Shown here: one piece after another, positions 1-64,000 of the stretch
Position numbering within the stretch: position 1 is the first letter of the stretch
How the letters are laid out: the number at the start of each line of letters is the position of its first letter
NCBI RefSeq assembly: GCF_009766065.1
Contig: NZ_LMUE01000002.1
Span: 1 to 64,000, forward strand
Direction: 5' to 3'
DNA: 64,000 bases
Source of the DNA: Dyella sp. S184
GTDB taxonomy: Bacteria; Pseudomonadota; Gammaproteobacteria; Xanthomonadales; Rhodanobacteraceae
Made by a program: the position numbers and the translations under genes
The notes under the pieces: model-generated
The model's database searches: none
The model's input: the letters and a program-made list of their open reading frames with translations, nothing else
What the model was told of the DNA's origin: nothing

Positions 1-45
1 GTTTTGGCATGGTGTGGACTCCTGAAGTGATAGTTCAGGGTGTCC

Positions 46-93
46 ACTAAAGCGTAGGAACTGTCCGTTCCGCCTTGAATGGATTGTTAGGGC
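46..93 (-). other. attC recombination site 1 (degenerate)
   Basis: The downstream core reads GTTAGGG on the plus strand at 86-92, and a Y-rich left part (CTAAAGCG, near 50) stands where the other sites have CTAACGCT. A GGAAC/GTTCC stem lies between. It ends the cassette carrying the GFA-like gene at 137-520. The left core has diverged most of the five sites, so its exact border is uncertain. Confidence 0.6.
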
Positions 94-136
94 ACCTGTG
101 AACTTCTGAGCGCCTGATGCGAAAGGCGGCAAGCGC

Positions 137-520
137 TCAATCTAGGAATTTCCAAGTGTCTGCCCCATCGAAGCGCCTAATGACGACCGACTCCAAGAGC
201 GCGGGGTCAAAATTCCGCAGGTTCACTCCGTGGCGCGCAGAGGATGCGGGTTCAATTGGCTCCCAATGGGTGACAATACCGCAGTTCTTGCACCGAACAT
301 TCCTCAGGGTTCGATCGCCCCACACGTAGCTTTCCGTATTCTCGGGATGGCCTTGGATAGAGACCGAGCCAATTTCGTAGTAGGCCCATACTCCTCCTGT
401 GCGCCGACATAGCGAACAGTTGCAACTGGTTGCCATGTCGGGTGCTGCCGGCAGCGTGAGCCGTACTAAGCCGCAATGGCAGGAACCGTGCAGCGATGGT
501 GGATGCTGTTCTTGGCTCAT
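137..520 (-). CDS. GFA/CENP-V family zinc protein, cassette-encoded
   Basis: The 127-aa protein has the cysteine layout of the glutathione-dependent formaldehyde-activating enzyme (GFA/CENP-V) fold: CHCG near residue 14, CNCSLC near 33 and CKNCG near 77. These cysteines bind zinc in the family. Members range from S-hydroxymethylglutathione synthase to uncharacterised proteins, so no substrate can be named. The length is normal for the family. The gene reads in the direction expected from the attC sites and lies between attC 2 (546-602) and attC 1 (46-93), so it is a complete integron cassette. No promoter of its own is obvious; expression probably depends on read-through. Confidence 0.85.
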   Translation of the reverse strand: MSQEQHPPSLHGSCHCGLVRLTLPAAPDMATSCNCSLCRRTGGVWAYYEIGSVSIQGHPENTESYVWGDRTLRNVRCKNCGIVTHWEPIEPASSARHGVNLRNFDPALLESVVIRRFDGADTWKFLD

Positions 521-545
521 CGGAGTGTGCGCTGGTTATTGTGTC

Positions 546-602
546 GCCTAACGCTTGAATTGAGCGGCGGCGTAGTCGTCCGCCTCGAATGAATTGTTGG
601 GC
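546..602 (-). other. attC recombination site 2
   Basis: The site runs from GCCTAAC (546-552) to GTTGGGC (596-602), with imperfect inverted arms (CGCTTGAATTGAGCGG and CCGCCTCGAATGAATTG). In cassette orientation (minus strand) this is the canonical order: R'' core, stem, then R' core GTTAGGC. It closes the cassette with the 55-aa gene at 664-831. Confidence 0.88.
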
Positions 603-663
603 AGCGCTCCGGACGAGACCTTTATTGGACTGCCAGCACCCGGCGGAAGCGCATCCGACTTGC

Positions 664-831
664 TCATGGAAGTTTAAGAAATCTGAAGTAGAAGGCAGCG
701 AATACCAGAACGATTCCTGTGTTTACCGTAAGCCGTTCCCAGAAGTGATTCTTGAAGAACAAGACATCGATTGCAACGATCACAGCTGCCATCAAGACTA
801 CGTAGAGTGCGATGATTGTCTGCTGCCCCAT
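664..831 (-). CDS. Small two-helix membrane protein, cassette-encoded
   Basis: This 55-aa frame begins MGQQTIIALYVVLMAAVIV and ends FRFLKLP. It contains two hydrophobic stretches (about residues 4-25 and 37-52) joined by a short polar loop, as in small integral membrane proteins. A GGAG sequence sits 8 bases before the ATG. The frame fills the space between attC 3 (869) and attC 2 (602), so it is the cassette's natural gene. Its TGA overlaps the ATG of a second frame (548-667, 39 aa) that reads through attC 2 and stops inside the core; that may be a coupled gene or chance. Function unknown. Confidence 0.6.
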   Translation of the reverse strand: MGQQTIIALYVVLMAAVIVAIDVLFFKNHFWERLTVNTGIVLVFAAFYFRFLKLP

Positions 832-868
832 TGCCAGTCTCCGTTTAAGTTTTGGGCGCTCGTCGGCT

Positions 869-922
869 GCCTAACGCTTGAGTTAAGCGGCGCCGGAGGC
901 CGCCTTGAACGAAATGTTAGAC
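869..922 (-). other. attC recombination site 3
   Basis: The cores are GCCTAAC (869-875) and GTTAGAC (916-922), with arms CGCTTGAGTTAAGCGGC and GCCGCCTTGAACGAAAT. The outer GTTAGAC is the exact complement of the GTCTAAC that begins the same cassette at 1462-1468, as expected for a cassette that once circularised. Confidence 0.92.
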
Positions 923-1444
923 GACTCTTCGCACGATTCGGATTACACGGGAATCTTGGGCGTCCATGAACATGAAACACCGTCCAAAGAGGGCTTTTTT
1001 ACCAAAGTCGTCGAATACGTTTGAGCCAAGAGGTGTAGTGAGAACCTCGTCAGTTGCAAGAGCTCTCTGGTGATTGTTGTCGATCTCTGCCCAGTGCTCA
1101 GCTGCAACACTGCCTAATACAAGGTTAACCGCTGGGTGGTTGTATTGCACCAGAACGTTTCCGTCTTTCATCGGAATAGGGTTCATGTCTGGGTGATAGT
1201 TGAATATTTTCGACAGAACGTCGCAAGCAAACTTTTCCGCGTCGGTATCGGATAGGCCGTCCGGTAGCAAGACGCACGTACCATGCGCGAGTGCAGCGAT
1301 GTCACGTTGACCGTTGGTGTAGAAGCTGAGCCGATCGATGATTTGGTCAATAGACTGCGTTATAGCCGGGCGCCAAGCCGGGATTGGCGGAAACCTCTTA
1401 GGCGGCTCTTGAGGCGGTTCCTTTTTCTTGAACGGTCCAAACAC
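917..1444 (-). CDS. Hypothetical cytosolic protein, cassette-encoded
   Basis: The 175-aa protein starts MFGPFKKKEPPQEPPKRFPP and has no signal peptide or membrane segment. The first 25 residues are rich in Pro and Lys; the rest looks like a compact mixed alpha/beta domain (for example HGTCVLLPDGLSDTDAEKFA and GNVLVQYNHPAVNLVLG). I do not recognise the family. Its TAA stop is formed by the attC 3 core itself (917-919), so gene and recombination site are fused, a compact arrangement seen in many integron cassettes. The start lies 18 bases inside the cassette boundary at attC 4. Confidence 0.75.
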   Translation of the reverse strand: MFGPFKKKEPPQEPPKRFPPIPAWRPAITQSIDQIIDRLSFYTNGQRDIAALAHGTCVLLPDGLSDTDAEKFACDVLSKIFNYHPDMNPIPMKDGNVLVQYNHPAVNLVLGSVAAEHWAEIDNNHQRALATDEVLTTPLGSNVFDDFGKKALFGRCFMFMDAQDSRVIRIVRRVV

Positions 1445-1461
1445 CGATAGTCTCCAAAGAC

Positions 1462-1518
1462 GTCTAACGCTGGAGTTAAGCGGCGCCGGAGGCGTCCGCC
1501 TTGAACGAATAGTTAGGC
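1462..1518 (-). other. attC recombination site 4
   Basis: The cores are GTCTAAC (1462-1468) and GTTAGGC (1512-1518). The arms CGCTGGAGTTAAGCGGCGCC and GGCGTCCGCCTTGAACGAAT fold into the usual imperfect hairpin. GTTAGGC complements the GCCTAAC that opens its cassette at 1885-1891. Confidence 0.92.
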
Positions 1519-1546
1519 GCCAGTCGTCGCGGCCCCCAGACGATGA

Positions 1547-1867
1547 TTACAAGCTTGCATCATCTATCTCAATGACTGCATCGCTCTCACGCGCGCCACG
1601 CGCAATGCGGCAATGTACAGCTACGTCGTCGTCGTGAACCCGCAGCCTCCCATCCACATATAGGACGTTGCCATCGTCATGGTACGAGGCAGTCCACTGG
1701 TATGGGGTGATGTTCTTTGCGACGTAACGAGATGCCGCCTCGGACTGGCACCACGAAACAAGCTCAGAAGTTTGGTTGATGATCTTGTCATGGTCGCCGG
1801 CCCCGCCTGCGCTGTTCGCAAATGCGGGCAATGCTGCGATTAATAGAAGTGCTGCTACAAGTTTCAT
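1547..1867 (-). CDS. Small secreted hypothetical protein, cassette-encoded
   Basis: The 106-aa protein begins with a clear Sec signal peptide (MKLVAALLLIAALPAFANSA, cleavage near residue 18-20). The mature part is about 87 residues, acidic and rich in Asp and His (GDHDK, YHDDGNV, RVHDDDVAVHC), with two cysteines that could form a disulfide. It is probably periplasmic. No family is recognised. It lies between attC 5 (1885) and attC 4 (1518), so it forms a complete cassette. The Asp/His clusters could bind metal, but that is a guess from composition. Confidence 0.72.
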   Translation of the reverse strand: MKLVAALLLIAALPAFANSAGGAGDHDKIINQTSELVSWCQSEAASRYVAKNITPYQWTASYHDDGNVLYVDGRLRVHDDDVAVHCRIARGARESDAVIEIDDASL

Positions 1868-1884
1868 GTACCCATCCTTGTGGT

Positions 1885-1933
1885 GCCTAACGCTGGAGTT
1901 AAGCGGCGGCGAAGCCGTCCGCCTTGAACGAGT
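1885..1933 (-). other. attC recombination site 5, left part (interrupted by IS)
   Basis: The sequence starts with the core GCCTAAC and continues through the arms as far as CCTTGAACGAG, then breaks into IS sequence at about 1933. The missing end, GTTGTTAGAGC, is found at 3447-3457 beyond the IS. Rejoined, the two halves give a normal attC of about 60 bp. Confidence 0.9.
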
Positions 1934-1938
1934 AAAAA

Positions 1939-2012
1939 GAGACTTCCTCCCCTTACGGCCTCGAAGGCCATGATGGTGTTGCGAAACAACCGTCAGCAGA
2001 AGAGGAAGTCTC
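1939..2012 (+). promoter_or_regulatory. Inverted repeat that can sequester the transposase ribosome-binding site
   Basis: GAGACTTCCTC (1939-1949) and GAGGAAGTCTC (2002-2012) are exact 11-bp inverted repeats. The second copy holds the GAGG Shine-Dalgarno sequence placed 8 bases before the transposase ATG at 2014. An RNA that begins outside the IS would contain both arms and could fold the ribosome-binding site away. Transcripts starting inside the repeat, or from a promoter formed at the joined ends of a circle, might escape this. Confidence 0.5.
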
Positions 2013-2013
2013 C

Positions 2014-3108
2014 ATGAGCACTATAACCCTGGGTGTGGACTTGGCGAAGAGCGTGTTTTCGGTGTGCGAAGTGAACGGCAGCGGCCACGTGCTGCACCGG
2101 CTGGACTTCAAGCGCGATGCCTTCGCGGTGTGGCTGGCGCAGGTGCCAGCGGGCACCGTGGTGGCCATGGAAGCGTGTAGCGGCGCGCATCACTGGGCAC
2201 GGCGTTGTCAGGAGGTCAGCCTGCAGCCGCGGCTGATGGCCGCGCAGTTGGTGAAGCCATATCGCCTGAGCCAGCGCAGCAAGAACGATCGCAACGATGC
2301 CGAGGCGATCGCTACCGCCGCGCGCCAGGGCAACATGCGTTTTGTGCCAGTGAAGGACGTCGATCAGCAAGCCCGCCTGGCGTGGCATCGGGTGCGCGAG
2401 GGCTACAAGGCCGAGTCGCTGGCCATCGGCAACCGCCTGCGCGGCTTGCTGGCCGAGTTCGGGATCGTGGTGGCGACGAGTGATGTGGCGCTGCGCCGTG
2501 TCTTGGGCGATCTCGATCAGGCGGCGCTGCCGGGTGAGTTCAAGGAGCTGCTTCGTCGCCTTGAGGGGCACTGGACCGAAGTGCGCAAGGCCCTCGACGC
2601 GTGCGATGCCCGCATCGACGCCCATGCGCGAGAGGACGAACGGTGTGTGCGCCTGCGCGCCATCATCGGTATCGGCCCGATCACCGCCGATGCGATGGTC
2701 GCCAGTCTGGGCTCGGCCAAGGACTTCAGGAACGGCCGGCAACTGGCCGCATGGCTGGGTCTGGTGCCGACCCAGCACTCCAGCGGCGGTCATACCCGGC
2801 TGGGCACCATCAGCTGTCGCGGCGACGCATACTTGCGCACCTTGCTGATTCAGGGTGCGCGTAGCAGCCTGCAGCGTGCCAAGGCAGTCAGTGTGGAGAA
2901 ATCCACGCCCGAGCAGATCTGGATCCGGCAGATGGCCTGTCGTATGCCGTTCGGCAAAGTGCTGGTGGCGATCGCCAACAAACATGCACGCCAGTTGTGG
3001 GCGATGCTGGCGCACGAGCAAATCTACGACGCCGACGCGTGGCTGAAGCACCCGATGGTGCAGCGCTCCGCCGGCAAACATGCCATCACGGTCGCGGCCA
3101 TGGCATGA
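2014..3108 (+). CDS. IS110 family transposase (IS1111 subgroup)
   Basis: The 364-aa recombinase has the two-domain layout of IS110 transposases. The N-terminal RuvC-like DEDD domain contains GVDLAKSVFSV near residue 7, MEACSGAHHW near 52 and DRNDAEAIA near 94. The C-terminal Transposase_20 domain has the helix-hairpin region IGIGPITADAM near 211 and WLGLVPTQHSSGG near 248, whose serine is the family nucleophile. It is full length with no frameshift. In this family the enzyme uses a structured RNA made from the element's own non-coding end to choose target and donor. The start has GAGG at a good distance, within a potential hairpin. Confidence 0.95.
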   Translation: MSTITLGVDLAKSVFSVCEVNGSGHVLHRLDFKRDAFAVWLAQVPAGTVVAMEACSGAHHWARRCQEVSLQPRLMAAQLVKPYRLSQRSKNDRNDAEAIATAARQGNMRFVPVKDVDQQARLAWHRVREGYKAESLAIGNRLRGLLAEFGIVVATSDVALRRVLGDLDQAALPGEFKELLRRLEGHWTEVRKALDACDARIDAHAREDERCVRLRAIIGIGPITADAMVASLGSAKDFRNGRQLAAWLGLVPTQHSSGGHTRLGTISCRGDAYLRTLLIQGARSSLQRAKAVSVEKSTPEQIWIRQMACRMPFGKVLVAIANKHARQLWAMLAHEQIYDADAWLKHPMVQRSAGKHAITVAAMA

Positions 3109-3119
3109 ATCGGTTTCAC

Positions 3120-3262
3120 GTCAGTGCGAAGCGGTAGCAACGGGTCAGACCAACCCGGAGAGAACCTGACTAACAATCTGGACGTCTAAACGTGTTTCGT
3201 CCGATCCCCGAACACTGACGACACCGCTGGATGAATGAGGTCTTCGGGTGCGGTTTATACCC
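3120..3262 (+). ncRNA. Candidate bridge/seekRNA of the IS1111 element
   Basis: In IS1111 elements the guide RNA is encoded between the transposase stop and the right end. Here that segment has consecutive stem-loops: CGGGT/ACCCG (3141-3145 with 3153-3157), GGACG/CGTCC (3180-3184 with 3198-3202) and CCCGAA/TTCGGG (3207-3212 with 3243-3248). Between the first two stands CTAACAAT (3170-3177), the complement of ATTGTTAG, the attC core sequence beside the insertion point. Location, structure and target complementarity fit a guide RNA. Its ends are not visible. Confidence 0.5.
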
Positions 3263-3446
3263 TGGTCCGCATCAGCAACATCGGTGCAACAAGACCGTTT
3301 ACGGAAATGCAGTCTGGCAACGTTGCAACTCCGCACAGTACTGACACGCACGACGCAGCGAAGAGGACAACATGATGACCAGCATCGGCCCGAAAGCTCA
3401 GGGCAAGAGCATCAAGCGCCCGGTATTGATCGGAAGTCTCTTACGG
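3263..3446 (+). other. Right end of the IS, non-coding
   Basis: No convincing gene is present. A short frame at 3372-3455 (27 codons, after AAGAGGACAAC, a fair ribosome-binding site) runs over the IS edge and stops at the TAG of the attC core, so its C-terminus depends on the insertion site. The right subterminal repeat is at 3432-3442. Confidence 0.4.
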
Positions 3447-3457
3447 AGTTGTTAGAG
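3444..3457 (-). other. attC recombination site 5, right part (interrupted by IS)
   Basis: GAGTTGTTAGAGC resumes the attC split at 1933. Its terminal GTTAGAGC (3450-3457) is the exact complement of GCTCTAAC at 3737-3744, the opening boundary of the same cassette. This shows that the two sites belong to one cassette and that the IS lies inside its attC. Confidence 0.88.
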
Positions 3458-3462
3458 CAGCC

Positions 3463-3732
3463 TCAGTGCAGTATGCCCGTGGAGAGGCCTGTAGCAAGGC
3501 CAACGCACCAAAAGGCAGCCGCAACTAAAAGGCACCGCATGAAGCCGCGTGCGTAGCGGGCCGCTGGCTCTGCACTGGAAGGCTTGCCCCACAACGTAAC
3601 GTCTTGCATGCGGAAGCGCCTCGGCTGCGCCCTGACCGCGAACAAGCATGCCCAGAAGCAAAGGCCAATAAAGCACGACCCGACAAAGCCTGCCGAAGAA
3701 ATCCAAAAAATTGAACGGCCGAGAAGATGCAT
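3463..3732 (-). CDS. Two-helix membrane protein, first cassette of the array
   Basis: The 89-aa protein begins MHLLGRSIFWISSAGFVG. It has two membrane segments, roughly residues 7-33 and 62-85, separated by a basic loop rich in Arg. The stop lies six bases from the attC core at 3457, as in typical cassettes. An upstream in-frame ATG at 3762 exists but falls outside the cassette boundary (GTTAGAGC at 3737-3744), so the inner ATG at 3732 is preferred. No family recognised. This is the cassette nearest to where an integrase platform would be expected. Confidence 0.6.
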   Translation of the reverse strand: MHLLGRSIFWISSAGFVGSCFIGLCFWACLFAVRAQPRRFRMQDVTLWGKPSSAEPAARYARGFMRCLLVAAAFWCVGLATGLSTGILH

Positions 3733-4061
3733 GTGTGCTCTAACGCCTATTAGACCCCACATAGGGGCATATGCACCGAGTGTTCAGCTTTAGGCCATTG
3801 GCCGTCAAGGGAAAATTGCATGGCAAGCCAGTGTCTTACGATGTCGCACCGGAAATGCATACGTATATCCATGGATCGGATATGGAGTGATAAGGGATAT
3901 CCCCTCGAATCCGGCGGATAACACGGCCACAGTTTCCGCTCATCGCATACAAAGACCTGCGCGGCCAGCGCTGGCTCGGCCACTCGGCCTACCCCATCCC
4001 GCAAATGGTCGTGGGGGCGGCGAATCCGCAGGATAGGTGCATTGTCCCGTCCTGCGCCGCC
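3733..4061. other. Gene-free junction between cassette array and T6SS island
   Basis: The only recognisable element is the cassette boundary GCTCTAAC (3737-3744; GTTAGAGC on minus), which marks where the first cassette was joined, either to an attI site or to a lost cassette. No integrase gene, no convincing attI and no cassette promoter could be seen between here and vgrG. The integron platform is therefore absent or deleted at this locus. Confidence 0.5.
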
Positions 4062-6188
4062 ATGTCGTATTCGACCAAGAAACGACCCTTTCACCTCACC
4101 ACGCCGCTGAGCGAGGACGTGTTGCTGCTGCATCGCTTCGAGGGCGATGAGGCGTTGTCGCAGCCGTTCGAGTTCCACCTGTCGCTGGTGTCGGAAGACG
4201 ACGCGGTCGATCCCGAGAAGCTGGTCGGCAAGCGCATGACGCTGTGGGCCAACCGCGACTCCGAGGATGACGACGGTGGTACCTGCTGGAGTGGCATCGT
4301 TGCCAGTTTCGGGCGCAGCGGCTCGCAATGGTTTGCCGGCGCAGGCGACACGCAGGAGCTGACCACCTACGAGGCCGTGCTGGTTCCGTGGTTCTGGCAG
4401 CTGAAGCTGGTCGAGGACTGCCGCATCTTCCAGAACCTGAGCATTCCCGACATCGTCGACACGATTCTTGGCGAACTGCAGCTGGGCAAGCATGAGACCG
4501 ATCTGTCCGGCACGTACACGCCGCTCGAGTACTGTGTGCAGTACGACGAGAGCAGTTTCGATTTCATCGCGCGGCTGCTGGAAGATGCCGGCATCCACTA
4601 TTTCTTCAAGCACGACCCAAACGAGCCGGCCGACGTGCTGGTGATCTCCGATCACCAGGAGAAGGACTACAAGGGTCAGGTGACTAGCCTGCGCTATGCC
4701 GCCAACTGGGCCGAGCAGGACGAACCGGTGGTGTACGCGCTGACACGCCGGCAGCGCATGCGTACCGGCCGTGTGATGATGCGCGACTTCGATTTCACCA
4801 AGCCCACACAGAGCCTGGAATCGGGCGTGGACACCATGCTCACGGTGGGCGCGCAGAAATCGTTCCAGAGTTTCCGTTATCCCGGCGGCTACCTGGATCG
4901 CAGCGACGGCGACGCGCGCGTCAAGCTGGCGATGGAGATCGAGGAAGCAGGCCACGAACTGCTCGACGGTGCCAGCACGCTGCTCGAGATACATCCGGGC
5001 GTAGCGTTCCAGCTGGACGATCCGCCTAACGATGTGCTGGAACCGGCGTGGCGCACGCTGCGCGCGCAACATCACGGCGAGAACAACCTCGACGACGACA
5101 ACGGCGAGAGTTTCTACCGCAACGACTTCACCGTGATGCCGCTGGCACTCCCCTACCGGCCGCCGCGCAGCACGCGGCGCCCGCGCATGCGCGGCCCGCA
5201 GACGGCGATCGTCACCGGGGCATCCGGCGATGAGATCTATACCGACCAGTACGGCCGGGTGAAGGTGCATTTCTTCTGGGATCACCTGGGTACCAGCGAC
5301 GACAAGAGTTCGTGCTGGATCCGCGTGTCGCAGGCGTGGGCGGGCAATGGCTGGGGCACGTTCTTTCTGCCGCGCGTGGGCATGGAGGTGATCGTCGATT
5401 TCATCGACGGCAACCCCGACCATCCGCTGATTACCGGCTGCGTCTACAACGGCGACAACGCGGTGCCCTACGCGTTGCCCGGCGAGATGACCAAGAGCAC
5501 GCTGAAGACGCAGTCGAGCAAGGGTGGCGGCGGCTTCAACGAACTGCGCTTCGAGGACAAGAAGGGCAGCGAGGAAATTTTCCTGCACGCCGCCAAGGAC
5601 CTGCAGGCGAGAGTGGAGAACGATTCGGCGGAGGCGGTCGGCGGCAATCGCGACATCACCATCACCGGCAACCGCTCGGAAACGATTGACGGCGCGCAGC
5701 AGCATGTCGTGCAGGGCGCACGCACCAGCTCGGTTGGCAAGGACGACGGCCTCAGCGTCGGCGGCAACTTCCTGGTCAGTACCGGCAGCGACCTGGGCCT
5801 CAACGTGGGCGGCTCGGCGATGCACAACATGAGCCAGAGCCTGCATCTCAAGGCTGGCATGAACATCGTGCTGGAAGCGGGCATGACGATCAGCCTGAAG
5901 GCCGGCAGCAGTTCGGTCGTGCTGGGGCCGGCCGGCGTCAGCATCGACGGCATGCTGGTGCAGATCAACTGCGGCGGCAGCCCGCTGTCGGCGAGCATGC
6001 CTGAGAAACCGGACAAGGCGACCAACGCGAAGGATGCGATCACCGTCGCCGCTGGCTCACCGCTGGCCGCCCTGCAGCAATCACAGGCGGCCGCGCTACA
6101 GGCAGCCGCTGCCACCGGCGCGCCGTTCTGCGCCGAATGCGCGGCAGCCAAGGCGGCGCTCGAAGCCATGGGCCATGGAATGGGATGA
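4062..6188 (+). CDS. vgrG: Type VI secretion spike protein VgrG
   Basis: This 708-aa protein follows the gp27/gp5-like VgrG plan. The N-terminal part begins FHLTTPLSEDVLLLHRFEGDEALS. A gp5 OB-fold region is marked by DQYGRVKVHFFWD and SCWIRVSQAWAG near residues 390-420 and by GMEVIVDFIDGNPDHPLITG near 440. The beta-helix follows (repeats such as GGNRDITITGNRSETIDG), then a DUF2345-type end and a short Ala-rich tail with CAEC. No enzymatic extension is apparent. It would trimerise at the tip of the T6SS tube and carry the cargo encoded downstream. The start at 4062 begins at the conserved region; an in-frame ATG at 4005 would add 19 unconserved-looking residues. No core T6SS genes lie nearby, so this is an orphan vgrG island. 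Confidence 0.95.
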   Translation: MSYSTKKRPFHLTTPLSEDVLLLHRFEGDEALSQPFEFHLSLVSEDDAVDPEKLVGKRMTLWANRDSEDDDGGTCWSGIVASFGRSGSQWFAGAGDTQELTTYEAVLVPWFWQLKLVEDCRIFQNLSIPDIVDTILGELQLGKHETDLSGTYTPLEYCVQYDESSFDFIARLLEDAGIHYFFKHDPNEPADVLVISDHQEKDYKGQVTSLRYAANWAEQDEPVVYALTRRQRMRTGRVMMRDFDFTKPTQSLESGVDTMLTVGAQKSFQSFRYPGGYLDRSDGDARVKLAMEIEEAGHELLDGASTLLEIHPGVAFQLDDPPNDVLEPAWRTLRAQHHGENNLDDDNGESFYRNDFTVMPLALPYRPPRSTRRPRMRGPQTAIVTGASGDEIYTDQYGRVKVHFFWDHLGTSDDKSSCWIRVSQAWAGNGWGTFFLPRVGMEVIVDFIDGNPDHPLITGCVYNGDNAVPYALPGEMTKSTLKTQSSKGGGGFNELRFEDKKGSEEIFLHAAKDLQARVENDSAEAVGGNRDITITGNRSETIDGAQQHVVQGARTSSVGKDDGLSVGGNFLVSTGSDLGLNVGGSAMHNMSQSLHLKAGMNIVLEAGMTISLKAGSSSVVLGPAGVSIDGMLVQINCGGSPLSASMPEKPDKATNAKDAITVAAGSPLAALQQSQAAALQAAAATGAPFCAECAAAKAALEAMGHGMG

Positions 6189-6762
6189 GCACACCGTGAT
6201 CGATCAGGCCCAGCTCATCGCCCTCATGCGCATCGTGTTCAACAACGATCAGCACCATGTGTATGCCGTACTCGACGGCTGCAAGATCGCGCAATTGCCC
6301 AAGCGGTTGCAGTCGTCCGGCTGCACCCATAGCTGCCTGTTCTCCGGCGCGCTGGATCCTTCACTGGAACTGGCTGCACCCTGGCTCGTCGAGCTGCCAG
6401 CAAAGTCGCCGTTCACCAGCAGCCTGCTGCAGGAAAGCTGGAACCAGCATGGCGGCATCCTGCTGCAGACCGCTGCCGAGGTTGATCTGTATTCCGTACG
6501 CCATCACCTGCGGCGCTTCCTGCGCGTCACCGGCCCCGGCGGCCAGCCGATGCTGTTCCGCTTCTACGATCCACGCGCGTTCCGCATCACCATGCCGCAG
6601 CTTCGCAGCGCCGACTACCAGGCGTTTCTCGCCCCGTTGCTGGGTGTGTTCACAGAAGCGGACGACCCTTCCAGCGTGCTGCATTTCACTGCCGACGGAC
6701 CGATGCAGGGCAGCGTGCGCGCCTTCCCGCTAGCAGGCCAAGCGGAGCATCAGCATGCTTGA
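6175..6762 (+). CDS. DUF4123 domain T6SS effector adaptor/chaperone
   Basis: The 195-aa protein matches the DUF4123 pattern: YAVLDGCKIAQLPKRL near the N-terminus, WLVELP near residue 70, a central LRRFLRV and the signature MLFRFYDPRAFR near residue 125. DUF4123 proteins load a cognate effector onto VgrG and are almost always encoded between vgrG and the effector. The gene overlaps vgrG by 14 bases, so the two are probably translated together. Its presence is the main reason to suspect that the genes after it encode cargo. Confidence 0.85.
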   Translation: MEWDEHTVIDQAQLIALMRIVFNNDQHHVYAVLDGCKIAQLPKRLQSSGCTHSCLFSGALDPSLELAAPWLVELPAKSPFTSSLLQESWNQHGGILLQTAAEVDLYSVRHHLRRFLRVTGPGGQPMLFRFYDPRAFRITMPQLRSADYQAFLAPLLGVFTEADDPSSVLHFTADGPMQGSVRAFPLAGQAEHQHA

Positions 6763-7108
6763 ATTCGATCGCAAACAGATGAGCAGCATCGGCCAGCAGC
6801 ACCTGCTGCAGTCGCTGCAAGGATTCCTGACTCTCCATCTGCCGCAGGCCTCACAGATGCCGCCGGCGCAACTGCGCACCACGCTGGACACCTTGATCGG
6901 CGAATGCCGCACGCTCGGGCTGAGCAGCCAGCGCGCGATCGCCGCCTATGCGCTGGCCGCCTGCACGCTTGGCACCGCGACAGTGCGCGACGATCCCACC
7001 GTGCAGCACATCCTTGCCCAGCGTGACTTGCCGCAGGCGTACAAGGCGTTGCTGCTGCAGACCTGGCTGGCGCGCATGGGCGCCGAGCTGGCACGACTGC
7101 GGAGCTGA
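6755..7108 (+). CDS. Small helical protein in the vgrG operon
   Basis: The 117-aa protein appears all-helical and soluble, rich in Leu, Gln and Ala (QHLLQSLQGFLTLHLPQASQ, AYKALLLQTWLARMGAELARL). There is no signal peptide, membrane segment or known motif. It overlaps the DUF4123 gene by 8 bases and ends 4 bases before the next gene, so it belongs to the same operon. It could be a second adaptor or a partner of the repeat protein downstream. An immunity role is less likely given its position before the candidate cargo. Function unknown. Confidence 0.75.
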   Translation: MLEFDRKQMSSIGQQHLLQSLQGFLTLHLPQASQMPPAQLRTTLDTLIGECRTLGLSSQRAIAAYALAACTLGTATVRDDPTVQHILAQRDLPQAYKALLLQTWLARMGAELARLRS

Positions 7109-7112
7109 GCCG

Positions 7113-8591
7113 ATGTCCGACTTCCCTACTCCCGATCTGGGCGGTGCCGCGCAACAGGCCTCGCAGGCCGCCGGCGGTGCCGTGGCCGGTGCACAGAAAT
7201 CCGCGCAGGGTGCCGCCGCGCAGGCCAGCCACGCTGCGCAAGGTGCGATCGGTGAGGCGAAGAATGCGGTCAGCACGGCAGCCAGTGCCGCTGGCGCTGC
7301 AGCAGGCGGCGCGATGGCCAAGGCGCAGAGTGCCGCGCAGGATGCCGCTGGCAAGGCTGGCAGTGCGGCACAAGGTGCGATCGGCCAGGCCAGTCAGGCG
7401 CTCGGCAAGGCGGCCAGCGGTGCACAGGGCATGGCACAGGGCGCACTCGAGCAGGCGAACCAGGCATTGAATGGCGCCAGCAAGGCCGCTGGCGATGCCG
7501 CGCATGGCGCGCTCGATGCTGCCGGCAGCGCCGTCGACAAGGCCAAGGGTATGGCCAACGACATCGCGAACAATGCCTTGAAAACCGCCAGCGATGCGCT
7601 CGACAAGGCGCAGGGTGCCGCCGAGGATGCCGCGAAGAACGCGCTACAGGAAGCCAATCAGGCCGTCGACAAGGCACAGTCGATGATCGAGAACACCGTG
7701 CAGAACGCGCTGGATGGTGCCAACAAGGCAATCGACCAGGCCAAGGATGCGCTGCAGGATGCCGGCAAGCATGCCTTGCAACAGGGACTGGATGCGGCGA
7801 ACGGTGCACTGGCGCAGGCCAATGCACTCGGTCACCAAGGGCTGGCCGGACTGAGCGGCGCACTCGCCGAACTGCCCAAGAGTTTCCCCAACCTGCCCGC
7901 TGATTATCCGGGTTCGGAATGCCCGTACGTGCGCGCCCTGCACGACCTGCTCGCACAGCAGGCGGCACAGGCGCATAACTCGCTGAGCAACGCCGCCAAT
8001 GCGCTGAATGGCGCCGGCGACATGCTCGACCACGCCGGCTCGGAACTGGACAACGCCGCCAAGCAGGTCAGCGACGAGGCCAACAGCGCGATGGACAAGG
8101 GCATGGGCGCCATCAACGACGCGCAGAAGGCCGCCAACGATGCCGAGAAGCAGGCGATGGCCGCCGCCAACGATGCGGCGAACCAGGCCAAGGCCGCCGC
8201 CAACGCCGCCGCATCGAAGGCACTGAAGGAGTGCAGCGATGCCGCCAACCAGGCCAAGCAACAGGCCAAGGACCTGGCACAGCAGGCGATGAGCCAGGCC
8301 AACCAACTGGCCGACAACGCGCAGAAACAGGCTACCGGCGCTGCGCAGTCAGCCGTACAGGCGGCACAGCAAAAGGCCGCGGCGTTGCAGCAGCAGGCCA
8401 CCCAGCTGGCACAAGGTGCGATCGGTCAGGTCCAGCAAGGTATCGCCGGTGCCGGCAAGGCAGCGAGCGGAGCAGCATCCGCTGCCGTTGCCAAGGCCGG
8501 TCAGGCTGCAGGCCAGGCAGCGGCGCTCGCTGGCAACGCGGCCAAGTCACTTGGCAATGCGGCGAGTGGACTGGGCGGTCTGCCAGGCTGA
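7113..8591 (+). CDS. Ala-rich helical repeat protein, candidate T6SS cargo
   Basis: The 492-aa protein is dominated by Ala, Gln, Lys, Asp and Asn in a degenerate 11-residue-like rhythm (AQGAIGEAKNAVSTAAS, ALDKAQGAAEDAAKNALQEA). It resembles LEA group 3 or apolipoprotein-like amphipathic helices. A non-repetitive island at residues 241-285 contains LPKSFPNLPADYPGSECPYVRALHDLL; Gly-rich ends flank the repeats. There is no signal peptide, PAAR or toxin motif. The start at 7113 has GGAG at a good distance. It is the last gene of the vgrG-DUF4123 operon, the usual effector position, but the sequence suggests a membrane- or lipid-binding or coiled structural protein rather than a known enzyme. Composition makes homology searches unreliable. 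Confidence 0.8.
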   Translation: MSDFPTPDLGGAAQQASQAAGGAVAGAQKSAQGAAAQASHAAQGAIGEAKNAVSTAASAAGAAAGGAMAKAQSAAQDAAGKAGSAAQGAIGQASQALGKAASGAQGMAQGALEQANQALNGASKAAGDAAHGALDAAGSAVDKAKGMANDIANNALKTASDALDKAQGAAEDAAKNALQEANQAVDKAQSMIENTVQNALDGANKAIDQAKDALQDAGKHALQQGLDAANGALAQANALGHQGLAGLSGALAELPKSFPNLPADYPGSECPYVRALHDLLAQQAAQAHNSLSNAANALNGAGDMLDHAGSELDNAAKQVSDEANSAMDKGMGAINDAQKAANDAEKQAMAAANDAANQAKAAANAAASKALKECSDAANQAKQQAKDLAQQAMSQANQLADNAQKQATGAAQSAVQAAQQKAAALQQQATQLAQGAIGQVQQGIAGAGKAASGAASAAVAKAGQAAGQAAALAGNAAKSLGNAASGLGGLPG

Positions 8592-8676
8592 GCGCAGCGT
8601 AGTGGATGCCCGGCCAGCGTGGCCAATTTGCGTCTGCGACCACGGTGTGTGGTCCACCAGCGACCATGGCCAGCGC

Positions 8677-9204
8677 TCAATGCATCATCGTGCTGATGTT
8701 CATCACCGAGCCGTTGGGCATGATCATGTCACCGGGCTTTTGTCCGGCCGCGCATGGGCCGAGCCAGCGGCCATTGCTGCTGACGTCCCTCGACGTCTTG
8801 CCGAGGATGGCTGGCTGATACTGCATGTGGGTGTCAGTGTGATAGGCGATGTCACCGTCGAAGTGGGTTTCGCTATGGCTGACCATGTGCATCGTGCCCT
8901 GCGGACCCTGCATCTGGCACACGCTGTCAACCGTGAACGAATTGCCACTCACGTTGAAATCCATCTTGCTGCACACCGCACCGCTCATCTTGGCGGCAAA
9001 CCGGTACAACGCCTGGTCGGTATCCGCGTCAAGGCATATCTTCGGCATGGCATGCGGGCTGGCGGCGCCATTCATTACGTTGTCCTGGATCTCCCACAGG
9101 CCAGCCTTGCGCTTGGGCAGGTTGCCCGGCAAGTCACTGGCAACGGCAACGCAAGCCAGTATCAGCAGGCTTGTTGCAACAACAAAGCGAATACGGGCGG
9201 ACAT
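8677..9204 (-). CDS. DUF3617-like periplasmic protein
   Basis: The 175-aa protein has a Sec signal peptide (about residues 1-22, cleavage after ACVAVA) and a mature domain starting LPKRKAGLWEIQDNVMNG. This recalls DUF3617 proteins, which open with a GLWE motif and carry paired cysteines (here ICLDAD, AVCSKM, SVCQMQ, GPCAAG). The end is Met-rich (MIMPNGSVMNISTMMH). The function of the family is unknown. The gene converges with the repeat protein and is transcribed towards it, with 85 bp between stops. Confidence 0.75.
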   Translation of the reverse strand: MSARIRFVVATSLLILACVAVASDLPGNLPKRKAGLWEIQDNVMNGAASPHAMPKICLDADTDQALYRFAAKMSGAVCSKMDFNVSGNSFTVDSVCQMQGPQGTMHMVSHSETHFDGDIAYHTDTHMQYQPAILGKTSRDVSSNGRWLGPCAAGQKPGDMIMPNGSVMNISTMMH

Positions 9205-9322
9205 GTGATTCCCCTATGGCAATGCGAACCAGGAATGCGATGCAACTCGATGCGCAAGAGTCTAATCCCGATTTACACGAATAGCCGTTGCAACGAACCA
9301 GACAGCGAACGCCTTTCCCTGC

Positions 9323-9712
9323 TCAGGGGATCATCTCGGTCATCTGACCAGGCTCGCTGATCGTCACCACGCCGCCCCACATGCACATGCAGGTATGCGT
9401 ATTGTCCAGGCACGGCATGTTTCCCAGCAGGACCGTCGGCGTACCGGGAATCCATGGCGCTATGGTGGCGGGAATGCACGGTTGCGGTGTCAGCACGCCC
9501 AGCGCCGCGGTGGTGGCCGCGGCCACCTGCGGGTTGCTCGGTGAGATGCACATCCCGAACGGCATGATATTGGTCATCGGGATGAAATCCATGATCGTCG
9601 CCGCCGGCTGGTCGGTGGACAGCATCTTGTTCTCCGGCAGTACCACCAGGTTCGACGGTGCCACGCCGAAGCTGCACATCAAGGTGGCGCCATTGACCAC
9701 ATGGATCGGCAT
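9323..9712 (-). CDS. PAAR-like DUF4280 protein
   Basis: The 129-aa protein reads like the DUF4280 PAAR-like family: it begins with VNGATLMCSFG, continues with a conserved IMDFIPMTNIMPFGMC segment and has further Cys and Pro positions (PCIPATIAPW, MPCLDNTHTCMCMWGG). Such proteins cap the VgrG tip like canonical PAAR proteins and appear with T6SS cargo. Here it lies about 3 kb from vgrG on the opposite strand, followed 10 bases upstream by an OmpA-domain gene. It is complete, with no effector domain attached. Confidence 0.8.
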   Translation of the reverse strand: MPIHVVNGATLMCSFGVAPSNLVVLPENKMLSTDQPAATIMDFIPMTNIMPFGMCISPSNPQVAAATTAALGVLTPQPCIPATIAPWIPGTPTVLLGNMPCLDNTHTCMCMWGGVVTISEPGQMTEMIP

Positions 9713-9722
9713 GAACGTGTCC

Positions 9723-10319
9723 TCAGCCGCCGCTGGCGACGATCTCGACGCGACGATTCTCGGACGCGGTCGGATCAGCCTTGTTGAGCAGTTCGGTGGA
9801 ACCCTTGCCAGTGGCAGTGAGCCGATCGGCCGCTACACCATGCTCGGTGAGGAAGCGCTTCACCGAAGCAGCGCGCATCTGCGACAGACGCATGTTGTAA
9901 CCCTCCGAGCCCACGCCGTCGGTATGCCCGATGACCTGGAAGGTGCGTCCCTTCAGCTCGTCCGAACCCAAGGCTGTGGCCAGGTTGCTCATGGTGGTGG
10001 CAGAGGCACCCTCGATGCGGTCGGAATTGAAGGCGAACTGGATCTGCATCGAGATCGAAGCCGGCGGAGGTGCGGCGACGGGCTCGTCGGCCACCTTGCC
10101 GGCAGCCGCCGCACCACCCAGACGCAGCGAACGGGTAGCCCCGGTGTTGACCGAGTCGTCGTCCTTGGCCTTGAGCTGGTCGACGATCGATTTCACCGAT
10201 GGCGCGCTCGAGGGCGCATCCGAAGAGGGCGGTGTTGATCCGACATCCTGTGCAACGGCGCAGGTCGCCACCAGCAGCAGGGCGGCAGCAAGGCAGGACA
10301 ATGGGCGAATGGCGTTCAT
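9723..10319 (-). CDS. OmpA-family peptidoglycan-associating protein
   Basis: The 198-aa protein has a signal peptide (cleavage near residue 23, CAVAQ), a Ser/Pro-rich linker, and a C-terminal OmpA-like domain with QVIGHTDGVGSEGYNMRLSQMRA and ENRRVEIV, the region that binds diaminopimelate in peptidoglycan. No lipobox and no beta-barrel are present, so it is likely a periplasmic wall-bound protein. It shares an operon with the PAAR-like gene (10-bp gap). This placement could mean cell-wall anchoring for the secretion island, though that is inferred only from neighbourhood. Confidence 0.85.
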   Translation of the reverse strand: MNAIRPLSCLAAALLLVATCAVAQDVGSTPPSSDAPSSAPSVKSIVDQLKAKDDDSVNTGATRSLRLGGAAAAGKVADEPVAAPPPASISMQIQFAFNSDRIEGASATTMSNLATALGSDELKGRTFQVIGHTDGVGSEGYNMRLSQMRAASVKRFLTEHGVAADRLTATGKGSTELLNKADPTASENRRVEIVASGG

Positions 10320-10666
10320 GGGACTCTCCGGTCTCCGCGCGCGGCAGCGCGGCTAGGGCTGGTGTTCGATGCCCCGCAGTGTGTGCAGCACACCGATTTT
10401 TTTCGATATGCAATTCGCTCTATGCCGCTTGTTGCTATGACGAACTGCGTATCGAAGTGGCCGGTGAAATTTCCTAGAGTGGGCTTGCGGCAGCCACGGA
10501 CGGTGATGCACATCGGGATTCTGCATCGCACTTCGGATCGACCAGAAATCGGCAACCTGCCATGACCGTCACGCAACGACAGCGCCATCCAACCACCGCC
10601 TGCTCTGGCAGGTATCTCCGCAACGTGCCGCATGCGGCACCGGTCGGCCGGCAAAGGTAGGCATCC
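10320..10666. other. Divergent gene-free region
   Basis: This region separates the OmpA-domain gene (minus) from the histidine kinase gene (plus) and should hold both promoters. No strong consensus promoter was recognised. The only distinct element is a 16-bp perfect palindrome at 10625-10640. A GCAACC at 10554 has no matching -10 box and is not part of the motif family seen in the 21-49 kb block. Confidence 0.4.
10625..10640. repeat. 16-bp perfect palindrome before the histidine kinase
   Basis: GTGCCGCATGCGGCAC is a perfect palindrome ending 26 bp upstream of the kinase ATG at 10667. It could be an operator for a dimeric regulator or an RNA hairpin in the leader. Only one copy was noticed. 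Confidence 0.4.
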
Positions 10667-12100
10667 ATGTTGCGACGGCCGACCGCGTTGCTGCCGCGTC
10701 TGCTCGCCGATGGCGTGCTGCCCTGCGCACTCGCCGCCATCGCGCTGACCGCAGCGTTCACACTGCGACAGTTGCGCGATATGGATGACACCGCGCAGAT
10801 GCGCATCGCACTGCAACTGGAACAGCTCTCCGCCGCGCTGGATCGCGATGGTGGTCATGCGACGCAGCAACTGCTCGATGATGCCATGCGCATCGGCCGC
10901 GCCGACCAGTTGCAGCGCATCGACCTGCAGGAGGCCGATGGTCTCGTGTTGCACAGCGGCGCACCGACCGCGGCGACACTCGAGCACTACCGTCGCGAAT
11001 TGCCCGTCGGCAACGGTCGCCATCGCACGCTGACCCTGCATGTAGATCCCCAGGTGCGGCAGCATGCACAAAGGCTGATATGGCTGTATGGCGCATTCAA
11101 CACGCTTGGCATCGTGCTGCTTGCGCTGCTGGCCGCGTATGCCATGCGCTATCGCGTGTTGGTGCCATTGCAGCGCTTGAAACGTGGACTGGATGAATTG
11201 CTGGCCGGCGCCAACAGCATCACCCAGACACACGAAGCGCACCGGGAGTTTGCCCAGCTGCAGGCGAGCACCGCTGCCGTCGCCGGACTGTTGGCGGCGT
11301 ACCGGATCGAGCAGGCCTCGAGCCAGCGTGCCACCGCGATCGATGCGCTCGACCAGTTGCGCCAGAGCCAGGCAACTGCACGCAACAAGTCGCAATTCAT
11401 GGCACTCGTCGGTCATCACTTCCGGCAGCCCTTGCAGGCCATGCAGCTGCTCGTGGCCAGCCTGCATCCGGGCATCGATGCCGAACAACAGGCGTTGCTG
11501 GCGCAGATGCACATCAGCATCAACGCGATGACCCGCTTGCTTGATGCGTTGCTGGAAATCTCCCAACTGGATGCCGGCGTGGTGACGGTGACGCCGATCC
11601 GCTTCAGCGTCTCCGACCTGTTCTTGCATGACCGTGGCTGGCTGCTCGATGAGGCGCACCAGCATGGCGTGGACCTGATCTGGCGCGGCAGCCGTCATCA
11701 CCTGCAGGGCGATCTCGAACTGACCGCTACGCTGCTGCGGCAACTGATCAGCAATGCGATTGCCTGCACCGCGGCGCATGGACGCGTGATGGTCGCCGCG
11801 CGATGGAGCCCACATGGCGTTCGCATCGAGGTGCGCGACAACGGCGTGGGCATCGCGGCAATCCATCAGCAGCGCATCTTCGAGGAATTCGTGCAGTTGC
11901 ATGGCGACGGCGAGCGCCGCGAGGGCTACGGACTGGGGCTGTCCATCGCGACGCGCGTGGCGCAGGTGCTGGGCACCCGGATCGGCCTGCGCTCGGAACC
12001 GGGCCGCGGCAGCACGTTCTGGTTCGAACTGCCATGCCTGCCGACCGCCGAACGCCACGGTGGCATCGATACCCGCCGCGCATCGCCGGCCATGCATTGA
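10667..12100 (+). CDS. Membrane sensor histidine kinase
   Basis: The 477-aa kinase has two membrane segments (about residues 14-34 and 138-160) around a roughly 100-residue periplasmic sensor, then a HAMP-like linker. The H-box is FMALVGHHFRQPLQAM near 244; the phospho-acceptor is the second His in the unusual GHHFRQP rather than SHELRTP. ATPase motifs follow: RQLISNAIA (N box), VRDNGVGIA (G1) and GYGLGLSIA (G2). No response regulator lies next to it, so it is an orphan. The GHHFRQP form recalls kinases that share a receiver in trans. It is followed after 180 bp by the CHAT operon on the same strand. Confidence 0.92.
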   Translation: MLRRPTALLPRLLADGVLPCALAAIALTAAFTLRQLRDMDDTAQMRIALQLEQLSAALDRDGGHATQQLLDDAMRIGRADQLQRIDLQEADGLVLHSGAPTAATLEHYRRELPVGNGRHRTLTLHVDPQVRQHAQRLIWLYGAFNTLGIVLLALLAAYAMRYRVLVPLQRLKRGLDELLAGANSITQTHEAHREFAQLQASTAAVAGLLAAYRIEQASSQRATAIDALDQLRQSQATARNKSQFMALVGHHFRQPLQAMQLLVASLHPGIDAEQQALLAQMHISINAMTRLLDALLEISQLDAGVVTVTPIRFSVSDLFLHDRGWLLDEAHQHGVDLIWRGSRHHLQGDLELTATLLRQLISNAIACTAAHGRVMVAARWSPHGVRIEVRDNGVGIAAIHQQRIFEEFVQLHGDGERREGYGLGLSIATRVAQVLGTRIGLRSEPGRGSTFWFELPCLPTAERHGGIDTRRASPAMH

Positions 12101-12280
12101 CCCAGCCCGATTTGATTCGGCCCGATCGCCGTGGCTGATGCAGCCAGCCCACCGCCACCCGTCATCCGAACGAGCTATGCCCTACTGGGAATAGGCCGCA
12201 CCGGCGCGCCTGCCTAGACTGCCAAAGCTTCATCAACCGGCCGCATCACGCTGCCGGCTCGCAGTTGGGAGGGACGCCAC

Positions 12281-14413
12281 GTGCGTGCACAGCTCACCCT
12301 GATCCGGCTCACCGCCGCGATCATCACGACGTTTGCCGGCTGTGTTGCCGCCCAGGATCTGCCCGCCTTGCGCAGTCACGACGCGGTCGTCATCGACACT
12401 TCGACCGCGCTCAACGCACAGGCGCGCATGGACGATGCAGATACCGCACTGGCGCTGAGCGCCGATGGTGCGCTGCTATATGGCGCCAGCCCGCTGAAAA
12501 TGGATGGCTACCAATACTGCAGCCAGGCGGTCGCACTCGCGGAGAAAGGTGAGTTGCGCCAGAGCGTGCGCGCGGCGAGCCAGGCGTTGTATCTGGCCCA
12601 GCAGAGCAAGGACGATGAATTGCTGGCGCGCGCCTACCGCGACCTGGCAATCGTCTACGGTTACGGTGGCGACTACGACAAGGCGGTCGCGTTTGCCAAC
12701 GCCGCGCTCAAGCGTCCGGTGAAGGACCCGACCCAGATCGTCGGGCCTGCGCACAAAGTACTCGGCGATGCCGCCGCACGCCAGGGCGACTACAACGGCG
12801 CGATTGCCGAATATCGGCTGGCGATGCCAGGCAGTTCGGATCATTACCGTCCGCTGGTGCAGCTGTCCCTGATCAATGCGCTGATCGGCGCTGGCGACCT
12901 CGCCGGCGCACGCGCCGAGATGGAGAAACTGAAGATTGCCTCAACCGACCCGCTGCTGTCGACCGAGCTGAAGCGCACCGAGGCGAAGCTGTTGCTGGCC
13001 GAGCAGAAGCCGGCCGATACGCTGGTGTTGTATCGCGAACTGGAGCATTCGGCAGGCGGTGACGATGGCGGCTACCAGCGCTTCTGGGCCGAGGACGGCA
13101 TCGCACGCAGCCAGCTGGCGATGGGCGACAAGGCGCAGGCGGCAGCGACCTGGACACAGGCACTGGACGGACTGGACCAGGTACGCGCGCAATTTCGCAG
13201 CGAGGAATTCAAGATCGGGCTGTTCTCCGACGTGCAGGGCGTCTTCGCACAGGCGATCGACCTGTATTCGAAGATGGGCGATAGCGCGACCGCGTTCGAC
13301 CTGTCCGAGCGCAGCCGCTCGCGCGCGCTGCTGGACGAGGTGCGCGGCCGCGCGAAGCTCACCCCTGGCGTAGCCTCGACGATCCCGGTGGCGGTGCTGC
13401 AGAAACAGTTGCGCCCTGACGAGCGGGTGGTCGAATTCCATTCGCTGCCCGAACGCCTGCTGGTATGGGTAGTCAGCAGCGATGGCGTTCATGAGCAGAG
13501 CTATCCGATTCCGCACAAGGATCTGGTGCGCCTGGTCGATGCGTTCCGCCAGTCGATCATCGCCGGCCGGCGCAGTGCGGTAGGCGCCGCCGAACAACTG
13601 GGCGAGTTGCTGATCAAGCCGCTGAACCTGCCCGCTAATGCGCGCCTGATCATCGTGCCGCACGGCCCCCTGCACTATCTGCCGTTCCAGGCCCTGCGCG
13701 TGGACGACCATTACCTGATCGAACAACATCCGATCTCGGTGACGCCGTCGATCAGCATCGCGATGCAGCTGATCCAGCGTGGCACGGTGATGAACGGCTC
13801 GCTGACCGCGTTCGGCAATCCGGACGTGGCGCCGCAATACGCGTTGCCCGGTTCCGAGGCCGAGGTGAAGGCACTCGCCGCCGCCTTCCCGGGCACGCAG
13901 CTGTTCTTGCACGACCAGGCGACCAAGGACCGCTTCGAGGCCAGCGCCGGCAAGACCTCGCTGATCCACGTCGCCGCACATGCCCAGGCCGACACCATCG
14001 ATCCGCTGTACTCGCGCATCCTGCTCGCCAATGAAAACGGCAAGGTCGATTTCCTCGAAGCACACGAAGTGCTCGGGCTGAATCTCGACAAGGTCTCGCT
14101 GGTGACGCTGTCGGCCTGCGAGTCGGGACTGGGGCGCGTGGCTGATGGCGACGAGGTGCTCGGTTTCACCCGCTCCTTCCTGTCCGCCGGTAGCTCCGGC
14201 CTGATCGTCTCGCTGTGGCCGGTCTCCGACGACGCCACCAAGTTGCTGATGTCGACGCTGTACGGCGAGCTGGCCAAGGGCAGCGACGTACAGGTGGCGA
14301 TGCAGCGCGCGCAACTGGCCGTGCTGCACACCAAGGGCATGGACCATCCGTTTTTCTGGGCGCCGTTCGACGTCATCGGTGACTGGCGCCTCACCGTGGG
14401 AGCGAAACCATGA
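12281..14413 (+). CDS. Exported TPR-CHAT caspase-like protein
   Basis: The 710-aa protein starts at GTG 12281 with GGGAGGG upstream and has a signal peptide (residues 1-24, ending CVAAQ). Residues 60-330 form helical TPR-like repeats; residues 420-705 form a CHAT domain with the caspase-clan dyad candidates His567 (HVAAHA) and Cys613 (LSACESG), then the family's GLIVSLWPVSDDA. The dyad is intact, so a cysteine protease is likely. Unlike CHAT proteases of bacterial defence islands, this one is exported. Its stop overlaps the TpsB start (ATGA), tying it to two-partner secretion; processing or quality control of the TpsA exoprotein is a reasonable inference. Confidence 0.9.
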   Translation: MRAQLTLIRLTAAIITTFAGCVAAQDLPALRSHDAVVIDTSTALNAQARMDDADTALALSADGALLYGASPLKMDGYQYCSQAVALAEKGELRQSVRAASQALYLAQQSKDDELLARAYRDLAIVYGYGGDYDKAVAFANAALKRPVKDPTQIVGPAHKVLGDAAARQGDYNGAIAEYRLAMPGSSDHYRPLVQLSLINALIGAGDLAGARAEMEKLKIASTDPLLSTELKRTEAKLLLAEQKPADTLVLYRELEHSAGGDDGGYQRFWAEDGIARSQLAMGDKAQAAATWTQALDGLDQVRAQFRSEEFKIGLFSDVQGVFAQAIDLYSKMGDSATAFDLSERSRSRALLDEVRGRAKLTPGVASTIPVAVLQKQLRPDERVVEFHSLPERLLVWVVSSDGVHEQSYPIPHKDLVRLVDAFRQSIIAGRRSAVGAAEQLGELLIKPLNLPANARLIIVPHGPLHYLPFQALRVDDHYLIEQHPISVTPSISIAMQLIQRGTVMNGSLTAFGNPDVAPQYALPGSEAEVKALAAAFPGTQLFLHDQATKDRFEASAGKTSLIHVAAHAQADTIDPLYSRILLANENGKVDFLEAHEVLGLNLDKVSLVTLSACESGLGRVADGDEVLGFTRSFLSAGSSGLIVSLWPVSDDATKLLMSTLYGELAKGSDVQVAMQRAQLAVLHTKGMDHPFFWAPFDVIGDWRLTVGAKP

Positions 14414-16104
14414 TTTGCCTCGCCAGGATTGCGGTGCAGCCGCGGCGTTTGCCGCTGGCAATCGTGCTGGGACTGCTGACGCTGCCAGCATTCGCACAGA
14501 CCACCAGCCAGGGCCTGCAGTCGCAGGCTACCCCGCAGATTCCCGCCGACAACCAGGTGGCACCGCTGCCGCAGCCGCAGAACGTGCCCGCGCCGCCACC
14601 GGTGACTGCGCCGCAGGCCAGCTTCGTGCTGCGCCGGGTGGTGTTCAACGGAGTCAGCGTGTTCCATCCCGCGCAACTCGATGCACTGGCGGCCGATCGC
14701 ATCGGCAAGCCGGTGACGCTCGATGACCTGGACGCGCTGGCGAAGCGGGTCACTGCGCTCTACCGCAAGGCCGGCTTCGTCTTCGCCACCGCGCTGGTGC
14801 CGGTGCAGGAAGTGAAGGATGGCGTGGTCGAAATCAGTGTCATCGAGGGGCGCCTCGGCGAAATGAAAGTCGAGGTCGATCCCGCCGCGCCGATCAAGGA
14901 AGCACGCATCCGCGCGATGCTGGCGCCGCTGGTGCCGGGCCAGCCACTCAACGGCAAGGTCTACGAGCGCACCATGCTGCTGCTGTCCGACCTGCCCGGC
15001 ATCAAGGCGACGTCTTCGCTCAGCGCGGGCGCGGAACCGGGCACCACCGATCTCGAGGTGAAGATCACGCGGGCCGATCCGGTCACTGCCTCGGTCGGCA
15101 TCGACAACTACGGCACCAAGGAAGCCGGCATCCTGCGCGCCGGCGGCTCGGTGCGCTGGAACAGCCCGTTCGGCATCGGTGACAACCTGGATGCGCGCGC
15201 ATTGTTCGCCGAACACGACGGCACCACGTTCGGACGGCTGTCCTATGAAGCGCCGCTCGGCACGGACGGCATCCGCATCGGCGCTGGCGTCGCCCGCGTC
15301 GACTACACTCTGGGTGGCGCGTTCGAACCACTCGATGCCTATGGCACCTCGCTGATCGACGATGCATCGATGACCTTCCCGGTCATCCGTCAGCGCGACC
15401 AGAACCTGTTCCTGCGCCTCTCGGTGGATCAGAAGCTGCTCGACGACAACCTACATGCGGTGGACTACAGCTCGCACAAGCAAGTGCATGGCGTGGGCCT
15501 GGGCTGGGCCTGGGAACGTCGCGACGATTTCGGCGGCGGCGGCTATTTCAGCAGCAACGGCGTGTTGTATTCGGGCAATCTGCACATCCTCGACCCGGTG
15601 GCGCGCGCGTACGACCAGAGCATATACGGCCTGCACACCGAAGGCGGTTTCACCAAGCTGACCTTCCAGTTCTCCCGGCTGCAGGCTATCGCGCCGAAGC
15701 AGACGCTGTTTCTCGGTATCGGTGGACAACTAAGCAACGGCAACCTGGATCCTTCGGAAAAGCTCTCGCTCGGCGGCTACAACGCAGTACGCGCTTATCC
15801 GCAGGGCGAGGTGCTGGTGGATCAAGGCTTCATTGCCAACCTCGAGTACCGCTATTCGCTGAGTGATCAGGTCACGCCGTATGCGTTCTATGACGCCTCG
15901 CATGGTGAACTCAACCGCTCGAACGACTCGCCCGATGGGCGTCCGATCCGCAGCCTGCGCGGCCCCGGCCTCGGCCTGAACTGGGCGCAGCCGGGCAATT
16001 TCTCGCTTGACCTCACCGTCGCCTGGAGCGACACGCGCCCGGCGGTGACCAGCGATGGCAACAAGCGACCGCGGTTGTACTTCCAGTTAAAGAAATTCTT
16101 CTGA
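14410..16104 (+). CDS. Two-partner secretion transporter TpsB (ShlB/FhaC family)
   Basis: The 564-aa Omp85-superfamily transporter has a signal peptide (to about residue 30), a Gln/Pro-rich stretch, and POTRA domains starting SFVLRRVVFNGVSVF and covering DPAAPIKEARIRAMLAPLVPG. A 16-strand-type barrel follows, with the ShlB signature GGYNAVRAYPQGE near residue 455 and a C-terminal Phe (LKKFF). It exports the adjacent TpsA through the outer membrane. ATGA overlap with the CHAT gene implies coupled translation, and the TpsA gene starts 55 bp later. Confidence 0.93.
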   Translation: MICLARIAVQPRRLPLAIVLGLLTLPAFAQTTSQGLQSQATPQIPADNQVAPLPQPQNVPAPPPVTAPQASFVLRRVVFNGVSVFHPAQLDALAADRIGKPVTLDDLDALAKRVTALYRKAGFVFATALVPVQEVKDGVVEISVIEGRLGEMKVEVDPAAPIKEARIRAMLAPLVPGQPLNGKVYERTMLLLSDLPGIKATSSLSAGAEPGTTDLEVKITRADPVTASVGIDNYGTKEAGILRAGGSVRWNSPFGIGDNLDARALFAEHDGTTFGRLSYEAPLGTDGIRIGAGVARVDYTLGGAFEPLDAYGTSLIDDASMTFPVIRQRDQNLFLRLSVDQKLLDDNLHAVDYSSHKQVHGVGLGWAWERRDDFGGGGYFSSNGVLYSGNLHILDPVARAYDQSIYGLHTEGGFTKLTFQFSRLQAIAPKQTLFLGIGGQLSNGNLDPSEKLSLGGYNAVRAYPQGEVLVDQGFIANLEYRYSLSDQVTPYAFYDASHGELNRSNDSPDGRPIRSLRGPGLGLNWAQPGNFSLDLTVAWSDTRPAVTSDGNKRPRLYFQLKKFF

Positions 16105-16159
16105 TGCACGGGTCGTCGCAACGACCTGCACGGCATGGCCGCCGCCCCGGAGATTTGAC

Positions 16160-19100
16160 ATGAATACGCAGCCCACCACCCGCCCACTTCGCCCACTGCG
16201 ACTGTCGCGTCGACCGCTTGCCGCCGCCTTGATCCTGCTGCTGGCACCGACCGCATTCGCGCAGAAGCTGCCATCAGGCTTCACGAACAACATATACGGC
16301 GCGGTCGGTTCGCCGGTTACCAGCGGCCAGACCATGACGATCAACCAGACCAGCCCTGGTGCGATCATCCAGTGGAACAGCTTCAACATCGCCTCCGGCT
16401 ATACGGTCAATTTCCTGCAGCCGAGCGCCACGAGCGTCGTGCTCAATCGCGTCACCGGCGCCGGCGCATCGGAGATCGATGGCATCCTCAATGCCAATGG
16501 GCGTGTGTTCGTGATCAATCCGAACGGCGTGCTGTTCGGCAACGGTGCCCAGGTGAGCGTGGGTGGCCTGGTGGCCTCCACACTGAACATCAGCAACGCG
16601 AATTTCAACAATGGGGTGGCTACCGGCACCTTCGTGTTTACCGGCAACACCGGCAGCAGTGGGATCAGCAACCTCGGTAGCCTCACCGCGGCCGCGGGCG
16701 GCACGATTGCGTTTCTCAGTGCCGGCAACATCTCGAACAGCGGTACCATCAACGCGCCCGGAGGCACCGTGGCGCTGGGCTGGGGTCGCGCGCTCACGTT
16801 GAACATCGGCAGTGACGGCCTGACCAATCTCGTCATCGCCCTGCACGGCGGCGGCCAGGGCAGCGCCAGCATCGTGAATACCGGAACCCTGCAGGCCGAC
16901 GGTGGCCAGGTGGTGATGCGTGCTGACATGGGCGACATTGGCGGCGTGGTGAACCAGGACGGTATCGTGCAGGCGCATTCGCTGTCGAACCATGCCGGTC
17001 AGATCGTACTGGACGCCGGCGGCAACGAACTGGAGGTCAGCGGCAGCAACGACGCCAGCGCGAGTAGTGCCGGCGTCGCCGGCGGGCAGATCGATCTCTA
17101 TGGCAACAACATCCTGCTCAATACAAATTCGCTGCTTGACACCAACGGCTATGGTGGCGGCCTGGTAAGCGTTGATGCCAGCGGGGTGCTGGCGATGGCT
17201 GGCAGCAGCACCATCTCGGCGAATGCGCTCGGCAACGGTAACGGTGGAAACATCACGCTCGACGGTGCCAGCGGCCTGTATGCCTACGGTGCATTGTCCG
17301 CTACCGGCGGCAGCAACAGCGGCAACGGTGGCTTGATCGAGACATCCGGCAGCGGGGTCGACGTGGATGGCATCCGGATCAATGCCAGCGCGACCCATGG
17401 CGCCGCCGGTTTGTGGCTGATCGATCCCTACAACGTGCTCATCGTGCATGGCGCTGCCGCCGGCACCCTGCCGACCAACCCGTTCGTACCTACCAGCAAC
17501 AGCACGATCGACGACGGCGACATCAACAACGCGCTCAATGGCGGCACCAACGTCACCATTACCACGGGCACCAATGGCAAATTCGTCGGCAACGTCATAT
17601 TCGATGACGTGGATATCGCGCGCACAACGGGCACAACACCGCTCACTTTCACCATCGATGCCAACGCCAGCATCTACAGCATCTTAAACCTGGGGCCAGC
17701 CGGCACCATCGAATCAATCGACGGTGCGGGCCCGCTCAACGTCGTCTTCAACAGCAATGCGAATAGCGTCTACAACGGTGATCCGGACAACGGCTATATC
17801 GCACTGAACGGAATGGACCTGCTCACCAACGGCGGCAATGTGTCGATGTACGGGCAGAGCAATCCGACGAGCGGATTTGCGTCCTCGTCCCAGATTGGCA
17901 TTCAGTTCTACGACGGCCTGATTGATACGCGGATCGATCAGGAAAATACCCAGGCCGGCGGCAGTGTCATGATGCGCGGCGTCGCCAACAACAGCGACGA
18001 GGGCATCGCCGGTGTCGATATCTCGGGCTCCAGCATCACCACCTCCACCGGTGCCATTTCATTATATGGAAGCGTATTGACCGGCGACGGTGCCGGCGTC
18101 GGCCTTTCCGACCTGGAAGTAGGTAATACGTTCGTGGCAACGCAGTTGTCCACCACCTCGGGCAACATCACGCTCGATGGCACCAGCCTGCAGGCCAACA
18201 ACGAAGCCGCCAAATGGGGCGTACAAACGGCCAATACCGACATCACCACGCAGAGTGGCAATATCGCCATCATCGGTCGCGCCGAGGGCACTCTGGACGC
18301 GGGATTCGTCAACCCTGGCGTTGAGATCGGCGCAAACACAACCATCCTCAACGGCAGCGGCAACACGCTGATCGCCGGCGAGGCCACCTCGGGCGCTGCT
18401 GGAGTGCAGATCGATGCTGGGGCCAGCGTCAACGGCGGCTCCGGCAACATGGTAGTGGAAGCCAGCAATAACGGGACGGGCGACGCGCTGGTTCTGAACG
18501 GTACCCTCGCCAATACGGGCACGATCGATCTGCGCCCCGGTGGGGTCGATGTCAACGGCAACGTAATCGAAGATCCGAGCGACGCGATCAATCTGGGCGG
18601 CACCCTCGGTTTCGGGATCAGCACCACCGACCTGGGCAAGATCTCGACAAGCAACCTCGTGCTGGGCAGCGATATCCAGACTGGCGCGATCACCGTGTCA
18701 ACGCCGATCGCCTTCGAGCACAACCTCACGCTCGACAGTGGGGCCGGCGGTGGCATCGCGGTCGACGGCACGCTCAACGTCGGCGCGCACACGTTGGCGT
18801 TGATCAGTGCGGGCAACATCACCCAGACCGCACCGATCACCGCAGCATCACTGCTCGTGCAATCCGGCGCCGGTCTGGTGAATCTCGACAACGCCGGCAA
18901 CAACGTATCCTCCGCCACTCTGGCGGGATCGGCGAATGGCGACTTCACCTACGTCAATGCCGGTACCGTGGGTATCGGCGATGTCACCGCAACCGGCTTC
19001 AGCGCCACCAGCAACACACCAACCGTGCTGAGCGGATCCGGCATCAGCGGCAGCGACATCCTGGTGCGCGCGCTTGCCGGCAACATGATCCTCGACGCCG

Positions 19101-20053
19101 ATGTCAGCGGCAGCAACGTCAACCTGGTCGACGCCGGCATCTTCGACAACGCTGGCGGCGATACGATTACCGCGACCGGCGACTGGCACGTATGGAGCAA
19201 CACCTGGGTGGGCGAGACTCGCGACGGCGTGGCTGGCAATGGCACGCTGCCCAATCTCTACGGCTGCGCCTTCGGCGCAAACTGCTCGGTCACACCCTCC
19301 ACCAGCGCAAACCAATTCATCTACGTAAATCAACCCGTTGTCACGGTGGACCTGGCGAACAGCACACGGCAATACGGCTCGTCGAATGGAACGATCAATT
19401 ACAGCATCAATGGGTTGATTCTGGGTGATCTGGCGGCGAATGCCATCAACGGCAGCATCTTCACGAATGCCACCCAAGCCAGCAACGTCGGCAGCTATGC
19501 AATCTCCGGCAGCTTCATCTCACCCGCAGGCTATCTGGTCAACGTCATTCCAGGCGCACTGTCGATAACCCCGGCCACATTGACCTATGTAGCCAATCCG
19601 TTCCAGCGACTGGTCGGTACGCCGAACGGCCTGCTGGGCGGCAGCGTCACCGGCTTCGTCAACGGTGACACACTGGCCACCGCCACCACCGGCACGCTCG
19701 GCTTCCAGAGTCCGGCCGGCACCTACTCGCCGGTCGGTACCTACGGCATCTTCGGCACCGGCCTCAGCGCCACCAACTACGTATTCGTGCAGGCCAATGG
19801 CAACGCGACTGCCCTGCTCATTGCGCCGCAGCTGGAAACCTACACGCTCGACGTGATGCGCGACGAACCGGTCACCTACGTCTACGACAGCAACTTCGGC
19901 ATGGTCAGCCTGTGTCCGGCACCTGATCTGACGGCCGGCAGTCGCGAACAGGAAGGCGACACGCTGGCACGTCAATGGTCACGGGTGCGCTCGCGGCCGA
20001 ACCTGGCGAACTGCATATCGACCAAGCAGAAGAACAGCTGCGGCGACTTCTGA
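16160..20053 (+). CDS. Filamentous haemagglutinin-type exoprotein TpsA with MBG-like repeats
   Basis: The 1297-aa protein has an extended basic signal peptide (1-34) and a TPS domain with NGRVFVINPNGVLFGNGAQV (the NPNG motif) near residue 115, needed for recognition by TpsB. A long beta-helix follows, rich in Asn, Gly, Ser and Thr (repeats of GNITLDG type). Residues about 1050-1240 resemble MBG/YDG-type beta domains (ITPATLTYVANPFQRLVGTP). The last 55 residues contain three cysteines (SLCPAP, LANCIST, KNSCGDF). Terminal cysteines retain some TpsA adhesins at the surface. Likely an adhesin or matrix protein exported by the TpsB at 14410. Confidence 0.92.
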   Translation: MNTQPTTRPLRPLRLSRRPLAAALILLLAPTAFAQKLPSGFTNNIYGAVGSPVTSGQTMTINQTSPGAIIQWNSFNIASGYTVNFLQPSATSVVLNRVTGAGASEIDGILNANGRVFVINPNGVLFGNGAQVSVGGLVASTLNISNANFNNGVATGTFVFTGNTGSSGISNLGSLTAAAGGTIAFLSAGNISNSGTINAPGGTVALGWGRALTLNIGSDGLTNLVIALHGGGQGSASIVNTGTLQADGGQVVMRADMGDIGGVVNQDGIVQAHSLSNHAGQIVLDAGGNELEVSGSNDASASSAGVAGGQIDLYGNNILLNTNSLLDTNGYGGGLVSVDASGVLAMAGSSTISANALGNGNGGNITLDGASGLYAYGALSATGGSNSGNGGLIETSGSGVDVDGIRINASATHGAAGLWLIDPYNVLIVHGAAAGTLPTNPFVPTSNSTIDDGDINNALNGGTNVTITTGTNGKFVGNVIFDDVDIARTTGTTPLTFTIDANASIYSILNLGPAGTIESIDGAGPLNVVFNSNANSVYNGDPDNGYIALNGMDLLTNGGNVSMYGQSNPTSGFASSSQIGIQFYDGLIDTRIDQENTQAGGSVMMRGVANNSDEGIAGVDISGSSITTSTGAISLYGSVLTGDGAGVGLSDLEVGNTFVATQLSTTSGNITLDGTSLQANNEAAKWGVQTANTDITTQSGNIAIIGRAEGTLDAGFVNPGVEIGANTTILNGSGNTLIAGEATSGAAGVQIDAGASVNGGSGNMVVEASNNGTGDALVLNGTLANTGTIDLRPGGVDVNGNVIEDPSDAINLGGTLGFGISTTDLGKISTSNLVLGSDIQTGAITVSTPIAFEHNLTLDSGAGGGIAVDGTLNVGAHTLALISAGNITQTAPITAASLLVQSGAGLVNLDNAGNNVSSATLAGSANGDFTYVNAGTVGIGDVTATGFSATSNTPTVLSGSGISGSDILVRALAGNMILDADVSGSNVNLVDAGIFDNAGGDTITATGDWHVWSNTWVGETRDGVAGNGTLPNLYGCAFGANCSVTPSTSANQFIYVNQPVVTVDLANSTRQYGSSNGTINYSINGLILGDLAANAINGSIFTNATQASNVGSYAISGSFISPAGYLVNVIPGALSITPATLTYVANPFQRLVGTPNGLLGGSVTGFVNGDTLATATTGTLGFQSPAGTYSPVGTYGIFGTGLSATNYVFVQANGNATALLIAPQLETYTLDVMRDEPVTYVYDSNFGMVSLCPAPDLTAGSREQEGDTLARQWSRVRSRPNLANCISTKQKNSCGDF

Positions 20054-20064
20054 GAGAGGTTGAT

Positions 20065-21825
20065 CTAGGACTTGAGACGATCCGCTGAACCAAACGAAGG
20101 CGCTGCGTACCACTGGTCAGTTTTCCTGGCAGTCGCCGCAACAGGAGCATTGCCGATGACCAGGCATTGGTCAGCGATCGCCGCCACGCCGGTTCGGTGA
20201 GATACGACGATCAGGATCGTCCGCGGCAGGCGGCGCTTCAGCGCTGCAAGAACCACGATCTCGGAGGCGGCGTCGAGCGCGCTCGTAGCCTCGTCCAGCA
20301 AGGCGAGGAAAGGTTGTCGCAGGATGACCTGAGCCAGCAGCAGCCGTTGCAACTCGCCTCCGGAGAGCCGACTCGAGGAGCTGTGCAGCGCTGTGTCGAG
20401 ACCGTGCTGCGATCCCGTCAGTCGATTGTCGAGACCGACGTCCATCAGCGCACTTCGCAACATCACGTCCGTGGCTTCCGGCGCCGCCCACAGTAGGCAC
20501 TCACGTACGGAACGCTGCCAGGGCCGGACATTCTGACTAACGTAGGCGCCATGTCGCACGAGCTCGCGATACTCGTCAAAACCGATGGATCGTTCGCCTA
20601 CGCGTGCCGCAAAAGTCTCAGGCGCCATCATGCCCGCCAGGACGTCGACCAGGCTGCTCTTGCCGATGCCGGAGTCACCAGAAATCAAGGTCAGGTCGCC
20701 GGGCACCAAAACCAGGTTGCCGACATCGAGTCCGGCGGCTGGTGGTATCAACCGCATCCGCTCGATATGCAGCGCAGCGCCAGAAGTCGCCGTGCGCGCG
20801 GGCACCGCGGATGACCGGGCTGGGTCCAGATTCATGTAACGCTGCCACAGTTCGAATGCCGGAGCGGCCGAACGCAGCTGCTGGAAACTCTGCCGGGTCG
20901 ACGCCAGATAGGGGAGCAAGCGTCCGAGCAACAGGCACACCGCGATGAGCGACGACTGATCGATCCCGTGCCAACGATGGGCGAGCACGAAGACCGCCGC
21001 GATCCCCGCCGCCGCCAGCAGCTCGAGCATCAGCCGCCCGGAGGCCACCAACTCCAGCTGACGTCGGTAGCCGTGGCACAGCCGGGCGGAAATGGCGCCG
21101 TAACTGGCTTTCTCCAGATCTTCCTTCTCGAATGAGCGGACATGGCGCAGACGCCGCGGAAAATCCTCGCTGTGCCAGAACAGCCGTGTCATGTCCGCGA
21201 CGTACTCGCGACAGACCAGTGATTGCTCACGGCCATAGGCACGCGAGGCCAGCAGCCCCAAACCCGCGAGCAGTGGTACCGCCAGCATCAGTGGTGGCGA
21301 TACCCAGAACGCGAAACCGAGGCTGACGGCGGCGGTGACCGCGGCAATCAGCAATTGCTGCAGAGCGCTGAAACCCTGGACGATGATCTCGACGTTGTGG
21401 GTGAGAACGTTGGCGATTTCCGCAGACGTCAAATCCGCCAGCGACGTCAAGGGAGCGTCGATCAGGCGCGCATGAACCCGGCGGCGCAGGCTCACACCAT
21501 AGCGACCCACCAGACGCGCGCCGAGATGCGCCGCCTGCCACCGTAAAAGAGCAAAAGCACCCATCGCTACGGCGAAGATGACTGCCTGCATCTCGACACT
21601 GCGGCGTACGTTAAACAGCGCTCCGCCAAACGGCAGCGCGTGTCCCGGCTGGACCAGTGGCACGAGCAGCACCGCCGCGAGACTGCCGGCAAGCGCCGCG
21701 CCCAGCGACAGCACGACATAAGCCGCCGTTTCCACCAGCTCGATGCGAGTGAGCGTGCGCGCAAGCGAACGCAGCAGATCGGGTGCTCGCTCGGGTGCTG
21801 GCGAGGGCTCGCCTGACATCTTCAC
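20065..21825 (-). CDS. ABC exporter, fused membrane and ATPase domains
   Basis: The 586-aa half-transporter has an N-terminal membrane domain (about residues 30-320, six helices) and an ATPase domain with Walker A GDSGIGKSS near 395, signature LSGGELQRL near 495, Walker B LALLDEATSAL near 517 and the switch histidine in VVSHR. There is no peptidase domain. Such exporters serve lipids, glycans and modified peptides. The start is GTG 21825; ATG 21819 is equally possible and neither has a strong ribosome-binding site. A promoter of the ECF motif family lies at 21923-21952. It converges with tpsA, 11 bp between stops. Confidence 0.88.
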   Translation of the reverse strand: MKMSGEPSPAPERAPDLLRSLARTLTRIELVETAAYVVLSLGAALAGSLAAVLLVPLVQPGHALPFGGALFNVRRSVEMQAVIFAVAMGAFALLRWQAAHLGARLVGRYGVSLRRRVHARLIDAPLTSLADLTSAEIANVLTHNVEIIVQGFSALQQLLIAAVTAAVSLGFAFWVSPPLMLAVPLLAGLGLLASRAYGREQSLVCREYVADMTRLFWHSEDFPRRLRHVRSFEKEDLEKASYGAISARLCHGYRRQLELVASGRLMLELLAAAGIAAVFVLAHRWHGIDQSSLIAVCLLLGRLLPYLASTRQSFQQLRSAAPAFELWQRYMNLDPARSSAVPARTATSGAALHIERMRLIPPAAGLDVGNLVLVPGDLTLISGDSGIGKSSLVDVLAGMMAPETFAARVGERSIGFDEYRELVRHGAYVSQNVRPWQRSVRECLLWAAPEATDVMLRSALMDVGLDNRLTGSQHGLDTALHSSSSRLSGGELQRLLLAQVILRQPFLALLDEATSALDAASEIVVLAALKRRLPRTILIVVSHRTGVAAIADQCLVIGNAPVAATARKTDQWYAAPSFGSADRLKS

Positions 21826-21922
21826 GAACTCACGCCACTGGACGGCAGCATCGGCCGCGGCTTCGATGACGCTTCAAGGCGATTCAGAACAGTGCTACTC
21901 CCGGGCAACGTTTCCCATGTCG

Positions 21923-21952
21923 GTAAGTGCGGCCGGCAGAAGAAAAGGTTGC
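21923..21952 (-). promoter_or_regulatory. ECF-type promoter P1 (ABC exporter)
   Basis: On the minus strand: GCAACC (21952-21947), 16-bp spacer beginning TTTTC, then GCACTTAC (21930-21923). It lies about 98 bp before the ABC exporter start. It matches the six sister sites in both boxes and in spacer length. Confidence 0.75.
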
Positions 21953-22099
21953 GCGCCGCCATCACGAACGATTGGTGGCGACAGTCGAGCAGTGGGTGGC
22001 AAGAGGGGCAGATCGCTCCCCTTGCCGCCGTGACCGTTCAGTGACGTGGACCTTCAATCCGGTGTTTGACCGCCGCTCTTCCGGGAATTTCGAACGTCG

Positions 22100-22711
22100 C
22101 TACGGTGTCTTGCCTGCCTGCAGGTGTTGCACGATGGCCAGCGACCGCTTCACATGTTCGTCCGGCCGAAGATGATCCGTCTCCGAGGAAAGCGTGGCGA
22201 CGATCTTGCCGGTGCTGTCGATGACGAAGGTCGTGCGCGGAATGAAGGCGTGATCGATTGCCACGCCGCGCACATCGTTCATGCCAGCCTGCGCCGCGAC
22301 GGCCTTGAGGTCATAGGAAAGTGCGACCTTGACGTCGGCATCGGAGGCGACCGGAAACTTGCCGGCGCAATACTTCGGATCCGCTGAGAAGGCATTGAGG
22401 CGCTCGATGCTGTCAGCCGACACGCCGATGATGGTCGCGCCGGCCGCATCGAACTTGTCCCGGTTGGACGCAAAGTTATGTGCCTCCAGATCGCAACCTC
22501 CCGTGTACGCCGATGGATAGAAGTACACCACCACGGGCCCTTTCTTGAGGGCATCGGCAAGGGAGAAAGTGAAATCCTTGCCTGCCTGGCTGGCCCGTGC
22601 CGTGAATGTGGGTGCCGTAACACCCGGTCCGAGTGCGGCGAAGGCCGGCATCGCCGAAGCCAGCGCCACCAGCGCACCCAGTGCCATCGATCCTGCAAGA
22701 CGCTTTTTCAT
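22100..22711 (-). CDS. Exported peroxiredoxin (AhpC/TSA, BCP-like)
   Basis: The 203-aa thioredoxin-fold peroxidase has a Sec signal peptide (MKKRLAGSMALGALVALASA, cleavage after AFA). The peroxidatic site is YPSAYTGGCDLEAHNF, in which the usual TPGC is TGGC; the peroxidatic Cys is kept. A further Cys (KYCAGKFP) could resolve. It should reduce peroxides in the periplasm with an unknown reductant. The ATG at 22711 follows GAGGG and gives the proper signal peptide. The gene follows the HPr-kinase-like gene and its coupled 61-aa gene, with a 52-bp gap, and is probably read from promoter P2. Confidence 0.9.
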   Translation of the reverse strand: MKKRLAGSMALGALVALASAMPAFAALGPGVTAPTFTARASQAGKDFTFSLADALKKGPVVVYFYPSAYTGGCDLEAHNFASNRDKFDAAGATIIGVSADSIERLNAFSADPKYCAGKFPVASDADVKVALSYDLKAVAAQAGMNDVRGVAIDHAFIPRTTFVIDSTGKIVATLSSETDHLRPDEHVKRSLAIVQHLQAGKTP

Positions 22712-22763
22712 TGCTGTGACCCTCATGGAGGAGCATCGACCCGGCATGGAACACATCCGTGCT

Positions 22764-22949
22764 TCAGTCCGCTGCCCATTTGACCTTGAACTGCCCCAGA
22801 TTTTCCGGGGATCCCGACACTTGAGAAAGGTGGAGCGCACCCGGCGACCATGCCACTCGCTCCGATGCTTCTATCTTCGCTACAGATATGTCCAACGTTA
22901 CCTGCCCGATGCAATGCAACACCGTGGCATCCGGCGCGATCGGCGGCAT
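22764..22949 (-). CDS. 61-aa protein translationally coupled to the HPr-kinase-like gene
   Basis: The ATG (22949-22947) overlaps the kinase TGA (22951-22949) by one base. The peptide starts MPPIAPDATVLHCIGQ, contains one Cys and two Trp, and ends FKVKWAAD. It has no signal peptide and no obvious leader/core structure. Overlapping start and stop plus operon position support it as real. It could be a PqqD-like or other accessory protein, or a substrate of the kinase or radical SAM enzymes. None of these is shown by sequence, and I do not recognise a family. Confidence 0.45.
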   Translation of the reverse strand: MPPIAPDATVLHCIGQVTLDISVAKIEASERVAWSPGALHLSQVSGSPENLGQFKVKWAAD

Positions 22950-23986
22950 CAATCAAGAAGCCTGCACAGTGCATCGACGGAGGCCCGTGGATGATGCCCA
23001 CGGCGCAACTGGTGGACACCCAGCTGCATCAGCCGCTGTTCGAAGCGATGCCAGCCCGGCTGCCCGGCAGCATACGACTGATCGGCGGACAGCCGTGCGG
23101 CGATTTCGTCCCTGGGGACAGGACTCAACAGGACATCGGGATCGTCGGCTGATTGACCGGAAACGAACACCGCACCGACCAGCTCCAGCGGAGTCGTTGC
23201 GAGCCGACGATGTCCCTGTCGCAAATCGGCCTCGAACTTCTCGACCCCACTGCGGCGTCGGATAACGGGGGCCCGTCTGATCCAGCGTCGGGTCTCCTCG
23301 TCATCGATGAAACGCAGTGCATCGCCCTGCACGTGCAGGTAATTGGCGACGCCGGTGGCGAGCAGGCTCTCGGGCTGCACGAAAACCGCGTCTTCGGCGA
23401 GAAAGTCCAGCCCCCGCAGCACACTGTGCAAGGCCAGCGTCGATTTGCCCGAGCCGCTGGCTCCCAGCAACAGGATACCGCGCCCCTGCCGACCGACGCA
23501 GGCGCCATGCAGGGGAACCAGGCCCAGTCCGCGCGTCGCCAGAGTGAATACGGCAAATTCGATGAGCTCGTAGCGCAGATGGTAGGGATGACTGAGCATG
23601 TCCTCCGAGACCACTACCAGTGCGCGGTGCTGTTCGGGCGCCAGGATCACGTAGTTCGACGAGTCCATGATGCCGCAAAGCAGGCCCGCGCCTGACTGGG
23701 TCTGCACTGGCGGCGGGTCCGCGATAGCCGGCGACGCCTGACGAAGCAACAAGTGCAGCTCGATGCGGAATTCCGGTACGGCGTTCGGTAGCCTGTGCGA
23801 CGGCAGGCCGGCATAGGCTGCGCCCACCAGTTGCAGCAGCGCCTCGCTGTTGCTTTCGAAGCGGAAGCATCCGCCCAGGATCTGCCGACACTCCGAGAAA
23901 CGGCGGTCAGCGGAGCGCTCGCAAAAAGGGTCTGCACCGGCGTCTTGAACACCGGCGCAGAAGCCAAGGCCATCGTCGTCGATCAA
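22949..23986 (-). CDS. HPr-kinase-like (HprK-related) P-loop protein
   Basis: The protein has the HprK/P-type C-terminal core: LVPLHGACVGRQGRGILLLGASG followed by SGKST (P-loop), LDFLAEDAVFV (Asp pair), and a long C-terminal region. No HPr is encoded nearby, so the substrate is not the PTS. HprK-related proteins of this kind occur with nucleotidyltransferases in exopolysaccharide and peptide-modification clusters. An open frame extends to ATG 24085, but the P2 promoter (24045-24074) lies within that extension, so a start near TTG 23986 (345 aa) is preferred. The true start is uncertain. First gene of a kinase-orf61-peroxiredoxin operon. Confidence 0.8.
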   Translation of the reverse strand: MIDDDGLGFCAGVQDAGADPFCERSADRRFSECRQILGGCFRFESNSEALLQLVGAAYAGLPSHRLPNAVPEFRIELHLLLRQASPAIADPPPVQTQSGAGLLCGIMDSSNYVILAPEQHRALVVVSEDMLSHPYHLRYELIEFAVFTLATRGLGLVPLHGACVGRQGRGILLLGASGSGKSTLALHSVLRGLDFLAEDAVFVQPESLLATGVANYLHVQGDALRFIDDEETRRWIRRAPVIRRRSGVEKFEADLRQGHRRLATTPLELVGAVFVSGQSADDPDVLLSPVPRDEIAARLSADQSYAAGQPGWHRFEQRLMQLGVHQLRRGHHPRASVDALCRLLD

Positions 23987-24044
23987 AAGTTTCAGCCGTC
24001 TGATTGCCGGGCGCCGTGCTGCGCGAATTGCGAATAGGTTGTCA

Positions 24045-24074
24045 GTAGGTACCGTTTCAGCGGAAAAAGGTTGC
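24045..24074 (-). promoter_or_regulatory. ECF-type promoter P2 (kinase-orf61-peroxiredoxin)
   Basis: On the minus strand: GCAACC (24074-24069), 16-bp spacer, GTACCTAC (24052-24045). Over 30 positions it differs from the sigma-gene promoter P7 at only two, spacer included. Transcription would begin near 24038. Confidence 0.75.
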
Positions 24075-24161
24075 GTCGGCAACATCGCCGCAGGCGATCC
24101 CGGTTGCGACGTGTCAACGACGGTCCGCAGCGCGCACTACTCGAATATTTTTCCGCACGAG

Positions 24162-24191
24162 GCAACCGAAGCAGCACGCCGGAGCACTCAC
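24162..24191 (+). promoter_or_regulatory. ECF-type promoter P3 (radical SAM operon)
   Basis: GCAACC (24162-24167), 16-bp spacer, GCACTCAC (24184-24191). It is divergent from P2, about 90 bp away. The leader to the radical SAM ATG at 24283 is about 85 nt and holds a 16-codon frame (from ATG 24238) that overlaps that start. Confidence 0.75.
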
Positions 24192-24282
24192 GTCCAGTCA
24201 ACGTTGATCGTTGGAGCCGGCTCGCCGGCCCGGCGCCGATGCGCTGCCACAGCGTGCCCCACGGCTTACGAGACCCTTTGCG

Positions 24283-25794
24283 ATGCTAAAGATCCAGGTT
24301 GGCCACTCCTACTTCTTGGCTTACGACCGGAAGCAGTGGGAGCGCGGCAAGCCCTATCCCCCACTCGCCACGATCCAGGTCGCTGCACTGCTCAGGCAGA
24401 TGGGACATGCCGCCACCTTATTCGATGCGATGCTGGCCGATGGTGTCGAGGCTTACGAAGCCTCTTTGCAGACCGCCCGACCGGACTTGGTAGTCATCTA
24501 CGAAGACAACTTCAACTACCTGACCAAGATGTGCCTCAGTCGCATGCGCGAAGCAGCCTGCCAGATGATTACCGAGGCGCGCGCCCACGGTGCCCGGGTG
24601 ATCGTTGCGGGCTCCGACGCTTCCGACCACCCGGATGCCTTTCTCGCGGCGGGTGCAGATGCCGTGCTGATCGGCGAAGGCATAGCAGCCTTGGTCGAAT
24701 TGATCGAGCGGGTGGACCGCGATCCACAGATCACCACCTCGAACTGGACATCCGCCATCCCAGGCGTCGCGACGCTGGTGAATGGACAGACGCAGCTGCT
24801 GCGCATGGGCGCACAGCCGCCGGATCCGCGACTGACCGGCCAGCCCGCGTGGGATCTGGTCGATATTGAACGCTATCGCACGATGTGGAACGAACGACAC
24901 GGCTACTTCAGCCTCAACATGGCGGCGTCGCGCGGCTGTCCATTCCGCTGCAACTGGTGCGCCAAGCCGATCTGGGGCAATCACTACAAGCAGCGTGGCC
25001 CCCGGGACATCGCGGCGGAGATGACGTACCTGAAACAGACGTTCAGGCCCGATCACATATGGCTGGCTGATGACATCTTCGGCTTCCACGTCGACTGGGT
25101 CACGGAGTTCGCCGAGCACCTGCGCACTGCCGACGGGTCGGTGCCGTTCACCATCCAGACCCGCGCCGACCTGATCAGCGAACGCATGGCCTGCGCGCTC
25201 GAACAGGCCGGCTGCGCGGAAGCCTGGATCGGTGCGGAAAGCGGCAGCCAGCGCGTGCTGGACGCGATGACCAAGGGCACCAAGGTCGCCGACCTGATCA
25301 CCGCCCGCATGCGGCTAGGCGAACGCGGCATCCGAGTGGGCTTCTTCATCCAGCTCGGCTATCTGGGCGAACACCTGGCCGATCTGCTGGCCACCCGCGA
25401 GCTGGTCACGCAGGCCGCACCGGACGACATCGGCGTCAGCGTTTCCTACCCGTTGCCCGGCACGAAATTCTACGAGCGGGTCAAGGCCCAGCTTGGGGCA
25501 AAAACGAATTGGCAGGACAGCGATGACCTGGCCATGATGTTCCGCGGCGCCTACGACTCGGAGTTCTATCGTCGTGTGCGCGACCTGCTGCATGAGCAGG
25601 TCACACTGCAGCAATCGAAAGCTGTCACGGAACCGGAGCGTTACCGCCAGGACTGTGCCGCACTCGATGCGCGATGGAATGCGTTGATCGCCTGCGAGCA
25701 CGCGCACCGTACCGAAGCCGTCACGTCACTGCTCTCGACCGTGCAAGACAATGCCCAGGTGCTCCGTCATGCTGCCACCGCTAAAAACCGTTAG
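24283..25794 (+). CDS. B12-binding-type radical SAM protein
   Basis: The 503-aa enzyme has an N-terminal cobalamin-binding-like Rossmann domain (ATIQVAALLRQMGHAATLFDA; VIVAGSDASDHPDAFLAAGADAVLIGEG) and a radical SAM barrel with the CX3CX2C cluster at Cys219, Cys223 and Cys226 (RGCPFRCNWC). Later motifs include IWLADDIFGF and EAWIGAESGSQRVLD. The B12 domain lacks the DxHxxG base-off histidine motif, as in many class B enzymes. These enzymes commonly methylate unactivated carbon or phosphorus, or rearrange carbon skeletons. The start at 24283 begins the conserved domain. First gene of an operon with the nucleotidyltransferase, methyltransferase and flavin-reductase-like genes. Confidence 0.9.
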   Translation: MLKIQVGHSYFLAYDRKQWERGKPYPPLATIQVAALLRQMGHAATLFDAMLADGVEAYEASLQTARPDLVVIYEDNFNYLTKMCLSRMREAACQMITEARAHGARVIVAGSDASDHPDAFLAAGADAVLIGEGIAALVELIERVDRDPQITTSNWTSAIPGVATLVNGQTQLLRMGAQPPDPRLTGQPAWDLVDIERYRTMWNERHGYFSLNMAASRGCPFRCNWCAKPIWGNHYKQRGPRDIAAEMTYLKQTFRPDHIWLADDIFGFHVDWVTEFAEHLRTADGSVPFTIQTRADLISERMACALEQAGCAEAWIGAESGSQRVLDAMTKGTKVADLITARMRLGERGIRVGFFIQLGYLGEHLADLLATRELVTQAAPDDIGVSVSYPLPGTKFYERVKAQLGAKTNWQDSDDLAMMFRGAYDSEFYRRVRDLLHEQVTLQQSKAVTEPERYRQDCAALDARWNALIACEHAHRTEAVTSLLSTVQDNAQVLRHAATAKNR

Positions 25795-26983
25795 AGACGG
25801 CTTGCGCCGAACCACCGAAACGCTTGCCGTGGAGCTGGTGCAGCCAGGCAGCACCGCGCCAGAGTGGAGCGAACTCGAATGGCAGCTCGCCGCGGCCGCC
25901 GCGGCCGCACACGGCGTGTCGCCGCTGCTTTGCAAATCTTCCCGGTGGCAAAAACCGGAATGGAGACGGTTTCTCGAGAGTCAGCGCGAACACGTCGAGC
26001 TTCGCCATCGACGCATAGCGTCACTGCTGGAACGCATCGACACCGGCGCACGCGCCGCAGGGCTGGCCATCGTCGCCCTGAAGGGTTCCGCATTGCACGA
26101 CATGGGAATCTACATGCCAGGCGACCGTCCGATGGCCGACATCGACCTGCTGGTCCGTGAAGGCGATGCCGAACTGGCGAGCAAACTGCTGCGGGACCTT
26201 GGCTACGTGGAGTCCTTCGTCGCGTGGAAACATCGGGTATTCAAGCCTTCGACGGGCCAGCCCTCCGCGGTGCTGGGCGAACACCGCGATACCCCAGTCA
26301 ATATCGAGTTGCATACGCGTATCCAGGAGCGCCTGCCTGTATCGGCGATCGATATTACCGAGCGGATCTACCCGCGGGAGCCCGCACCAGGCTTGAATCC
26401 GTATCCGTCGAACGGCGCCTTGATGAACCATCTGCTGCTTCACGCGGCGGGCAACATCTGCGGCCGCAGCCTGCGTCTGTTGCACCTGAATGACATCGCG
26501 CTCCTGGCCACGCGCATGACCGCAGACGACTGGAACGTCTTATGGGATGAGCATGCCATCGACACCCCCTGGTGGGCGTTGCCACCGCTGCGTCTACTTA
26601 CACACTACTACCCGAGTGCGATTCCCAACGCAGTGCTCGCCCAGCTTGAACGCGACTGCCACCTTGTGTTGCGAGCCATCTCGCGTCATCAGACCCTGAC
26701 GCAAGTTTCGTGTTCGGATTTGTGGCTGCACGCCCTGGCTGGAATCGAATGGTCCCGCTCTGTCCGCGAAGTCGGGCGCTACGTCAGGAATCGTGTCAGG
26801 CCTCCTGGAGAAACCATCAAGGAGCGTGCCGACATGGTGCGGACACAGTTCTGGTTGCAGGGGCAAAGCTGGGTCAAGCAGCACCAGGGCCGGCGCATCC
26901 TGACCTTGCTCACCCGGTCGGTGCCGCGGATGGATACCTTGTACGTCGTACGTGCAGCACTGGAGTCGCCGGGGCTTCGGTGA
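25769..26983 (+). CDS. Nucleotidyltransferase-fold protein (NTP_transf_5 type)
   Basis: The 404-aa protein has the signature of the putative nucleotidyltransferase family PF14907: AIVALKGSALHDMGIYMPGDRPMADIDLLV near residues 92-121, including the paired Asp of DIDLLV, then NIELHTRI and HLLLHAA. Family members occur with HprK-related kinases in exopolysaccharide and lasso-peptide-like clusters; their chemistry is largely unproven. It overlaps the radical SAM gene by 26 bases and precedes a methyltransferase. Together with the HPr-kinase-like gene on the other side of the divergent promoters it suggests one modification system. Confidence 0.82.
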   Translation: MLPPLKTVRDGLRRTTETLAVELVQPGSTAPEWSELEWQLAAAAAAAHGVSPLLCKSSRWQKPEWRRFLESQREHVELRHRRIASLLERIDTGARAAGLAIVALKGSALHDMGIYMPGDRPMADIDLLVREGDAELASKLLRDLGYVESFVAWKHRVFKPSTGQPSAVLGEHRDTPVNIELHTRIQERLPVSAIDITERIYPREPAPGLNPYPSNGALMNHLLLHAAGNICGRSLRLLHLNDIALLATRMTADDWNVLWDEHAIDTPWWALPPLRLLTHYYPSAIPNAVLAQLERDCHLVLRAISRHQTLTQVSCSDLWLHALAGIEWSRSVREVGRYVRNRVRPPGETIKERADMVRTQFWLQGQSWVKQHQGRRILTLLTRSVPRMDTLYVVRAALESPGLR

Positions 26984-27656
26984 TGGGACATCAGTCAGTG
27001 AGTTTGTCAGCAAGGTAGTCGACGACGTGCATACCGGAGAGCAGTACCACCACTTCATGCTGGCCTCGCAGCGGGACCGGATAGTGCGCGACAGCTTTCA
27101 GAGGATCGCGCTGGATCTGCTGCCCGAGGGAGCAGAAGTACTCGATTTTGGTGCAGGTACCGGCATTGATGCGAAAGCTTATGCCGCTAATGGACATCAG
27201 ACCTTCGTATATGACCCGTCGGAGGCGATGTGCGCGCACCTGGCGCAGTACTGCCACGACGAAATCGCCCGCAAAACCATCGTCGAGATTGCCTCGCCGC
27301 TCGCCTGCAAGGTGCAGGCAGTCACGGCGAACTTTGCGGTCCTCAACCATTTCGCGGATCACACCTCGCTTTTTGAAGAATTGTCGCGCGTGGTCAACCA
27401 AGGCGGTTTTGTGCTGGCCAGCATGCTGAGTCCTTATTACCTCGGTGATGCACGTTACGGCTGGTGGCGGGCGAACGTCATGAATCTCGTGCGACGTGGT
27501 CACTACGCCATACCAAGCGAAAGTCGCATCCATCGTTTCACGCCACGTGTCGTGGCGCGGGCAGCTGCACCGCATTTTCGCCTGGAACGCCTCATTCCGC
27601 GCGGCTTCGGATTGGCTACCGATCTCTACATGTTCCTGCTATTCCGGCGGGTCTGA
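26952..27656 (+). CDS. Class I SAM-dependent methyltransferase
   Basis: The protein (up to 234 aa, GTG start) has the Rossmann motif I VLDFGAGTGIDAKAYAANGH, an acidic residue after strand 2 (VYDPS) and a post-motif segment VVNQGGFVLASMLSP. The C-terminal part (RFTPRVVARAAAPHFRLERL) is typical of small-molecule or lipid methyltransferases. The start is uncertain: GTG 26952 overlaps the preceding gene by 32 bases, and internal ATG 27058 is possible but would shorten the conserved N-terminus. The next gene begins one base after the stop. Confidence 0.85.
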   Translation: MQHWSRRGFGDGTSVSEFVSKVVDDVHTGEQYHHFMLASQRDRIVRDSFQRIALDLLPEGAEVLDFGAGTGIDAKAYAANGHQTFVYDPSEAMCAHLAQYCHDEIARKTIVEIASPLACKVQAVTANFAVLNHFADHTSLFEELSRVVNQGGFVLASMLSPYYLGDARYGWWRANVMNLVRRGHYAIPSESRIHRFTPRVVARAAAPHFRLERLIPRGFGLATDLYMFLLFRRV

Positions 27657-27657
27657 G

Positions 27658-28581
27658 ATGTGGAAGGACTGGATAAGGCCGTTCGTGCATCCCCTACCGC
27701 AATGGTCCACGGTTGCCGTTGCTCCTCCGCAGCAGGTGGTCACAGCGACCTTGCGATGGGACGGCAAATCGGCAGATGTCACAGCGGACCATACCGTGGC
27801 TTCGCTCAAGCCACTCGTGATCGCGACCAGTCTTGATGCCGGCCAGCGCCCGGTACTCGAGTACCGCGATAGCGCTAGTGGAAGGCTCCTCGGAGTTTTG
27901 CGCCTGATGCATATGACGGCGGTCGCTGCTGACAAGACCTCACTCGTCCTCTACCGCGTGGCAGCTGGCGGACACCGCTGTCTGGGCTGGTCGCGGCGCT
28001 CTTGGAACGCGTGGCTTCAGAACCGCCACATGCTGAAAAACCGCTCGTCGAATCACTTGAATACGGAGCCTGCCGCCGTACAGCAGCTCATGATCGCCTA
28101 TCTATGTCCGCGGCCGGTTGTCCTTGTCTCCATCGCCACGCCAGGCCAGCAAAATATCTTCCCGATGGATTTGATTGGTCCGTTGCAGCGAAGCGGGCTT
28201 TTTTCGCTTGCGCTACGCAGCACCAACGTTTCCGTGCCAGTCATGCGTGACGTACGCCGGGTTGCCCTGTCCAGCATCCCTGCGACGATGAAGGCGACCG
28301 TTTACAAGCTCAGCGCGCATCACAAGCAGCCGCTGCTGGACTGGCATGCGCTTCCGTTTCCTGTGCGGCTGTCGCGGGAATTTGGCATTCCCGCCGTTGC
28401 TGCGGCGTTGAGCATTCGGGAGCTCACCATCGTGCATAGTCAGGAGATCGGCTTGCACACGTTTTTTCTTGGCCGCATTACTTCCGACGAAAATTTGGCG
28501 AAAGGCGAGCAGCTGCATCACACGGCAGGCTTTCATCAAGCGTACCGCCGCCGGCAGGACATGCCGCTTGCGGAGGTCTAA
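27658..28581 (+). CDS. Flavin-reductase-like (FMN-binding split barrel) protein
   Basis: The 307-aa protein has a poorly conserved N-terminal half. Its C-terminal half resembles flavin-reductase-like domains: LCPRPVVLVSIATPGQQNIFPMDLIGPL, SLALRSTNVSVPVMRD, VALSSIPATMKATVYKL. In such proteins this fold binds FMN and may reduce a partner's flavin or act as an oxidoreductase. The ATG at 27658 follows the methyltransferase TGA by one base. It is the last gene of the P3 operon. It could supply electrons for the radical SAM reaction, but that is inferred from context. Confidence 0.65.
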   Translation: MWKDWIRPFVHPLPQWSTVAVAPPQQVVTATLRWDGKSADVTADHTVASLKPLVIATSLDAGQRPVLEYRDSASGRLLGVLRLMHMTAVAADKTSLVLYRVAAGGHRCLGWSRRSWNAWLQNRHMLKNRSSNHLNTEPAAVQQLMIAYLCPRPVVLVSIATPGQQNIFPMDLIGPLQRSGLFSLALRSTNVSVPVMRDVRRVALSSIPATMKATVYKLSAHHKQPLLDWHALPFPVRLSREFGIPAVAAALSIRELTIVHSQEIGLHTFFLGRITSDENLAKGEQLHHTAGFHQAYRRRQDMPLAEV

Positions 28582-28709
28582 CCTCTTGGGACGGGAGGAG
28601 CGATAGCGAACCTCGCCTGATCTGCGGCATCATCGTCTAGCCTGGCGCGGCCCTGCTCCAGTCCGGTGCGAAGTAGGCGATCCGGACGTACCGGTGATCT
28701 GCCCACAAT

Positions 28710-29861
28710 TCACCTGTGTCTGGGGATTTCTGTCGGCACCGCTTCTTCAAATACTGTCCAATCCTCACCTGCAATACCTTGCACGCGTGGAGGCAATCCG
28801 GCGTCGCGCCGTAATCTCCTGCGCAGGCGAACGAATGGGCGCTCGATCAAGAAGTAGGATGCCAGCGCCGCGAGGAAAGCAAATACAAGGCTCTGCGGAA
28901 ACGCATTCACCCATGTATCGGATCCGCGATCAAGGAACACCTCCTGCCAGAGATACAGCGAGTAGCTCAATGTGCCAAGAAACACAACGGGCCTCCAATT
29001 GAGGAAGCGCCCCGCCAGCGCACCTGTATGGCGTGTGCTCGACTCGACCAGCAGTGCGAGGCACACATTGGTCACCGGTGACCCGAGGAGTATCACGACC
29101 GGATCGCCGCCCACTCTATTGAGCAGAACCACTACGGGCACCGTCAGCAGCAGCCAGCGGCTGGCGGTCAGGCGCAGATACCACGTCTGAGTCAGCAGCC
29201 ACGGCCGCAGCATCGCCAATGCACAACCCGTGGCCAGGTAATCGAACATGGCGGGAAAAATCGTCATTTTGCTGATGAGCACTTGGGGACCTGCGTGGAG
29301 AACCCATGCACGGATGGCCGCACGCAACAAAGCGCTCGTGAAAATCGCCACGATCGCGACGATCAGCGCGCGGCGTTCGCGCAAAGCCACCAGCATCAAC
29401 GGCCACAGCAAATAAAATTGCTCCTCGATCGACAGCGACCACAGATGGCCCAACTGCCACGGATGGCTCGGCGAATAGTTGAACCCGAAGGTCAGTGCGA
29501 AGGCGAAATCTTGGCTGGTCAGGTGCACTACCCCCAGCAACGCCGCGATCACCAAAACCAGGACGTATACATAGAACGCAGGAAAGATGCGCAATGCACG
29601 GCGCAAGTAGAACCGTTTCAACGAGATCGTCCCTGTCATCTCATGCTCGCTCATCAGCAGCGATGTGATGAGGAACCCGGAAATCACGAAGAACACCAGC
29701 ACGCCGAGATGGGCAACATCGCCGAACCAGCGCCCATAGCCGCCCGGGTTCGAGACAGGGAAATGCCGCGTACCGCTGAGGTGTCCGTAGAGCACCATCA
29801 GGATCGAGATCGCCCTGATTCCGTCCAGTGACGGTATGCGCCGGCCAGTCGAGTTCGACAT
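28710..29861 (-). CDS. Membrane acyltransferase family 3 (O-acetyltransferase)
   Basis: The 383-aa integral membrane protein has about ten helices and the acyltransferase 3 start RIPSLDGIRAISILMVLYGH, followed by LGVLVFFVISGFLITSLL, FYLRRALRIFPAFY and HLWSLSIEEQFYLLWPL, all hallmarks of the OafA/ExoZ family. The family moves acyl groups, usually acetyl, to extracytoplasmic sugars. The ATG 29861 lies 7 bases from the stop of the upstream glycosyltransferase, so it is the last gene of the P4 operon. It probably decorates the glycan made by the cluster. Confidence 0.93.
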   Translation of the reverse strand: MSNSTGRRIPSLDGIRAISILMVLYGHLSGTRHFPVSNPGGYGRWFGDVAHLGVLVFFVISGFLITSLLMSEHEMTGTISLKRFYLRRALRIFPAFYVYVLVLVIAALLGVVHLTSQDFAFALTFGFNYSPSHPWQLGHLWSLSIEEQFYLLWPLMLVALRERRALIVAIVAIFTSALLRAAIRAWVLHAGPQVLISKMTIFPAMFDYLATGCALAMLRPWLLTQTWYLRLTASRWLLLTVPVVVLLNRVGGDPVVILLGSPVTNVCLALLVESSTRHTGALAGRFLNWRPVVFLGTLSYSLYLWQEVFLDRGSDTWVNAFPQSLVFAFLAALASYFLIERPFVRLRRRLRRDAGLPPRVQGIAGEDWTVFEEAVPTEIPRHR

Positions 29862-29868
29862 GCTTGCT

Positions 29869-30978
29869 TTACCGCGCCACGAAAGCGGAATGCTGCGGAT
29901 ACAAGGCCTGAAATGCTTGAACGGTGTAATCGGCATCCTCCAGGATCGCGCGACGCTGTGCTTCCTTGGCCAGCCGGAGCCGTAGTCCCTCATTGGCAAG
30001 CACCTGGTGGATGGCATCCGCCAATTCATCCCAGCCCTTGACCGGCGCGGTCAGGGCCGCCGCAGGCGACCACTCCACGAAATGCCCGACCGCTGTACCG
30101 ACCGCAGGCACGCCCGCCACCGCAGCTTCCAGCAGAACCAGCGGTCCAGCCTCGTGCAACGAAGACATCACCAACAGATCGGCAGACTCCATCATCGGGC
30201 GCAATTCGCGCTGCGTCTTGAATCCATGAAACCGCACGTGATGTTCCAGTCCAAGCTGGCGAGCCAGCCGCTGCATCTCGCCCTGCAATGTGTCCACGCC
30301 GACGATATCCATCTCGAATTCCAGCCCCCTGTCGACCACGGCTGCCAGCGCCCGGAGCAGCGTCGGCTGATCCTTGACGCGGTTGAGGCTGGCGACGTGG
30401 ATCAGCCGCGCTTGCTTCGTGCGGCGCTCGCGCGGCGCGAGCGGCGGCCATGCACGCAGGTCGACGCCGAGCGGCACGCGTTGCGCCTTGAGACCGAGCG
30501 CTCGCAGCGAATCGATGATCGGCACGCTGGCCGCCGTGATGACATCAGCGCCGCGCAGCGCCACCGCTTCACACAGCCGTCCTTTCCAATTCTGTCGTCC
30601 ACCGTAGTCGACCTCGTGCAACGCGACGAGCTCGCCGCCGGCGATATGCACCAGACTCGGCAGCCGCAGCAGTTTTGCCGCAACCACAGCGACTAGGCTG
30701 CAAGGACCGGAGAAGATCGCATGGACCAGATCAAACGGCGCGCGATGATGTTCGCTGCGGATCGCACCGATCGCGCGCAAACGCGTCCAGTTGTCGCCGA
30801 TGTTGTGCACGGTGGCGCCAGCGAGTTCCCAGCGACCCGCGACCGCCTCCTGGCGCAGCGCGAAGACATGCACTTCGTTCGCTCGCGCCAGCCGCTCGAT
30901 CAGAGCCAGCAATGCCGGAATCACACGAAACTCGCCGGTGCGATCCACACCACCAGGGATCACCAGCGCCAGCTTCAC
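29869..30978 (-). CDS. Glycosyltransferase, GT4-like
   Basis: The 369-aa GT-B enzyme starts VKLALVIPGGVDRTG from GTG 30978, with GGAGG upstream. The C-terminal sugar-nucleotide half has LIHVASLNRVKDQPTLLRAL and the E-x7-E pair in HEAGPLVLLEA, typical of retaining GT4 transferases. The GTG overlaps the TGA of the preceding glycosyltransferase (GTGA). No membrane anchor is seen. Donor and acceptor are unknown. Confidence 0.92.
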   Translation of the reverse strand: MKLALVIPGGVDRTGEFRVIPALLALIERLARANEVHVFALRQEAVAGRWELAGATVHNIGDNWTRLRAIGAIRSEHHRAPFDLVHAIFSGPCSLVAVVAAKLLRLPSLVHIAGGELVALHEVDYGGRQNWKGRLCEAVALRGADVITAASVPIIDSLRALGLKAQRVPLGVDLRAWPPLAPRERRTKQARLIHVASLNRVKDQPTLLRALAAVVDRGLEFEMDIVGVDTLQGEMQRLARQLGLEHHVRFHGFKTQRELRPMMESADLLVMSSLHEAGPLVLLEAAVAGVPAVGTAVGHFVEWSPAAALTAPVKGWDELADAIHQVLANEGLRLRLAKEAQRRAILEDADYTVQAFQALYPQHSAFVAR

Positions 30979-32111
30979 GATTTCCTCCGTCGCCGGTCGC
31001 CGTGAACTTGCGCATAAGCGTCCGCCCACTGACGGCCCACCGCCTTGAACGAAAGCACAGCATCGAAATACGCGCGAACACGTTCCGGCGATGGACGATT
31101 CGACGCGGCAGCGACCAGCGCATCCGCGAGGCGCGTTGCGTCGCCACAAGGCCACAGATGACCGACATTGCCATCGCGGGTCAACGCACGGAATGATGGA
31201 ATATCGGTGATCACCGGCGTCACGCCGCAGGCCAGCGCCTCCAGCACGACATAACCGCAACTCTCGGCTAGGCTGCCGGAGACGAACAGATCCGCCGATT
31301 GCATCAGGCGCTCGACATCTGCGTGCGTCACCTTGCCCAGCAGATTGACGCAACCGGCAATCCGTGCGTCGTGCGCGATGCGTTGCTGCACTTCATCCAT
31401 CAGCGGCGCACTACCGAACGCGCACCACAGCTGCAGACCAGGCAGCTTCTGTATCGCCTGGGCAACTCCTTCAAGGACGGTCAACGGATCTTTACCGGCG
31501 CTCAGATGTCCCACCCACAGGACGCACGGGTCGCCGTGAAGGCCTGTCTCCGTGCGGGCATCGACGCGGCTACCTACGGTGAAGCGGCTGCTGGATTCGG
31601 GAATCGCGAATAGCCGCATCCGCGGCTCGAACAATCCGGCGCGGGTGAATGGCAGCGCCAGCTCGCGCGCTGTGAAGGCGACGCCTGAGGCGGCCGCATA
31701 CCACCGCCGCCATTGCGGCCGTCGCCACCAGCGCGGCGGCCGGTCCGCGTGGTCCTGGATAACAATGGGCAGTTGCGGCAGGCACTGCGCCACGGCAAAT
31801 ACGTGTTCGGCGAAACCCAGGCCGTTCACATGCAGGACGTCGGCCTTGATCTCGCTGAGTAGACGGGCGAAACGGCGCCCGCGCCCGGTCGTCCCCACCA
31901 CTCCACCGATATCGACAAAGTGGTAGTCGATGCCGCTTCGTGTAAGCCGATCCTCGCGTGCCGCCGCCTGGATCACCGAAACACGAGTTCCGGCAGTTGC
32001 AACCAGTTCAGCGATATCCACCAGCGAATGCCATTGCTCAAGAACCTCATCATGCGCAAGACCCGTCGGCACCGGCAGGAAATTGATTTGCGCGACGTGC
32101 AAGGCTTGCAC
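30975..32111 (-). CDS. Glycosyltransferase, GT4-like
   Basis: The 378-aa GT-B enzyme starts MQALHVAQINFLPVPTGLAH and has VLWVGHLSAGKDPLTVLEG in the C-terminal domain, plus the E-x7-E pair AESCGYVVLEALACG. It is coupled to the next glycosyltransferase (GTGA overlap) and follows the second radical SAM gene by 4 bases. The two GT4 enzymes probably add consecutive sugars. No substrate can be assigned from the sequence. Confidence 0.92.
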   Translation of the reverse strand: MQALHVAQINFLPVPTGLAHDEVLEQWHSLVDIAELVATAGTRVSVIQAAAREDRLTRSGIDYHFVDIGGVVGTTGRGRRFARLLSEIKADVLHVNGLGFAEHVFAVAQCLPQLPIVIQDHADRPPRWWRRPQWRRWYAAASGVAFTARELALPFTRAGLFEPRMRLFAIPESSSRFTVGSRVDARTETGLHGDPCVLWVGHLSAGKDPLTVLEGVAQAIQKLPGLQLWCAFGSAPLMDEVQQRIAHDARIAGCVNLLGKVTHADVERLMQSADLFVSGSLAESCGYVVLEALACGVTPVITDIPSFRALTRDGNVGHLWPCGDATRLADALVAAASNRPSPERVRAYFDAVLSFKAVGRQWADAYAQVHGDRRRRKS

Positions 32112-32115
32112 TTGT

Positions 32116-33633
32116 CTAGAGGCCTGAAACCTGCGGCATGCGCAGGCGTACCAGCCGGTTGGCCAGGTTCAGTTCCCACGGCCGGTCGTACTTGCCGTAG
32201 CGATAGCGCCACCCAGCCATGGCGCTCAGGCTACGCTTGGCCCAGGGTGGCGAGCGCAGGTCCTGCACCGTGGGGAAACGGCAACGCAGTACCGTCACGA
32301 AGTCATGGATGCGACTGCGCAGCTTGTCGGTGAGCCATGGCGCATCGGCATGGCAGGCGTAGTCGACCCAGCGCTTCTCCATCCATTCTTCCGGTGTTTT
32401 GGGAAATACCACCGGCTCACCGTTGAGATCGAGCAGCGGCATCGACGCCCGCTTGCCGCGATCCTTTTCGTGCTTGCTGCTCTCCGGCAACGGCGTGTAG
32501 ATATAGACGATGATTTCGGATTGGGGATTGATCCGCTTCAACTCGCGGATGAATTCGAAGGTGTGCTCGGTTTCCTCTTCGGTGTTTTCGGGTGGCGCGA
32601 CCATGAAGGAGAGCTCGGGAATCACGCCGTTTCGGCGGCACAGCTCGGCGACCTCCAGGGTCTGATCAGGTCGCGTGCCCTTGCGGATTTCCTTGAGTAT
32701 TGCGCCGCTGGGCGACTCGGCGCCGACATAGGCCATCCGCAGCTTGCTCTTGCGTACCAGCTTCCACGTGCTTTCCGAGAGATTCAGCAGCGCGTCCGAA
32801 CGGGCATAGCACCACCATGGCATCTCGAGTTTGGCCATCACTTCGAGCAGCGGAATCATGTCCACTTCGCGGTCGAAGAAGTTGTGGTCGAAGAACTGGA
32901 TCGAATCGGCGCCGACCTCGTGCTTGAGATAACTCAGGTCGCGCTCGAGCCGACTCGCGCCCGGCAAGACGGTGGTGCCGCCGAACATCGCGTTCACACC
33001 ACAGAACGTGCAGCGAAAGCGGCAACCGATCGATGCCTGATGTGCAGCCGTGCGTCGACCGAGAAACGTACGCGCGAGATAGCGCTGCGGATCGCCGAGC
33101 TTGTCGTAGGGCAGTACCAGCCCGTCGTCATTCATCGTGAAGCGGCGGTTCGGGTTGTGCACGATGGCATCATCGTTTCGCCATGACAGACTGCCGATCT
33201 TTGCCAACGCTTCGGGTTGGGCTCCGCGACTGATGGCCGAGATCAATTCAGGTAGGCTTTCCTCGGCCTGCCCACGCACGGCGTAATCGACATACGGCGC
33301 GGCGAGCGCAGTATCTGGATAGAGCGTGGGGAAATATCCGCCCCAGATGATTGGCATCGAAGGAAAGCGTTCGCGGATCGCCTGGGAGACATCGATCGAC
33401 GGCGCGATCTGCGGGCCACCCATGACGCTGACGCCGACGGCATCGAAGTGGCTTCCTTCCATCGCACGCAATGTTTCGCCGACGACGTCGCGATCGACAT
33501 TGCCATCGATAATGTGGCTGTTGCCGAACCTGTCGAGCGCCGCCGACAAATGCAGCAGCGACAACGGAAATCGCGCACTCGAGCGCGATGTGATGGTCGG
33601 GTTGATCAGCAAGGTGTTGGGGGAACGAGTCAT
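32116..33633 (-). CDS. B12-binding radical SAM protein
   Basis: The 505-aa enzyme has an N-terminal cobalamin-binding domain (PLSLLHLSAALDRFGNSHIID, then IIWGGYFPTLYPDTAL) and a CX3CX2C cluster at Cys204, Cys208 and Cys211 (GCRFRCTFC). SAM-binding segments such as YVGAESPSGAILKEI follow. It has the general organisation of B12 radical SAM enzymes that act on lipids, antibiotics and peptides. Its neighbours are a SAM methyltransferase and glycosyltransferases. It is the second enzyme of this class in the block and not a close duplicate of the one at 24283. Confidence 0.92.
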   Translation of the reverse strand: MTRSPNTLLINPTITSRSSARFPLSLLHLSAALDRFGNSHIIDGNVDRDVVGETLRAMEGSHFDAVGVSVMGGPQIAPSIDVSQAIRERFPSMPIIWGGYFPTLYPDTALAAPYVDYAVRGQAEESLPELISAISRGAQPEALAKIGSLSWRNDDAIVHNPNRRFTMNDDGLVLPYDKLGDPQRYLARTFLGRRTAAHQASIGCRFRCTFCGVNAMFGGTTVLPGASRLERDLSYLKHEVGADSIQFFDHNFFDREVDMIPLLEVMAKLEMPWWCYARSDALLNLSESTWKLVRKSKLRMAYVGAESPSGAILKEIRKGTRPDQTLEVAELCRRNGVIPELSFMVAPPENTEEETEHTFEFIRELKRINPQSEIIVYIYTPLPESSKHEKDRGKRASMPLLDLNGEPVVFPKTPEEWMEKRWVDYACHADAPWLTDKLRSRIHDFVTVLRCRFPTVQDLRSPPWAKRSLSAMAGWRYRYGKYDRPWELNLANRLVRLRMPQVSGL

Positions 33634-33657
33634 GGCGAAGGATTACGGCAAAAAGAA

Positions 33658-34356
33658 TCAGGACGCGCGACTGAGCTGAAACACCAGCGCGACGGGAACT
33701 TCCAGCGCCATGCGGTCGAAGTGTGCCCCGTCAGGGATGTCGGCCGGATCGAGCCTGGGCTCCAGTACCTGCTCGATGCGCAGTCCAAGCGTCGCGCAGG
33801 CCGCGTGCCAATGGCTGTACAAGTGTTGCGTATGCCGCACGACGTAGCGCCGCCCATCGGATTTGAAATCTCGTACCCAACCGAGCGCATGCCCGATCGG
33901 ATGCACGTCGCTGCACAACAGCGTGCCGCCGGGTCGGGTCACCCGGCACAGCTCGGCCAGCGATTGTTCCAGACTCTCGAGATGTCCGATGACCAAACCA
34001 CAGATCGTCAGATTGGCCCGCGCATCCGGCACCGGCAGCGCCGCCAAGCCGCCCTGTACCAGGTCAACTTCGGTATCGGGTTGAAACGTGGCCAGCTCGG
34101 TGCCGGCGCGCTTGAGCATCTGCGGTGAAAGATCCACGCCGATCACGCGCGTCGCACCACGTCGCAGCGCATGCAACATGTAGCGCCCGCTGCCACAGCC
34201 GACGTCGAGTACAGCCTGTCCCTGCAGGGTGGACGGCATTAGTCCGAGCATTGCGCGCTCCTCGACCTGCATGACCGGATTGTGGGCATACGCCGGATAG
34301 CTGGATGCCCACAACGCATAGGCCTCGGCAGGTTCGAGCATCGCTGGGCGCGTCAT
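33658..34356 (-). CDS. SAM-dependent methyltransferase (BioC/UbiE-like)
   Basis: The 232-aa class I methyltransferase has AVLDVGCGSGRYMLHALRRG (motif I), VDLSPQMLKRA and LCRVTRPGGTLLCSDVHP. The N-terminus EAYALWASSYPAYAHNPVMQVEE is typical of BioC/UbiE-like enzymes, and substrate cannot be told from this. ATG 34356 is two bases from the amidohydrolase stop. It lies between that gene and the second B12 radical SAM gene. Confidence 0.9.
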   Translation of the reverse strand: MTRPAMLEPAEAYALWASSYPAYAHNPVMQVEERAMLGLMPSTLQGQAVLDVGCGSGRYMLHALRRGATRVIGVDLSPQMLKRAGTELATFQPDTEVDLVQGGLAALPVPDARANLTICGLVIGHLESLEQSLAELCRVTRPGGTLLCSDVHPIGHALGWVRDFKSDGRRYVVRHTQHLYSHWHAACATLGLRIEQVLEPRLDPADIPDGAHFDRMALEVPVALVFQLSRAS

Positions 34357-34358
34357 CA

Positions 34359-35588
34359 CTAACACCGTCCCTCCATGATGAGATCGCGACCGCACTCGCT
34401 CCGATCAGCGATCAGTTCGAGTCCAGGCTCGAGCGCAACCAGCGCCGGTTCGGCCAGAGACTTGGCCAACAGTTTCGGCTTGCCATCCAGGGTCACCGGC
34501 ACAGCCTCCATGCCTGCGGCGGCAAACCATTCGGCGAAATCGGTATCGGCGATACAGGGGACACCGTTGCGCACCACGGCGCGGATCTGGCTGCGTTCAA
34601 TGCCCACCAGGCTGCGCTCCTCATCACCACCGAGATCCTCGACAATCACCAGATCGGCAGGCACGCCCGGCGTGAGGCTACCGCGCGAGGGTAGACGCAG
34701 GATACGGGCAGCCTGGGTCGTGACCAGCTCCAGTACCTGCTGGGGACTGAGCTCGCGGCGAGCGGCAATGCCACGCATTTCTTCAAGCAGATCACGCGCA
34801 CCGCTGAGCCGTGAATCGGTGCCCAGCGCCAGCCGGCCGGCCGCGCGCAGGCGCTGCGGATTAAGCGACCGCCCAAGCAGGGTGTGGTTGCTGGTCGGAC
34901 ACCAGACCACTGCGGCGTCGCTGGCGATCACCCGATCGACGTCCTGTTCGCGCAGGCCCACGCCATGGATCAGCACACTGTTCGGTGCCAGGCATCCCAG
35001 TTGATCCAGCTGCGTCAGCTCGGCCTGCGCCGTTGTATCGGTACCCTCAGCCAAGTGGATCAGCCATGGCCGATCGGCGGGTGTGGCAGCAAAACTATGC
35101 TGGACTGGAGGTCCGTAACCAGGCCACCCCAGCGCGTAGCTCCAGCCGTAATCGCGCAGCAGTGTGACCGGGAAATTCGTCGCGTCGAGCGCCGGATGCC
35201 ACGGATCGTGATGTGCCACGCAGGTGGTGCCGGCGAGCAGGTTCTTCAACGCGCCGTGCCGTAGCCGCAATTCTTTCGGCACCTGCAGCGCGGCGATGAC
35301 GGCGGGTTCCTCGAAATGCGCCTGAAAGGCCGCAATCCAGGCGTAGCTGTTGGGAAAGGGCGCGCCGGTTTTCAGCGGTGGAACAGTGTTGACGTGCAGA
35401 TGCTCGTGCGCGTTGATCAGGCCGGGGAAAATCAGATGGTCGCGCAGATCGACCCGATACGCCCGCGCCGCCAGCGACGAGCCGATCCGCCCTGCCCGGA
35501 TCGGCAGCGGTACACGCGAGCGGGCTTCCGTCGTGACCGAGACCGCGCGGCACAAGCTGACGTCCATTGCGGCCTGGAGAATATCCAT
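34359..35588 (-). CDS. Amidohydrolase superfamily metal enzyme
   Basis: The 409-aa TIM-barrel hydrolase keeps the superfamily metal ligands: HxH in PGLINAHEHLH near residue 60, then a His in LIHLAEG, a His in LIHGVGL and the Asp of ALGTDSRLSG. This pattern fits the chlorohydrolase/deaminase subgroup (one metal, acting on amino groups of purine- or triazine-like rings or on amides). The late LTPGVPADLVIVEDL is the usual closing beta-domain strand. It is unexpected in a glycan cluster and sits between two methyltransferases, suggesting a small nitrogenous building block. Confidence 0.9.
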   Translation of the reverse strand: MDILQAAMDVSLCRAVSVTTEARSRVPLPIRAGRIGSSLAARAYRVDLRDHLIFPGLINAHEHLHVNTVPPLKTGAPFPNSYAWIAAFQAHFEEPAVIAALQVPKELRLRHGALKNLLAGTTCVAHHDPWHPALDATNFPVTLLRDYGWSYALGWPGYGPPVQHSFAATPADRPWLIHLAEGTDTTAQAELTQLDQLGCLAPNSVLIHGVGLREQDVDRVIASDAAVVWCPTSNHTLLGRSLNPQRLRAAGRLALGTDSRLSGARDLLEEMRGIAARRELSPQQVLELVTTQAARILRLPSRGSLTPGVPADLVIVEDLGGDEERSLVGIERSQIRAVVRNGVPCIADTDFAEWFAAAGMEAVPVTLDGKPKLLAKSLAEPALVALEPGLELIADRSECGRDLIMEGRC

Positions 35589-35592
35589 GGAC

Positions 35593-36477
35593 TCAGCGCC
35601 GCCGCATCACGATCAGGAAATGGTCACCCATGTCGCGCAGCAACGGCAGGCTGCCAAGGCGGTCGTCGAGCCGACCCAGCCGCTCGCACCAGTTGCGTCG
35701 GCGCCGGTAGTAATCCACCAGGTAAGGCGGCGGCATGAAGAGGCTCAGCGCGCGATAGCTCTGCAGTGAAAAGTGTTCGGTGAAGGCGCGGTAGAACTCG
35801 CGTGGAAGATAGTAATAAGTCCAGATCGTGTGGCGGTTCATCCCCACCGCCGTCGCGCCTCGCGCGGCGCGCACGCCGGCCCGCTTGAAGCGGCCCCGCA
35901 ATGCGTAATGGCCCAGCTCCCACGGACAGATCCGGCCCATCACCGAAAAGACCAGGCTACCGCCGGGCCGAAGTAGACGCGCGCATTCAGCCGCGACCAC
36001 GCCGAGATCAGGAGCGCAGTTCAGCGGACCGAAGTTCGAATAGATAGCGTCGAACTCGCCTTTGAGTTCTTCCAGCTGCTGGATGCCCAGGTGGATGGTC
36101 GTGACACGGGATTGAAGGCCCGCGGCAACGACGCGCGTCTGCGTGCGTTCGACCATCTGGGGCGACCAATCGGAGGCGACCACATGGAAACCACGTCGTG
36201 CGAATTCGAGCGCATCGATGCCGGTGCCACACCCCAGGTCGAGCAGCCGGGCGCCTTGTGGGACCTCGCTGTGCACGGTATCCCACAGAGTCAGCCGCAT
36301 GCGCTGGATAAGTTCGTTATTGCCTCGCGGACCGTCATAGTCGGCGGCAACACTGTCGAAGGCGCGTTGCGTATCGAGCAGTTGCTCCTCACCCAAGGGC
36401 GCACTCCGTGGGCGCTGACGAACGCTGGCGTCGGATACTGCCTCGCGCACGATTTCAAGCTTGGGTTGCCCACTCAT
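35593..36477 (-). CDS. SAM-dependent methyltransferase
   Basis: The 294-aa protein carries motif I RLLDLGCGTGIDALEFARRG, then ASDWSPQMVERT and CARLLRPGGSLVFSVMG. The N-terminus FDSVAADYDGPRGNNELIQRMR is typical of small-molecule methyltransferases, and the C-terminal part is longer than in minimal enzymes. It resembles the methyltransferase at 26952 in motif I and in the unusual PRG/RG-rich middle. ATG 36477 follows a CGGAG ribosome-binding site. It is the first gene of the seven-gene P4 operon running to 28710. Confidence 0.9.
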   Translation of the reverse strand: MSGQPKLEIVREAVSDASVRQRPRSAPLGEEQLLDTQRAFDSVAADYDGPRGNNELIQRMRLTLWDTVHSEVPQGARLLDLGCGTGIDALEFARRGFHVVASDWSPQMVERTQTRVVAAGLQSRVTTIHLGIQQLEELKGEFDAIYSNFGPLNCAPDLGVVAAECARLLRPGGSLVFSVMGRICPWELGHYALRGRFKRAGVRAARGATAVGMNRHTIWTYYYLPREFYRAFTEHFSLQSYRALSLFMPPPYLVDYYRRRRNWCERLGRLDDRLGSLPLLRDMGDHFLIVMRRR

Positions 36478-36585
36478 TTGATCGAACTCCGTTCCACCGC
36501 GATGTAGTCCTCTATTCACCATCACACCAACCGCCCGCCGCCAGCTGGTCCGCAACGCCGTTCTCGACACTCGCTGGCTCGTTCA

Positions 36586-36615
36586 GTGAGTGCCAGCTGG
36601 GACTGTTTTGGTTGT
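36586..36615 (-). promoter_or_regulatory. ECF-type promoter P4 (methyltransferase-to-acyltransferase operon)
   Basis: On the minus strand: ACAACC (36615-36610), 16-bp spacer, GCACTCAC (36593-36586). The -35 box differs from the others at its first base only. It is about 108 bp before ATG 36477. The 225-bp gap between the two operons holds nothing else recognisable. Confidence 0.7.
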
Positions 36616-36702
36616 GAATAGAGCTGGCGCATGGATGTAGCGCCCGCTACGTCCCGATGAATCCGGCATCCGGCTCTGTTTGCCGGCAAAAGCGGCCCCC
36701 TT

Positions 36703-37539
36703 CTATGCGGATCGTCGCCTGGCACCTCTAACAACGGTCGCGAATGTGCCAAGACAAACCCCCAACAGAAGACCGATCCCCCAGGTCAGCTCGGGATTCG
36801 GAAGCACCTGTGCCTCAGGGACATAGACCGGCCACATCATCGACGTTTCATATGTGTTGGCAGGACCGAGGCGATCGATGAGGTCGCTCCTCGTCTGCCG
36901 CAAGCTGTGAATCTCATCGTTCTTGTTGGCCAGCAGCACGCTGACGAGCATCGCATTCTGGACATCCTTGCTGCTCGCATCGCCTTCTTTTACCGGCGTG
37001 GCCGCTTGTTGATAGCGCGCCCGGTCGGCTTCGGTGGTCTGCAGGTCGGCCTCGACCTGGGCGAGACGCGCCTGCGCCGACGTCAGCGATATCTGCTCGA
37101 GGCGCTGGTGAATCGCACGCAGCTGGGTGACCGTCGCCGTAGCAAGTTCGCTGGCCTGCTGTCGAGAGTAGGCCCGTACGGTCAACCGGATGAGCGGACC
37201 AGCATAAGGCAACGGGTCCAGCTTCAGACTCTTGCGGTAGAGCTGGGCCACGGACGAATCGGGCACATAGCCGGCGCTTTTCAGGACATCGTTTTCGAAC
37301 GGCACCAGCTGCAGCCGCTCGAGCACACGCTGCAGTGGTTCAACCTTCGGATCCTGGCCTGACACCACCTGCCCGACTTGCCCGATCTGGATCCAGGCGG
37401 TCGCTTCCCATTGGCGTTTCATCAGGTGCGCGCAGGCATAGGTGCAGGCCAGGATCACGATCACCACGGCCACGAACCACTTCCATTCGCGAGAGAGGAT
37501 CCGCCAGAGATCGATCAGATAGATTTCATCTTGTTCCAT
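36703..37539 (-). CDS. Polysaccharide chain-length regulator (Wzz-like)
   Basis: The 278-aa protein begins MEQDEIYLIDLWRILSREWK, followed by a first membrane helix (about 22-42). It has a long helical periplasmic part and a second helix near the C-terminus (GIGLLLGVCLGTFATVV), flanked by basic residues. This is the polysaccharide co-polymerase plan without a kinase domain. It would set the length of the Wzy-made polymer. The start at 37539 is 14 bases inside the polymerase gene. It ends the P5 operon. Confidence 0.85.
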   Translation of the reverse strand: MEQDEIYLIDLWRILSREWKWFVAVVIVILACTYACAHLMKRQWEATAWIQIGQVGQVVSGQDPKVEPLQRVLERLQLVPFENDVLKSAGYVPDSSVAQLYRKSLKLDPLPYAGPLIRLTVRAYSRQQASELATATVTQLRAIHQRLEQISLTSAQARLAQVEADLQTTEADRARYQQAATPVKEGDASSKDVQNAMLVSVLLANKNDEIHSLRQTRSDLIDRLGPANTYETSMMWPVYVPEAQVLPNPELTWGIGLLLGVCLGTFATVVRGARRRSA

Positions 37540-38740
37540 GGTTCTGTACTCGCTGGAGAAGGGGTGAAGACAGGGTTTGCGCAGCAGCCACGGACGCATA
37601 TTCCTGCCCAACGCCGGCAGGTTCCCGCGGCCTTCTGTTCGGCAGCCATGCCGCAAAAACCTGCATGAAAAGACACAGGCCGATAAAACCGGCATTCGTC
37701 CAGGTGAATGCCTGCGGTGCGAAGGGCGACATGACGCACACATAGGAAACACGCAGGAAAATCAGGAAGGAAAACAGTGGGACGGTCGGGCGAAGGCGCC
37801 GCACGCTCCACAGCAGTAGGCCGTACAACACGAAGACTGCAATCACCGCGGCGAACGGACCCAGCGCCAGAAGGAACGGTAAGAATTCCGTACCCACATT
37901 GATGGTCGGCGCGTCCAGCGGGATATTCGTCCCGGCGGTTGCAACGGACCCGCTCATGGGGACCACCTGATGGATGAGAAAGCTGGCGTTGGAGTAATGC
38001 TTGGCCAGCATGGCGCTGAAGTTGTATGGCCCAGCGCTTCCATAAAGCAGCAACCACTTGATGCCCACCGGCGAAGCCCGATACATGGCACCAAAAGGCA
38101 GCGTGATGTAATCCAGTGGGCCCGATCGCAAGATGCCGAGGATCGAGAAAATACTGCTGCCCGCGAGCGCCAGAAAGCCGATGCTTTTCCACGGCAGCGG
38201 TCTTGTCTCATCCCGTCGCAATACAATGACGAGCGCAAACGAAAACACGCTGGCGAAGAGCCTGTTGCGGTCGATCACCAGCACGGGAAACAGAAAGCCA
38301 ATGACAATGAGCATGTTGCGGAGCCACTTGCTTCTGACGCAGAGCAACCCGATCGGAGGAAGCACCCAGCACATGTCAGAGATGTGCCGGACGTGCTCGC
38401 GGCCGCCTTCCATCGAGGCATAGGAAGATGGATTGTCGAACAGCGGTATCGAAAACAGCGTGAGATCGAGCACGCAGAAAAGAACGATCAGGCCAGCAAA
38501 GGCCAGCGCGACGAACGAGTCGCGAGTGCCGGCGTAATGACGCATACGGAATCGCGCGGCTCCGGGAATCCGGACGCCTGCATACACGTCGAACAACACA
38601 ATGGCCGATGCGGTTACTGCCAGCAGCAGCAAGCCTTGCAGGTAGTCGACGGGGAGATCGTAAGTGAGCAAGGTAAGCCCACAGGCAAGCAGGATCGGCA
38701 ATCCCAGATAGGTCGAGGGAAGACATAGCAATCGCTTCAT
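37526..38740 (-). CDS. O-antigen/exopolysaccharide polymerase-like membrane protein (Wzy-like)
   Basis: The 404-aa protein has 10 or more predicted membrane helices and begins MKRLLCLPSTYLGLPILLA. Wzy proteins share little sequence, so the call depends on topology, on a large periplasmic loop (about GPYNFSAMLAKHYSN to PLDAPTINVGTEFLP) and on position between Wzz and a GT2 gene in an operon with Wzx. ATG 38740 overlaps the stop of the glycosyltransferase (ATGA). Confidence 0.75.
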   Translation of the reverse strand: MKRLLCLPSTYLGLPILLACGLTLLTYDLPVDYLQGLLLLAVTASAIVLFDVYAGVRIPGAARFRMRHYAGTRDSFVALAFAGLIVLFCVLDLTLFSIPLFDNPSSYASMEGGREHVRHISDMCWVLPPIGLLCVRSKWLRNMLIVIGFLFPVLVIDRNRLFASVFSFALVIVLRRDETRPLPWKSIGFLALAGSSIFSILGILRSGPLDYITLPFGAMYRASPVGIKWLLLYGSAGPYNFSAMLAKHYSNASFLIHQVVPMSGSVATAGTNIPLDAPTINVGTEFLPFLLALGPFAAVIAVFVLYGLLLWSVRRLRPTVPLFSFLIFLRVSYVCVMSPFAPQAFTWTNAGFIGLCLFMQVFAAWLPNRRPREPAGVGQEYASVAAAQTLSSPLLQRVQNHGTR

Positions 38741-39684
38741 GTCGCCTCCGCACCCGGGTTTGCGGATGAAGGCCTGACCTTTGACAGAATCACCAGCGAT
38801 AGATACGCCAGCATGTGGAGTGCCAGTGGCCACAGTTGTCTCTGCAGGAACGAAATCTTGGCCCCGATGTAATGCGACTGCGCCCTGAGCAAGGTCTTGT
38901 AGGGTTCGTCGAACAGGCATGCCCGGCGTAGCGCGACCTGCTTCGACTCGAGAAGATTGATGACGCGGGTCGCTGTGTGCCGCGTCGCGCTCAGGTTTTT
39001 TCCATGGATGCGGTAAGCACAGACGCTGACGTCGATGAAACCAAGTGCATCACGGGCTGCCAGGCGAAGAAACAGATCCCAGTCTTCGATACGCAGGCCT
39101 TCGCTCCAGCGATCGACGGTGTCGAGTGCGCTCCTTCTCAATAAGGCGACCGGACCGCCGATGGCCCACTGGCTGATGACGGCACGTCGTATGCCGTCAT
39201 CCGATCGATAGAGACTTTTGTTGGCACCGTGCAGATCGCGCATGCCGCTGTCATGCATTTTTTTCCCATCCTGATCGACGACGACCGAATCCCCGATCAC
39301 CGCCCCTTTGCCCGGATGCGCCAGCAGGTAATCGACCTGGGCATCGAGCCCTCCTGGTAACAGATAGTCATCGCTGGCGCCCGGCCGAAGGAACTCTCCA
39401 CTGGCGCGCGCCACCAGTTCGTTCAAGGTCGCCGCGATGCCTCTGTTTTCCCGACGTACGTACTCGATCGGGAGTTCCATGCAATGCGTCGCGACCCAGT
39501 CGGCAATTCTTTCGCCGGTTTTGTCGGTCGACCCGTCATCGATGATGATGAGCTCCTTGGTTGGATACGGATCTTCCAGCACGCTATCCAGGCAGCGCTG
39601 CACGAAACGCTCGTGATTGAATGCCGGTATGAGCACGGAGACCAGCGGCATCGCCGCCACGTTTTTCGATACGTCGAAGGCCAT
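38737..39684 (-). CDS. Family 2 glycosyltransferase
   Basis: The 315-aa GT-A enzyme has VSVLIPAFNHERFVQRCLDS, ELIIIDDGSTDKTGE, the metal-binding GASDDYLLPGGLDAQ and the acceptor-side EDWDLFLRLA motif. All are in canonical order for inverting GT2 transferases. The C-terminal helices look membrane-associated (LWPLALHMLAYLSLVIL). ATG 39684 lies 2 bases after the flippase stop. It acts in the cytosol on the lipid-linked repeat unit before flipping. Confidence 0.92.
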   Translation of the reverse strand: MAFDVSKNVAAMPLVSVLIPAFNHERFVQRCLDSVLEDPYPTKELIIIDDGSTDKTGERIADWVATHCMELPIEYVRRENRGIAATLNELVARASGEFLRPGASDDYLLPGGLDAQVDYLLAHPGKGAVIGDSVVVDQDGKKMHDSGMRDLHGANKSLYRSDDGIRRAVISQWAIGGPVALLRRSALDTVDRWSEGLRIEDWDLFLRLAARDALGFIDVSVCAYRIHGKNLSATRHTATRVINLLESKQVALRRACLFDEPYKTLLRAQSHYIGAKISFLQRQLWPLALHMLAYLSLVILSKVRPSSANPGAEAT

Positions 39685-39686
39685 CG

Positions 39687-40937
39687 TCACAGCCCTCCCA
39701 GGTAACGTCGTACGACCAGGACATTGAATGCGAGGTAGAGGAGATAGTTGATCGTGAATGCGTACATCGCGCCGACCAGACCGAAGTGCGCGGTAAGTAC
39801 ATAGACCAGCACCAGATAGCTGGCCGCAAACACGCATTCGGATAACACGAACAGTCGCGTCATCGCCTTGGCCAGCATGACGTAGGACAGGATGAAGGAA
39901 GCGATCTTGATGACATCGCCCACCAGCTGTGGTCCGTATAACGTATTGGCGGACGCAAAGTCCGCACTGAACAGCAGGCGTGTCACCCAGCCTCTCAAGG
40001 CATAGACCACGGCCGCCAGGACGATGACGGCGGGTAGCAGGTAGCGGTAGGCATTGCGCAGTTCGAGCACCAGCGACGCGCGCTCGTGTGTCGACGCCAG
40101 TTTGGGCAAGTAGTAGATGTTGATGGCCGTGGTGAGGAACAGCAGATAGGCGTCCGATACCTTGCTCACTGCCTGCCAGTAACCGACCTGCTCCCAGCCG
40201 AACTGGACCGCGAGGTGATCGCGAACCGCGATATTGATCAGGGGTGGCAGCAAGGCCGAGCTGAGCGTCATCACCGAAAAGGCTGCTAACCGCAGAGTCA
40301 TTTCGCGGTCGAAATGCATCCGCAGCATGCTGGGCTGGAAGTAGGGGCTGCGCGACCAGGCCGGCAAGCCGACGACAAGGCAGAGCAGCTGGCCCAGGAC
40401 GAGTGCCAGCAACGCGCCGTACAGATGCAGCCAGCGCGACAGCCAGAGCACCAACACGATGCTGAAAGCCGATCCCAGCACCTGGATGAAGGCAAGCCGG
40501 CGCACATCCATGAAGCCATTGATCACGGCAAGGATGTAGTTGACCAGGGCAATGCCAAGCTGAGCCACGGCGAGTACGCGGATCAGGCTTTCATAGCCTG
40601 GGTCACCCAGAAGCCAGAACGCAATCTGCCGACTGAACAGCAGCGCGACGCCTCCCATCAGGCAAGATGCGCAGAGCGCATACCAGAGCGCCGCGGCAAG
40701 CAGGCGCGACAATTTCTGTGCATCGTGACGATATTCGGCAACGTACTTGACGACGCCGGCGCTGATGCCGCCGCCAGCCAATACCGCCAGCAACGACATC
40801 AGGCTCATGAATTGGCCCAGCTTGCCCACCCCTGCGGGCCCGGCAAACCATGCCACCAGCTTGATCACGACCAGACCCGCGAGCAACCGCGCAACGGTAG
40901 CGATGGTGGTGTAAAAGCCGGTGCGCACAATGTTCAT
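39687..40937 (-). CDS. Wzx-type O-antigen flippase
   Basis: The 416-aa protein has 12 or so membrane helices and begins [22 protein letters not shown], with the conserved [16 protein letters not shown] region of the MATE/MOP polysaccharide exporters. It should flip the undecaprenyl-linked repeat unit for Wzy. ATG 40937 overlaps the DegT stop (ATGA), so it is preferred to the upstream GTG at 40946. No initiating glycosyltransferase or outer-membrane exporter is encoded in the block; these must be elsewhere. Confidence 0.92.
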
Positions 40938-42061
40938 GCGGGGCACTCGAATGCCTGGCAGGCTTCGATCACCCGGTCCACCGCATCGTCGCTCAGCGTC
41001 GGTCCCATGGGAAGGCTCAGCACTTCATCGTGCAATCGTTCCGTCAGCGGCAGATGGGCCCCCCGCAAGGCGGCATAGGCCGGTTGCCGGTGTGGTGGCA
41101 CCGGATAGTGCACCTGACTCTGGATACCATGCACCTGTAAATGCTGTTGCAAGGCATCGCGGCGAGAACAGCGAACCACGAAGAGATGCCAGACGTGCCG
41201 TTCCTCCCGCGCCGCGTAGGGTAACTGGATCTGCGCGTTACTGATGCCTTCGCGATACCGACGTGCCACGCGACGACGCCATGCGATGTCCTCGTCGAGA
41301 TGCTTAAGTTTTACCCGAAGCATGGCGGCCTGGATCTCATCGAGCCGCGAATTGAGCCCCCTTTGGATGTGGTGGTACTTCACGGCAGAACCGTAATTGC
41401 GCAAGGCCGCGATTCGCTCTGCCAGCATGCTGTTGTCGGTTACCACGGCGCCGCCATCACCCAGCGCCCCAAGGTTCTTGGCGGGGAAAAAGCTGAAGGC
41501 CGCCGCATCGCCGAGCGCTCCAGCCTTGTGTCCGTCGCTCATCGCTCCATGCGCCTGCGCCGCATCTTCAATCAGGAGCAAGTTGTGCCGCCTGGCCAGC
41601 GCAGCCAATGCGGACATGTCCGCCAGCTGGCCATACAAATGCACCGCCACGATCGCGCGCGTACGTGGCCCGATGGCTGCCTCTACGCATGCCGGATCCA
41701 TATTGAAGGTTGCCTGACAAGGCTCGACCGGAATCGGCACAAGTCTGTTTTCGGAAATCGCAAGAAAACTGGCGATGAAAGTATTGCCCGGCACGATGAC
41801 CTCGTCGCCTTCTTCGATGATGCCGAGTTCCTTGTAACCGCGCAGGATCAGTGACAGGGCATCCAGTCCGTTGCCGACGCCCACGGTATGGCGAACGCCA
41901 CAATAGGCGGCGAACTCGTGTTCGAAGGCCGTCAGTTCTTCGCCAAGCACATACCAGCCTGAATCGATAACGCGCCCGGCCGCAGCCTTCAATTCGTCGG
42001 CATATCGCGCATTGACGTCCTTGAGACTGAGAAATGGGACGTCCATCAAGGCGGTGTCCAT
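40934..42061 (-). CDS. DegT/DnrJ aminotransferase, probable dTDP-sugar 3-transaminase (FdtB/QdtB-like)
   Basis: The 375-aa PLP enzyme begins [12 protein letters not shown] and has [44 protein letters not shown] and the Schiff-base lysine in [16 protein letters not shown]. The pattern fits sugar 3-aminotransferases such as FdtB and QdtB. The FdtA-like isomerase and acetyltransferase in the same operon supply the rest of the pathway, giving a dTDP-3-acetamido-3,6-dideoxyhexose (Fuc3NAc or Qui3NAc). The isomer cannot be decided here. ATG 42061 overlaps the preceding stop by one base. Confidence 0.9.
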
Positions 42062-42999
42062 CAGAGCGGCCATTCGTAAAAATCGTGCGCGATGGCGCGC
42101 GCGCCGAAATATTCCTTTTGCGCGATCAGGCCGCTGTTGATAACGCGCCCTTCCTGTTCAGTCGAAATGCCGAAACTGAAATAAGCTCTGGTCGCATAGA
42201 TGCCACCGATCAGTTCTGCAAGCAGAAAACTGAGCGCATCCAGGCGTCGCCCCTGCTCCGATGCAGCCATGTATTGGGTGTGCACGATCCTGCCGAAATC
42301 GTAGACAAGGACGCCCGCCAGCAAAGTGTCGTCATGGCGTGCCTCATGCAACACGATCTGCTCCGGAAAGCGCGCTTGCAGCAGATACAACTCCTGCAGG
42401 CGGTGGGTTGGCAGGGCGTCGTGCTTGCCCAACACATCCAAAAGCAGTGCATGAAAAGCCGCCGGATCGGCGCCGACCTGCAATCGGATACCCGCCTTCC
42501 TTGCCTTGTCGATGGCATGCCTGCGCCCCTGCGTGAAGTGAAATGTTTCCTGCAATGGGATGACCGAGGAAAGGTCGCGTCGCTTCAGCTGCGCTCCCAA
42601 CCGATGCAAGGCATACAAGTCCTCTTCGGCGGGGTAGGCATGAAACACATGCGGCACTGCCTTGTAGACGACACGTCCCACACCAAGCGAGCGATAGTGG
42701 TTGCCGATCTGTTCAAACACGGCCAGCGTCGATTCGGCGCGCAAGGTCTGCGTCGTTATAAGTCCGGCATAGGTAAGACCGCCGTGACTGGTCACCAGGT
42801 TCTCCTGGATGTTTGCAGGGAAAACCGCCACGGTCTGGCCGTTCCGCTCGACGATCAATGACCGGTCGACAAAGCGGTCGGCGTGGTAATCCATGTAACC
42901 GCGCCGATGCAACAGATTGCCGTTACGGGAATGCTCGACCAAAGCATCCCAGGCGTTCGCATCATCCTGGACATAAGGCCTAACCGTGAACATGCGCAT
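42061..42999 (-). CDS. FemAB/GNAT-like acyltransferase
   Basis: The 312-aa protein begins [20 protein letters not shown] and has two GNAT-like halves ([31 protein letters not shown] and [14 protein letters not shown]), as in the FemAB/BioF2-like acetyltransferases found in capsule and O-antigen clusters. It may transfer an acyl or aminoacyl group to the amino sugar. ATG 42999 (or 42993) gives the family N-terminus; it overlaps the beta-propeller gene by 20 bases. Confidence 0.8.
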
Positions 43000-43933
43000 C
43001 ACCGTCGAGGCAGGCGTGACTGGCCTCGGCCACGCCGAATCCATCCACTCCCATATCGTTGCCGTTGTAGAACATCAGTAGTTTGTCGCGCTGCTGGATC
43101 AACGCGGGATAGCAGATGACCCGCGAATCCCAACCACTGTCGGAAAGCGTCATACCAAACGCTTCGTCGCAACGTGCCCATCGGATGCCGTCATCGCTAT
43201 AGGCAACGCCGGGAAAGTATTCGCCGGTGAGGTTCCCCCGCGTGAAGTACATGACGTATTTGCCACCGAACCGGTACACACGCGGTCGGCCGATTCGATA
43301 CTCGTTGCCACGGGGCAGCAGGCAAACCTGATCTTCGCGCGGCATGGACCTCAGATCATCCGTCTCCACGTAGCGAATGTGGTAGCGCGGAAACGACTGA
43401 CCGTCGATGGTCTCCCAATCGTCACCAACTGCATACCACATGCGCCAGCGACCATTTTCATGAATGACCGAATGCACCGCGCCGATGGTGCTGCGACCGT
43501 GCGCACGGTCCAGGACAGGTGTCTCCTGTGTGCGTTCGAAATAATGGCCGCCATCGGTCGAGATGGCCAAGCCGGTAAAGGCCAGAAACTTGGCCTTGGC
43601 CACGCGCTGGAAACCCACATAGAACATGTGCAGGCCGCCTGGCGCATCGACGATATCGCCCAGGATCACGCCGTTGTCGTCAAAGCAGCCGTCCCGGCCG
43701 ATGTCGAGCGCCGGTTCCGTACTGACACGTACGATGATCGCAGGATCGTCTGCCCATAGGTCGACGTAACCTATGCGACTCACACCGTCAGCATCGCGAA
43801 AACCCGCGTACACGCGTATGAGATCATCGTCGATGCGATACGGGGTCGGTGTGAGCGCCGAATGACTCATCCAGCCGCCTACCCCATGCCGCTTGGTTTC
43901 GAACACGAGCCCTTTCTTGCTCCATTTGAACAT
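42980..43933 (-). CDS. Five-bladed beta-propeller protein of the glycosidase superfamily
   Basis: The 317-aa protein looks like the arabinanase/invertase-type propellers: LIRVYAGFRDADGVSRIGYVDL, GLHMFYVGFQRVAKAKFLAF, RWRMWYAVGD, RIGRPRVYRFGGKYVMYF and KLLMFYNGNDMGVDGFGVAE are blade-type strands with the internal spacing expected. There is no signal peptide, so it acts in the cytosol. Such proteins are common in O-antigen loci with no proven activity. A glycosidase or phosphorylase editing role is possible, as is a purely binding role. Confidence 0.8.
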   Translation of the reverse strand: MFKWSKKGLVFETKRHGVGGWMSHSALTPTPYRIDDDLIRVYAGFRDADGVSRIGYVDLWADDPAIIVRVSTEPALDIGRDGCFDDNGVILGDIVDAPGGLHMFYVGFQRVAKAKFLAFTGLAISTDGGHYFERTQETPVLDRAHGRSTIGAVHSVIHENGRWRMWYAVGDDWETIDGQSFPRYHIRYVETDDLRSMPREDQVCLLPRGNEYRIGRPRVYRFGGKYVMYFTRGNLTGEYFPGVAYSDDGIRWARCDEAFGMTLSDSGWDSRVICYPALIQQRDKLLMFYNGNDMGVDGFGVAEASHACLDGDAHVHG

Positions 43934-43940
43934 GCGCCCT

Positions 43941-44606
43941 TCAAAGCCTCACATCGAAGCTGGATTTTCCAGGCACCGCCTTGGCCGGCGAGCCGACGTA
44001 GATCCGTCCCGGCTCGGTATCACGCGTAACGAGCGCACCGGCGCCGACCAGATTGTCGGACGCGACTTTCACGTGATCGTTGAAGGTGGCGTTCACACCG
44101 ATGAAGCTGCTCTCGCCGATCTCGCAATAACCTGAAATGACCGCATGCGAGGCGACGAATACATTGTCACGCACGACCGTGCGATGTCCCACGTGGTTGC
44201 CGCTCCACAAAATGCAGTTGTTGCCGATGCGAACGAAGGGCTGGATGACGTTGCCTTCGAAGATGAAGCTGTTCTCGCCCAGCTCGACATTGCGCCATAC
44301 GAAGGCGTGTGTACTGACATACGTGGCAAACCGGTAGCCCCTACGCCTGGCGTCCTGATAGAAGCGCGCACGCAGACGATTGAGCTGACTGGCCGGAATG
44401 GCCACAAACACCTCGACTTCAGCCGGCGGGTAGTGTGCTTCCAGGGTCTCGTATGCCACCACGGGACGATCGGCCAGCGTCGGTTGTGCGAGATATTCGC
44501 GCTCGACACTGAAGGCCACCACGTCGTAGTCGCTATCGTGTTCGAAGTATTCGCAGGCGATCTGCGCAAACTCGCCAGCTCCGATCAGGACTAGCGGCCT
44601 TGACAT
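43941..44606 (-). CDS. Left-handed beta-helix sugar O/N-acetyltransferase (PglD/FdtC-like)
   Basis: The 221-aa protein has an N-terminal nucleotide-binding half (RPLVLIGAGEFAQIACEYFEHD) and a C-terminal hexapeptide-repeat helix (VELGENSFIFEGNVIQPFVRIG, ISGYCEIGESSFIGVNATF, NLVGAGALVTRDTEPG). The GNHVGHRTVV histidine resembles the catalytic base of PglD-type enzymes. In the operon it is the acetyltransferase needed after the FdtB-like transaminase. ATG 44606 overlaps the isomerase by 16 bases. Confidence 0.9.
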   Translation of the reverse strand: MSRPLVLIGAGEFAQIACEYFEHDSDYDVVAFSVEREYLAQPTLADRPVVAYETLEAHYPPAEVEVFVAIPASQLNRLRARFYQDARRRGYRFATYVSTHAFVWRNVELGENSFIFEGNVIQPFVRIGNNCILWSGNHVGHRTVVRDNVFVASHAVISGYCEIGESSFIGVNATFNDHVKVASDNLVGAGALVTRDTEPGRIYVGSPAKAVPGKSSFDVRL

Positions 44607-45028
44607 GCTGCCATGTCCTCGAAATACATGGCGCCGCTGACTTCGCGCATGAAATCGTCGTAATCGGTGATGTAATCGCTCTGGTCGTACAACTGGTCGG
44701 CCAGCACCATCAACACGCAATCCTCGCTGAAGTCGTACAGCTCGCGCCACACCATTCGGCCTAGCATCAGTCCATGCGAGGGATCGTCGAGCACAACCTC
44801 TACAGGTCCGCTGCCATCGTCCAGCAGAAAGGTGACGGAGCCTCGCACCGCTATCGCCAGTTGATGGAGATGACGATGCGCGTGCCGCCCCCGATGCACG
44901 TCGTTCTGCGTGGCGAAGATGTAATACACGCGCCGGATCACGAAGGGCACGTTCCGATCCTCCTCCAATGCGATGAGCATGCCGCCGTTGTCACCATGCT
45001 TCTGCAACTGGATTCGCTCGATTTCCAT
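44591..45028 (-). CDS. FdtA-like dTDP-4-oxo-6-deoxyhexose 3,4-ketoisomerase
   Basis: The 145-aa cupin begins MEIERIQLQKHGDNGGMLIA and has DVHRGRHAHRHLHQ, the His-rich active site of the FdtA/QdtA family, then SVTFLLDDGSGPVEVVLDDP and VWRELYDFSEDCVLMVLADQLYD. Length matches the family. It would convert dTDP-4-oxo-6-deoxyglucose to the 3-oxo sugar for the transaminase. It is the first gene of the P5 operon, about 38 nt after the predicted start of transcription. Confidence 0.92.
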   Translation of the reverse strand: MEIERIQLQKHGDNGGMLIALEEDRNVPFVIRRVYYIFATQNDVHRGRHAHRHLHQLAIAVRGSVTFLLDDGSGPVEVVLDDPSHGLMLGRMVWRELYDFSEDCVLMVLADQLYDQSDYITDYDDFMREVSGAMYFEDMAACQGR

Positions 45029-45073
45029 GTTTTTGGGCCAGACCGTGAATTTTGAGATGACCAACCAACTCAC

Positions 45074-45103
45074 TTGAGTGCCGCGTAGCTGGCGAAAGGT
45101 TGC
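45074..45103 (-). promoter_or_regulatory. ECF-type promoter P5 (Fdt-Wzx-Wzy-Wzz operon)
   Basis: On the minus strand: GCAACC (45103-45098), 16-bp spacer, GCACTCAA (45081-45074). It is 46 bp before the FdtA-like start. Confidence 0.75.
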
Positions 45104-45187
45104 CTCGGCATCAGCGACGGAAAAGTAGCGACTTCGCTTCGAGTGATGGCTTGATCTGTCTATGCGCGAGCAAGGGAGTGACTGGAT

Positions 45188-45217
45188 GCAACCTTTCATC
45201 GCACCGCAAGCACTCAC
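45188..45217 (+). promoter_or_regulatory. ECF-type promoter P6 (cytochrome operon)
   Basis: GCAACC (45188-45193), 16-bp spacer, GCACTCAC (45210-45217). It reads toward the cytochrome b561 gene. Confidence 0.75.
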
Positions 45218-45377
45218 GTCCACCAAGGTCACTCTCGACCTGTGCATGGGCCGCCCTTTCGACGGTGAAGCCGGCCATAGGACATACACAGGAATCGGTT
45301 CGACGACGGCAACGGGCAAAGGCAGTTCTGGGACGCGAATGGAGAACAAAACTCTGTCAAAAGGAAGCAGCGACGTG

Positions 45378-45971
45378 ATGTCCATACCTGGCGCCGAAGG
45401 CGATCCGGGACGTTTGCTCGACGAGCCTATTGAAGAAATTGCACCGGAGCGCTCCAGGGCGTTGGTAGTCCTGCACTGGCTTACCGTACTTTTTCTGTTC
45501 ATCGCTGCGGCGCTAATCCTGATCCGTTCTGAAGTCTCCGGGCGAGCCCTCAAAATGTGGCTACTCGAGGGACACCGTCATTTCGGACTTTTCGTGCTGG
45601 TGCTTTTCTTTGTCCGTGTTGCCCTTCGCTTCCGATTCGGTAAGTTGCCCTCGGACAACGGTTCGTCGCGGCTAGTTCGACTACTTGCGGGGCTGACCCA
45701 CGTCGCCTTGTACGCGTTGCTGCTTGCTCAGCCTTTGCTCGGCTGGGCACTCAGCGATGCGCAAGGCCGACCAGTGCATCTATTCGGATTGACCTTGCCT
45801 GCCCTCGTTGGCGCTGATGAGGATGTCGCCGATGCCTTGCAGGTATGGCATCAGGATGCCGCGTGGCTATTGCTTGGATTGATCTCACTGCATATCGCCG
45901 CTGCACTCTGGCACCACTTCGTCCTTCGCGACGGCGTGCTGCGGATGATGTTGCCGCAACGTCGCCATTGA
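45378..45971 (+). CDS. Cytochrome b561-type inner-membrane dihaem cytochrome
   Basis: The 197-aa protein has four membrane helices and histidines in the expected places: VLHWLTVLF, EGHRHFGLF, LTHVALYALL and SLHIAAALWHHF. These fit the bis-His ligands of Ni-Fe hydrogenase-type and YodB-like cytochromes b561. It could pass electrons between the quinone pool and the cytochrome c encoded downstream. The start at 45378 follows AAGGAAG at 10 bp. First gene of the P6 operon. Confidence 0.88.
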   Translation: MSIPGAEGDPGRLLDEPIEEIAPERSRALVVLHWLTVLFLFIAAALILIRSEVSGRALKMWLLEGHRHFGLFVLVLFFVRVALRFRFGKLPSDNGSSRLVRLLAGLTHVALYALLLAQPLLGWALSDAQGRPVHLFGLTLPALVGADEDVADALQVWHQDAAWLLLGLISLHIAAALWHHFVLRDGVLRMMLPQRRH

Positions 45972-46023
45972 TCGGCGCATGGCATTCCACTCACTACCGC
46001 ACCAGTCCCAACAAGGAGACTTC

Positions 46024-47397
46024 ATGTCGTCTTTTTTCAGTCGATGCGTGAGGTACCGTCCCGGGATCCTGGCGTTGTGCTACAGCTTTGCGACGCTGTT
46101 GATGTTCGCCAGCACCACCGTCCATGCGATCCCGGCGTATGCCCGACAGACCGGTTCCGCTTGTGCAGACTGTCACGCCGGCGCGTATGGCGGAGGGGGC
46201 AATGGACCGAATCTGACGCCTTACGGTATGCGCTTCAAGCTCAACGGCTACACCGATACAGACGACAATGGCAAAAAGATTCCCGTGGCCGGTCAGCTGA
46301 CGGAAACACATGACGCGCCAGCCCGTGGCAAGAGCTCCACCGACCTTACCGAAGCGGACCTCTACCTGGCCGGCCGCCTTACCGATCAGATCGGCGGCTA
46401 CGTCAAAGTCGAAGCCAATTACGCCGGTAACGACACCTATAAAACCCAGCTCAGCAATATCGATCTGCGCTTTGTCGCCAAGGACCTCAAGCTCAACGGC
46501 AAGGACCTGACAATGGGAGTAAGCGTCAACAACAGTCCAGGCTTCGACGACCCCATCGCCGTGCTGCCCGCGGCGGTAAATCTCGGACCGCCTGGTGGGC
46601 AAGGCCCCACCGGCACCTTCCTCAACGAGTCCAGCGCCAATTCACCGGCCGATCGCGTCATCGGCGCCACCGTCTACGGTCTGTACGACAAGGACTGGTA
46701 CGGCGAAGTCGGTACCTACAATTCGCTGCCTACCTCCACGCAGGATCACCTAGGTTATTCCATCTCGGGCGATCCGGGAAAGATCAGCGACACAGGATAT
46801 TTCCGTTTCGCGTACATGAAAGATCTCAAGCGCCAGTTCTTCTCGGCAGGCATCGTAGGATTGACGACCAGACGCCAGCTGCCGCGCACCGGTCCAGCGG
46901 ACGATCTCACCGACCTGGGCTACGACCTGACTTACCAGTTCCTGGGTAATCGCGAAAACATCGTGCAGGTCAGCTATGTGAACATTCTTGAAAAGCGCAA
47001 GTACGGCAGCACACCGGTAAGTCCGGTCGACCCCAGCCTCGTCGCTCTGCCACGCGGCGCACTGCACGACGAGAACCTCAGCCTCACCTACACCTTCAAG
47101 CAGAGCTATGGCGTGCAGCTTGCGCATCTGCAAAGCAATGGAACACGCGATGCGGTTCGATTCGGGCCGTATGGCAAGCCCGATACCACTGCCAATCTCT
47201 TTACCGTGTTCTGGGCGCCTTTCGGCAAGGAGGACTCTTTCACTTCTATCGCGAACTTGAAGCTCGCCGCCACCTGGTTCCGCTTCACACGGTTCAACGG
47301 CGTGACCGACAACATTTTCGGTGTTCCGTTGGGTGTTGCTACAACCAAGCCCGGCGACCTCAACGCGTTCCTGGTTACGGCAAGTGTGGCCTTCTAA
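46024..47397 (+). CDS. Cyc2-like fused monohaem cytochrome c-porin
   Basis: The 457-aa protein has a signal peptide (cleavage after VHA, near 35) and then IPAYARQTGSACADCHAG with a single CxxCH (Cys47-His51). LTPYGMRFKLNGYT follows. This order and wording match the N-terminus of Cyc2-type outer-membrane iron oxidases, in which a small haem domain plugs a 16-strand barrel. The remaining 380 residues alternate as outer-membrane beta strands and end in Phe (VTASVAF). A long Gly-rich insert lies after the haem site (GAYGGGGNGPN). AAGGAG precedes the start. Fe(II) oxidation or another outer-surface electron exchange is plausible, not shown. Confidence 0.78.
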   Translation: MSSFFSRCVRYRPGILALCYSFATLLMFASTTVHAIPAYARQTGSACADCHAGAYGGGGNGPNLTPYGMRFKLNGYTDTDDNGKKIPVAGQLTETHDAPARGKSSTDLTEADLYLAGRLTDQIGGYVKVEANYAGNDTYKTQLSNIDLRFVAKDLKLNGKDLTMGVSVNNSPGFDDPIAVLPAAVNLGPPGGQGPTGTFLNESSANSPADRVIGATVYGLYDKDWYGEVGTYNSLPTSTQDHLGYSISGDPGKISDTGYFRFAYMKDLKRQFFSAGIVGLTTRRQLPRTGPADDLTDLGYDLTYQFLGNRENIVQVSYVNILEKRKYGSTPVSPVDPSLVALPRGALHDENLSLTYTFKQSYGVQLAHLQSNGTRDAVRFGPYGKPDTTANLFTVFWAPFGKEDSFTSIANLKLAATWFRFTRFNGVTDNIFGVPLGVATTKPGDLNAFLVTASVAF

Positions 47398-47420
47398 AAA
47401 TACGCATAGGAAATCAGAAC

Positions 47421-47810
47421 GTGCCAAAGTTATTTTTGGGCCTCTCAGCCGCAGCACTCGTTTTAGGCTGCGCGCTGGCCTCCCGCTTTGCCCATGCCGC
47501 CGATGCCACCGTAGGGGCCGACGTCTTCAAGTCAGAGTGCGCCGAGTGTCACAGCCCCAAGGAGGGTCGCAATAAAAAAGGGCCCAGTCTTTTCGGCATT
47601 GTGGGGCGCAAGGCGGCGTCGTTGCCTGACTACAAATATTCAGACGCCCTGCGCGGACGAACCGATTGGGTATGGACGCCGGAGAAGCTGCATGGCTACT
47701 TGTCGCAGCCCGCGAAACAAACCAATCCCGGCACCAAAATGAAATACGATGGCCTAACTGATGCCAAGGACCTGGACGATCTCATTTCATATCTTGGTAC
47801 GCTGCACTGA
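47421..47810 (+). CDS. Class I cytochrome c (c2-like)
   Basis: The 129-aa protein has a signal peptide (to about residue 26; a Cys at 17 in VLGC could alternatively be a lipobox), CAECH at residues 40-44 and a Met ligand in PGTKMKYDGL. GPSLFGIVGRKAAS and LDDLISYLGTLH complete the cytochrome c fold of the c2/c550 type. GTG start with AGGA upstream. It follows the Cyc2-like gene by 23 bp. A periplasmic carrier between the outer-membrane cytochrome and the inner membrane is the natural role. Confidence 0.92.
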   Translation: MPKLFLGLSAAALVLGCALASRFAHAADATVGADVFKSECAECHSPKEGRNKKGPSLFGIVGRKAASLPDYKYSDALRGRTDWVWTPEKLHGYLSQPAKQTNPGTKMKYDGLTDAKDLDDLISYLGTLH

Positions 47811-47901
47811 TGATCTTGCCGGCCCCCGTCGATCAATCTGCGGGTATGGATACCGGTCGGGCCTGCACTGATCATTTGGATAATGAACCGATGATTTGCC
47901 C

Positions 47902-48738
47902 ATGATGGACTATCGATTCCCGTGCGCAGCGCTCTGTTTACACGATCGTCGTGTCCGCTCCCAACACACTCATGGCGTCACTCGACGTGACTCAGTCATC
48001 CGTGCGTGTCTTGGTTTCACCTTGCTCGCCGTTGGCAGCTGCCTTCCTCAGGCGCTGCATGCCCAATCGGCAACGTTCAACGGAACCACAGCACTCAGCT
48101 CGGAGTTGATCGACCGCGGTCAGGCGATTACCGGCAACACCCCAATCCTGCAGGGAGCTGCGTCCTGGACTTATCCAGCGGGCTGGTCGCTGGGCCTGTC
48201 GGCAAGCACGGAAGTGCGCTCACCCGGTCGTATTGTAGAAGCGCTCGCCCAAGCGTCTCGTTTTTGGTCGCTTTCCGACGACTGGCAGATGCAGGTGAGC
48301 GGGCTTTACTACAGATATCCCAGCCACACCCATTCAAAAGCCTATGATCGCGCTGAAACGGGCGTCAGCTGGACTTATCGGGACGTGCTGACCTTTGGCG
48401 TGTCGGCCATCTATGTGATCGGCGCCCAAAATTCGCAGCCACGCGGCGCCGCCGATCTGAGTTTCCACTGGCCATTGGTGTGGCATTTTTCACTTTCCGC
48501 GGGGGCGGGCGTGGCCCAACCGATCATTGCGCCCTACACCTCCTACCACTACGGTCAGGCCGCCCCCCATGGTTATGACCGTACAGGATTGTACGGCTAC
48601 GGCCATGCGGGGTTACTGTGGGCCAATGGGCCCTGGCAGATAGAGGTGGACCGGATCATGGCCGACGGCACAACACAGCGACAATGGGCCAGCCTGGGCG
48701 CCTCCCCCTGGGTCGCAACGATTTCGTGGTCCTTTTGA
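47902..48738 (+). CDS. TorF-like (Gcw_chp) putative outer-membrane protein
   Basis: The 278-aa protein has an unusually long N-terminus before a hydrophobic signal segment (VIRACLGFTLLAVGSCLPQALHAQ), then FNGTTALSSELIDRGQAITGNTPILQGAASW, the opening of the Gcw_chp/TorF putative porin family. Aromatic beta strands continue to a C-terminal Phe (WVATISWSF). It could be a channel for small solutes or a structural barrel. Start uncertain: ATG 47902 or 47905, or later for a shorter signal peptide. Last gene before the sigma operon. Confidence 0.75.
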   Translation: MMDYRFPCAALCLHDRRVRSQHTHGVTRRDSVIRACLGFTLLAVGSCLPQALHAQSATFNGTTALSSELIDRGQAITGNTPILQGAASWTYPAGWSLGLSASTEVRSPGRIVEALAQASRFWSLSDDWQMQVSGLYYRYPSHTHSKAYDRAETGVSWTYRDVLTFGVSAIYVIGAQNSQPRGAADLSFHWPLVWHFSLSAGAGVAQPIIAPYTSYHYGQAAPHGYDRTGLYGYGHAGLLWANGPWQIEVDRIMADGTTQRQWASLGASPWVATISWSF

Positions 48739-48745
48739 CCTGGAA

Positions 48746-48775
48746 GCAACCTTTTTGCGCTGAAACGGTACTTAC
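48746..48775 (+). promoter_or_regulatory. ECF-type promoter P7 (sigma factor operon, autoregulatory)
   Basis: GCAACC (48746-48751), 16-bp spacer, GTACTTAC (48768-48775), 39 bp before the sigma gene ATG. Nearly the same 30 bases form P2. Confidence 0.75.
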
Positions 48776-48814
48776 GCAGTGAACTCCCCGTAACCCGCCG
48801 GCTTCACCGGAACC

Positions 48815-49399
48815 ATGAACGACGACGATATCAACCCTGACGTCACTGACCGCATGCTGTTGCAACGCATGTCGACGGGTGATCGTACCGCTCTTTCGGT
48901 GCTATATCGCGGCTATCACGGAAGATTGTGCCGTTTCCTGTCCCGGCTGACACGACGCCCGGATATCATCGAAGAAGTCATCAACGACTGCTTCTGGATT
49001 GCCTGGCAAAAAGCGGGCACCTTCCATGGTGACTCCCGTGTTTCTACGTGGCTCATGGGTATTGCCTACCGCTGCGGACTGAAGGCATTGCGGCAACACG
49101 GTGACGAACCGGTCGAAGACGACAACTTGCCGGAACAACGCACTGCCGCCCATGATCTGGATGAAGATCGCGAGTTGCGCGACTGGTTAAGCAAGGGACT
49201 CGATCACCTGTCCGTGGATCAACGGGCGGTGATCGAGCTCGTCTATGGGGTGGGCCATACTCTGGACGATGTCGCCGTTATCATGCAGTGCCCCGTCGGC
49301 ACGGTGAAGGCACGCCTGTTCCACGCGCGAGTCAAGTTGCGCAACGTGCTCCCTGCCTTGGCTGGAGATTCGCCCAAACTAAAGGAGAACGTGCCATGA
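48815..49399 (+). CDS. ECF-type RNA polymerase sigma factor
   Basis: The 194-aa protein has sigma region 2 (LYRGYHGRLCRFLSRLTRRPDIIEEVINDCFWIAWQKAGTF with FHGDSRVSTWLMGIAYRCGL) and region 4 (LDHLSVDQRAVIELVYGVGHTLDDVAVIMQCPVGTVKARLFHAR), with no regions 1 or 3, as in ECF sigma factors. It overlaps the anti-sigma gene (ATGA). P7 lies just upstream and the same motif stands before six other operons, so this is the likely master of that regulon. Classification into an ECF group would require alignment. Confidence 0.95.
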   Translation: MNDDDINPDVTDRMLLQRMSTGDRTALSVLYRGYHGRLCRFLSRLTRRPDIIEEVINDCFWIAWQKAGTFHGDSRVSTWLMGIAYRCGLKALRQHGDEPVEDDNLPEQRTAAHDLDEDRELRDWLSKGLDHLSVDQRAVIELVYGVGHTLDDVAVIMQCPVGTVKARLFHARVKLRNVLPALAGDSPKLKENVP

Positions 49400-50031
49400 C
49401 GTTCCCGAAGAATTCTTCAGGTAGGGACTGCGTCCGCGCCTGGGACACGATGCCCTGGGTACTTCAGAACAGTGCCACGCAGGAACAAGGCGAGTGGCTG
49501 AAAGATCACTTGGCGCATTGCGAATCGTGCTCCGCTGAATTCGCACAGCAAAATCGCTTGCAGCGTGCGCTATCTCTGCCTGTGGATATGCCGCTCGACG
49601 CGAATGCCGGTTTGAAGCGCTTTCTGGGTCGTCTCGATACGGCTGATGCACAGGACGAATCGTTCCGCATGCGATCGGGAAGCTGGTTGAGCCGGGCATT
49701 GGTCGCCGTGGTACTGATCCAGGCTTTGGGCATCGGTACACTGGGCTTGAAGTTGTGGTCCACGGGTAACAGTCCGGCGTATAGGACACTCAGTCAGGTG
49801 CCTGTGCCTGTAGCCCCGGGTGCGATCCGGATCGTACCCGACGCAGACATGACGCTGGCCAACTGGAACGCGTTGCTGCATTCCCTCCGATTGCAGGTAG
49901 TGGGCGGCCCCAACGATGTGGGCGCCTATACCGTCGCACCCATGGGTTCCGCATCGACGACCCATACGCTGCAACAACTGCGTGCAACACAAGGCATCCG
50001 CATGGCAGAGCCCGTCGCCGTCACTCCATGA
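49396..50031 (+). CDS. Membrane anti-sigma factor with zinc-finger and protease-propeptide-like domain
   Basis: The 211-aa protein has an N-terminal anti-sigma zinc-finger (HLAHCESC near residue 42), one membrane helix (about 98-118) and a periplasmic C-terminus of about 85 residues. That C-terminus (LRLQVVGGPNDVGAYTVAPM, then LQQLRATQGIRMAEPV) has the beta-alpha-beta pattern and AEP ending of S8 peptidase propeptides, and resembles the propeptide of the very next gene. Binding the sigma factor until a periplasmic signal arrives is the family role. It overlaps the sigma gene by 4 bases and the protease gene by 4 (ATGA). Confidence 0.88.
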   Translation: MTFPKNSSGRDCVRAWDTMPWVLQNSATQEQGEWLKDHLAHCESCSAEFAQQNRLQRALSLPVDMPLDANAGLKRFLGRLDTADAQDESFRMRSGSWLSRALVAVVLIQALGIGTLGLKLWSTGNSPAYRTLSQVPVPVAPGAIRIVPDADMTLANWNALLHSLRLQVVGGPNDVGAYTVAPMGSASTTHTLQQLRATQGIRMAEPVAVTP

Positions 50032-51332
50032 AAGTCGGCGCCTTCTTTCTTGTCGCAGCCATAGCGTTGTTGAGTGCGTGCGCATCCTCGCGTCCGATGA
50101 CGCCTCCGGATAGTCAAGCCAGCCCGGGCCAGGTAGCAGGTCCGAGCGTGAGCTCCATGGACAGCCAGCGTGACATCGTGCTCGCTGTGGCCAACCCACT
50201 TGAGCCGCCGGGCATGCATGCGGGTGCCAGCTTGTTGGGTTACGTTCCATCAAGGCACTACGGCGCCGGTCAGCGCGCAGTTTCCACGCTGGCCGCGTTG
50301 AAGCAAGGTTACGGATTGCGCGAAGTAACAGGCTGGCCCATCAAGGCCCTCGACCTGTATTGCGTCGTGTTGGAGCCGCCTTCCGGTATGGCGCGGGATA
50401 CCTTGCTCAAGGCGCTGGCCAAGGACAAACGGGTACAACTTGCGCAACCGCTGCAAAGTTATTCCGTCTACGCAGACGCTCACCCAGACACCCGTCATTA
50501 CAACGATCCCTACGTCAATCTCCAGCGCGGCTTCGTGGAAACGGATGCCGCGCTGGCGCAAGGCCTTAGTCAAGGTAGCGGGATCCATATCGCGATCGTC
50601 GATACGGGCGTGGACATGAAGCACCTGGACCTTCAGGGGCGCATTCGCGATATGCACAATATGGTTGATGACGATGCCTCGACATTCAACCGTGATAGCC
50701 ACGGCACCGAAGTGGCCGGGGTCATCGCCGCAAACGCCGATAATCATCAAGGGATCGTGGGCATAGCGCCCAAGGCCATACTCAGTGTCTACAAGGCATG
50801 CTGGTATCCGCCGGCTTCCAATGCCGGCGCACGCTGCAACTCCTTCACGCTGGCCAAGGCTCTGGCGGGAATCATCGATACGGATGCCCGCGTCGTCAAT
50901 TTGAGCCTGGGCGGACCGACAGATCCGCTACTTAATATGCTGCTTGCGAAATTGTTGAGCCAGGGTCGCATCGTGATCACAGCAATGCCTCCGGATGGGG
51001 TCGTCGATGGATTTCCCGATAGCGCGCCTGGAGTTATTGTCGTTCGCACAAGTGGCACGTCCGCCGCGCCACCCGGCGTATTGAACGCTCCCGGAAGCGA
51101 CATACTGACCACCCAGCCCGGTGGCGGATATGACTTCACTTCCGGATCATCAATGGCTGCCGCGCATGTGACCGGCATTGCCGCCCTGTTGCTTTCTCTC
51201 GCGCCGAAGCTGGATGCAAACGCGGTCCATGATCTCCTGCTACGAAGCAGCAAGATCTCCAATGGAACGCTTCAAGTGAACGCAGCGTCTGCTGTGATGG
51301 CACTTCGCAGCGCACCGAGAGCCACTCCTTGA
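50028..51332 (+). CDS. S8 (subtilisin-like) lipoprotein protease
   Basis: The 434-aa protein has a lipobox (LLSAC, Cys18, with Ala at +2, so probably outer-membrane attached), an I9-like propeptide (about residues 85-150, ending RVQLAQPL), and the catalytic triad Asp192 (VDTGVD), His225 (DSHGTEVAG) and Ser375 (SGSSMAAA; the usual GTSMAxP lacks its Pro). All three residues are present. Translated with the anti-sigma factor (ATGA). It may cleave the anti-sigma or be kept inactive by a shared propeptide-like domain; a housekeeping secreted protease is the alternative. Confidence 0.92.
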   Translation: MKVGAFFLVAAIALLSACASSRPMTPPDSQASPGQVAGPSVSSMDSQRDIVLAVANPLEPPGMHAGASLLGYVPSRHYGAGQRAVSTLAALKQGYGLREVTGWPIKALDLYCVVLEPPSGMARDTLLKALAKDKRVQLAQPLQSYSVYADAHPDTRHYNDPYVNLQRGFVETDAALAQGLSQGSGIHIAIVDTGVDMKHLDLQGRIRDMHNMVDDDASTFNRDSHGTEVAGVIAANADNHQGIVGIAPKAILSVYKACWYPPASNAGARCNSFTLAKALAGIIDTDARVVNLSLGGPTDPLLNMLLAKLLSQGRIVITAMPPDGVVDGFPDSAPGVIVVRTSGTSAAPPGVLNAPGSDILTTQPGGGYDFTSGSSMAAAHVTGIAALLLSLAPKLDANAVHDLLLRSSKISNGTLQVNAASAVMALRSAPRATP

Positions 51333-51404
51333 GCTAAATAGCTTGCTCCATGTTGATATTCCGTAGCCCACCGGCTCGCAAAGCGATGCGAACTTCCGAA
51401 GGGA

Positions 51405-52364
51405 ATGCATGTGTCACCAAACTGGAATTTCGCATTGAAGCGCATTGAAGACGCTATTGGCCTGATGCCAGACGTAGCTACCCAGACGCAGCCGTATCTG
51501 GGTGCTGCGCTGGACTGGGTCGGCATGGATGGTATCGAGATGTCAGTGCGTTTCGACCCTGGCGATGGTGACGTCCAACGTTCCAGCGCCCGAGTCGGCG
51601 CCTTCGTCAACCTCACTCAGCCGGATCAACGTGGCATCCACATGTCGCGCTTGTACCTGCTGATGGACGAGTATTTGAGCGCAAAGACAATCAGTGCACC
51701 GATGCTCGAACACCTGTTGCGCGCCTTTCTGGAATCGCACAAAGACTTGGCCGACCGTGCGCGTATCAGCATCCGCTTCGAGCAGCTCATACGGCGTGCT
51801 GCACTTCGCAGTAAAAACAGCGGCTGGCGTGCTTATCCTGTCTCGATCGAGGCCAGCCTTGATGCCGACGGTTTCCACCTGGATCTAGGCACTGAAGTGG
51901 TGTATTCCTCGACCTGCCCTGCTTCGGCGGCGTTGTCGCGTCAGCTTATCCAGAAACAGTTCACCCAAGATTTCGAGGCAGCCAAGACGCTGGATCATGC
52001 TGCCGTGCTGTCGTGGCTAGGCAGCGAGAAAGCTATCGTCGCTACACCGCACGCACAGCGCAGTGTCGCGCAATTTCGGGTACGTTTCGTCGACGATGCG
52101 ACGCTGAACCTGATTGCCTTGCTCGATCGCGTTGAGTTATCACTGGGCACGCCGGTGCAGACGGCCGTGAAGCGTGTCGACGAGCAGGCATTTGCACTTG
52201 CCAATGGCGGCAACCTGATGTTCTGCGAAGACGCCGCGCGCCGCATCAAACACGCGTTCGATGCCGATGACAGCATTGCCGACTTTCACATTCGCCTTGA
52301 ACATCAGGAGAGCCTGCATCCGCATGATGCCGTGGCATATGCGAGCAAGGATATCCAGGAGTGA
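51405..52364 (+). CDS. folE2: GTP cyclohydrolase FolE2 (type IB)
   Basis: The 319-aa protein matches the zinc-independent GTP cyclohydrolase family: the catalytic Cys in TEVVYSSTCPASAALSR and the His in ATPHAQRSVAQFRVRF are in the right order, and LYLLMDEYLS and LEHQESLHPHDAVAYAS close the fold. It makes dihydroneopterin triphosphate for folate and queuosine. queE and queC lie within 3 kb on the opposite strand. It is read in the same direction as the protease, 72 bp after it. Confidence 0.93.
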   Translation: MHVSPNWNFALKRIEDAIGLMPDVATQTQPYLGAALDWVGMDGIEMSVRFDPGDGDVQRSSARVGAFVNLTQPDQRGIHMSRLYLLMDEYLSAKTISAPMLEHLLRAFLESHKDLADRARISIRFEQLIRRAALRSKNSGWRAYPVSIEASLDADGFHLDLGTEVVYSSTCPASAALSRQLIQKQFTQDFEAAKTLDHAAVLSWLGSEKAIVATPHAQRSVAQFRVRFVDDATLNLIALLDRVELSLGTPVQTAVKRVDEQAFALANGGNLMFCEDAARRIKHAFDADDSIADFHIRLEHQESLHPHDAVAYASKDIQE

Positions 52365-52823
52365 GGAGTTTCATCCTGACCTGGGCCACTTCATCGAGCA
52401 GCTCTCCCCAACACGCTCCGCTCACATGAGGAGCGGAAGCGATCGACATAACTCTATCGAATGCAATTCGACACCGGCATCTCTGCGAAAAGATATCGAA
52501 CCGGGACTGCACGATTCAAGAAGCTCTCACGCAATTGATCCCAGGTAACTGGCGACCGGGAAGCAGTACGCACTATCCCCAGTGTATGAGTTTGATCCGC
52601 AGGTTCCGATCGATAAAAGCACTGGATCTTGTCGGCTGCCTTGACCTTGCGATGCGACATCACTGAGCGTCATGCCGGCAATCCTCAAAGGATAGGCGCT
52701 GTTGTCCCGATGTTGCCCCCGTCAGCAATAACTTCGACTGGACATCATTGAATACAAAAAAGGCCGGAACCTTTGCTATTGCTAAAGTTTCCGGCCTTCG
52801 TTGTACGCCGTTAGACGTTGAAT
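52365..52823. other. Gene-free stretch
   Basis: No credible gene is seen between folE2 and tRNA-Lys. The right part holds the strong terminator at 52755-52799. The left part has only short frames of poor composition. Confidence 0.5.
52755..52799 (-). terminator. Rho-independent terminator of tRNA-Lys
   Basis: On the minus strand a long stem (AAGGCCGGAA paired with TTCCGGCCTT, plus AAAG/CTTT after one mismatch) is followed by a run of T. It lies 25 bp after the 3' end of tRNA-Lys. Confidence 0.85.
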
Positions 52824-52899
52824 TGGTGGGTCGTCCGGGATTCGAACCCGGGACCAATAGATTAAAAGTCTACTGCTCTACCAACTGAGCTAACGACCC
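52824..52899 (-). tRNA. tRNA-Lys(TTT)
   Basis: The 76-base gene folds as a full cloverleaf: acceptor GGGTCGT/ACGACCC, D-loop AGCTCAGTTGGTAGAGC, anticodon loop ACTTTTAAT (anticodon TTT) and T-loop GGTTCGAATCC, with encoded CCA. Close to the E. coli tRNA-Lys sequence. Confidence 0.98.
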
Positions 52900-52960
52900 A
52901 TTTGCAAAACTCAACCGGACAATTTTACGGGCTGGGCGGCGACGGCACAAGCAACGATGC

Positions 52961-53656
52961 TCAGACGTAGCGCGTGGGATCGACCAAACCCGCTTCGCGA
53001 AAACCCTGCGCGCGCAGCCGGCAGGCATCGCAATGGCCACAGGCACGCCCTTCGTCGTCAGCCTTGTAGCAACTGACCGTGGCCGAGAAATCCACGCCCA
53101 GACGCTGGCCTTCGCGTGCGATGTCGGCCTTGCTCATGCGCATCAACGGCGCATGGATGCGGATGCCGGCACCTTCGACACCTGCCTTGGTAGCCACATT
53201 CGCCAGGGTCTCGAAGGCCTCGATGAAGGCGGGCCGGCAATCCGGATAGCCTGAATAATCGACCGCGTTGACGCCGCACCAGATATCGCTGGAACCGAGC
53301 ACTTCGGCCCAACCGAGTGCGATCGACAGCATGATGGTGTTGCGCGCCGGCACATAAGTCACCGGGATGTGGCCGTCGCCGTCGTGTGCACTGTCGTCCA
53401 GCGGCACGTCGATATCAGCGGTGAGCGCGGAGCCACCGATACTGCGCAGATCGATACTAACGGTCTTGTGTTCCACCGCACCGAGCATGTGCGAGACCCG
53501 CTCGGACGCCGCCAGTTCGGAGTTGTGGCGCTGGCCATAGGCCACGCTCAGTGCGTGCACCTGATAGCCCTGCTCGCGCGCCAGCGCGATGGTGACGGCC
53601 GAATCCATGCCGCCGGAAACCAGCACGACGGCCTTGCGCAATGAATTTTGAGACAT
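52961..53656 (-). CDS. queC: 7-cyano-7-deazaguanine synthase QueC
   Basis: The 231-aa enzyme has the PP-loop [13 protein letters not shown] (SGGxDS) and the zinc-binding [20 protein letters not shown]. It turns 7-carboxy-7-deazaguanine into preQ0 with ATP and ammonia. The ATG 53656 ([13 protein letters not shown]) is the family start; an open frame upstream to 53794 crosses an inverted repeat and is not coding. Same strand and pathway as queE, separated by a hairpin. Confidence 0.97.
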
Positions 53657-53730
53657 GATGTATTCCACACAGAAGTGACCGGTCACCGGCCGCAAACGCC
53701 ACCGACAACGCAGGCCGGCGCGCATAAAAC

Positions 53731-53812
53731 AGGAGTGAGTGCAGAGGAGTGAGAAGTGAGAGAAAAGCACGCAGTACGTACTCTCTCTACTCACTCCTCT
53801 GCACTCACTCCT
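53731..53812. repeat. Long intergenic inverted repeat between queE and queC
   Basis: AGGAGTGAGTGCAGAGGAGT plus GAG (53731-53753) and its exact reverse complement (53790-53812) form a 23-bp arm. An inner GAGAG/CTCTC pair adds to the stem. The element could fold in the queE-queC transcript as a 5'-leader hairpin for queC. Purine-only repeats (GAGTGAG) give it a different make-up from the flanking genes. Confidence 0.85.
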
Positions 53813-53816
53813 CGCC

Positions 53817-54509
53817 TCAATGCCCGGCCGCGTCGTTCCACAACAGCTTGTGCAACTGCATCTGAAAACGCACCGGCAGCTTGTCGGCGATGATCCACTC
53901 GGCCAGATCGCGCGGCTGTACCGCGCCGTGTACCGGCGAGAACAGCACCATGCAGCGTTGCGCCAGCGCGTATTCGTCCAGCATCGCGCGTGACCATTCG
54001 TAGTCGGCGCGACTGGCGATCACGATCTTGATCTGGTCGTGCGGCAGCAGATGCTCGAGGTTAGACCACAGGTTGCGCTTGCTCTCGCCCGAATCGGGCG
54101 CTTTCAAGTCCATCACCTTGCGCACGCGCGGATCGACCGCGGAAACATCGAGCGCACCGGAGGTTTCCAGCGAAACTTCATAACCGGCGTCGCACAGTTT
54201 CTGCAACAGGATCAGGCAGCGCTTTTGTGCCAGCGGCTCGCCGCCGGTTACACAGACATGCTTCGCACCATGCGAGGCCACCTCGGCGAGGATGTCGTCG
54301 ATCGCGTGCCAGTCGCCGCCGTAGAACGAATATTCGGTGTCGCACCAGACGCAGCGCAGCGGGCAACCGGTGAGCCGCACGAACACGGTGCGCCAGCCGA
54401 TTGCATCGGCCTCGCCCTGGATCGAGTGGAAGATCTCGGTAATGCGCAGCCGCTCGGTTGCCGCTGGTGCAGGCGTGGAAGCGTCCACGCTTGCGCTGTT
54501 GCCGTTCAC
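53817..54509 (-). CDS. queE: 7-carboxy-7-deazaguanine synthase QueE
   Basis: The 230-aa radical SAM enzyme has [16 protein letters not shown] (CX3CX2C), [12 protein letters not shown] (the N-terminal QueE motif), and [11 protein letters not shown]. It converts 6-carboxytetrahydropterin to 7-carboxy-7-deazaguanine. It is 11 bases from cpoB. Confidence 0.96.
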
Positions 54510-54519
54510 TGCAACGACC

Positions 54520-55365
54520 TCAGTTGGCCGACTGCAACTGAATGCGTTGCAGGCGTTCCTTGGCCAGGCTGGCAGCCTTGGAGCCCGGATACTTGGTGGT
54601 CACTTGCATCAGCGTGGCCTTGGCCGCGGCGTTCTGCTTCAGCTCGAGCTGGCTGTAGCCAACCTTGAGCATGGCATCGGGCGCCTTCTCGCTTTGCGGA
54701 AACTGACTGAGCAGCTGCTGGAAGGACTCCAGCGCTACCGGATAATTGGTAGTGACGTAGTACGACTCGCCCAGCCAATACCAGGCATTGGGGGTGAGCG
54801 GGTGATTCGGGTATTGCTTGATGAAGCTGCGGAACTCGCGCGATGCCTGCACGTAATCGCCGGCACGGATCGCCTTGAAAGCCACATCGTAGGCGCCCTG
54901 GGCGGCAGCCGGATCGGCACTGCCCGTCGCCGCAGCGGCCGGTTGACCCGGCGGCGGCGCAACAATGGCTGCAGCGGCGGTCGCCGCGCCTGCCGGATTA
55001 TTGCCCTGTGCCGGCGGATTGCTGCCTGCCGCAGCGCCAGCGCCGCCACCCTCAAGACGCCCCAGACGAGCATCGAGGTCGGCGTACTGTGCCTTGTTCT
55101 TGTCTTCGAGTTCCTGCTGCTTGTGCTGCAGTTCCTCGATCTGACCCTGCAGTTGCTGCACCTGCGCCTGCAGTTGCTGCATCTGGTTGACCATGCCGAT
55201 ACCGGACTGGTCCTTGTTCTGTGCCTGCTGTTCCAGCGCAGCGACGCGATCGGCGAGACTCAGCCGTGAATCCTGCGCGCATACCGGGAACGCGAACAGC
55301 ATGGCGGTCGCGATCGCGACCGCCATGCTGAACCTGGCTGCAAAGCTGTTAGCCAGTCGCTGCAT
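54520..55365 (-). CDS. cpoB: Cell division coordinator CpoB (YbgF)
   Basis: The 281-aa protein has a signal peptide (to about residue 31, FPVCA), an N-terminal coiled coil with long Gln runs (MQQLQAQVQQLQGQIEEL), a Pro/Ala-rich linker and C-terminal TPR repeats (YDVAFKAIRAGDYVQASREF; PNAWYWLGESYYVTTNY). It ties Tol-Pal constriction to PBP1b synthesis in E. coli. It is 4 bases after pal. Confidence 0.93.
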   Translation of the reverse strand: MQRLANSFAARFSMAVAIATAMLFAFPVCAQDSRLSLADRVAALEQQAQNKDQSGIGMVNQMQQLQAQVQQLQGQIEELQHKQQELEDKNKAQYADLDARLGRLEGGGAGAAAGSNPPAQGNNPAGAATAAAAIVAPPPGQPAAAATGSADPAAAQGAYDVAFKAIRAGDYVQASREFRSFIKQYPNHPLTPNAWYWLGESYYVTTNYPVALESFQQLLSQFPQSEKAPDAMLKVGYSQLELKQNAAAKATLMQVTTKYPGSKAASLAKERLQRIQLQSAN

Positions 55366-55368
55366 TAC

Positions 55369-55878
55369 TTACTGCGCCGTGTAGACGATCTCGACGCGGC
55401 GGTTCTTGCTCCAGCAATCCTCGTTGTGCTCACGGCACACCGGCTTCTCTTTGCCGTAGCTGATCACTTCGAGCTGGCTGGACGAACCACCGGCTGCCTG
55501 CAGCGCGCTGGACACGGCATTGCCACGACGCTCGCCGAGGCCCAGATTGTACTCACGCGTGCCGCGCTCGTCGGTGTTGCCTTCGAGACGGATATGCGAC
55601 ATCGGGCGATCCTGCAGGTACTTGGCGTGGCACGCCATGATCTGCTGGAACTCAGGCTTGATCTCGGTCTTGTCGAAATCGAAGTACACGACGCGCTGAC
55701 GCAGGCAGGCATCGGTATCGAGATCGGCCGGGGTGTACTTGCCAGAGGTCTCGTTGGACTGAGTCTGGGTGGTCTGCTCCGGCATGGGCGGCTGCGGTTT
55801 GACTTCCTGCTTCTTGGAGCAAGCGGCCGCGCCAACACACAGCAGGGCGACCAGGGCGACGCGAACGGTCTTATTCAT
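55369..55878 (-). CDS. pal: Peptidoglycan-associated lipoprotein Pal
   Basis: The 169-aa lipoprotein has its lipobox at Cys20 (VGAAAC) and an OmpA-like C-terminal domain with VYFDFDKTEIKPEFQ and HIRLEGNTDERGTREYNLGLGERR. It anchors the outer membrane to peptidoglycan and interacts with TolA and TolB. Separated from tolB by 247 bp carrying two hairpins, so it may have an internal promoter or processing site. Confidence 0.96.
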   Translation of the reverse strand: MNKTVRVALVALLCVGAAACSKKQEVKPQPPMPEQTTQTQSNETSGKYTPADLDTDACLRQRVVYFDFDKTEIKPEFQQIMACHAKYLQDRPMSHIRLEGNTDERGTREYNLGLGERRGNAVSSALQAAGGSSSQLEVISYGKEKPVCREHNEDCWSKNRRVEIVYTAQ

Positions 55879-55942
55879 GGTGACGTTCCTTACGAGTTGA
55901 GTTCCGACAAACGATGACGATCAGGGTTACGGGACAACGACG

Positions 55943-55956
55943 CCGGTTAACCGGCT
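55943..55956. repeat. 14-bp palindrome in the tolB-pal gap
   Basis: GCCGGTTAACCGGC is a perfect palindrome. It lies 20 bp from the larger hairpin at 55976-56009 and 65 bp before the pal start. Confidence 0.5.
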
Positions 55957-55975
55957 GTTATTTTGACACGTGAAA

Positions 55976-56009
55976 GATCGATTGTGCATGACAATGCACA
56001 ATCGATCTG
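55976..56009. repeat. 14-bp perfect stem-loop in the tolB-pal gap
   Basis: AGATCGATTGTGCA (55976-55989) pairs exactly with TGCACAATCGATCT (55996-56009) around a 6-base loop. No clear T-run follows in either direction, so it looks more like an RNA stabiliser, processing site or protein-binding site than a Rho-independent terminator. Confidence 0.7.
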
Positions 56010-56125
56010 ACTGGCCATGCCGCGGCAAAGCGTCACAACCGGAAACCGACATACGCCAGAGGCGCTGTACGGGCCCAATCCTTGGGCATCATATTGCCAC
56101 AGATGGTGCGTGGCAGCATAGATAA

Positions 56126-57451
56126 TCAGCGTTGCCGGTATGGACCCCAGGCTGGCTCCTGCACATTGCCGTCGGCAAGTGCGAGTCGCTGCCTGACCAT
56201 GCCGTCGTCGGATACTGAATACAGGACACCGTGACTGCCCTCGGTAGCGGCATACAGCAGCATGCTTGCATTGGGAGCGAAGCTGACCGCGTCGTCGATC
56301 GGCCCTGGCGAGACGTAACGGACCTGCCCACCCAAGCCATTATCCAGAATGGCAATACGATACACGTTCCCGTTGCCCTGCACCATCGCGACCTGCTTGC
56401 CGTCAAAGCTCACGGAAGCATCCAGATTGTTCTGACCCTGGAAACTGATCCGCTGCGCCGTGCCGCCGCTGGCCGGCATCTGGTAGATCTGCGGCCGGCC
56501 GGAACGGTCAGAGGTGAAATAGATGCTCTGGCCATCCGGCGCCCATTTCGGCTCGGTATCGATGGCCAGATTGGTGGTCAGGCGGGTTTCCTGGCGGCTG
56601 GCCAGATCCAGCACGTAGATTTCCGGATTGCCGACGAAGGAGAGCGAGAGCGCCAGCTTGCTGCCGTCCGGCGAAAAGGCGGGCGCGCCGTTGATGCCCT
56701 TGTGCGACGAGACCAGCTGGCGCGCGCCGGTCGTGATGTCCTGGATGTAGATGTTCGAATTGCCGCTCTCGAACGAGACATAGGCGATCTTGCGGCCGTC
56801 CGGCGACCACGCCGGCGACAGCAGCGACTCCTTGGAACGGGCCACTACCTGCGGGTTGAAGCCATCGGAATCAGCCACGATCAGCGAATAGGTGGTGTGA
56901 TCACCCAGGCCTACGGCGGTGATATAGGCAATGCGGGTCCAGAATGCGCCGCGCACGCCGGTGATCTTCTCGTAGATCTGGTCGGCAATCTGGTGCGCCA
57001 CGCCACGCAGGTCACCGGCCGGCACGGTGAACGCCTGCGCCAGCAAACTTTGCTGCTTGTTGACGTCCCACAGCTCGAACTCGACCTTCAACATGCCGCC
57101 GCCGGCATCGCTGACGCGGCCGACGGTAATGTAGTCCTGCTTGAGCAAGCGCCAGGTGGCGAACTTGATGTCCGACCCCTGCGACGGGAACTCCACGATG
57201 TCGCTCTTGGCCAGCGAACGGAACTTGCCGGAACGGTTGAAATCGTTACGCATCACATCGGCGATGTCGGTCGACAGTGGCGCCCCGCCCTGCTGGGCGA
57301 ATGGCACGACCACGATCGGGGTGGCGGTTTTGACGCCACCGACGATGTCGACGTTCAACGACTGAGCAGTGGCGGGACCGGCAAGCAACACCGTCACAGC
57401 CAGCAGGATCCCGGCGAAGCTTGAGCTGAATTTGCGCATGAGCATGATCAT
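56126..57451 (-). CDS. tolB: Tol-Pal periplasmic beta-propeller TolB
   Basis: The 441-aa protein has a signal peptide (cleavage near ATAQS), an N-terminal D1 domain and a six-bladed propeller with repeated SPDGRKIAYVSFESGNSNIYI and FSPDGSKLALSLSFVGNPEIYV units. It binds Pal and TolA. The ATG 57451 overlaps the tolA stop (ATGA); ATGs at 57445 and 57439 are alternatives. Confidence 0.95.
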   Translation of the reverse strand: MIMLMRKFSSSFAGILLAVTVLLAGPATAQSLNVDIVGGVKTATPIVVVPFAQQGGAPLSTDIADVMRNDFNRSGKFRSLAKSDIVEFPSQGSDIKFATWRLLKQDYITVGRVSDAGGGMLKVEFELWDVNKQQSLLAQAFTVPAGDLRGVAHQIADQIYEKITGVRGAFWTRIAYITAVGLGDHTTYSLIVADSDGFNPQVVARSKESLLSPAWSPDGRKIAYVSFESGNSNIYIQDITTGARQLVSSHKGINGAPAFSPDGSKLALSLSFVGNPEIYVLDLASRQETRLTTNLAIDTEPKWAPDGQSIYFTSDRSGRPQIYQMPASGGTAQRISFQGQNNLDASVSFDGKQVAMVQGNGNVYRIAILDNGLGGQVRYVSPGPIDDAVSFAPNASMLLYAATEGSHGVLYSVSDDGMVRQRLALADGNVQEPAWGPYRQR

Positions 57452-58392
57452 TGCGGCCTGAAGGTGAAGGTAAGGTTGCGCTGGAACACGCTCTCGAAAC
57501 CCTTGTAAGGCAAGGTCTTGGTTCGCAGCACCGCATTCTCGACCGAACGGCGGCCGGCGTCGTCATAGGGACAACTGGAGTCCACGTTGGCACTCATCAC
57601 GTCACCGCCAGGTGACTGGACGATATGGACCTGACACGGAACACTCGGCATGTTATCCGGCCGCAGCCAGTTCGGCGTGACCGCATTCTGAATGGCCGCG
57701 GCGTATTCGCTACTGAGATCGCTGTTCTGGCTGTTGTTGCCAGTCTGACGCTGATCGGCCTTGGGCAAGTCTGGCTGAGCGTCATCCTTGGCATTCGCCA
57801 GATCTTCCATCTGCTGCTTGGCCTGCTTGGCCTTGCTGTCGAGTTGCTTGGTCTGTTGCGCCGCCGCGTCCATCTTGGCGAACAGCGCATCGAGCTGCTT
57901 CTGTTTTTCCTCTTTCTGCTTGGCCGCCTGCGCATCCAGCTCGGACTGGCGCTGACGCTCTTTCTCTTCCTGCAGCTTCTTGGCGTCCTCGGCCTTCTGC
58001 ATGGCATCAGCAACCACCCGCTCCTGATCCACGACGTCGGGGTGTTCCGGCGGTGGCGGCAATGCCTTGACCACCGGCGTGACAGGTGTCGGTGGTGGGG
58101 GCGGCGGTACCGTCGGCGGTGGCGGCACGGTGTTTGGCACCGGCTTGGTCTTGACCGGTCTCGGCGGTGGACTGCCGGTCGGTCCGATCAGCGAGGCTTC
58201 GATGACCTGCCCCTGCAGCTGCAGGGGCGGGTTGCAGGTGATCGGATTCAGCCCGGCGGGCAGGTGCAGGGCGCTGAAGAAATTCTCATAGCTCGTGCAC
58301 GGCAGCACCGCGAGGAACAGAAACCCCACGATGCCCAGATGCAGGATGGCGGCAAAGATGACCGCCTTGGGCGTCCACCTACTTTCGTCCAT
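57448..58392 (-). CDS. tolA: Tol-Pal energy-transducing protein TolA
   Basis: The 314-aa protein has one N-terminal membrane helix (about 13-31), a Pro-rich stretch (VPPPPTVPPPPPP, near 95), a Lys/Gln/Ala-rich coiled coil (about 125-215) and a C-terminal domain with WLRPDNMPSVPCQVHIVQSP. The layout is that of TolA. It links TolQR to Pal and TolB. It overlaps tolR by 14 bases. Confidence 0.93.
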   Translation of the reverse strand: MDESRWTPKAVIFAAILHLGIVGFLFLAVLPCTSYENFFSALHLPAGLNPITCNPPLQLQGQVIEASLIGPTGSPPPRPVKTKPVPNTVPPPPTVPPPPPPTPVTPVVKALPPPPEHPDVVDQERVVADAMQKAEDAKKLQEEKERQRQSELDAQAAKQKEEKQKQLDALFAKMDAAAQQTKQLDSKAKQAKQQMEDLANAKDDAQPDLPKADQRQTGNNSQNSDLSSEYAAAIQNAVTPNWLRPDNMPSVPCQVHIVQSPGGDVMSANVDSSCPYDDAGRRSVENAVLRTKTLPYKGFESVFQRNLTFTFRPQ

Positions 58393-58828
58393 TCGTCCCG
58401 CCCGATCCCGGCTCGCTCAGCAGCCCGATCTTCGCCACGCCGGCCTGTTGCAGGATCGGCAGGATCACGTAGACCTTGCCGTAGACAGCCCGCTTGTCGC
58501 CGGCCAGCACGACTTGCAGGTCGGGGTCGGCTTGCTGGAACGCGGTGATCTTGGTCGTGAATTCCTCGACGCTCACCGGATCGGCCTTGCCATCGCCCAC
58601 CTTGAGGAAGATCTGTCCGGATTCGTCCACCGAAACCACCACAGGGTCTTTCATGTCCTTGAGTGATTTGGCGTTGCTTTGCGGCAGGTTCACTGGCACG
58701 CCGAGGCTCTTCATCATCGGGGTGGTGACCATGAAGATAATCAGCAGTACCAGCATCACGTCGATGTACGGCACGACGTTGATTTCGGATTTCAGCTTGT
58801 AGCGCTTCTGGCGCCCGGAGGTTCGCAT
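58379..58828 (-). CDS. tolR: Tol-Pal proton-channel protein TolR
   Basis: The 149-aa protein has the ExbD/TolR membrane helix INVVPYIDVMLVLLIIFMV with the essential Asp (YID), followed by the periplasmic domain (AVYGKVYVILPILQQAGVAKIGLLSEP). With TolQ it forms the proton-driven motor that energises TolA. 14 bases after tolQ. Confidence 0.96.
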   Translation of the reverse strand: MRTSGRQKRYKLKSEINVVPYIDVMLVLLIIFMVTTPMMKSLGVPVNLPQSNAKSLKDMKDPVVVSVDESGQIFLKVGDGKADPVSVEEFTTKITAFQQADPDLQVVLAGDKRAVYGKVYVILPILQQAGVAKIGLLSEPGSGGTNGRK

Positions 58829-58842
58829 GGCTGCTGCTCCGC

Positions 58843-59529
58843 TCAGGCTACGTCGTCGGTCTGGATCTGCCGCTGCAGCACGGAGGAGAACTCCTCCTGG
58901 AATACGTCATAGCGCGAGGCGATACGCTCGACCTTGGTGGCATAGCGGTTGTACGCCCACTGCGCCGGGATCGCCGCGAACAGACCCATCGCGGTGGCGA
59001 TCAACGCTTCGGAGATATGCGGCGCGACCACCGCGATGGTCACGTCCTTCATGTCACCCAGGCCCTGGAACGCGCCCATGATGCCCCACACTGTGCCGAA
59101 CAGGCCCACGTACGGGCTGATCGAACCGACGTTGGCGAGAAACTCCAGGTTGCGCTCGAGCCGGCCGATTTCGCGGGTGCCGGCGACCTGCATGGCACGC
59201 TCGGAGCTCTCCATCACACTGCGCACGTCATGCGTCTTGCGCTGGCGCTGGCGAGCGAATTCGCGGAAGCCCGATTCGAAGATGTTCTCGATACCGCCGT
59301 TGTCGGAACTGCGATTGCTGACCTCGCGGAACAGCTGGGCCAGATCGCCGCCGGACCAGAAGCGCTCCTCGAACGCCTCGGCATCCTGCACCGCGGCCTT
59401 GGTCTGCGAGTATTTGCGGATGATGATCACCCACGACAGGAACGAGAACACCAGCAGCACCAGCAGTACCAGCTGCACCGGCAGGCTCGAGTCCGCGATC
59501 AGCGAGAAAATATTCAGTCCACCGTTCAT
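58843..59529 (-). CDS. tolQ: Tol-Pal proton-channel protein TolQ
   Basis: The 228-aa protein has three membrane helices with VGSISPYVGLFGTVWGIMGAF and HISEALIATAMGLFAAIPAQWAYN, the ExbB/TolQ signature regions. It assembles as a pentamer around TolR. The gene follows ybgC by 33 bp. Confidence 0.96.
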   Translation of the reverse strand: MNGGLNIFSLIADSSLPVQLVLLVLLVFSFLSWVIIIRKYSQTKAAVQDAEAFEERFWSGGDLAQLFREVSNRSSDNGGIENIFESGFREFARQRQRKTHDVRSVMESSERAMQVAGTREIGRLERNLEFLANVGSISPYVGLFGTVWGIMGAFQGLGDMKDVTIAVVAPHISEALIATAMGLFAAIPAQWAYNRYATKVERIASRYDVFQEEFSSVLQRQIQTDDVA

Positions 59530-59562
59530 TGCTTGAAGGTTCTCCGCCAGTCGGCTTGGTTG

Positions 59563-60000
59563 TCAGGGGGCAAGTTCTGGAATCAGGTCGGTTGGTATCG
59601 GTGCCGCACGCATGCGCGGAATATCCACGCAAGCCACGCGCACCGTCGCGCGGATCAGGCTGCTGCCGTCCGTCGCCCGGGTGATTGTCTGGGTGAACAG
59701 GATACTGGCTGCGCGCCGTTCTTTGACTTCGACCGTTACCGACAGTTCATCATCCAGCAGGGCTGGCTTGAGGAAGTCGATCTGCATGTCGCGCACCATG
59801 AAGGCCAGTCCGGTGGCCTGCTTGAACGCCGACTGATCGATCCCGAGCGCGCGCATCCACTCGCTGCGGGCGCGCTCCATGAAACGCAGGTAGCCGGCGT
59901 GATAGACCACGCCGCCAGCATCGGTGTCTTCCCAGTACACCCGCACCGGCCAGCTGAAGGGGGACTTTTGCACGGACTCAGACATTGCCGGTCTCGGCAT
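59563..60000 (-). CDS. ybgC: Tol-Pal acyl-CoA thioesterase YbgC
   Basis: The 145-aa hotdog thioesterase has the active-site [27 protein letters not shown]. It hydrolyses short-chain or lipid-related acyl-CoA and is usually encoded just before tolQ. It overlaps ruvB by 23 bases. Confidence 0.95.
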
Positions 60001-61027
60001 CGAACAGGTCAGCTGCCTGCGCCTGGCGCGGCGGCGGGGTCAGGCTCAGGTGACGCCAGCCCTTGGCGCTGACCATGCGGCCGCGGGCGGTACGGATCAG
60101 GTAACCCTGCTGGATCAGGTACGGTTCGACCACGTCTTCCAGCGTGCCGCGATCCTCGCTGAGCGCGGCGGCCAGCGATTCCACCCCGACCGGGCCGCCA
60201 TCGAAATTCTCGATGATCAGGCTGAGCATGCGCCGATCCAGTTCGTCGAAACCTTCCGGATCGATCTTCAGCATGTCCAGTGCGGCCTTCGCCACCACCA
60301 GGGTGATCTCGCCATCGGCACGCACTTCGGCGTAATCGCGCACGCGGCGCAGCAGGCGGTTGGCAATGCGCGGGGTGCCACGTGAGCGGCGGGCGATTTC
60401 CTGCGCCCCTTCCGGCGCGCAGACGATGCCAAGGATGCGCGCGGCACGACGCACGATCGCGGCGAGCTCCTCGGTGGTATAGAACTCCAGTCGCTGCACG
60501 ATTCCAAAGCGGTCGCGCAACGGCGCGGTGAGCATGCCGGCTCGGGTGGTCGCGCCGATCAGCGTGAACGGTGGCAGGTCCAGCTTGATCGAACGCGCAG
60601 CCGGACCCTCGCCGATCATGATGTCGATCTGGAAGTCTTCCATCGCCGGGTACAGCACTTCCTCGACCACCGGCGACAGTCGATGGATCTCGTCGACGAA
60701 CAGCACGTCATTCGCCTCGAGGTTGGTCAGCAGCGCGGCGAGGTCGCCAGCGCGTTCGAGCACCGGTCCCGAGGTCGAGCGCACGTTGACGCCCAACTCG
60801 TTGGCGATGACGTGGCTCAGCGTGGTCTTGCCCAGGCCGGGTGGCCCGAAGATCAGTACGTGGTCAAGCGCACCACCGCGCTTGCGGGCCGCCTCGATGT
60901 AGATCGACAACTGCTCGCGCACCGCCTGCTGTCCCAGATATTCGGACAGCCGCTTCGGACGGATCGTGGCTTCCAGCGCCTCGTCGTCGAGCTGGGCAGC
61001 GGCGGTGATGATGCGGTGATCGGTCAT
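59978..61027 (-). CDS. ruvB: Holliday junction ATPase RuvB
   Basis: The 349-aa motor has Walker [11 protein letters not shown], Walker [11 protein letters not shown], sensor [18 protein letters not shown] and the winged-helix C-terminus. The ATG at 61027 (MTDHRII) is the family start; the open frame extends 45 bases further into an inverted repeat and is not used. Separated from ruvA by kup. Confidence 0.97.
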
Positions 61028-61040
61028 GAGTGCCGGGGAT

Positions 61041-61151
61041 CGGGAATGGTGAATCGGGAATGGTGAGAGCAAAACCGGGCTTCGACAATGTCCACGATAC
61101 CCCAGCCGTGTCGCACTTTTACGATTCTCGATTCCCGATTCACCATTCCCG
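61041..61151. repeat. Interspersed inverted repeat between kup and ruvB
   Basis: CGGGAATGGTGAATCGGGAA plus T (61041-61061) and its exact reverse complement (61131-61151) form 21-bp arms about 70 bp apart. Each arm itself contains a tandem GGGAATGGTGA unit. Sequences of this type (GGGAATGGTGAATC and GATTCACCATTCCC) are familiar intergenic repeats of Xanthomonadales. It may end or attenuate kup transcription and set ruvB apart from the upstream genes. Confidence 0.85.
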
Positions 61152-61157
61152 GCCCAA

Positions 61158-63059
61158 TCAGATCTCGACCTGCGCGCCCAGCTCGATCAGCCGGTTGCCT
61201 GGAATCTGGAAGAATGCCGTGGCCGGCACGGCGTTGCGTGCCATGAAGGCGAACAGCTTGTCACGCCACAGCACCATGCCAGGACGACGCTTGTCGGCGA
61301 CGATGTTTTCACGCGACAGGAAGAAGGTGGTGTCCATCAGGTCGAACGGCAGGTTGGCCGACGAGCACATCGACAACGCCAGCGGAATATTCGGATCCTC
61401 GGCGAAACCGAAACGCAGCTCCAGGCCGAAGAATTCGTTGCCCATGGCGGTGATGTGGATCCGCTCGCCAGGATCCGCCACCGGCGTTTCCAGCATGTCC
61501 ACCGTCAGCATCACGTTGCGCTCGTGCAGCACCTTGTTGTGCTTGAGGTTGTGCAGCAAGGCATGCGGCACCGCATTCTGGTTCGCGGTGAGGAAGACCG
61601 CCGTGCCCGGCACCCGCAGCGGCGGATGCTCGGAAATATTCGCAATGAACGGTGCCAGCGCCAGGCCACCCTGCTTGATCTCGCGCACCACCAGTTCACG
61701 GCCGCGGCGCCAGGTAGTCATCAGCACGAACACGCCCAGACCCAGCACCAGCGGGAACCAGCCGCCGTACTCGACCTTGATCAGGTTGGCGCCAAGGAAG
61801 GACAGGTCGATCGTCAGGAACAATACGCCTGCGGAGATCACCGCAATCGGGTTCCAGTGCCACTGATAGCGCGCCACCACCAGGGCCAGCAAGGTGGTGA
61901 TCGTCATGGTGCCCGTCACCGCGATGCCATAGGCCGCGCTCAGGCTGTCGGAGCTGCGGAAGCCGAACACGGCCACCAGCACCATCACCAGCAGGAAGCT
62001 GTTGACCCAGGGCACGAAGATCTGTCCGGACATTTCGCGCGAGGTATGCACGACCTGCATGCGCATCGAGTAACCCAGCGACATTGCCTCGCGGGTCATC
62101 GAAAATGCGCCGGAAATCACTGCCTGCGAGGCGATCACCGTGGCCACCGTGGCGAGGCCGATCATCGGATACAGCAGGAACGCGGGCACCATCTTGAAGA
62201 ACGGATTGTCGATCGCGTCGGGGTGGGCAAGCAGCAACGCGCCCTGACCGAAATAGTTGATCACGAGTGCCGGCAATACAAAGCTGAACCAGGCCAGCCG
62301 GATCGGCCGCTTGCCGAAATGCCCCATGTCGGCATACAGCGCCTCGGCACCGGTCAGCGCCAGCACCACGCCACCGAGTGCGATGAACGCCTGCATCCCG
62401 TGGGTGAAGAAGAAACGCAGGCCATGCATCGGATTGATCGCCCACAACACCTGCGGGTTTTTCACGATCAGATGCATGCCAAGCAAGGCGATCACGATGA
62501 ACCAGACCACCATCACCGGCCCGAACACGCTACCCACGCGCGCCGTGCCATGACGCTGCATCGCAAACAGGATGAACAGGATCACCGCCGTCACCGGCAC
62601 CACCCAGTGCGCAAGACTGGGGGCCGCCACCTTCACGCCCTCCACCGCCGACAGCACGGAGATCGCCGGCGTGATCACGCCATCGCCATAGAACAGCGAG
62701 GCACCGAAGATGCCCAGGATGGCCAGCACCCAGCGCAACTTCGGCTGCTCGCGTACGCTGCGCTGCGCCAGTGCCATCAGCGCCATGATGCCGCCTTCGC
62801 CCTTGTTGTCGGCGCGCATGATGAACACCACGTACTTCAGCGACACCACCAGGATCTGCGCCCAGAAGATCAGCGAGAGAACGCCATAAATGCTTTCCGG
62901 GGTCGGCCTCATGCCGTCGTGGCTGAGCGTGGTCTGCAAGGTGTACAGCGGGCTGGTGCCGATATCGCCATAGACCACGCCGATCGCACCCAGCGCGAGT
63001 GCCGCCAGGCGCCGCTTGGTTTCCGACTCGTTTGTGCCGTGCATGGCTTCCTGACTCAC
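61158..63059 (-). CDS. kup: Low-affinity K+ transporter Kup
   Basis: The 633-aa protein has about 12 membrane helices and the Kup signature [19 protein letters not shown], then [16 protein letters not shown] and the long cytosolic tail with [17 protein letters not shown]. It carries K+ with H+. It lies between ruvA and ruvB, starting 4 bases after the ruvA stop, an arrangement I recall from Xanthomonas. Confidence 0.96.
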
Positions 63060-63063
63060 GAAT

Positions 63064-63660
63064 TCAACTCCCCAGCGCGGCGCGTAGCGCCTTGCGGATA
63101 ATGGCTTCGGCGTTGTCGCCGTCGGCTGCGACTTTCTGTACCAACCGCGTCACTTCGATCGGCTTGTAACCCAGCTGTTGCAGCGCCACGGTGGCCTCCC
63201 CCGCTGCGTCGAGCGGTGCGCCGGGGCTCTGAGCGGATCCGCCAGGCAGGCTGGACAGCCCATCCAGACGATCGCGCAGCTCGACCACGATGCGCTCGGC
63301 GGTCTTCTTGCCGATGCCAGGGATCTTGGTCAAGGCGACCACGTCGCCGGCATGCACCAGTCGAGCGAAGTGGTCGGTGGAAACGCCAGACAGCACCGCC
63401 AGCGCGATCTTCGCGCCGATCCCGCTGACCTTCAGCAGGTTGCGGAACAGCGCGCGTTCGGCCTCATGCAGGAAGCCATATAGCGTCACGCTGTCCTCCT
63501 TCACCGCATGGTGGGTGAGCAGGATCACTTCCTTGCCGAGGCCCGGCAGGTCGTAGATCGTCGACATGGGCGCTTCGACTTCATAACCGACGCCACCGAC
63601 CTCGACCAGCAAGGACGGCGGCTGCTTGGAAATCAGGATGCCGCGCAGACGTCCGATCAT
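63064..63660 (-). CDS. ruvA: Holliday junction protein RuvA
   Basis: The 198-aa protein starts [15 protein letters not shown], has an OB fold, the two helix-hairpin-helix motifs ([18 protein letters not shown] and [19 protein letters not shown]) and the C-terminal RuvB-binding helices ([22 protein letters not shown]). It binds and opens four-way junctions. ATG 63660 overlaps the ruvC stop (ATGA). Confidence 0.97.
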
Positions 63661-64000
63661 CGGCGTCGCCTCCAGGCGGTACGCGGAATGCCGACACGCG
63701 CGAGGCTGGCGCGGGTATGCGCATGGGTCACCGCGATCGCCAGCGCATCGGCCGCATCGGCCTGCAGCGGACCCTTGAGGCCGAGCAGTATGCCGATCAT
63801 GTGCTGTACCTGGGTCTTGTCACTGCGGCCGCTGCCGACCACGGACTGTTTCACTTCGGTTGCTGCGTATTCGTGCACCTCGATCCCCTGACTGACCACC
63901 GCACAAATCGCGGCGCCACGCGCCTGCCCCAGCTTCAGCGCCGAATCGGGATTGCGCGCCATGAATACACGCTCGATCCCGCACTCGACCGGCTGATGCG
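63657..64000 (-). CDS. ruvC: Holliday junction resolvase RuvC, partial
   Basis: The gene runs off the window end; only the C-terminal 113 codons are present, starting within [62 protein letters not shown] and [20 protein letters not shown] (the late Asp pair of the active site) are clear RuvC segments. The N-terminal catalytic Asp lies outside the window. It is the first gene of the ruvC-ruvA operon. Confidence 0.95.

Follow-up and report, generated by a model that had tools for sequence, protein, structure and literature searches.

The RpoE–RseA/DegS system of Escherichia coli is built on an ECF sigma factor and a one-helix membrane anti-sigma factor. RpoE is autoregulated, its promoters carry a GAAC-type −35 box (GGAACTT for sigma E), and its operon partner is RseB. 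The same combination of an ECF sigma factor and a one-helix membrane anti-sigma factor is found in the stretch of Dyella sp. S184 DNA analyzed here (64,000 nucleotides, hereafter the window), where a ~30-kb gene cluster for surface sugars and electron transfer has a copy of one motif ahead of each of its operons. Comparison among genomes lends good support to the reading of these operons as one regulon of the cluster's sigma factor; about 30 genes of obscure joint purpose would become a single regulon that can be put to the test, together with a candidate for its switch.

The sigma factor, the anti-sigma factor and the subtilase

The sigma gene (48815..49399, plus strand) encodes a protein of 194 residues, matched only by the sigma-70 region 2 and region 4 models and by the ECF model PF07638; the presence of regions 2 and 4 only, within about 200 residues, places it among the ECF (group IV sigma70) factors. 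TIGR02937 gave a score of 66.9 (cut-off 42.9), and the specific NCBIfam models among the best 25 of 67 fell below their own cut-offs. Among solved sigma factors, sigma E (1or7) is the nearest; in the region-4 helix IMQCPVGTVKARLFHAR the two agree at 12 of 17 residues.

The next gene (49396..50031, plus strand) encodes a protein with a cytoplasmic HX3CX2C motif, whose H38, C42 and C45 are invariant across 41 sequences, and a predicted membrane helix (49687–49761; residues 98–122 in the protein model), the two features of class I (zinc) anti-sigma factors. The zf-HC2 score of 15.6 is below the cut-off of 22.2, and this was the only family returned by Pfam at E-values up to 10, with no match to a prodomain family. 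The predicted structure of the outer domain (49813–50028) may be that of a subtilase prodomain, a bABbAB fold: subtilase prodomains and I9-type inhibitors make up 16 of the 20 top aligned structures, drawn from only about five proteins. ACT domains, RRMs and ribosomal S6 follow close behind, and chains of this sort come first in a ranking by Foldseek alone.

The third gene (50028..51332, plus strand) encodes an S8 subtilase with a lipobox. Its Asp-His-Ser triad (D192, 50601; H225, 50700; S375, 51150) is present in all 140 aligned sequences. The oxyanion asparagine is absent, the thermitase Asn of AAAGN aligning with Pro322 (50991), and a proline occupies this position in 139 of the 140. The structure model of the subtilase is poor (mean pLDDT 54). 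Profile comparison of the anti-sigma factor with the N-terminal part of the subtilase gave an alignment in register, yet too weak to prove kinship (probability 5.6%, P 0.007). We consider as new the association of an anti-sigma factor ending in a prodomain-like domain with a following gene for a triad-bearing subtilase that has a proline in place of the oxyanion asparagine. Among the titles and abstract openings listed in searches of open-licence papers, none named this sigma factor, this promoter or the anti-sigma/subtilase pair, and none joined an anti-sigma factor, the S8 family and ECF.

On the basis of the predicted fold, we propose that the pair may act as a sensor. The zinc-finger anti-sigma factor would hold the sigma factor at the membrane, the periplasmic subtilase would dock on its prodomain-like outer domain, and an envelope or redox signal would lead the subtilase to start the proteolysis that frees the sigma factor. 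An explanation to which we give an even chance is that the subtilase has no part in signalling, being a housekeeping or glycan-maturation protease that happens to lie in this operon, and that the outer domain is an ordinary ferredoxin-like one. Such folds are common, the scores of ACT, RRM and S6 chains lie near those of the prodomains, sequence matches to a prodomain family are lacking, and for 4 of 13 distant anti-sigma loci the stretch that was read shows no subtilase, though one of the four is a 2-kb contig. Against it stand the preponderance of prodomains and I9-type inhibitors among the top structures, few as their source proteins are, the fact that the prodomain idea predated the structure search, and the recurrence of the gene pair in the other nine of these 13 loci, which belong to other gammaproteobacterial families.

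The motif and the operons that it heads

The strict pattern, GCAACC-N16-GYACYYAM, consists of two boxes and a 16-base spacer. A sequence-only reading of the window had proposed seven copies, all with this spacer, and none elsewhere in the window; we recovered all seven on the strands given, six exact and one with a single mismatch, and found no exact match in the window outside the cluster. On the minus strand, copy 21923..21952 heads the ABC exporter gene (ABC_membrane and ABC_tran; 20065..21825) and copy 24045..24074 heads the genes for an HprK-related protein (22949..24085, below curated cut-offs) and an AhpC/TSA peroxiredoxin, Prx (22100..22840). On the plus strand, copy 24162..24191 heads rSAM1, a B12-binding radical SAM protein (24211..25794), an NTP_transf_5 nucleotidyltransferase (25751..26983), the methyltransferase MT1 (26952..27656) and the weakly matched, flavin-reductase-like FlavR (27496..28581). 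The copy with a mismatch (36586..36615, minus; ACAACC, the ACAACCAAA variant) heads MT3, an amidohydrolase and MT2 (33658..36570), the B12-binding radical SAM protein rSAM2 (32116..33633), the group-1 glycosyltransferases GT4b and GT4a (29869..32111) and acyltransferase 3 (28710..30029), all on the minus strand. The same strand carries the operon headed by copy 45074..45103, with FdtA, a dTDP-6-deoxy-3,4-keto-hexulose isomerase (44591..45028, ATG at 45028), a hexapeptide acetyltransferase (43941..44750), weakly matched GH32/mannobiose-phosphorylase-like and FemAB/GNAT-like proteins (42061..43933), a QdtB-like DegT sugar aminotransferase identified by family and structure (40934..42073), a Wzx-type flippase, GT2 and Unk464, the latter with no Pfam match (37526..40946), and the Wzz chain-length protein (36703..37752). 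Family scans support these assignments except where weaker matches are indicated.

The two remaining copies are on the plus strand. Copy 45188..45217 heads cytochrome b561 (45378..45971, likely start 45378), HemPorin (46024..47397), a c-type cytochrome found by family scan (47421..47810) and a TorF-family putative porin (47896..48738; 43.3 bits, cut-off 47.15), and copy 48746..48775 heads the sigma operon itself, as expected under autoregulation. Cytochrome b561 being of the inner-membrane type, the earlier label of "outer-membrane cytochromes" fits only part of the former operon. HemPorin has a single CxxCH (CADCH) near its N-terminus, followed by a long, likely outer-membrane barrel part without family or structure match in the searches run. 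It may resemble Cyc2 in sequence; the likeness we can point to is one of design, an N-terminal CxxCH and then a long likely barrel. The general design of Cyc2 is that of a fused cytochrome-porin, with an N-terminal CxxCH and then a porin barrel (PMC5566968).

All copies are oriented toward genes, as had been claimed. Two corrections concern start codons: at 36586 a mere 15 bases separate the motif from the GTG (36570), and the HprK-related ORF, when opened at 24085, overlaps its own motif, so that its true start must lie downstream of the motif, below 24045.

The six exact matches in the window are also the only ones in the 4.23-Mb genome, a scan in which random frequency would have spoken against the regulon. 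With up to two mismatches, the window contains 11 matches, where 4.5 would be expected and the highest of 100 shuffles reached 9. With up to one, the genome contains 17 sites, of which 11 have exactly one mismatch; a reversed-pattern control gave more, 31, so one-mismatch sites are uninformative by frequency alone. One of them, C14:485988, has as its nearest frame, 146 bases on, an 86-residue ORF of no clear kind. Chance as the origin of the copies was rejected, given the confinement of exact sites to the cluster, the shuffles and the orientation. A weight matrix trained on sigma-gene sites from other species and run over the window placed six of the seven sites at ranks 1–6, five of them scoring 18.5–40.5. 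Two sites scored no better than shuffles: 36586, with 7.0 against 7.6 for the best of the average shuffled window (largest of 20 shuffles, 13.4), and 24162, which ranked tenth with −0.5 because no TTT follows its GCAACC. For these two, the case is made by boxes that are exact or nearly so and by the conservation seen among relatives.

Conservation of the motif and its association with the sigma gene

Conservation was examined in 20 regions, namely the window plus its counterparts in 19 relatives. All 87 strict sites with a 16-base spacer lie on the coding strand, at most 420 bases ahead of a match to a window gene. Among spacers of 10–22 bases, 16 gave these 87 sites, 17 gave two, and 10–15 and 18–22 gave none; two boxes, 16–17 bases apart and oriented to genes, are what is expected of ECF-type promoters. 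Two scrambled-box controls over the same regions gave 0 and 1 sites. No strict site precedes the internal genes tested in these regions, save MT1 once, in a genome where it heads its own operon (G102). By place, strict sites precede ABC in 5/20, HprK in 15/20 (18 with the loose form), rSAM1, the place of 24162, in 19/20 (loose, 20), MT3 in 9/20 (11/20 in a wider span, mostly of the TCAACCAAA type), FdtA in 10/18 (loose, 18), CytB561 in 7/11 (loose, 11) and the sigma gene in 15/20 (loose, 18). By consensus score, 78 of 80 named loci have a site ahead of the sigma gene. In Xanthomonas, the strict pattern matches in only 2 of 27 sigma-gene places, and a scan of nine loci showed few strict sites; a slightly looser form reveals three conserved places, ahead of the sigma gene, FdtA and CytB561 in 27/27 loci, which are not 27 independent cases because the species are close kin, and is absent (0/27) ahead of five of the six further genes examined in these loci. 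The motif is retained by Prx and MT1 genes that have been relocated, which account for 12 of 20 hand-picked outlying sites; the remaining eight head no ortholog of a window gene.

The motif also follows the sigma gene across 147 genomes. The 55 with a sigma ortholog have on average 3.7 exact sites, and at least two in 51; the 92 without have 0.47, and at least two in nine (Fisher 3e-25), eight of these nine carrying a divergent sigma homolog. The reversed-pattern control is slightly higher in ortholog-bearing genomes (1.16 vs 0.72, p 0.017), and one genome, G005, has the sigma gene and no exact site. Because rSAM2 occurs in exactly the same 55 genomes, sigma factor and cluster are inseparable within them.

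This perfect co-occurrence, together with the motif ahead of the sigma gene itself, is also what one would see if the motif bound another regulator, activator or repressor, and the sigma gene were one target among others. We find this very unlikely. The tie is broken mainly by 16 genomes with only a 44–51% sigma homolog and no rSAM2 match: a site precedes the divergent sigma gene in 14 of them and is missing in two, using a looser pattern with 20 matches overall in the 111 kb read. Two short asymmetric boxes at fixed spacing, always oriented and, where the sigma gene has a strict site (15 places), 23–41 bases from its start codon, fit a promoter better, and family scans of the cluster gave no regulator beyond the sigma and anti-sigma factors. 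That the cell reads the motif with some other sigma factor of its own, be it a further ECF or RpoE, is in our view still less likely. The −35 box is indeed like the general ECF type and a first look at the genome gave ten sigma-like frame candidates, but only one match within the genome reaches an E-value of 1e-25 or better, and motif abundance across the family follows the cluster's sigma factor and its divergent homolog. A repeated mobile or recombination element, suggested by the identity of copies 24045 and 48746 at 28 of 30 bases, can be dismissed, since spacers vary among sites and species while the boxes are kept, and all strict sites in the 20 regions point toward the start of a gene.

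The motif is conserved where operons begin, its spacing and strand are fixed, it tracks the sigma gene, and relocated genes retain it. These observations favor a single ECF regulon, as the sequence-only reading had supposed, and the motif is likely to provide the −35 and −10 boxes that the cluster's sigma factor recognizes. The conserved element consists of GCAACC, in many cases with TTT directly after it, then 16 bases of spacer and GYACYYA; RNA polymerase with this sigma factor would begin transcription there, both of the whole cluster and of the sigma gene. The motif can also be used to find further members of the regulon.

Comparison with known systems

The cluster genes remain neighbors in Rhodanobacter, Dyella and Luteibacter, and also in Xanthomonas as far as its loci were read. 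What they produce would include an envelope glycan with a dTDP-derived 3-amino-3,6-dideoxy sugar, with the two B12 radical SAM proteins and the methyltransferases as modifying enzymes, an exporter, and an electron path through b561, cytochrome c and porin. As in FdtA/QdtA-DegT-acetyltransferase sugar pathways, FdtA matches 2pa7 (1.5e-38) and DegT matches QdtB (3frk; 1.9e-114), whereas the acetyltransferase is nearest to VioB and PglD-like enzymes. The FemAB model specific to the XrtA/PEP-CTERM exopolysaccharide system gave 31.5 bits, against a cut-off of 260.35.

Taken together, we consider it very probable that the sites are promoters of the cluster's ECF sigma factor, which would be held by the anti-sigma factor, freed via the subtilase and drive the glycan and electron-transfer output. 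More tentatively, and at somewhat less than even odds, this may be a distinct class of ECF signalling, in which the partner subtilase, with its triad but no oxyanion asparagine, would be a receptor or slow timer gripping the prodomain mimic of the anti-sigma factor and setting the moment of sigma release, and one promoter type would run a regulon for a B12-radical-SAM-modified surface glycan and a trans-envelope electron path from Rhodanobacter to Xanthomonas. If true, the pairing would be a new bacterial route from envelope sensing to the release of a sigma factor. It differs from RpoE of E. coli in its operon partner, here a subtilase, in its second box (GYACYYA) and in its regulon, a glycan and electron-transfer cluster. 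RsiW of the Bacillus subtilis SigW–RsiW system is not known to have either the prodomain-like outer domain or the partner subtilase present here. Finally, unlike subtilase prodomains and I9 inhibitors such as the subtilisin BPN' prosegment, POIA1 and the PC1/3 prodomain, the outer domain has no Pfam match and is fused to a membrane anti-sigma factor instead of preceding a protease domain.

Motif sites in the window genome and in related regions

The sequence-only reading had placed seven copies of GCAACC-N16-GYACYYAM at the operon heads of a 31-kb cluster, and a scan of the window recovered all of them in position, six as exact matches and one with ACAACC. It had also tied the proposed regulon to a genome-wide frequency other than random; in the 4.23-Mb genome, there are no exact matches beyond the six of the window. 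Exact sites are specific to the cluster across this genome. When up to one mismatch was allowed, 17 sites were found, fewer than the 31 obtained with a reversed-pattern control. Away from the cluster, this genome also carries a lone one-mismatch site of the TCAACCTTT type (G000 C14:485988-486017; L115:7989), with no clearly assignable gene downstream. On a weight matrix built from the sigma-gene sites of other species, five window sites scored far above shuffles; the copies at 36586 (MT3, one mismatch) and 24162 (rSAM1, the first B12 radical SAM gene) were not above them by this measure.

For 19 relatives, we examined two adjacent stretches of at most 20 kb each around the sigma gene, giving 20 regions with the window, and defined strict sites as the motif with its first base free and a spacer of 16. 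Such sites precede rSAM1 in 19 of 20 regions, HprK in 15, and the ABC exporter gene in 5 (counts that include a second stretch of relative G104). For MT3, the count is 9 of 20 at the start adopted and 11 in a wider span; the MT3 site has a distinct flavour, TCAACCAAA, in most relatives. They were also found ahead of the sigma gene (15/20; 18/20 with a looser pattern), FdtA (10/18; looser, 18/18), CytB561 (7/11; looser, 11/11), and HemPorin (2/13). Genes internal to the cluster had no site in the 20 regions, except MT1 in one of six, in relative G102, where it heads its own operon. Each of the 87 strict sites, including the window's seven, has a match to a window gene downstream on the same strand, no more than 420 bases away. 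When spacer length alone was varied, 16 gave these 87 sites, 17 gave two, and 10–15 and 18–22 gave none, and two scrambled-box controls gave zero and one match in the 20 regions; this reads as the probable signature of a -35/-10 pair.

The Xanthomonas comparison covered 10-kb flanks, and the first-block promoters (HprK, rSAM1) fall outside them. Of the 27 loci, only 2 have the strict pattern ahead of the sigma gene; NCAACC-N16-GYACnnW precedes the sigma gene, FdtA, and CytB561 in 27 of 27 each, which are not independent cases because the species sampled are close kin. This pattern was absent from all 27 loci ahead of HemPorin, DegT, Wzx, anti-sigma, subtilase, and TorF, and the one match of a scrambled control was at the subtilase.

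Sigma orthologs, motif abundance, and relocated genes

Orthologs of the sigma gene (window 48815-49399, + strand; >300 bits) occur in 55 of 147 family genomes. Relatives of the gene include Rhodanobacter, Dyella, Luteibacter, Frateuria, and Pinirhizobacter and, at lower identity, Xanthomonas (70–73%), Luteimonas, and Pseudoxanthomonas. The 55 genomes hold 203 exact sites (mean 3.7), whereas the other 92 hold 43 (mean 0.47), and at least two sites were found in 51/55 versus 9/92; the reversed-pattern control gave 1.16 and 0.72 per genome, respectively. The second B12 radical SAM gene, rSAM2, is present in exactly the same 55 genomes, and sigma and cluster thus travel together. Sixteen genomes encode a sigma homolog of 44–51% identity and lack rSAM2 at the threshold used, and it is these that separate sigma from cluster. 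In 14 of the 16, NCAACC-N16/17-GYACnnA occurs within 150 bases ahead of this homolog; over the full 111 kb of the loci of the 16, both strands counted, this pattern has 20 matches. Eight of the nine genomes with unexpected sites (at least two, sigma ortholog absent) belong to these 16.

From the family-genome scan, we picked 20 outlying exact sites. MT1 orthologs lie directly 3' of eight (FlavR being next in seven) and Prx orthologs directly 3' of four. One site heads an Acyl_transf_3 protein that did not come out as an ortholog of the window's, and seven have no recognisable cluster gene downstream. That genes sited elsewhere in relatives appear to have kept the promoter argues for selection on co-regulation.

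Content and boundaries of the cluster

The first block encodes an ABC exporter, a peroxiredoxin, an HprK-related protein, and a B12 radical SAM protein with an NTP_transf_5 protein and a methyltransferase; the second, a B12 radical SAM protein, methyltransferases, an amidohydrolase, glycosyltransferases, and an acyltransferase; the third, FdtA and DegT, both of which match solved enzymes that make dTDP-3-amino-3,6-dideoxyhexoses, together with Wzz, a Wzx-type flippase, a glycosyltransferase, a FemAB-like protein, and a hexapeptide transferase. Cytochrome b561, a one-heme protein, a c-type cytochrome, and a TorF-type porin follow, and then sigma, anti-sigma, and subtilase. The single-heme protein (HemPorin; 46024-47397), which we take to be Cyc2-like in outline, has a long C-terminal part without a match, and Xanthomonas clusters have one too.

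Just upstream of the cluster (12281-20053, + strand) lie genes for a CHAT-TPR protein, an FhaC/ShlB-type transporter, and a TPS-domain filamentous-haemagglutinin-like exoprotein, a stretch in which the window scan found no exact motif. GTP cyclohydrolase FolE2 (51405-52364, + strand) is encoded 3' of the subtilase gene, in the same order in several relatives; a motif of its own was absent in 8/8 regions, and its expression could possibly come by read-through from the subtilase side.

At 50988-50993, the subtilase has a conserved Pro-Pro versus the oxyanion-hole Gly-Asn of thermitase, with its triad intact. Two distant sigma/anti-sigma pairs (loci L224 and L227) have a similar anti-sigma, and no subtilase is adjacent to them.

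Judged from sequence, the proposed ECF regulon is borne out by cluster-only exact sites, conserved operon heads, sigma-gene tracking, and relocated genes, and an autoregulated ECF regulon appears to be the right reading of the motif. Such a regulon is of an already known kind; what is new here is the anti-sigma/subtilase architecture and the content of the regulon.
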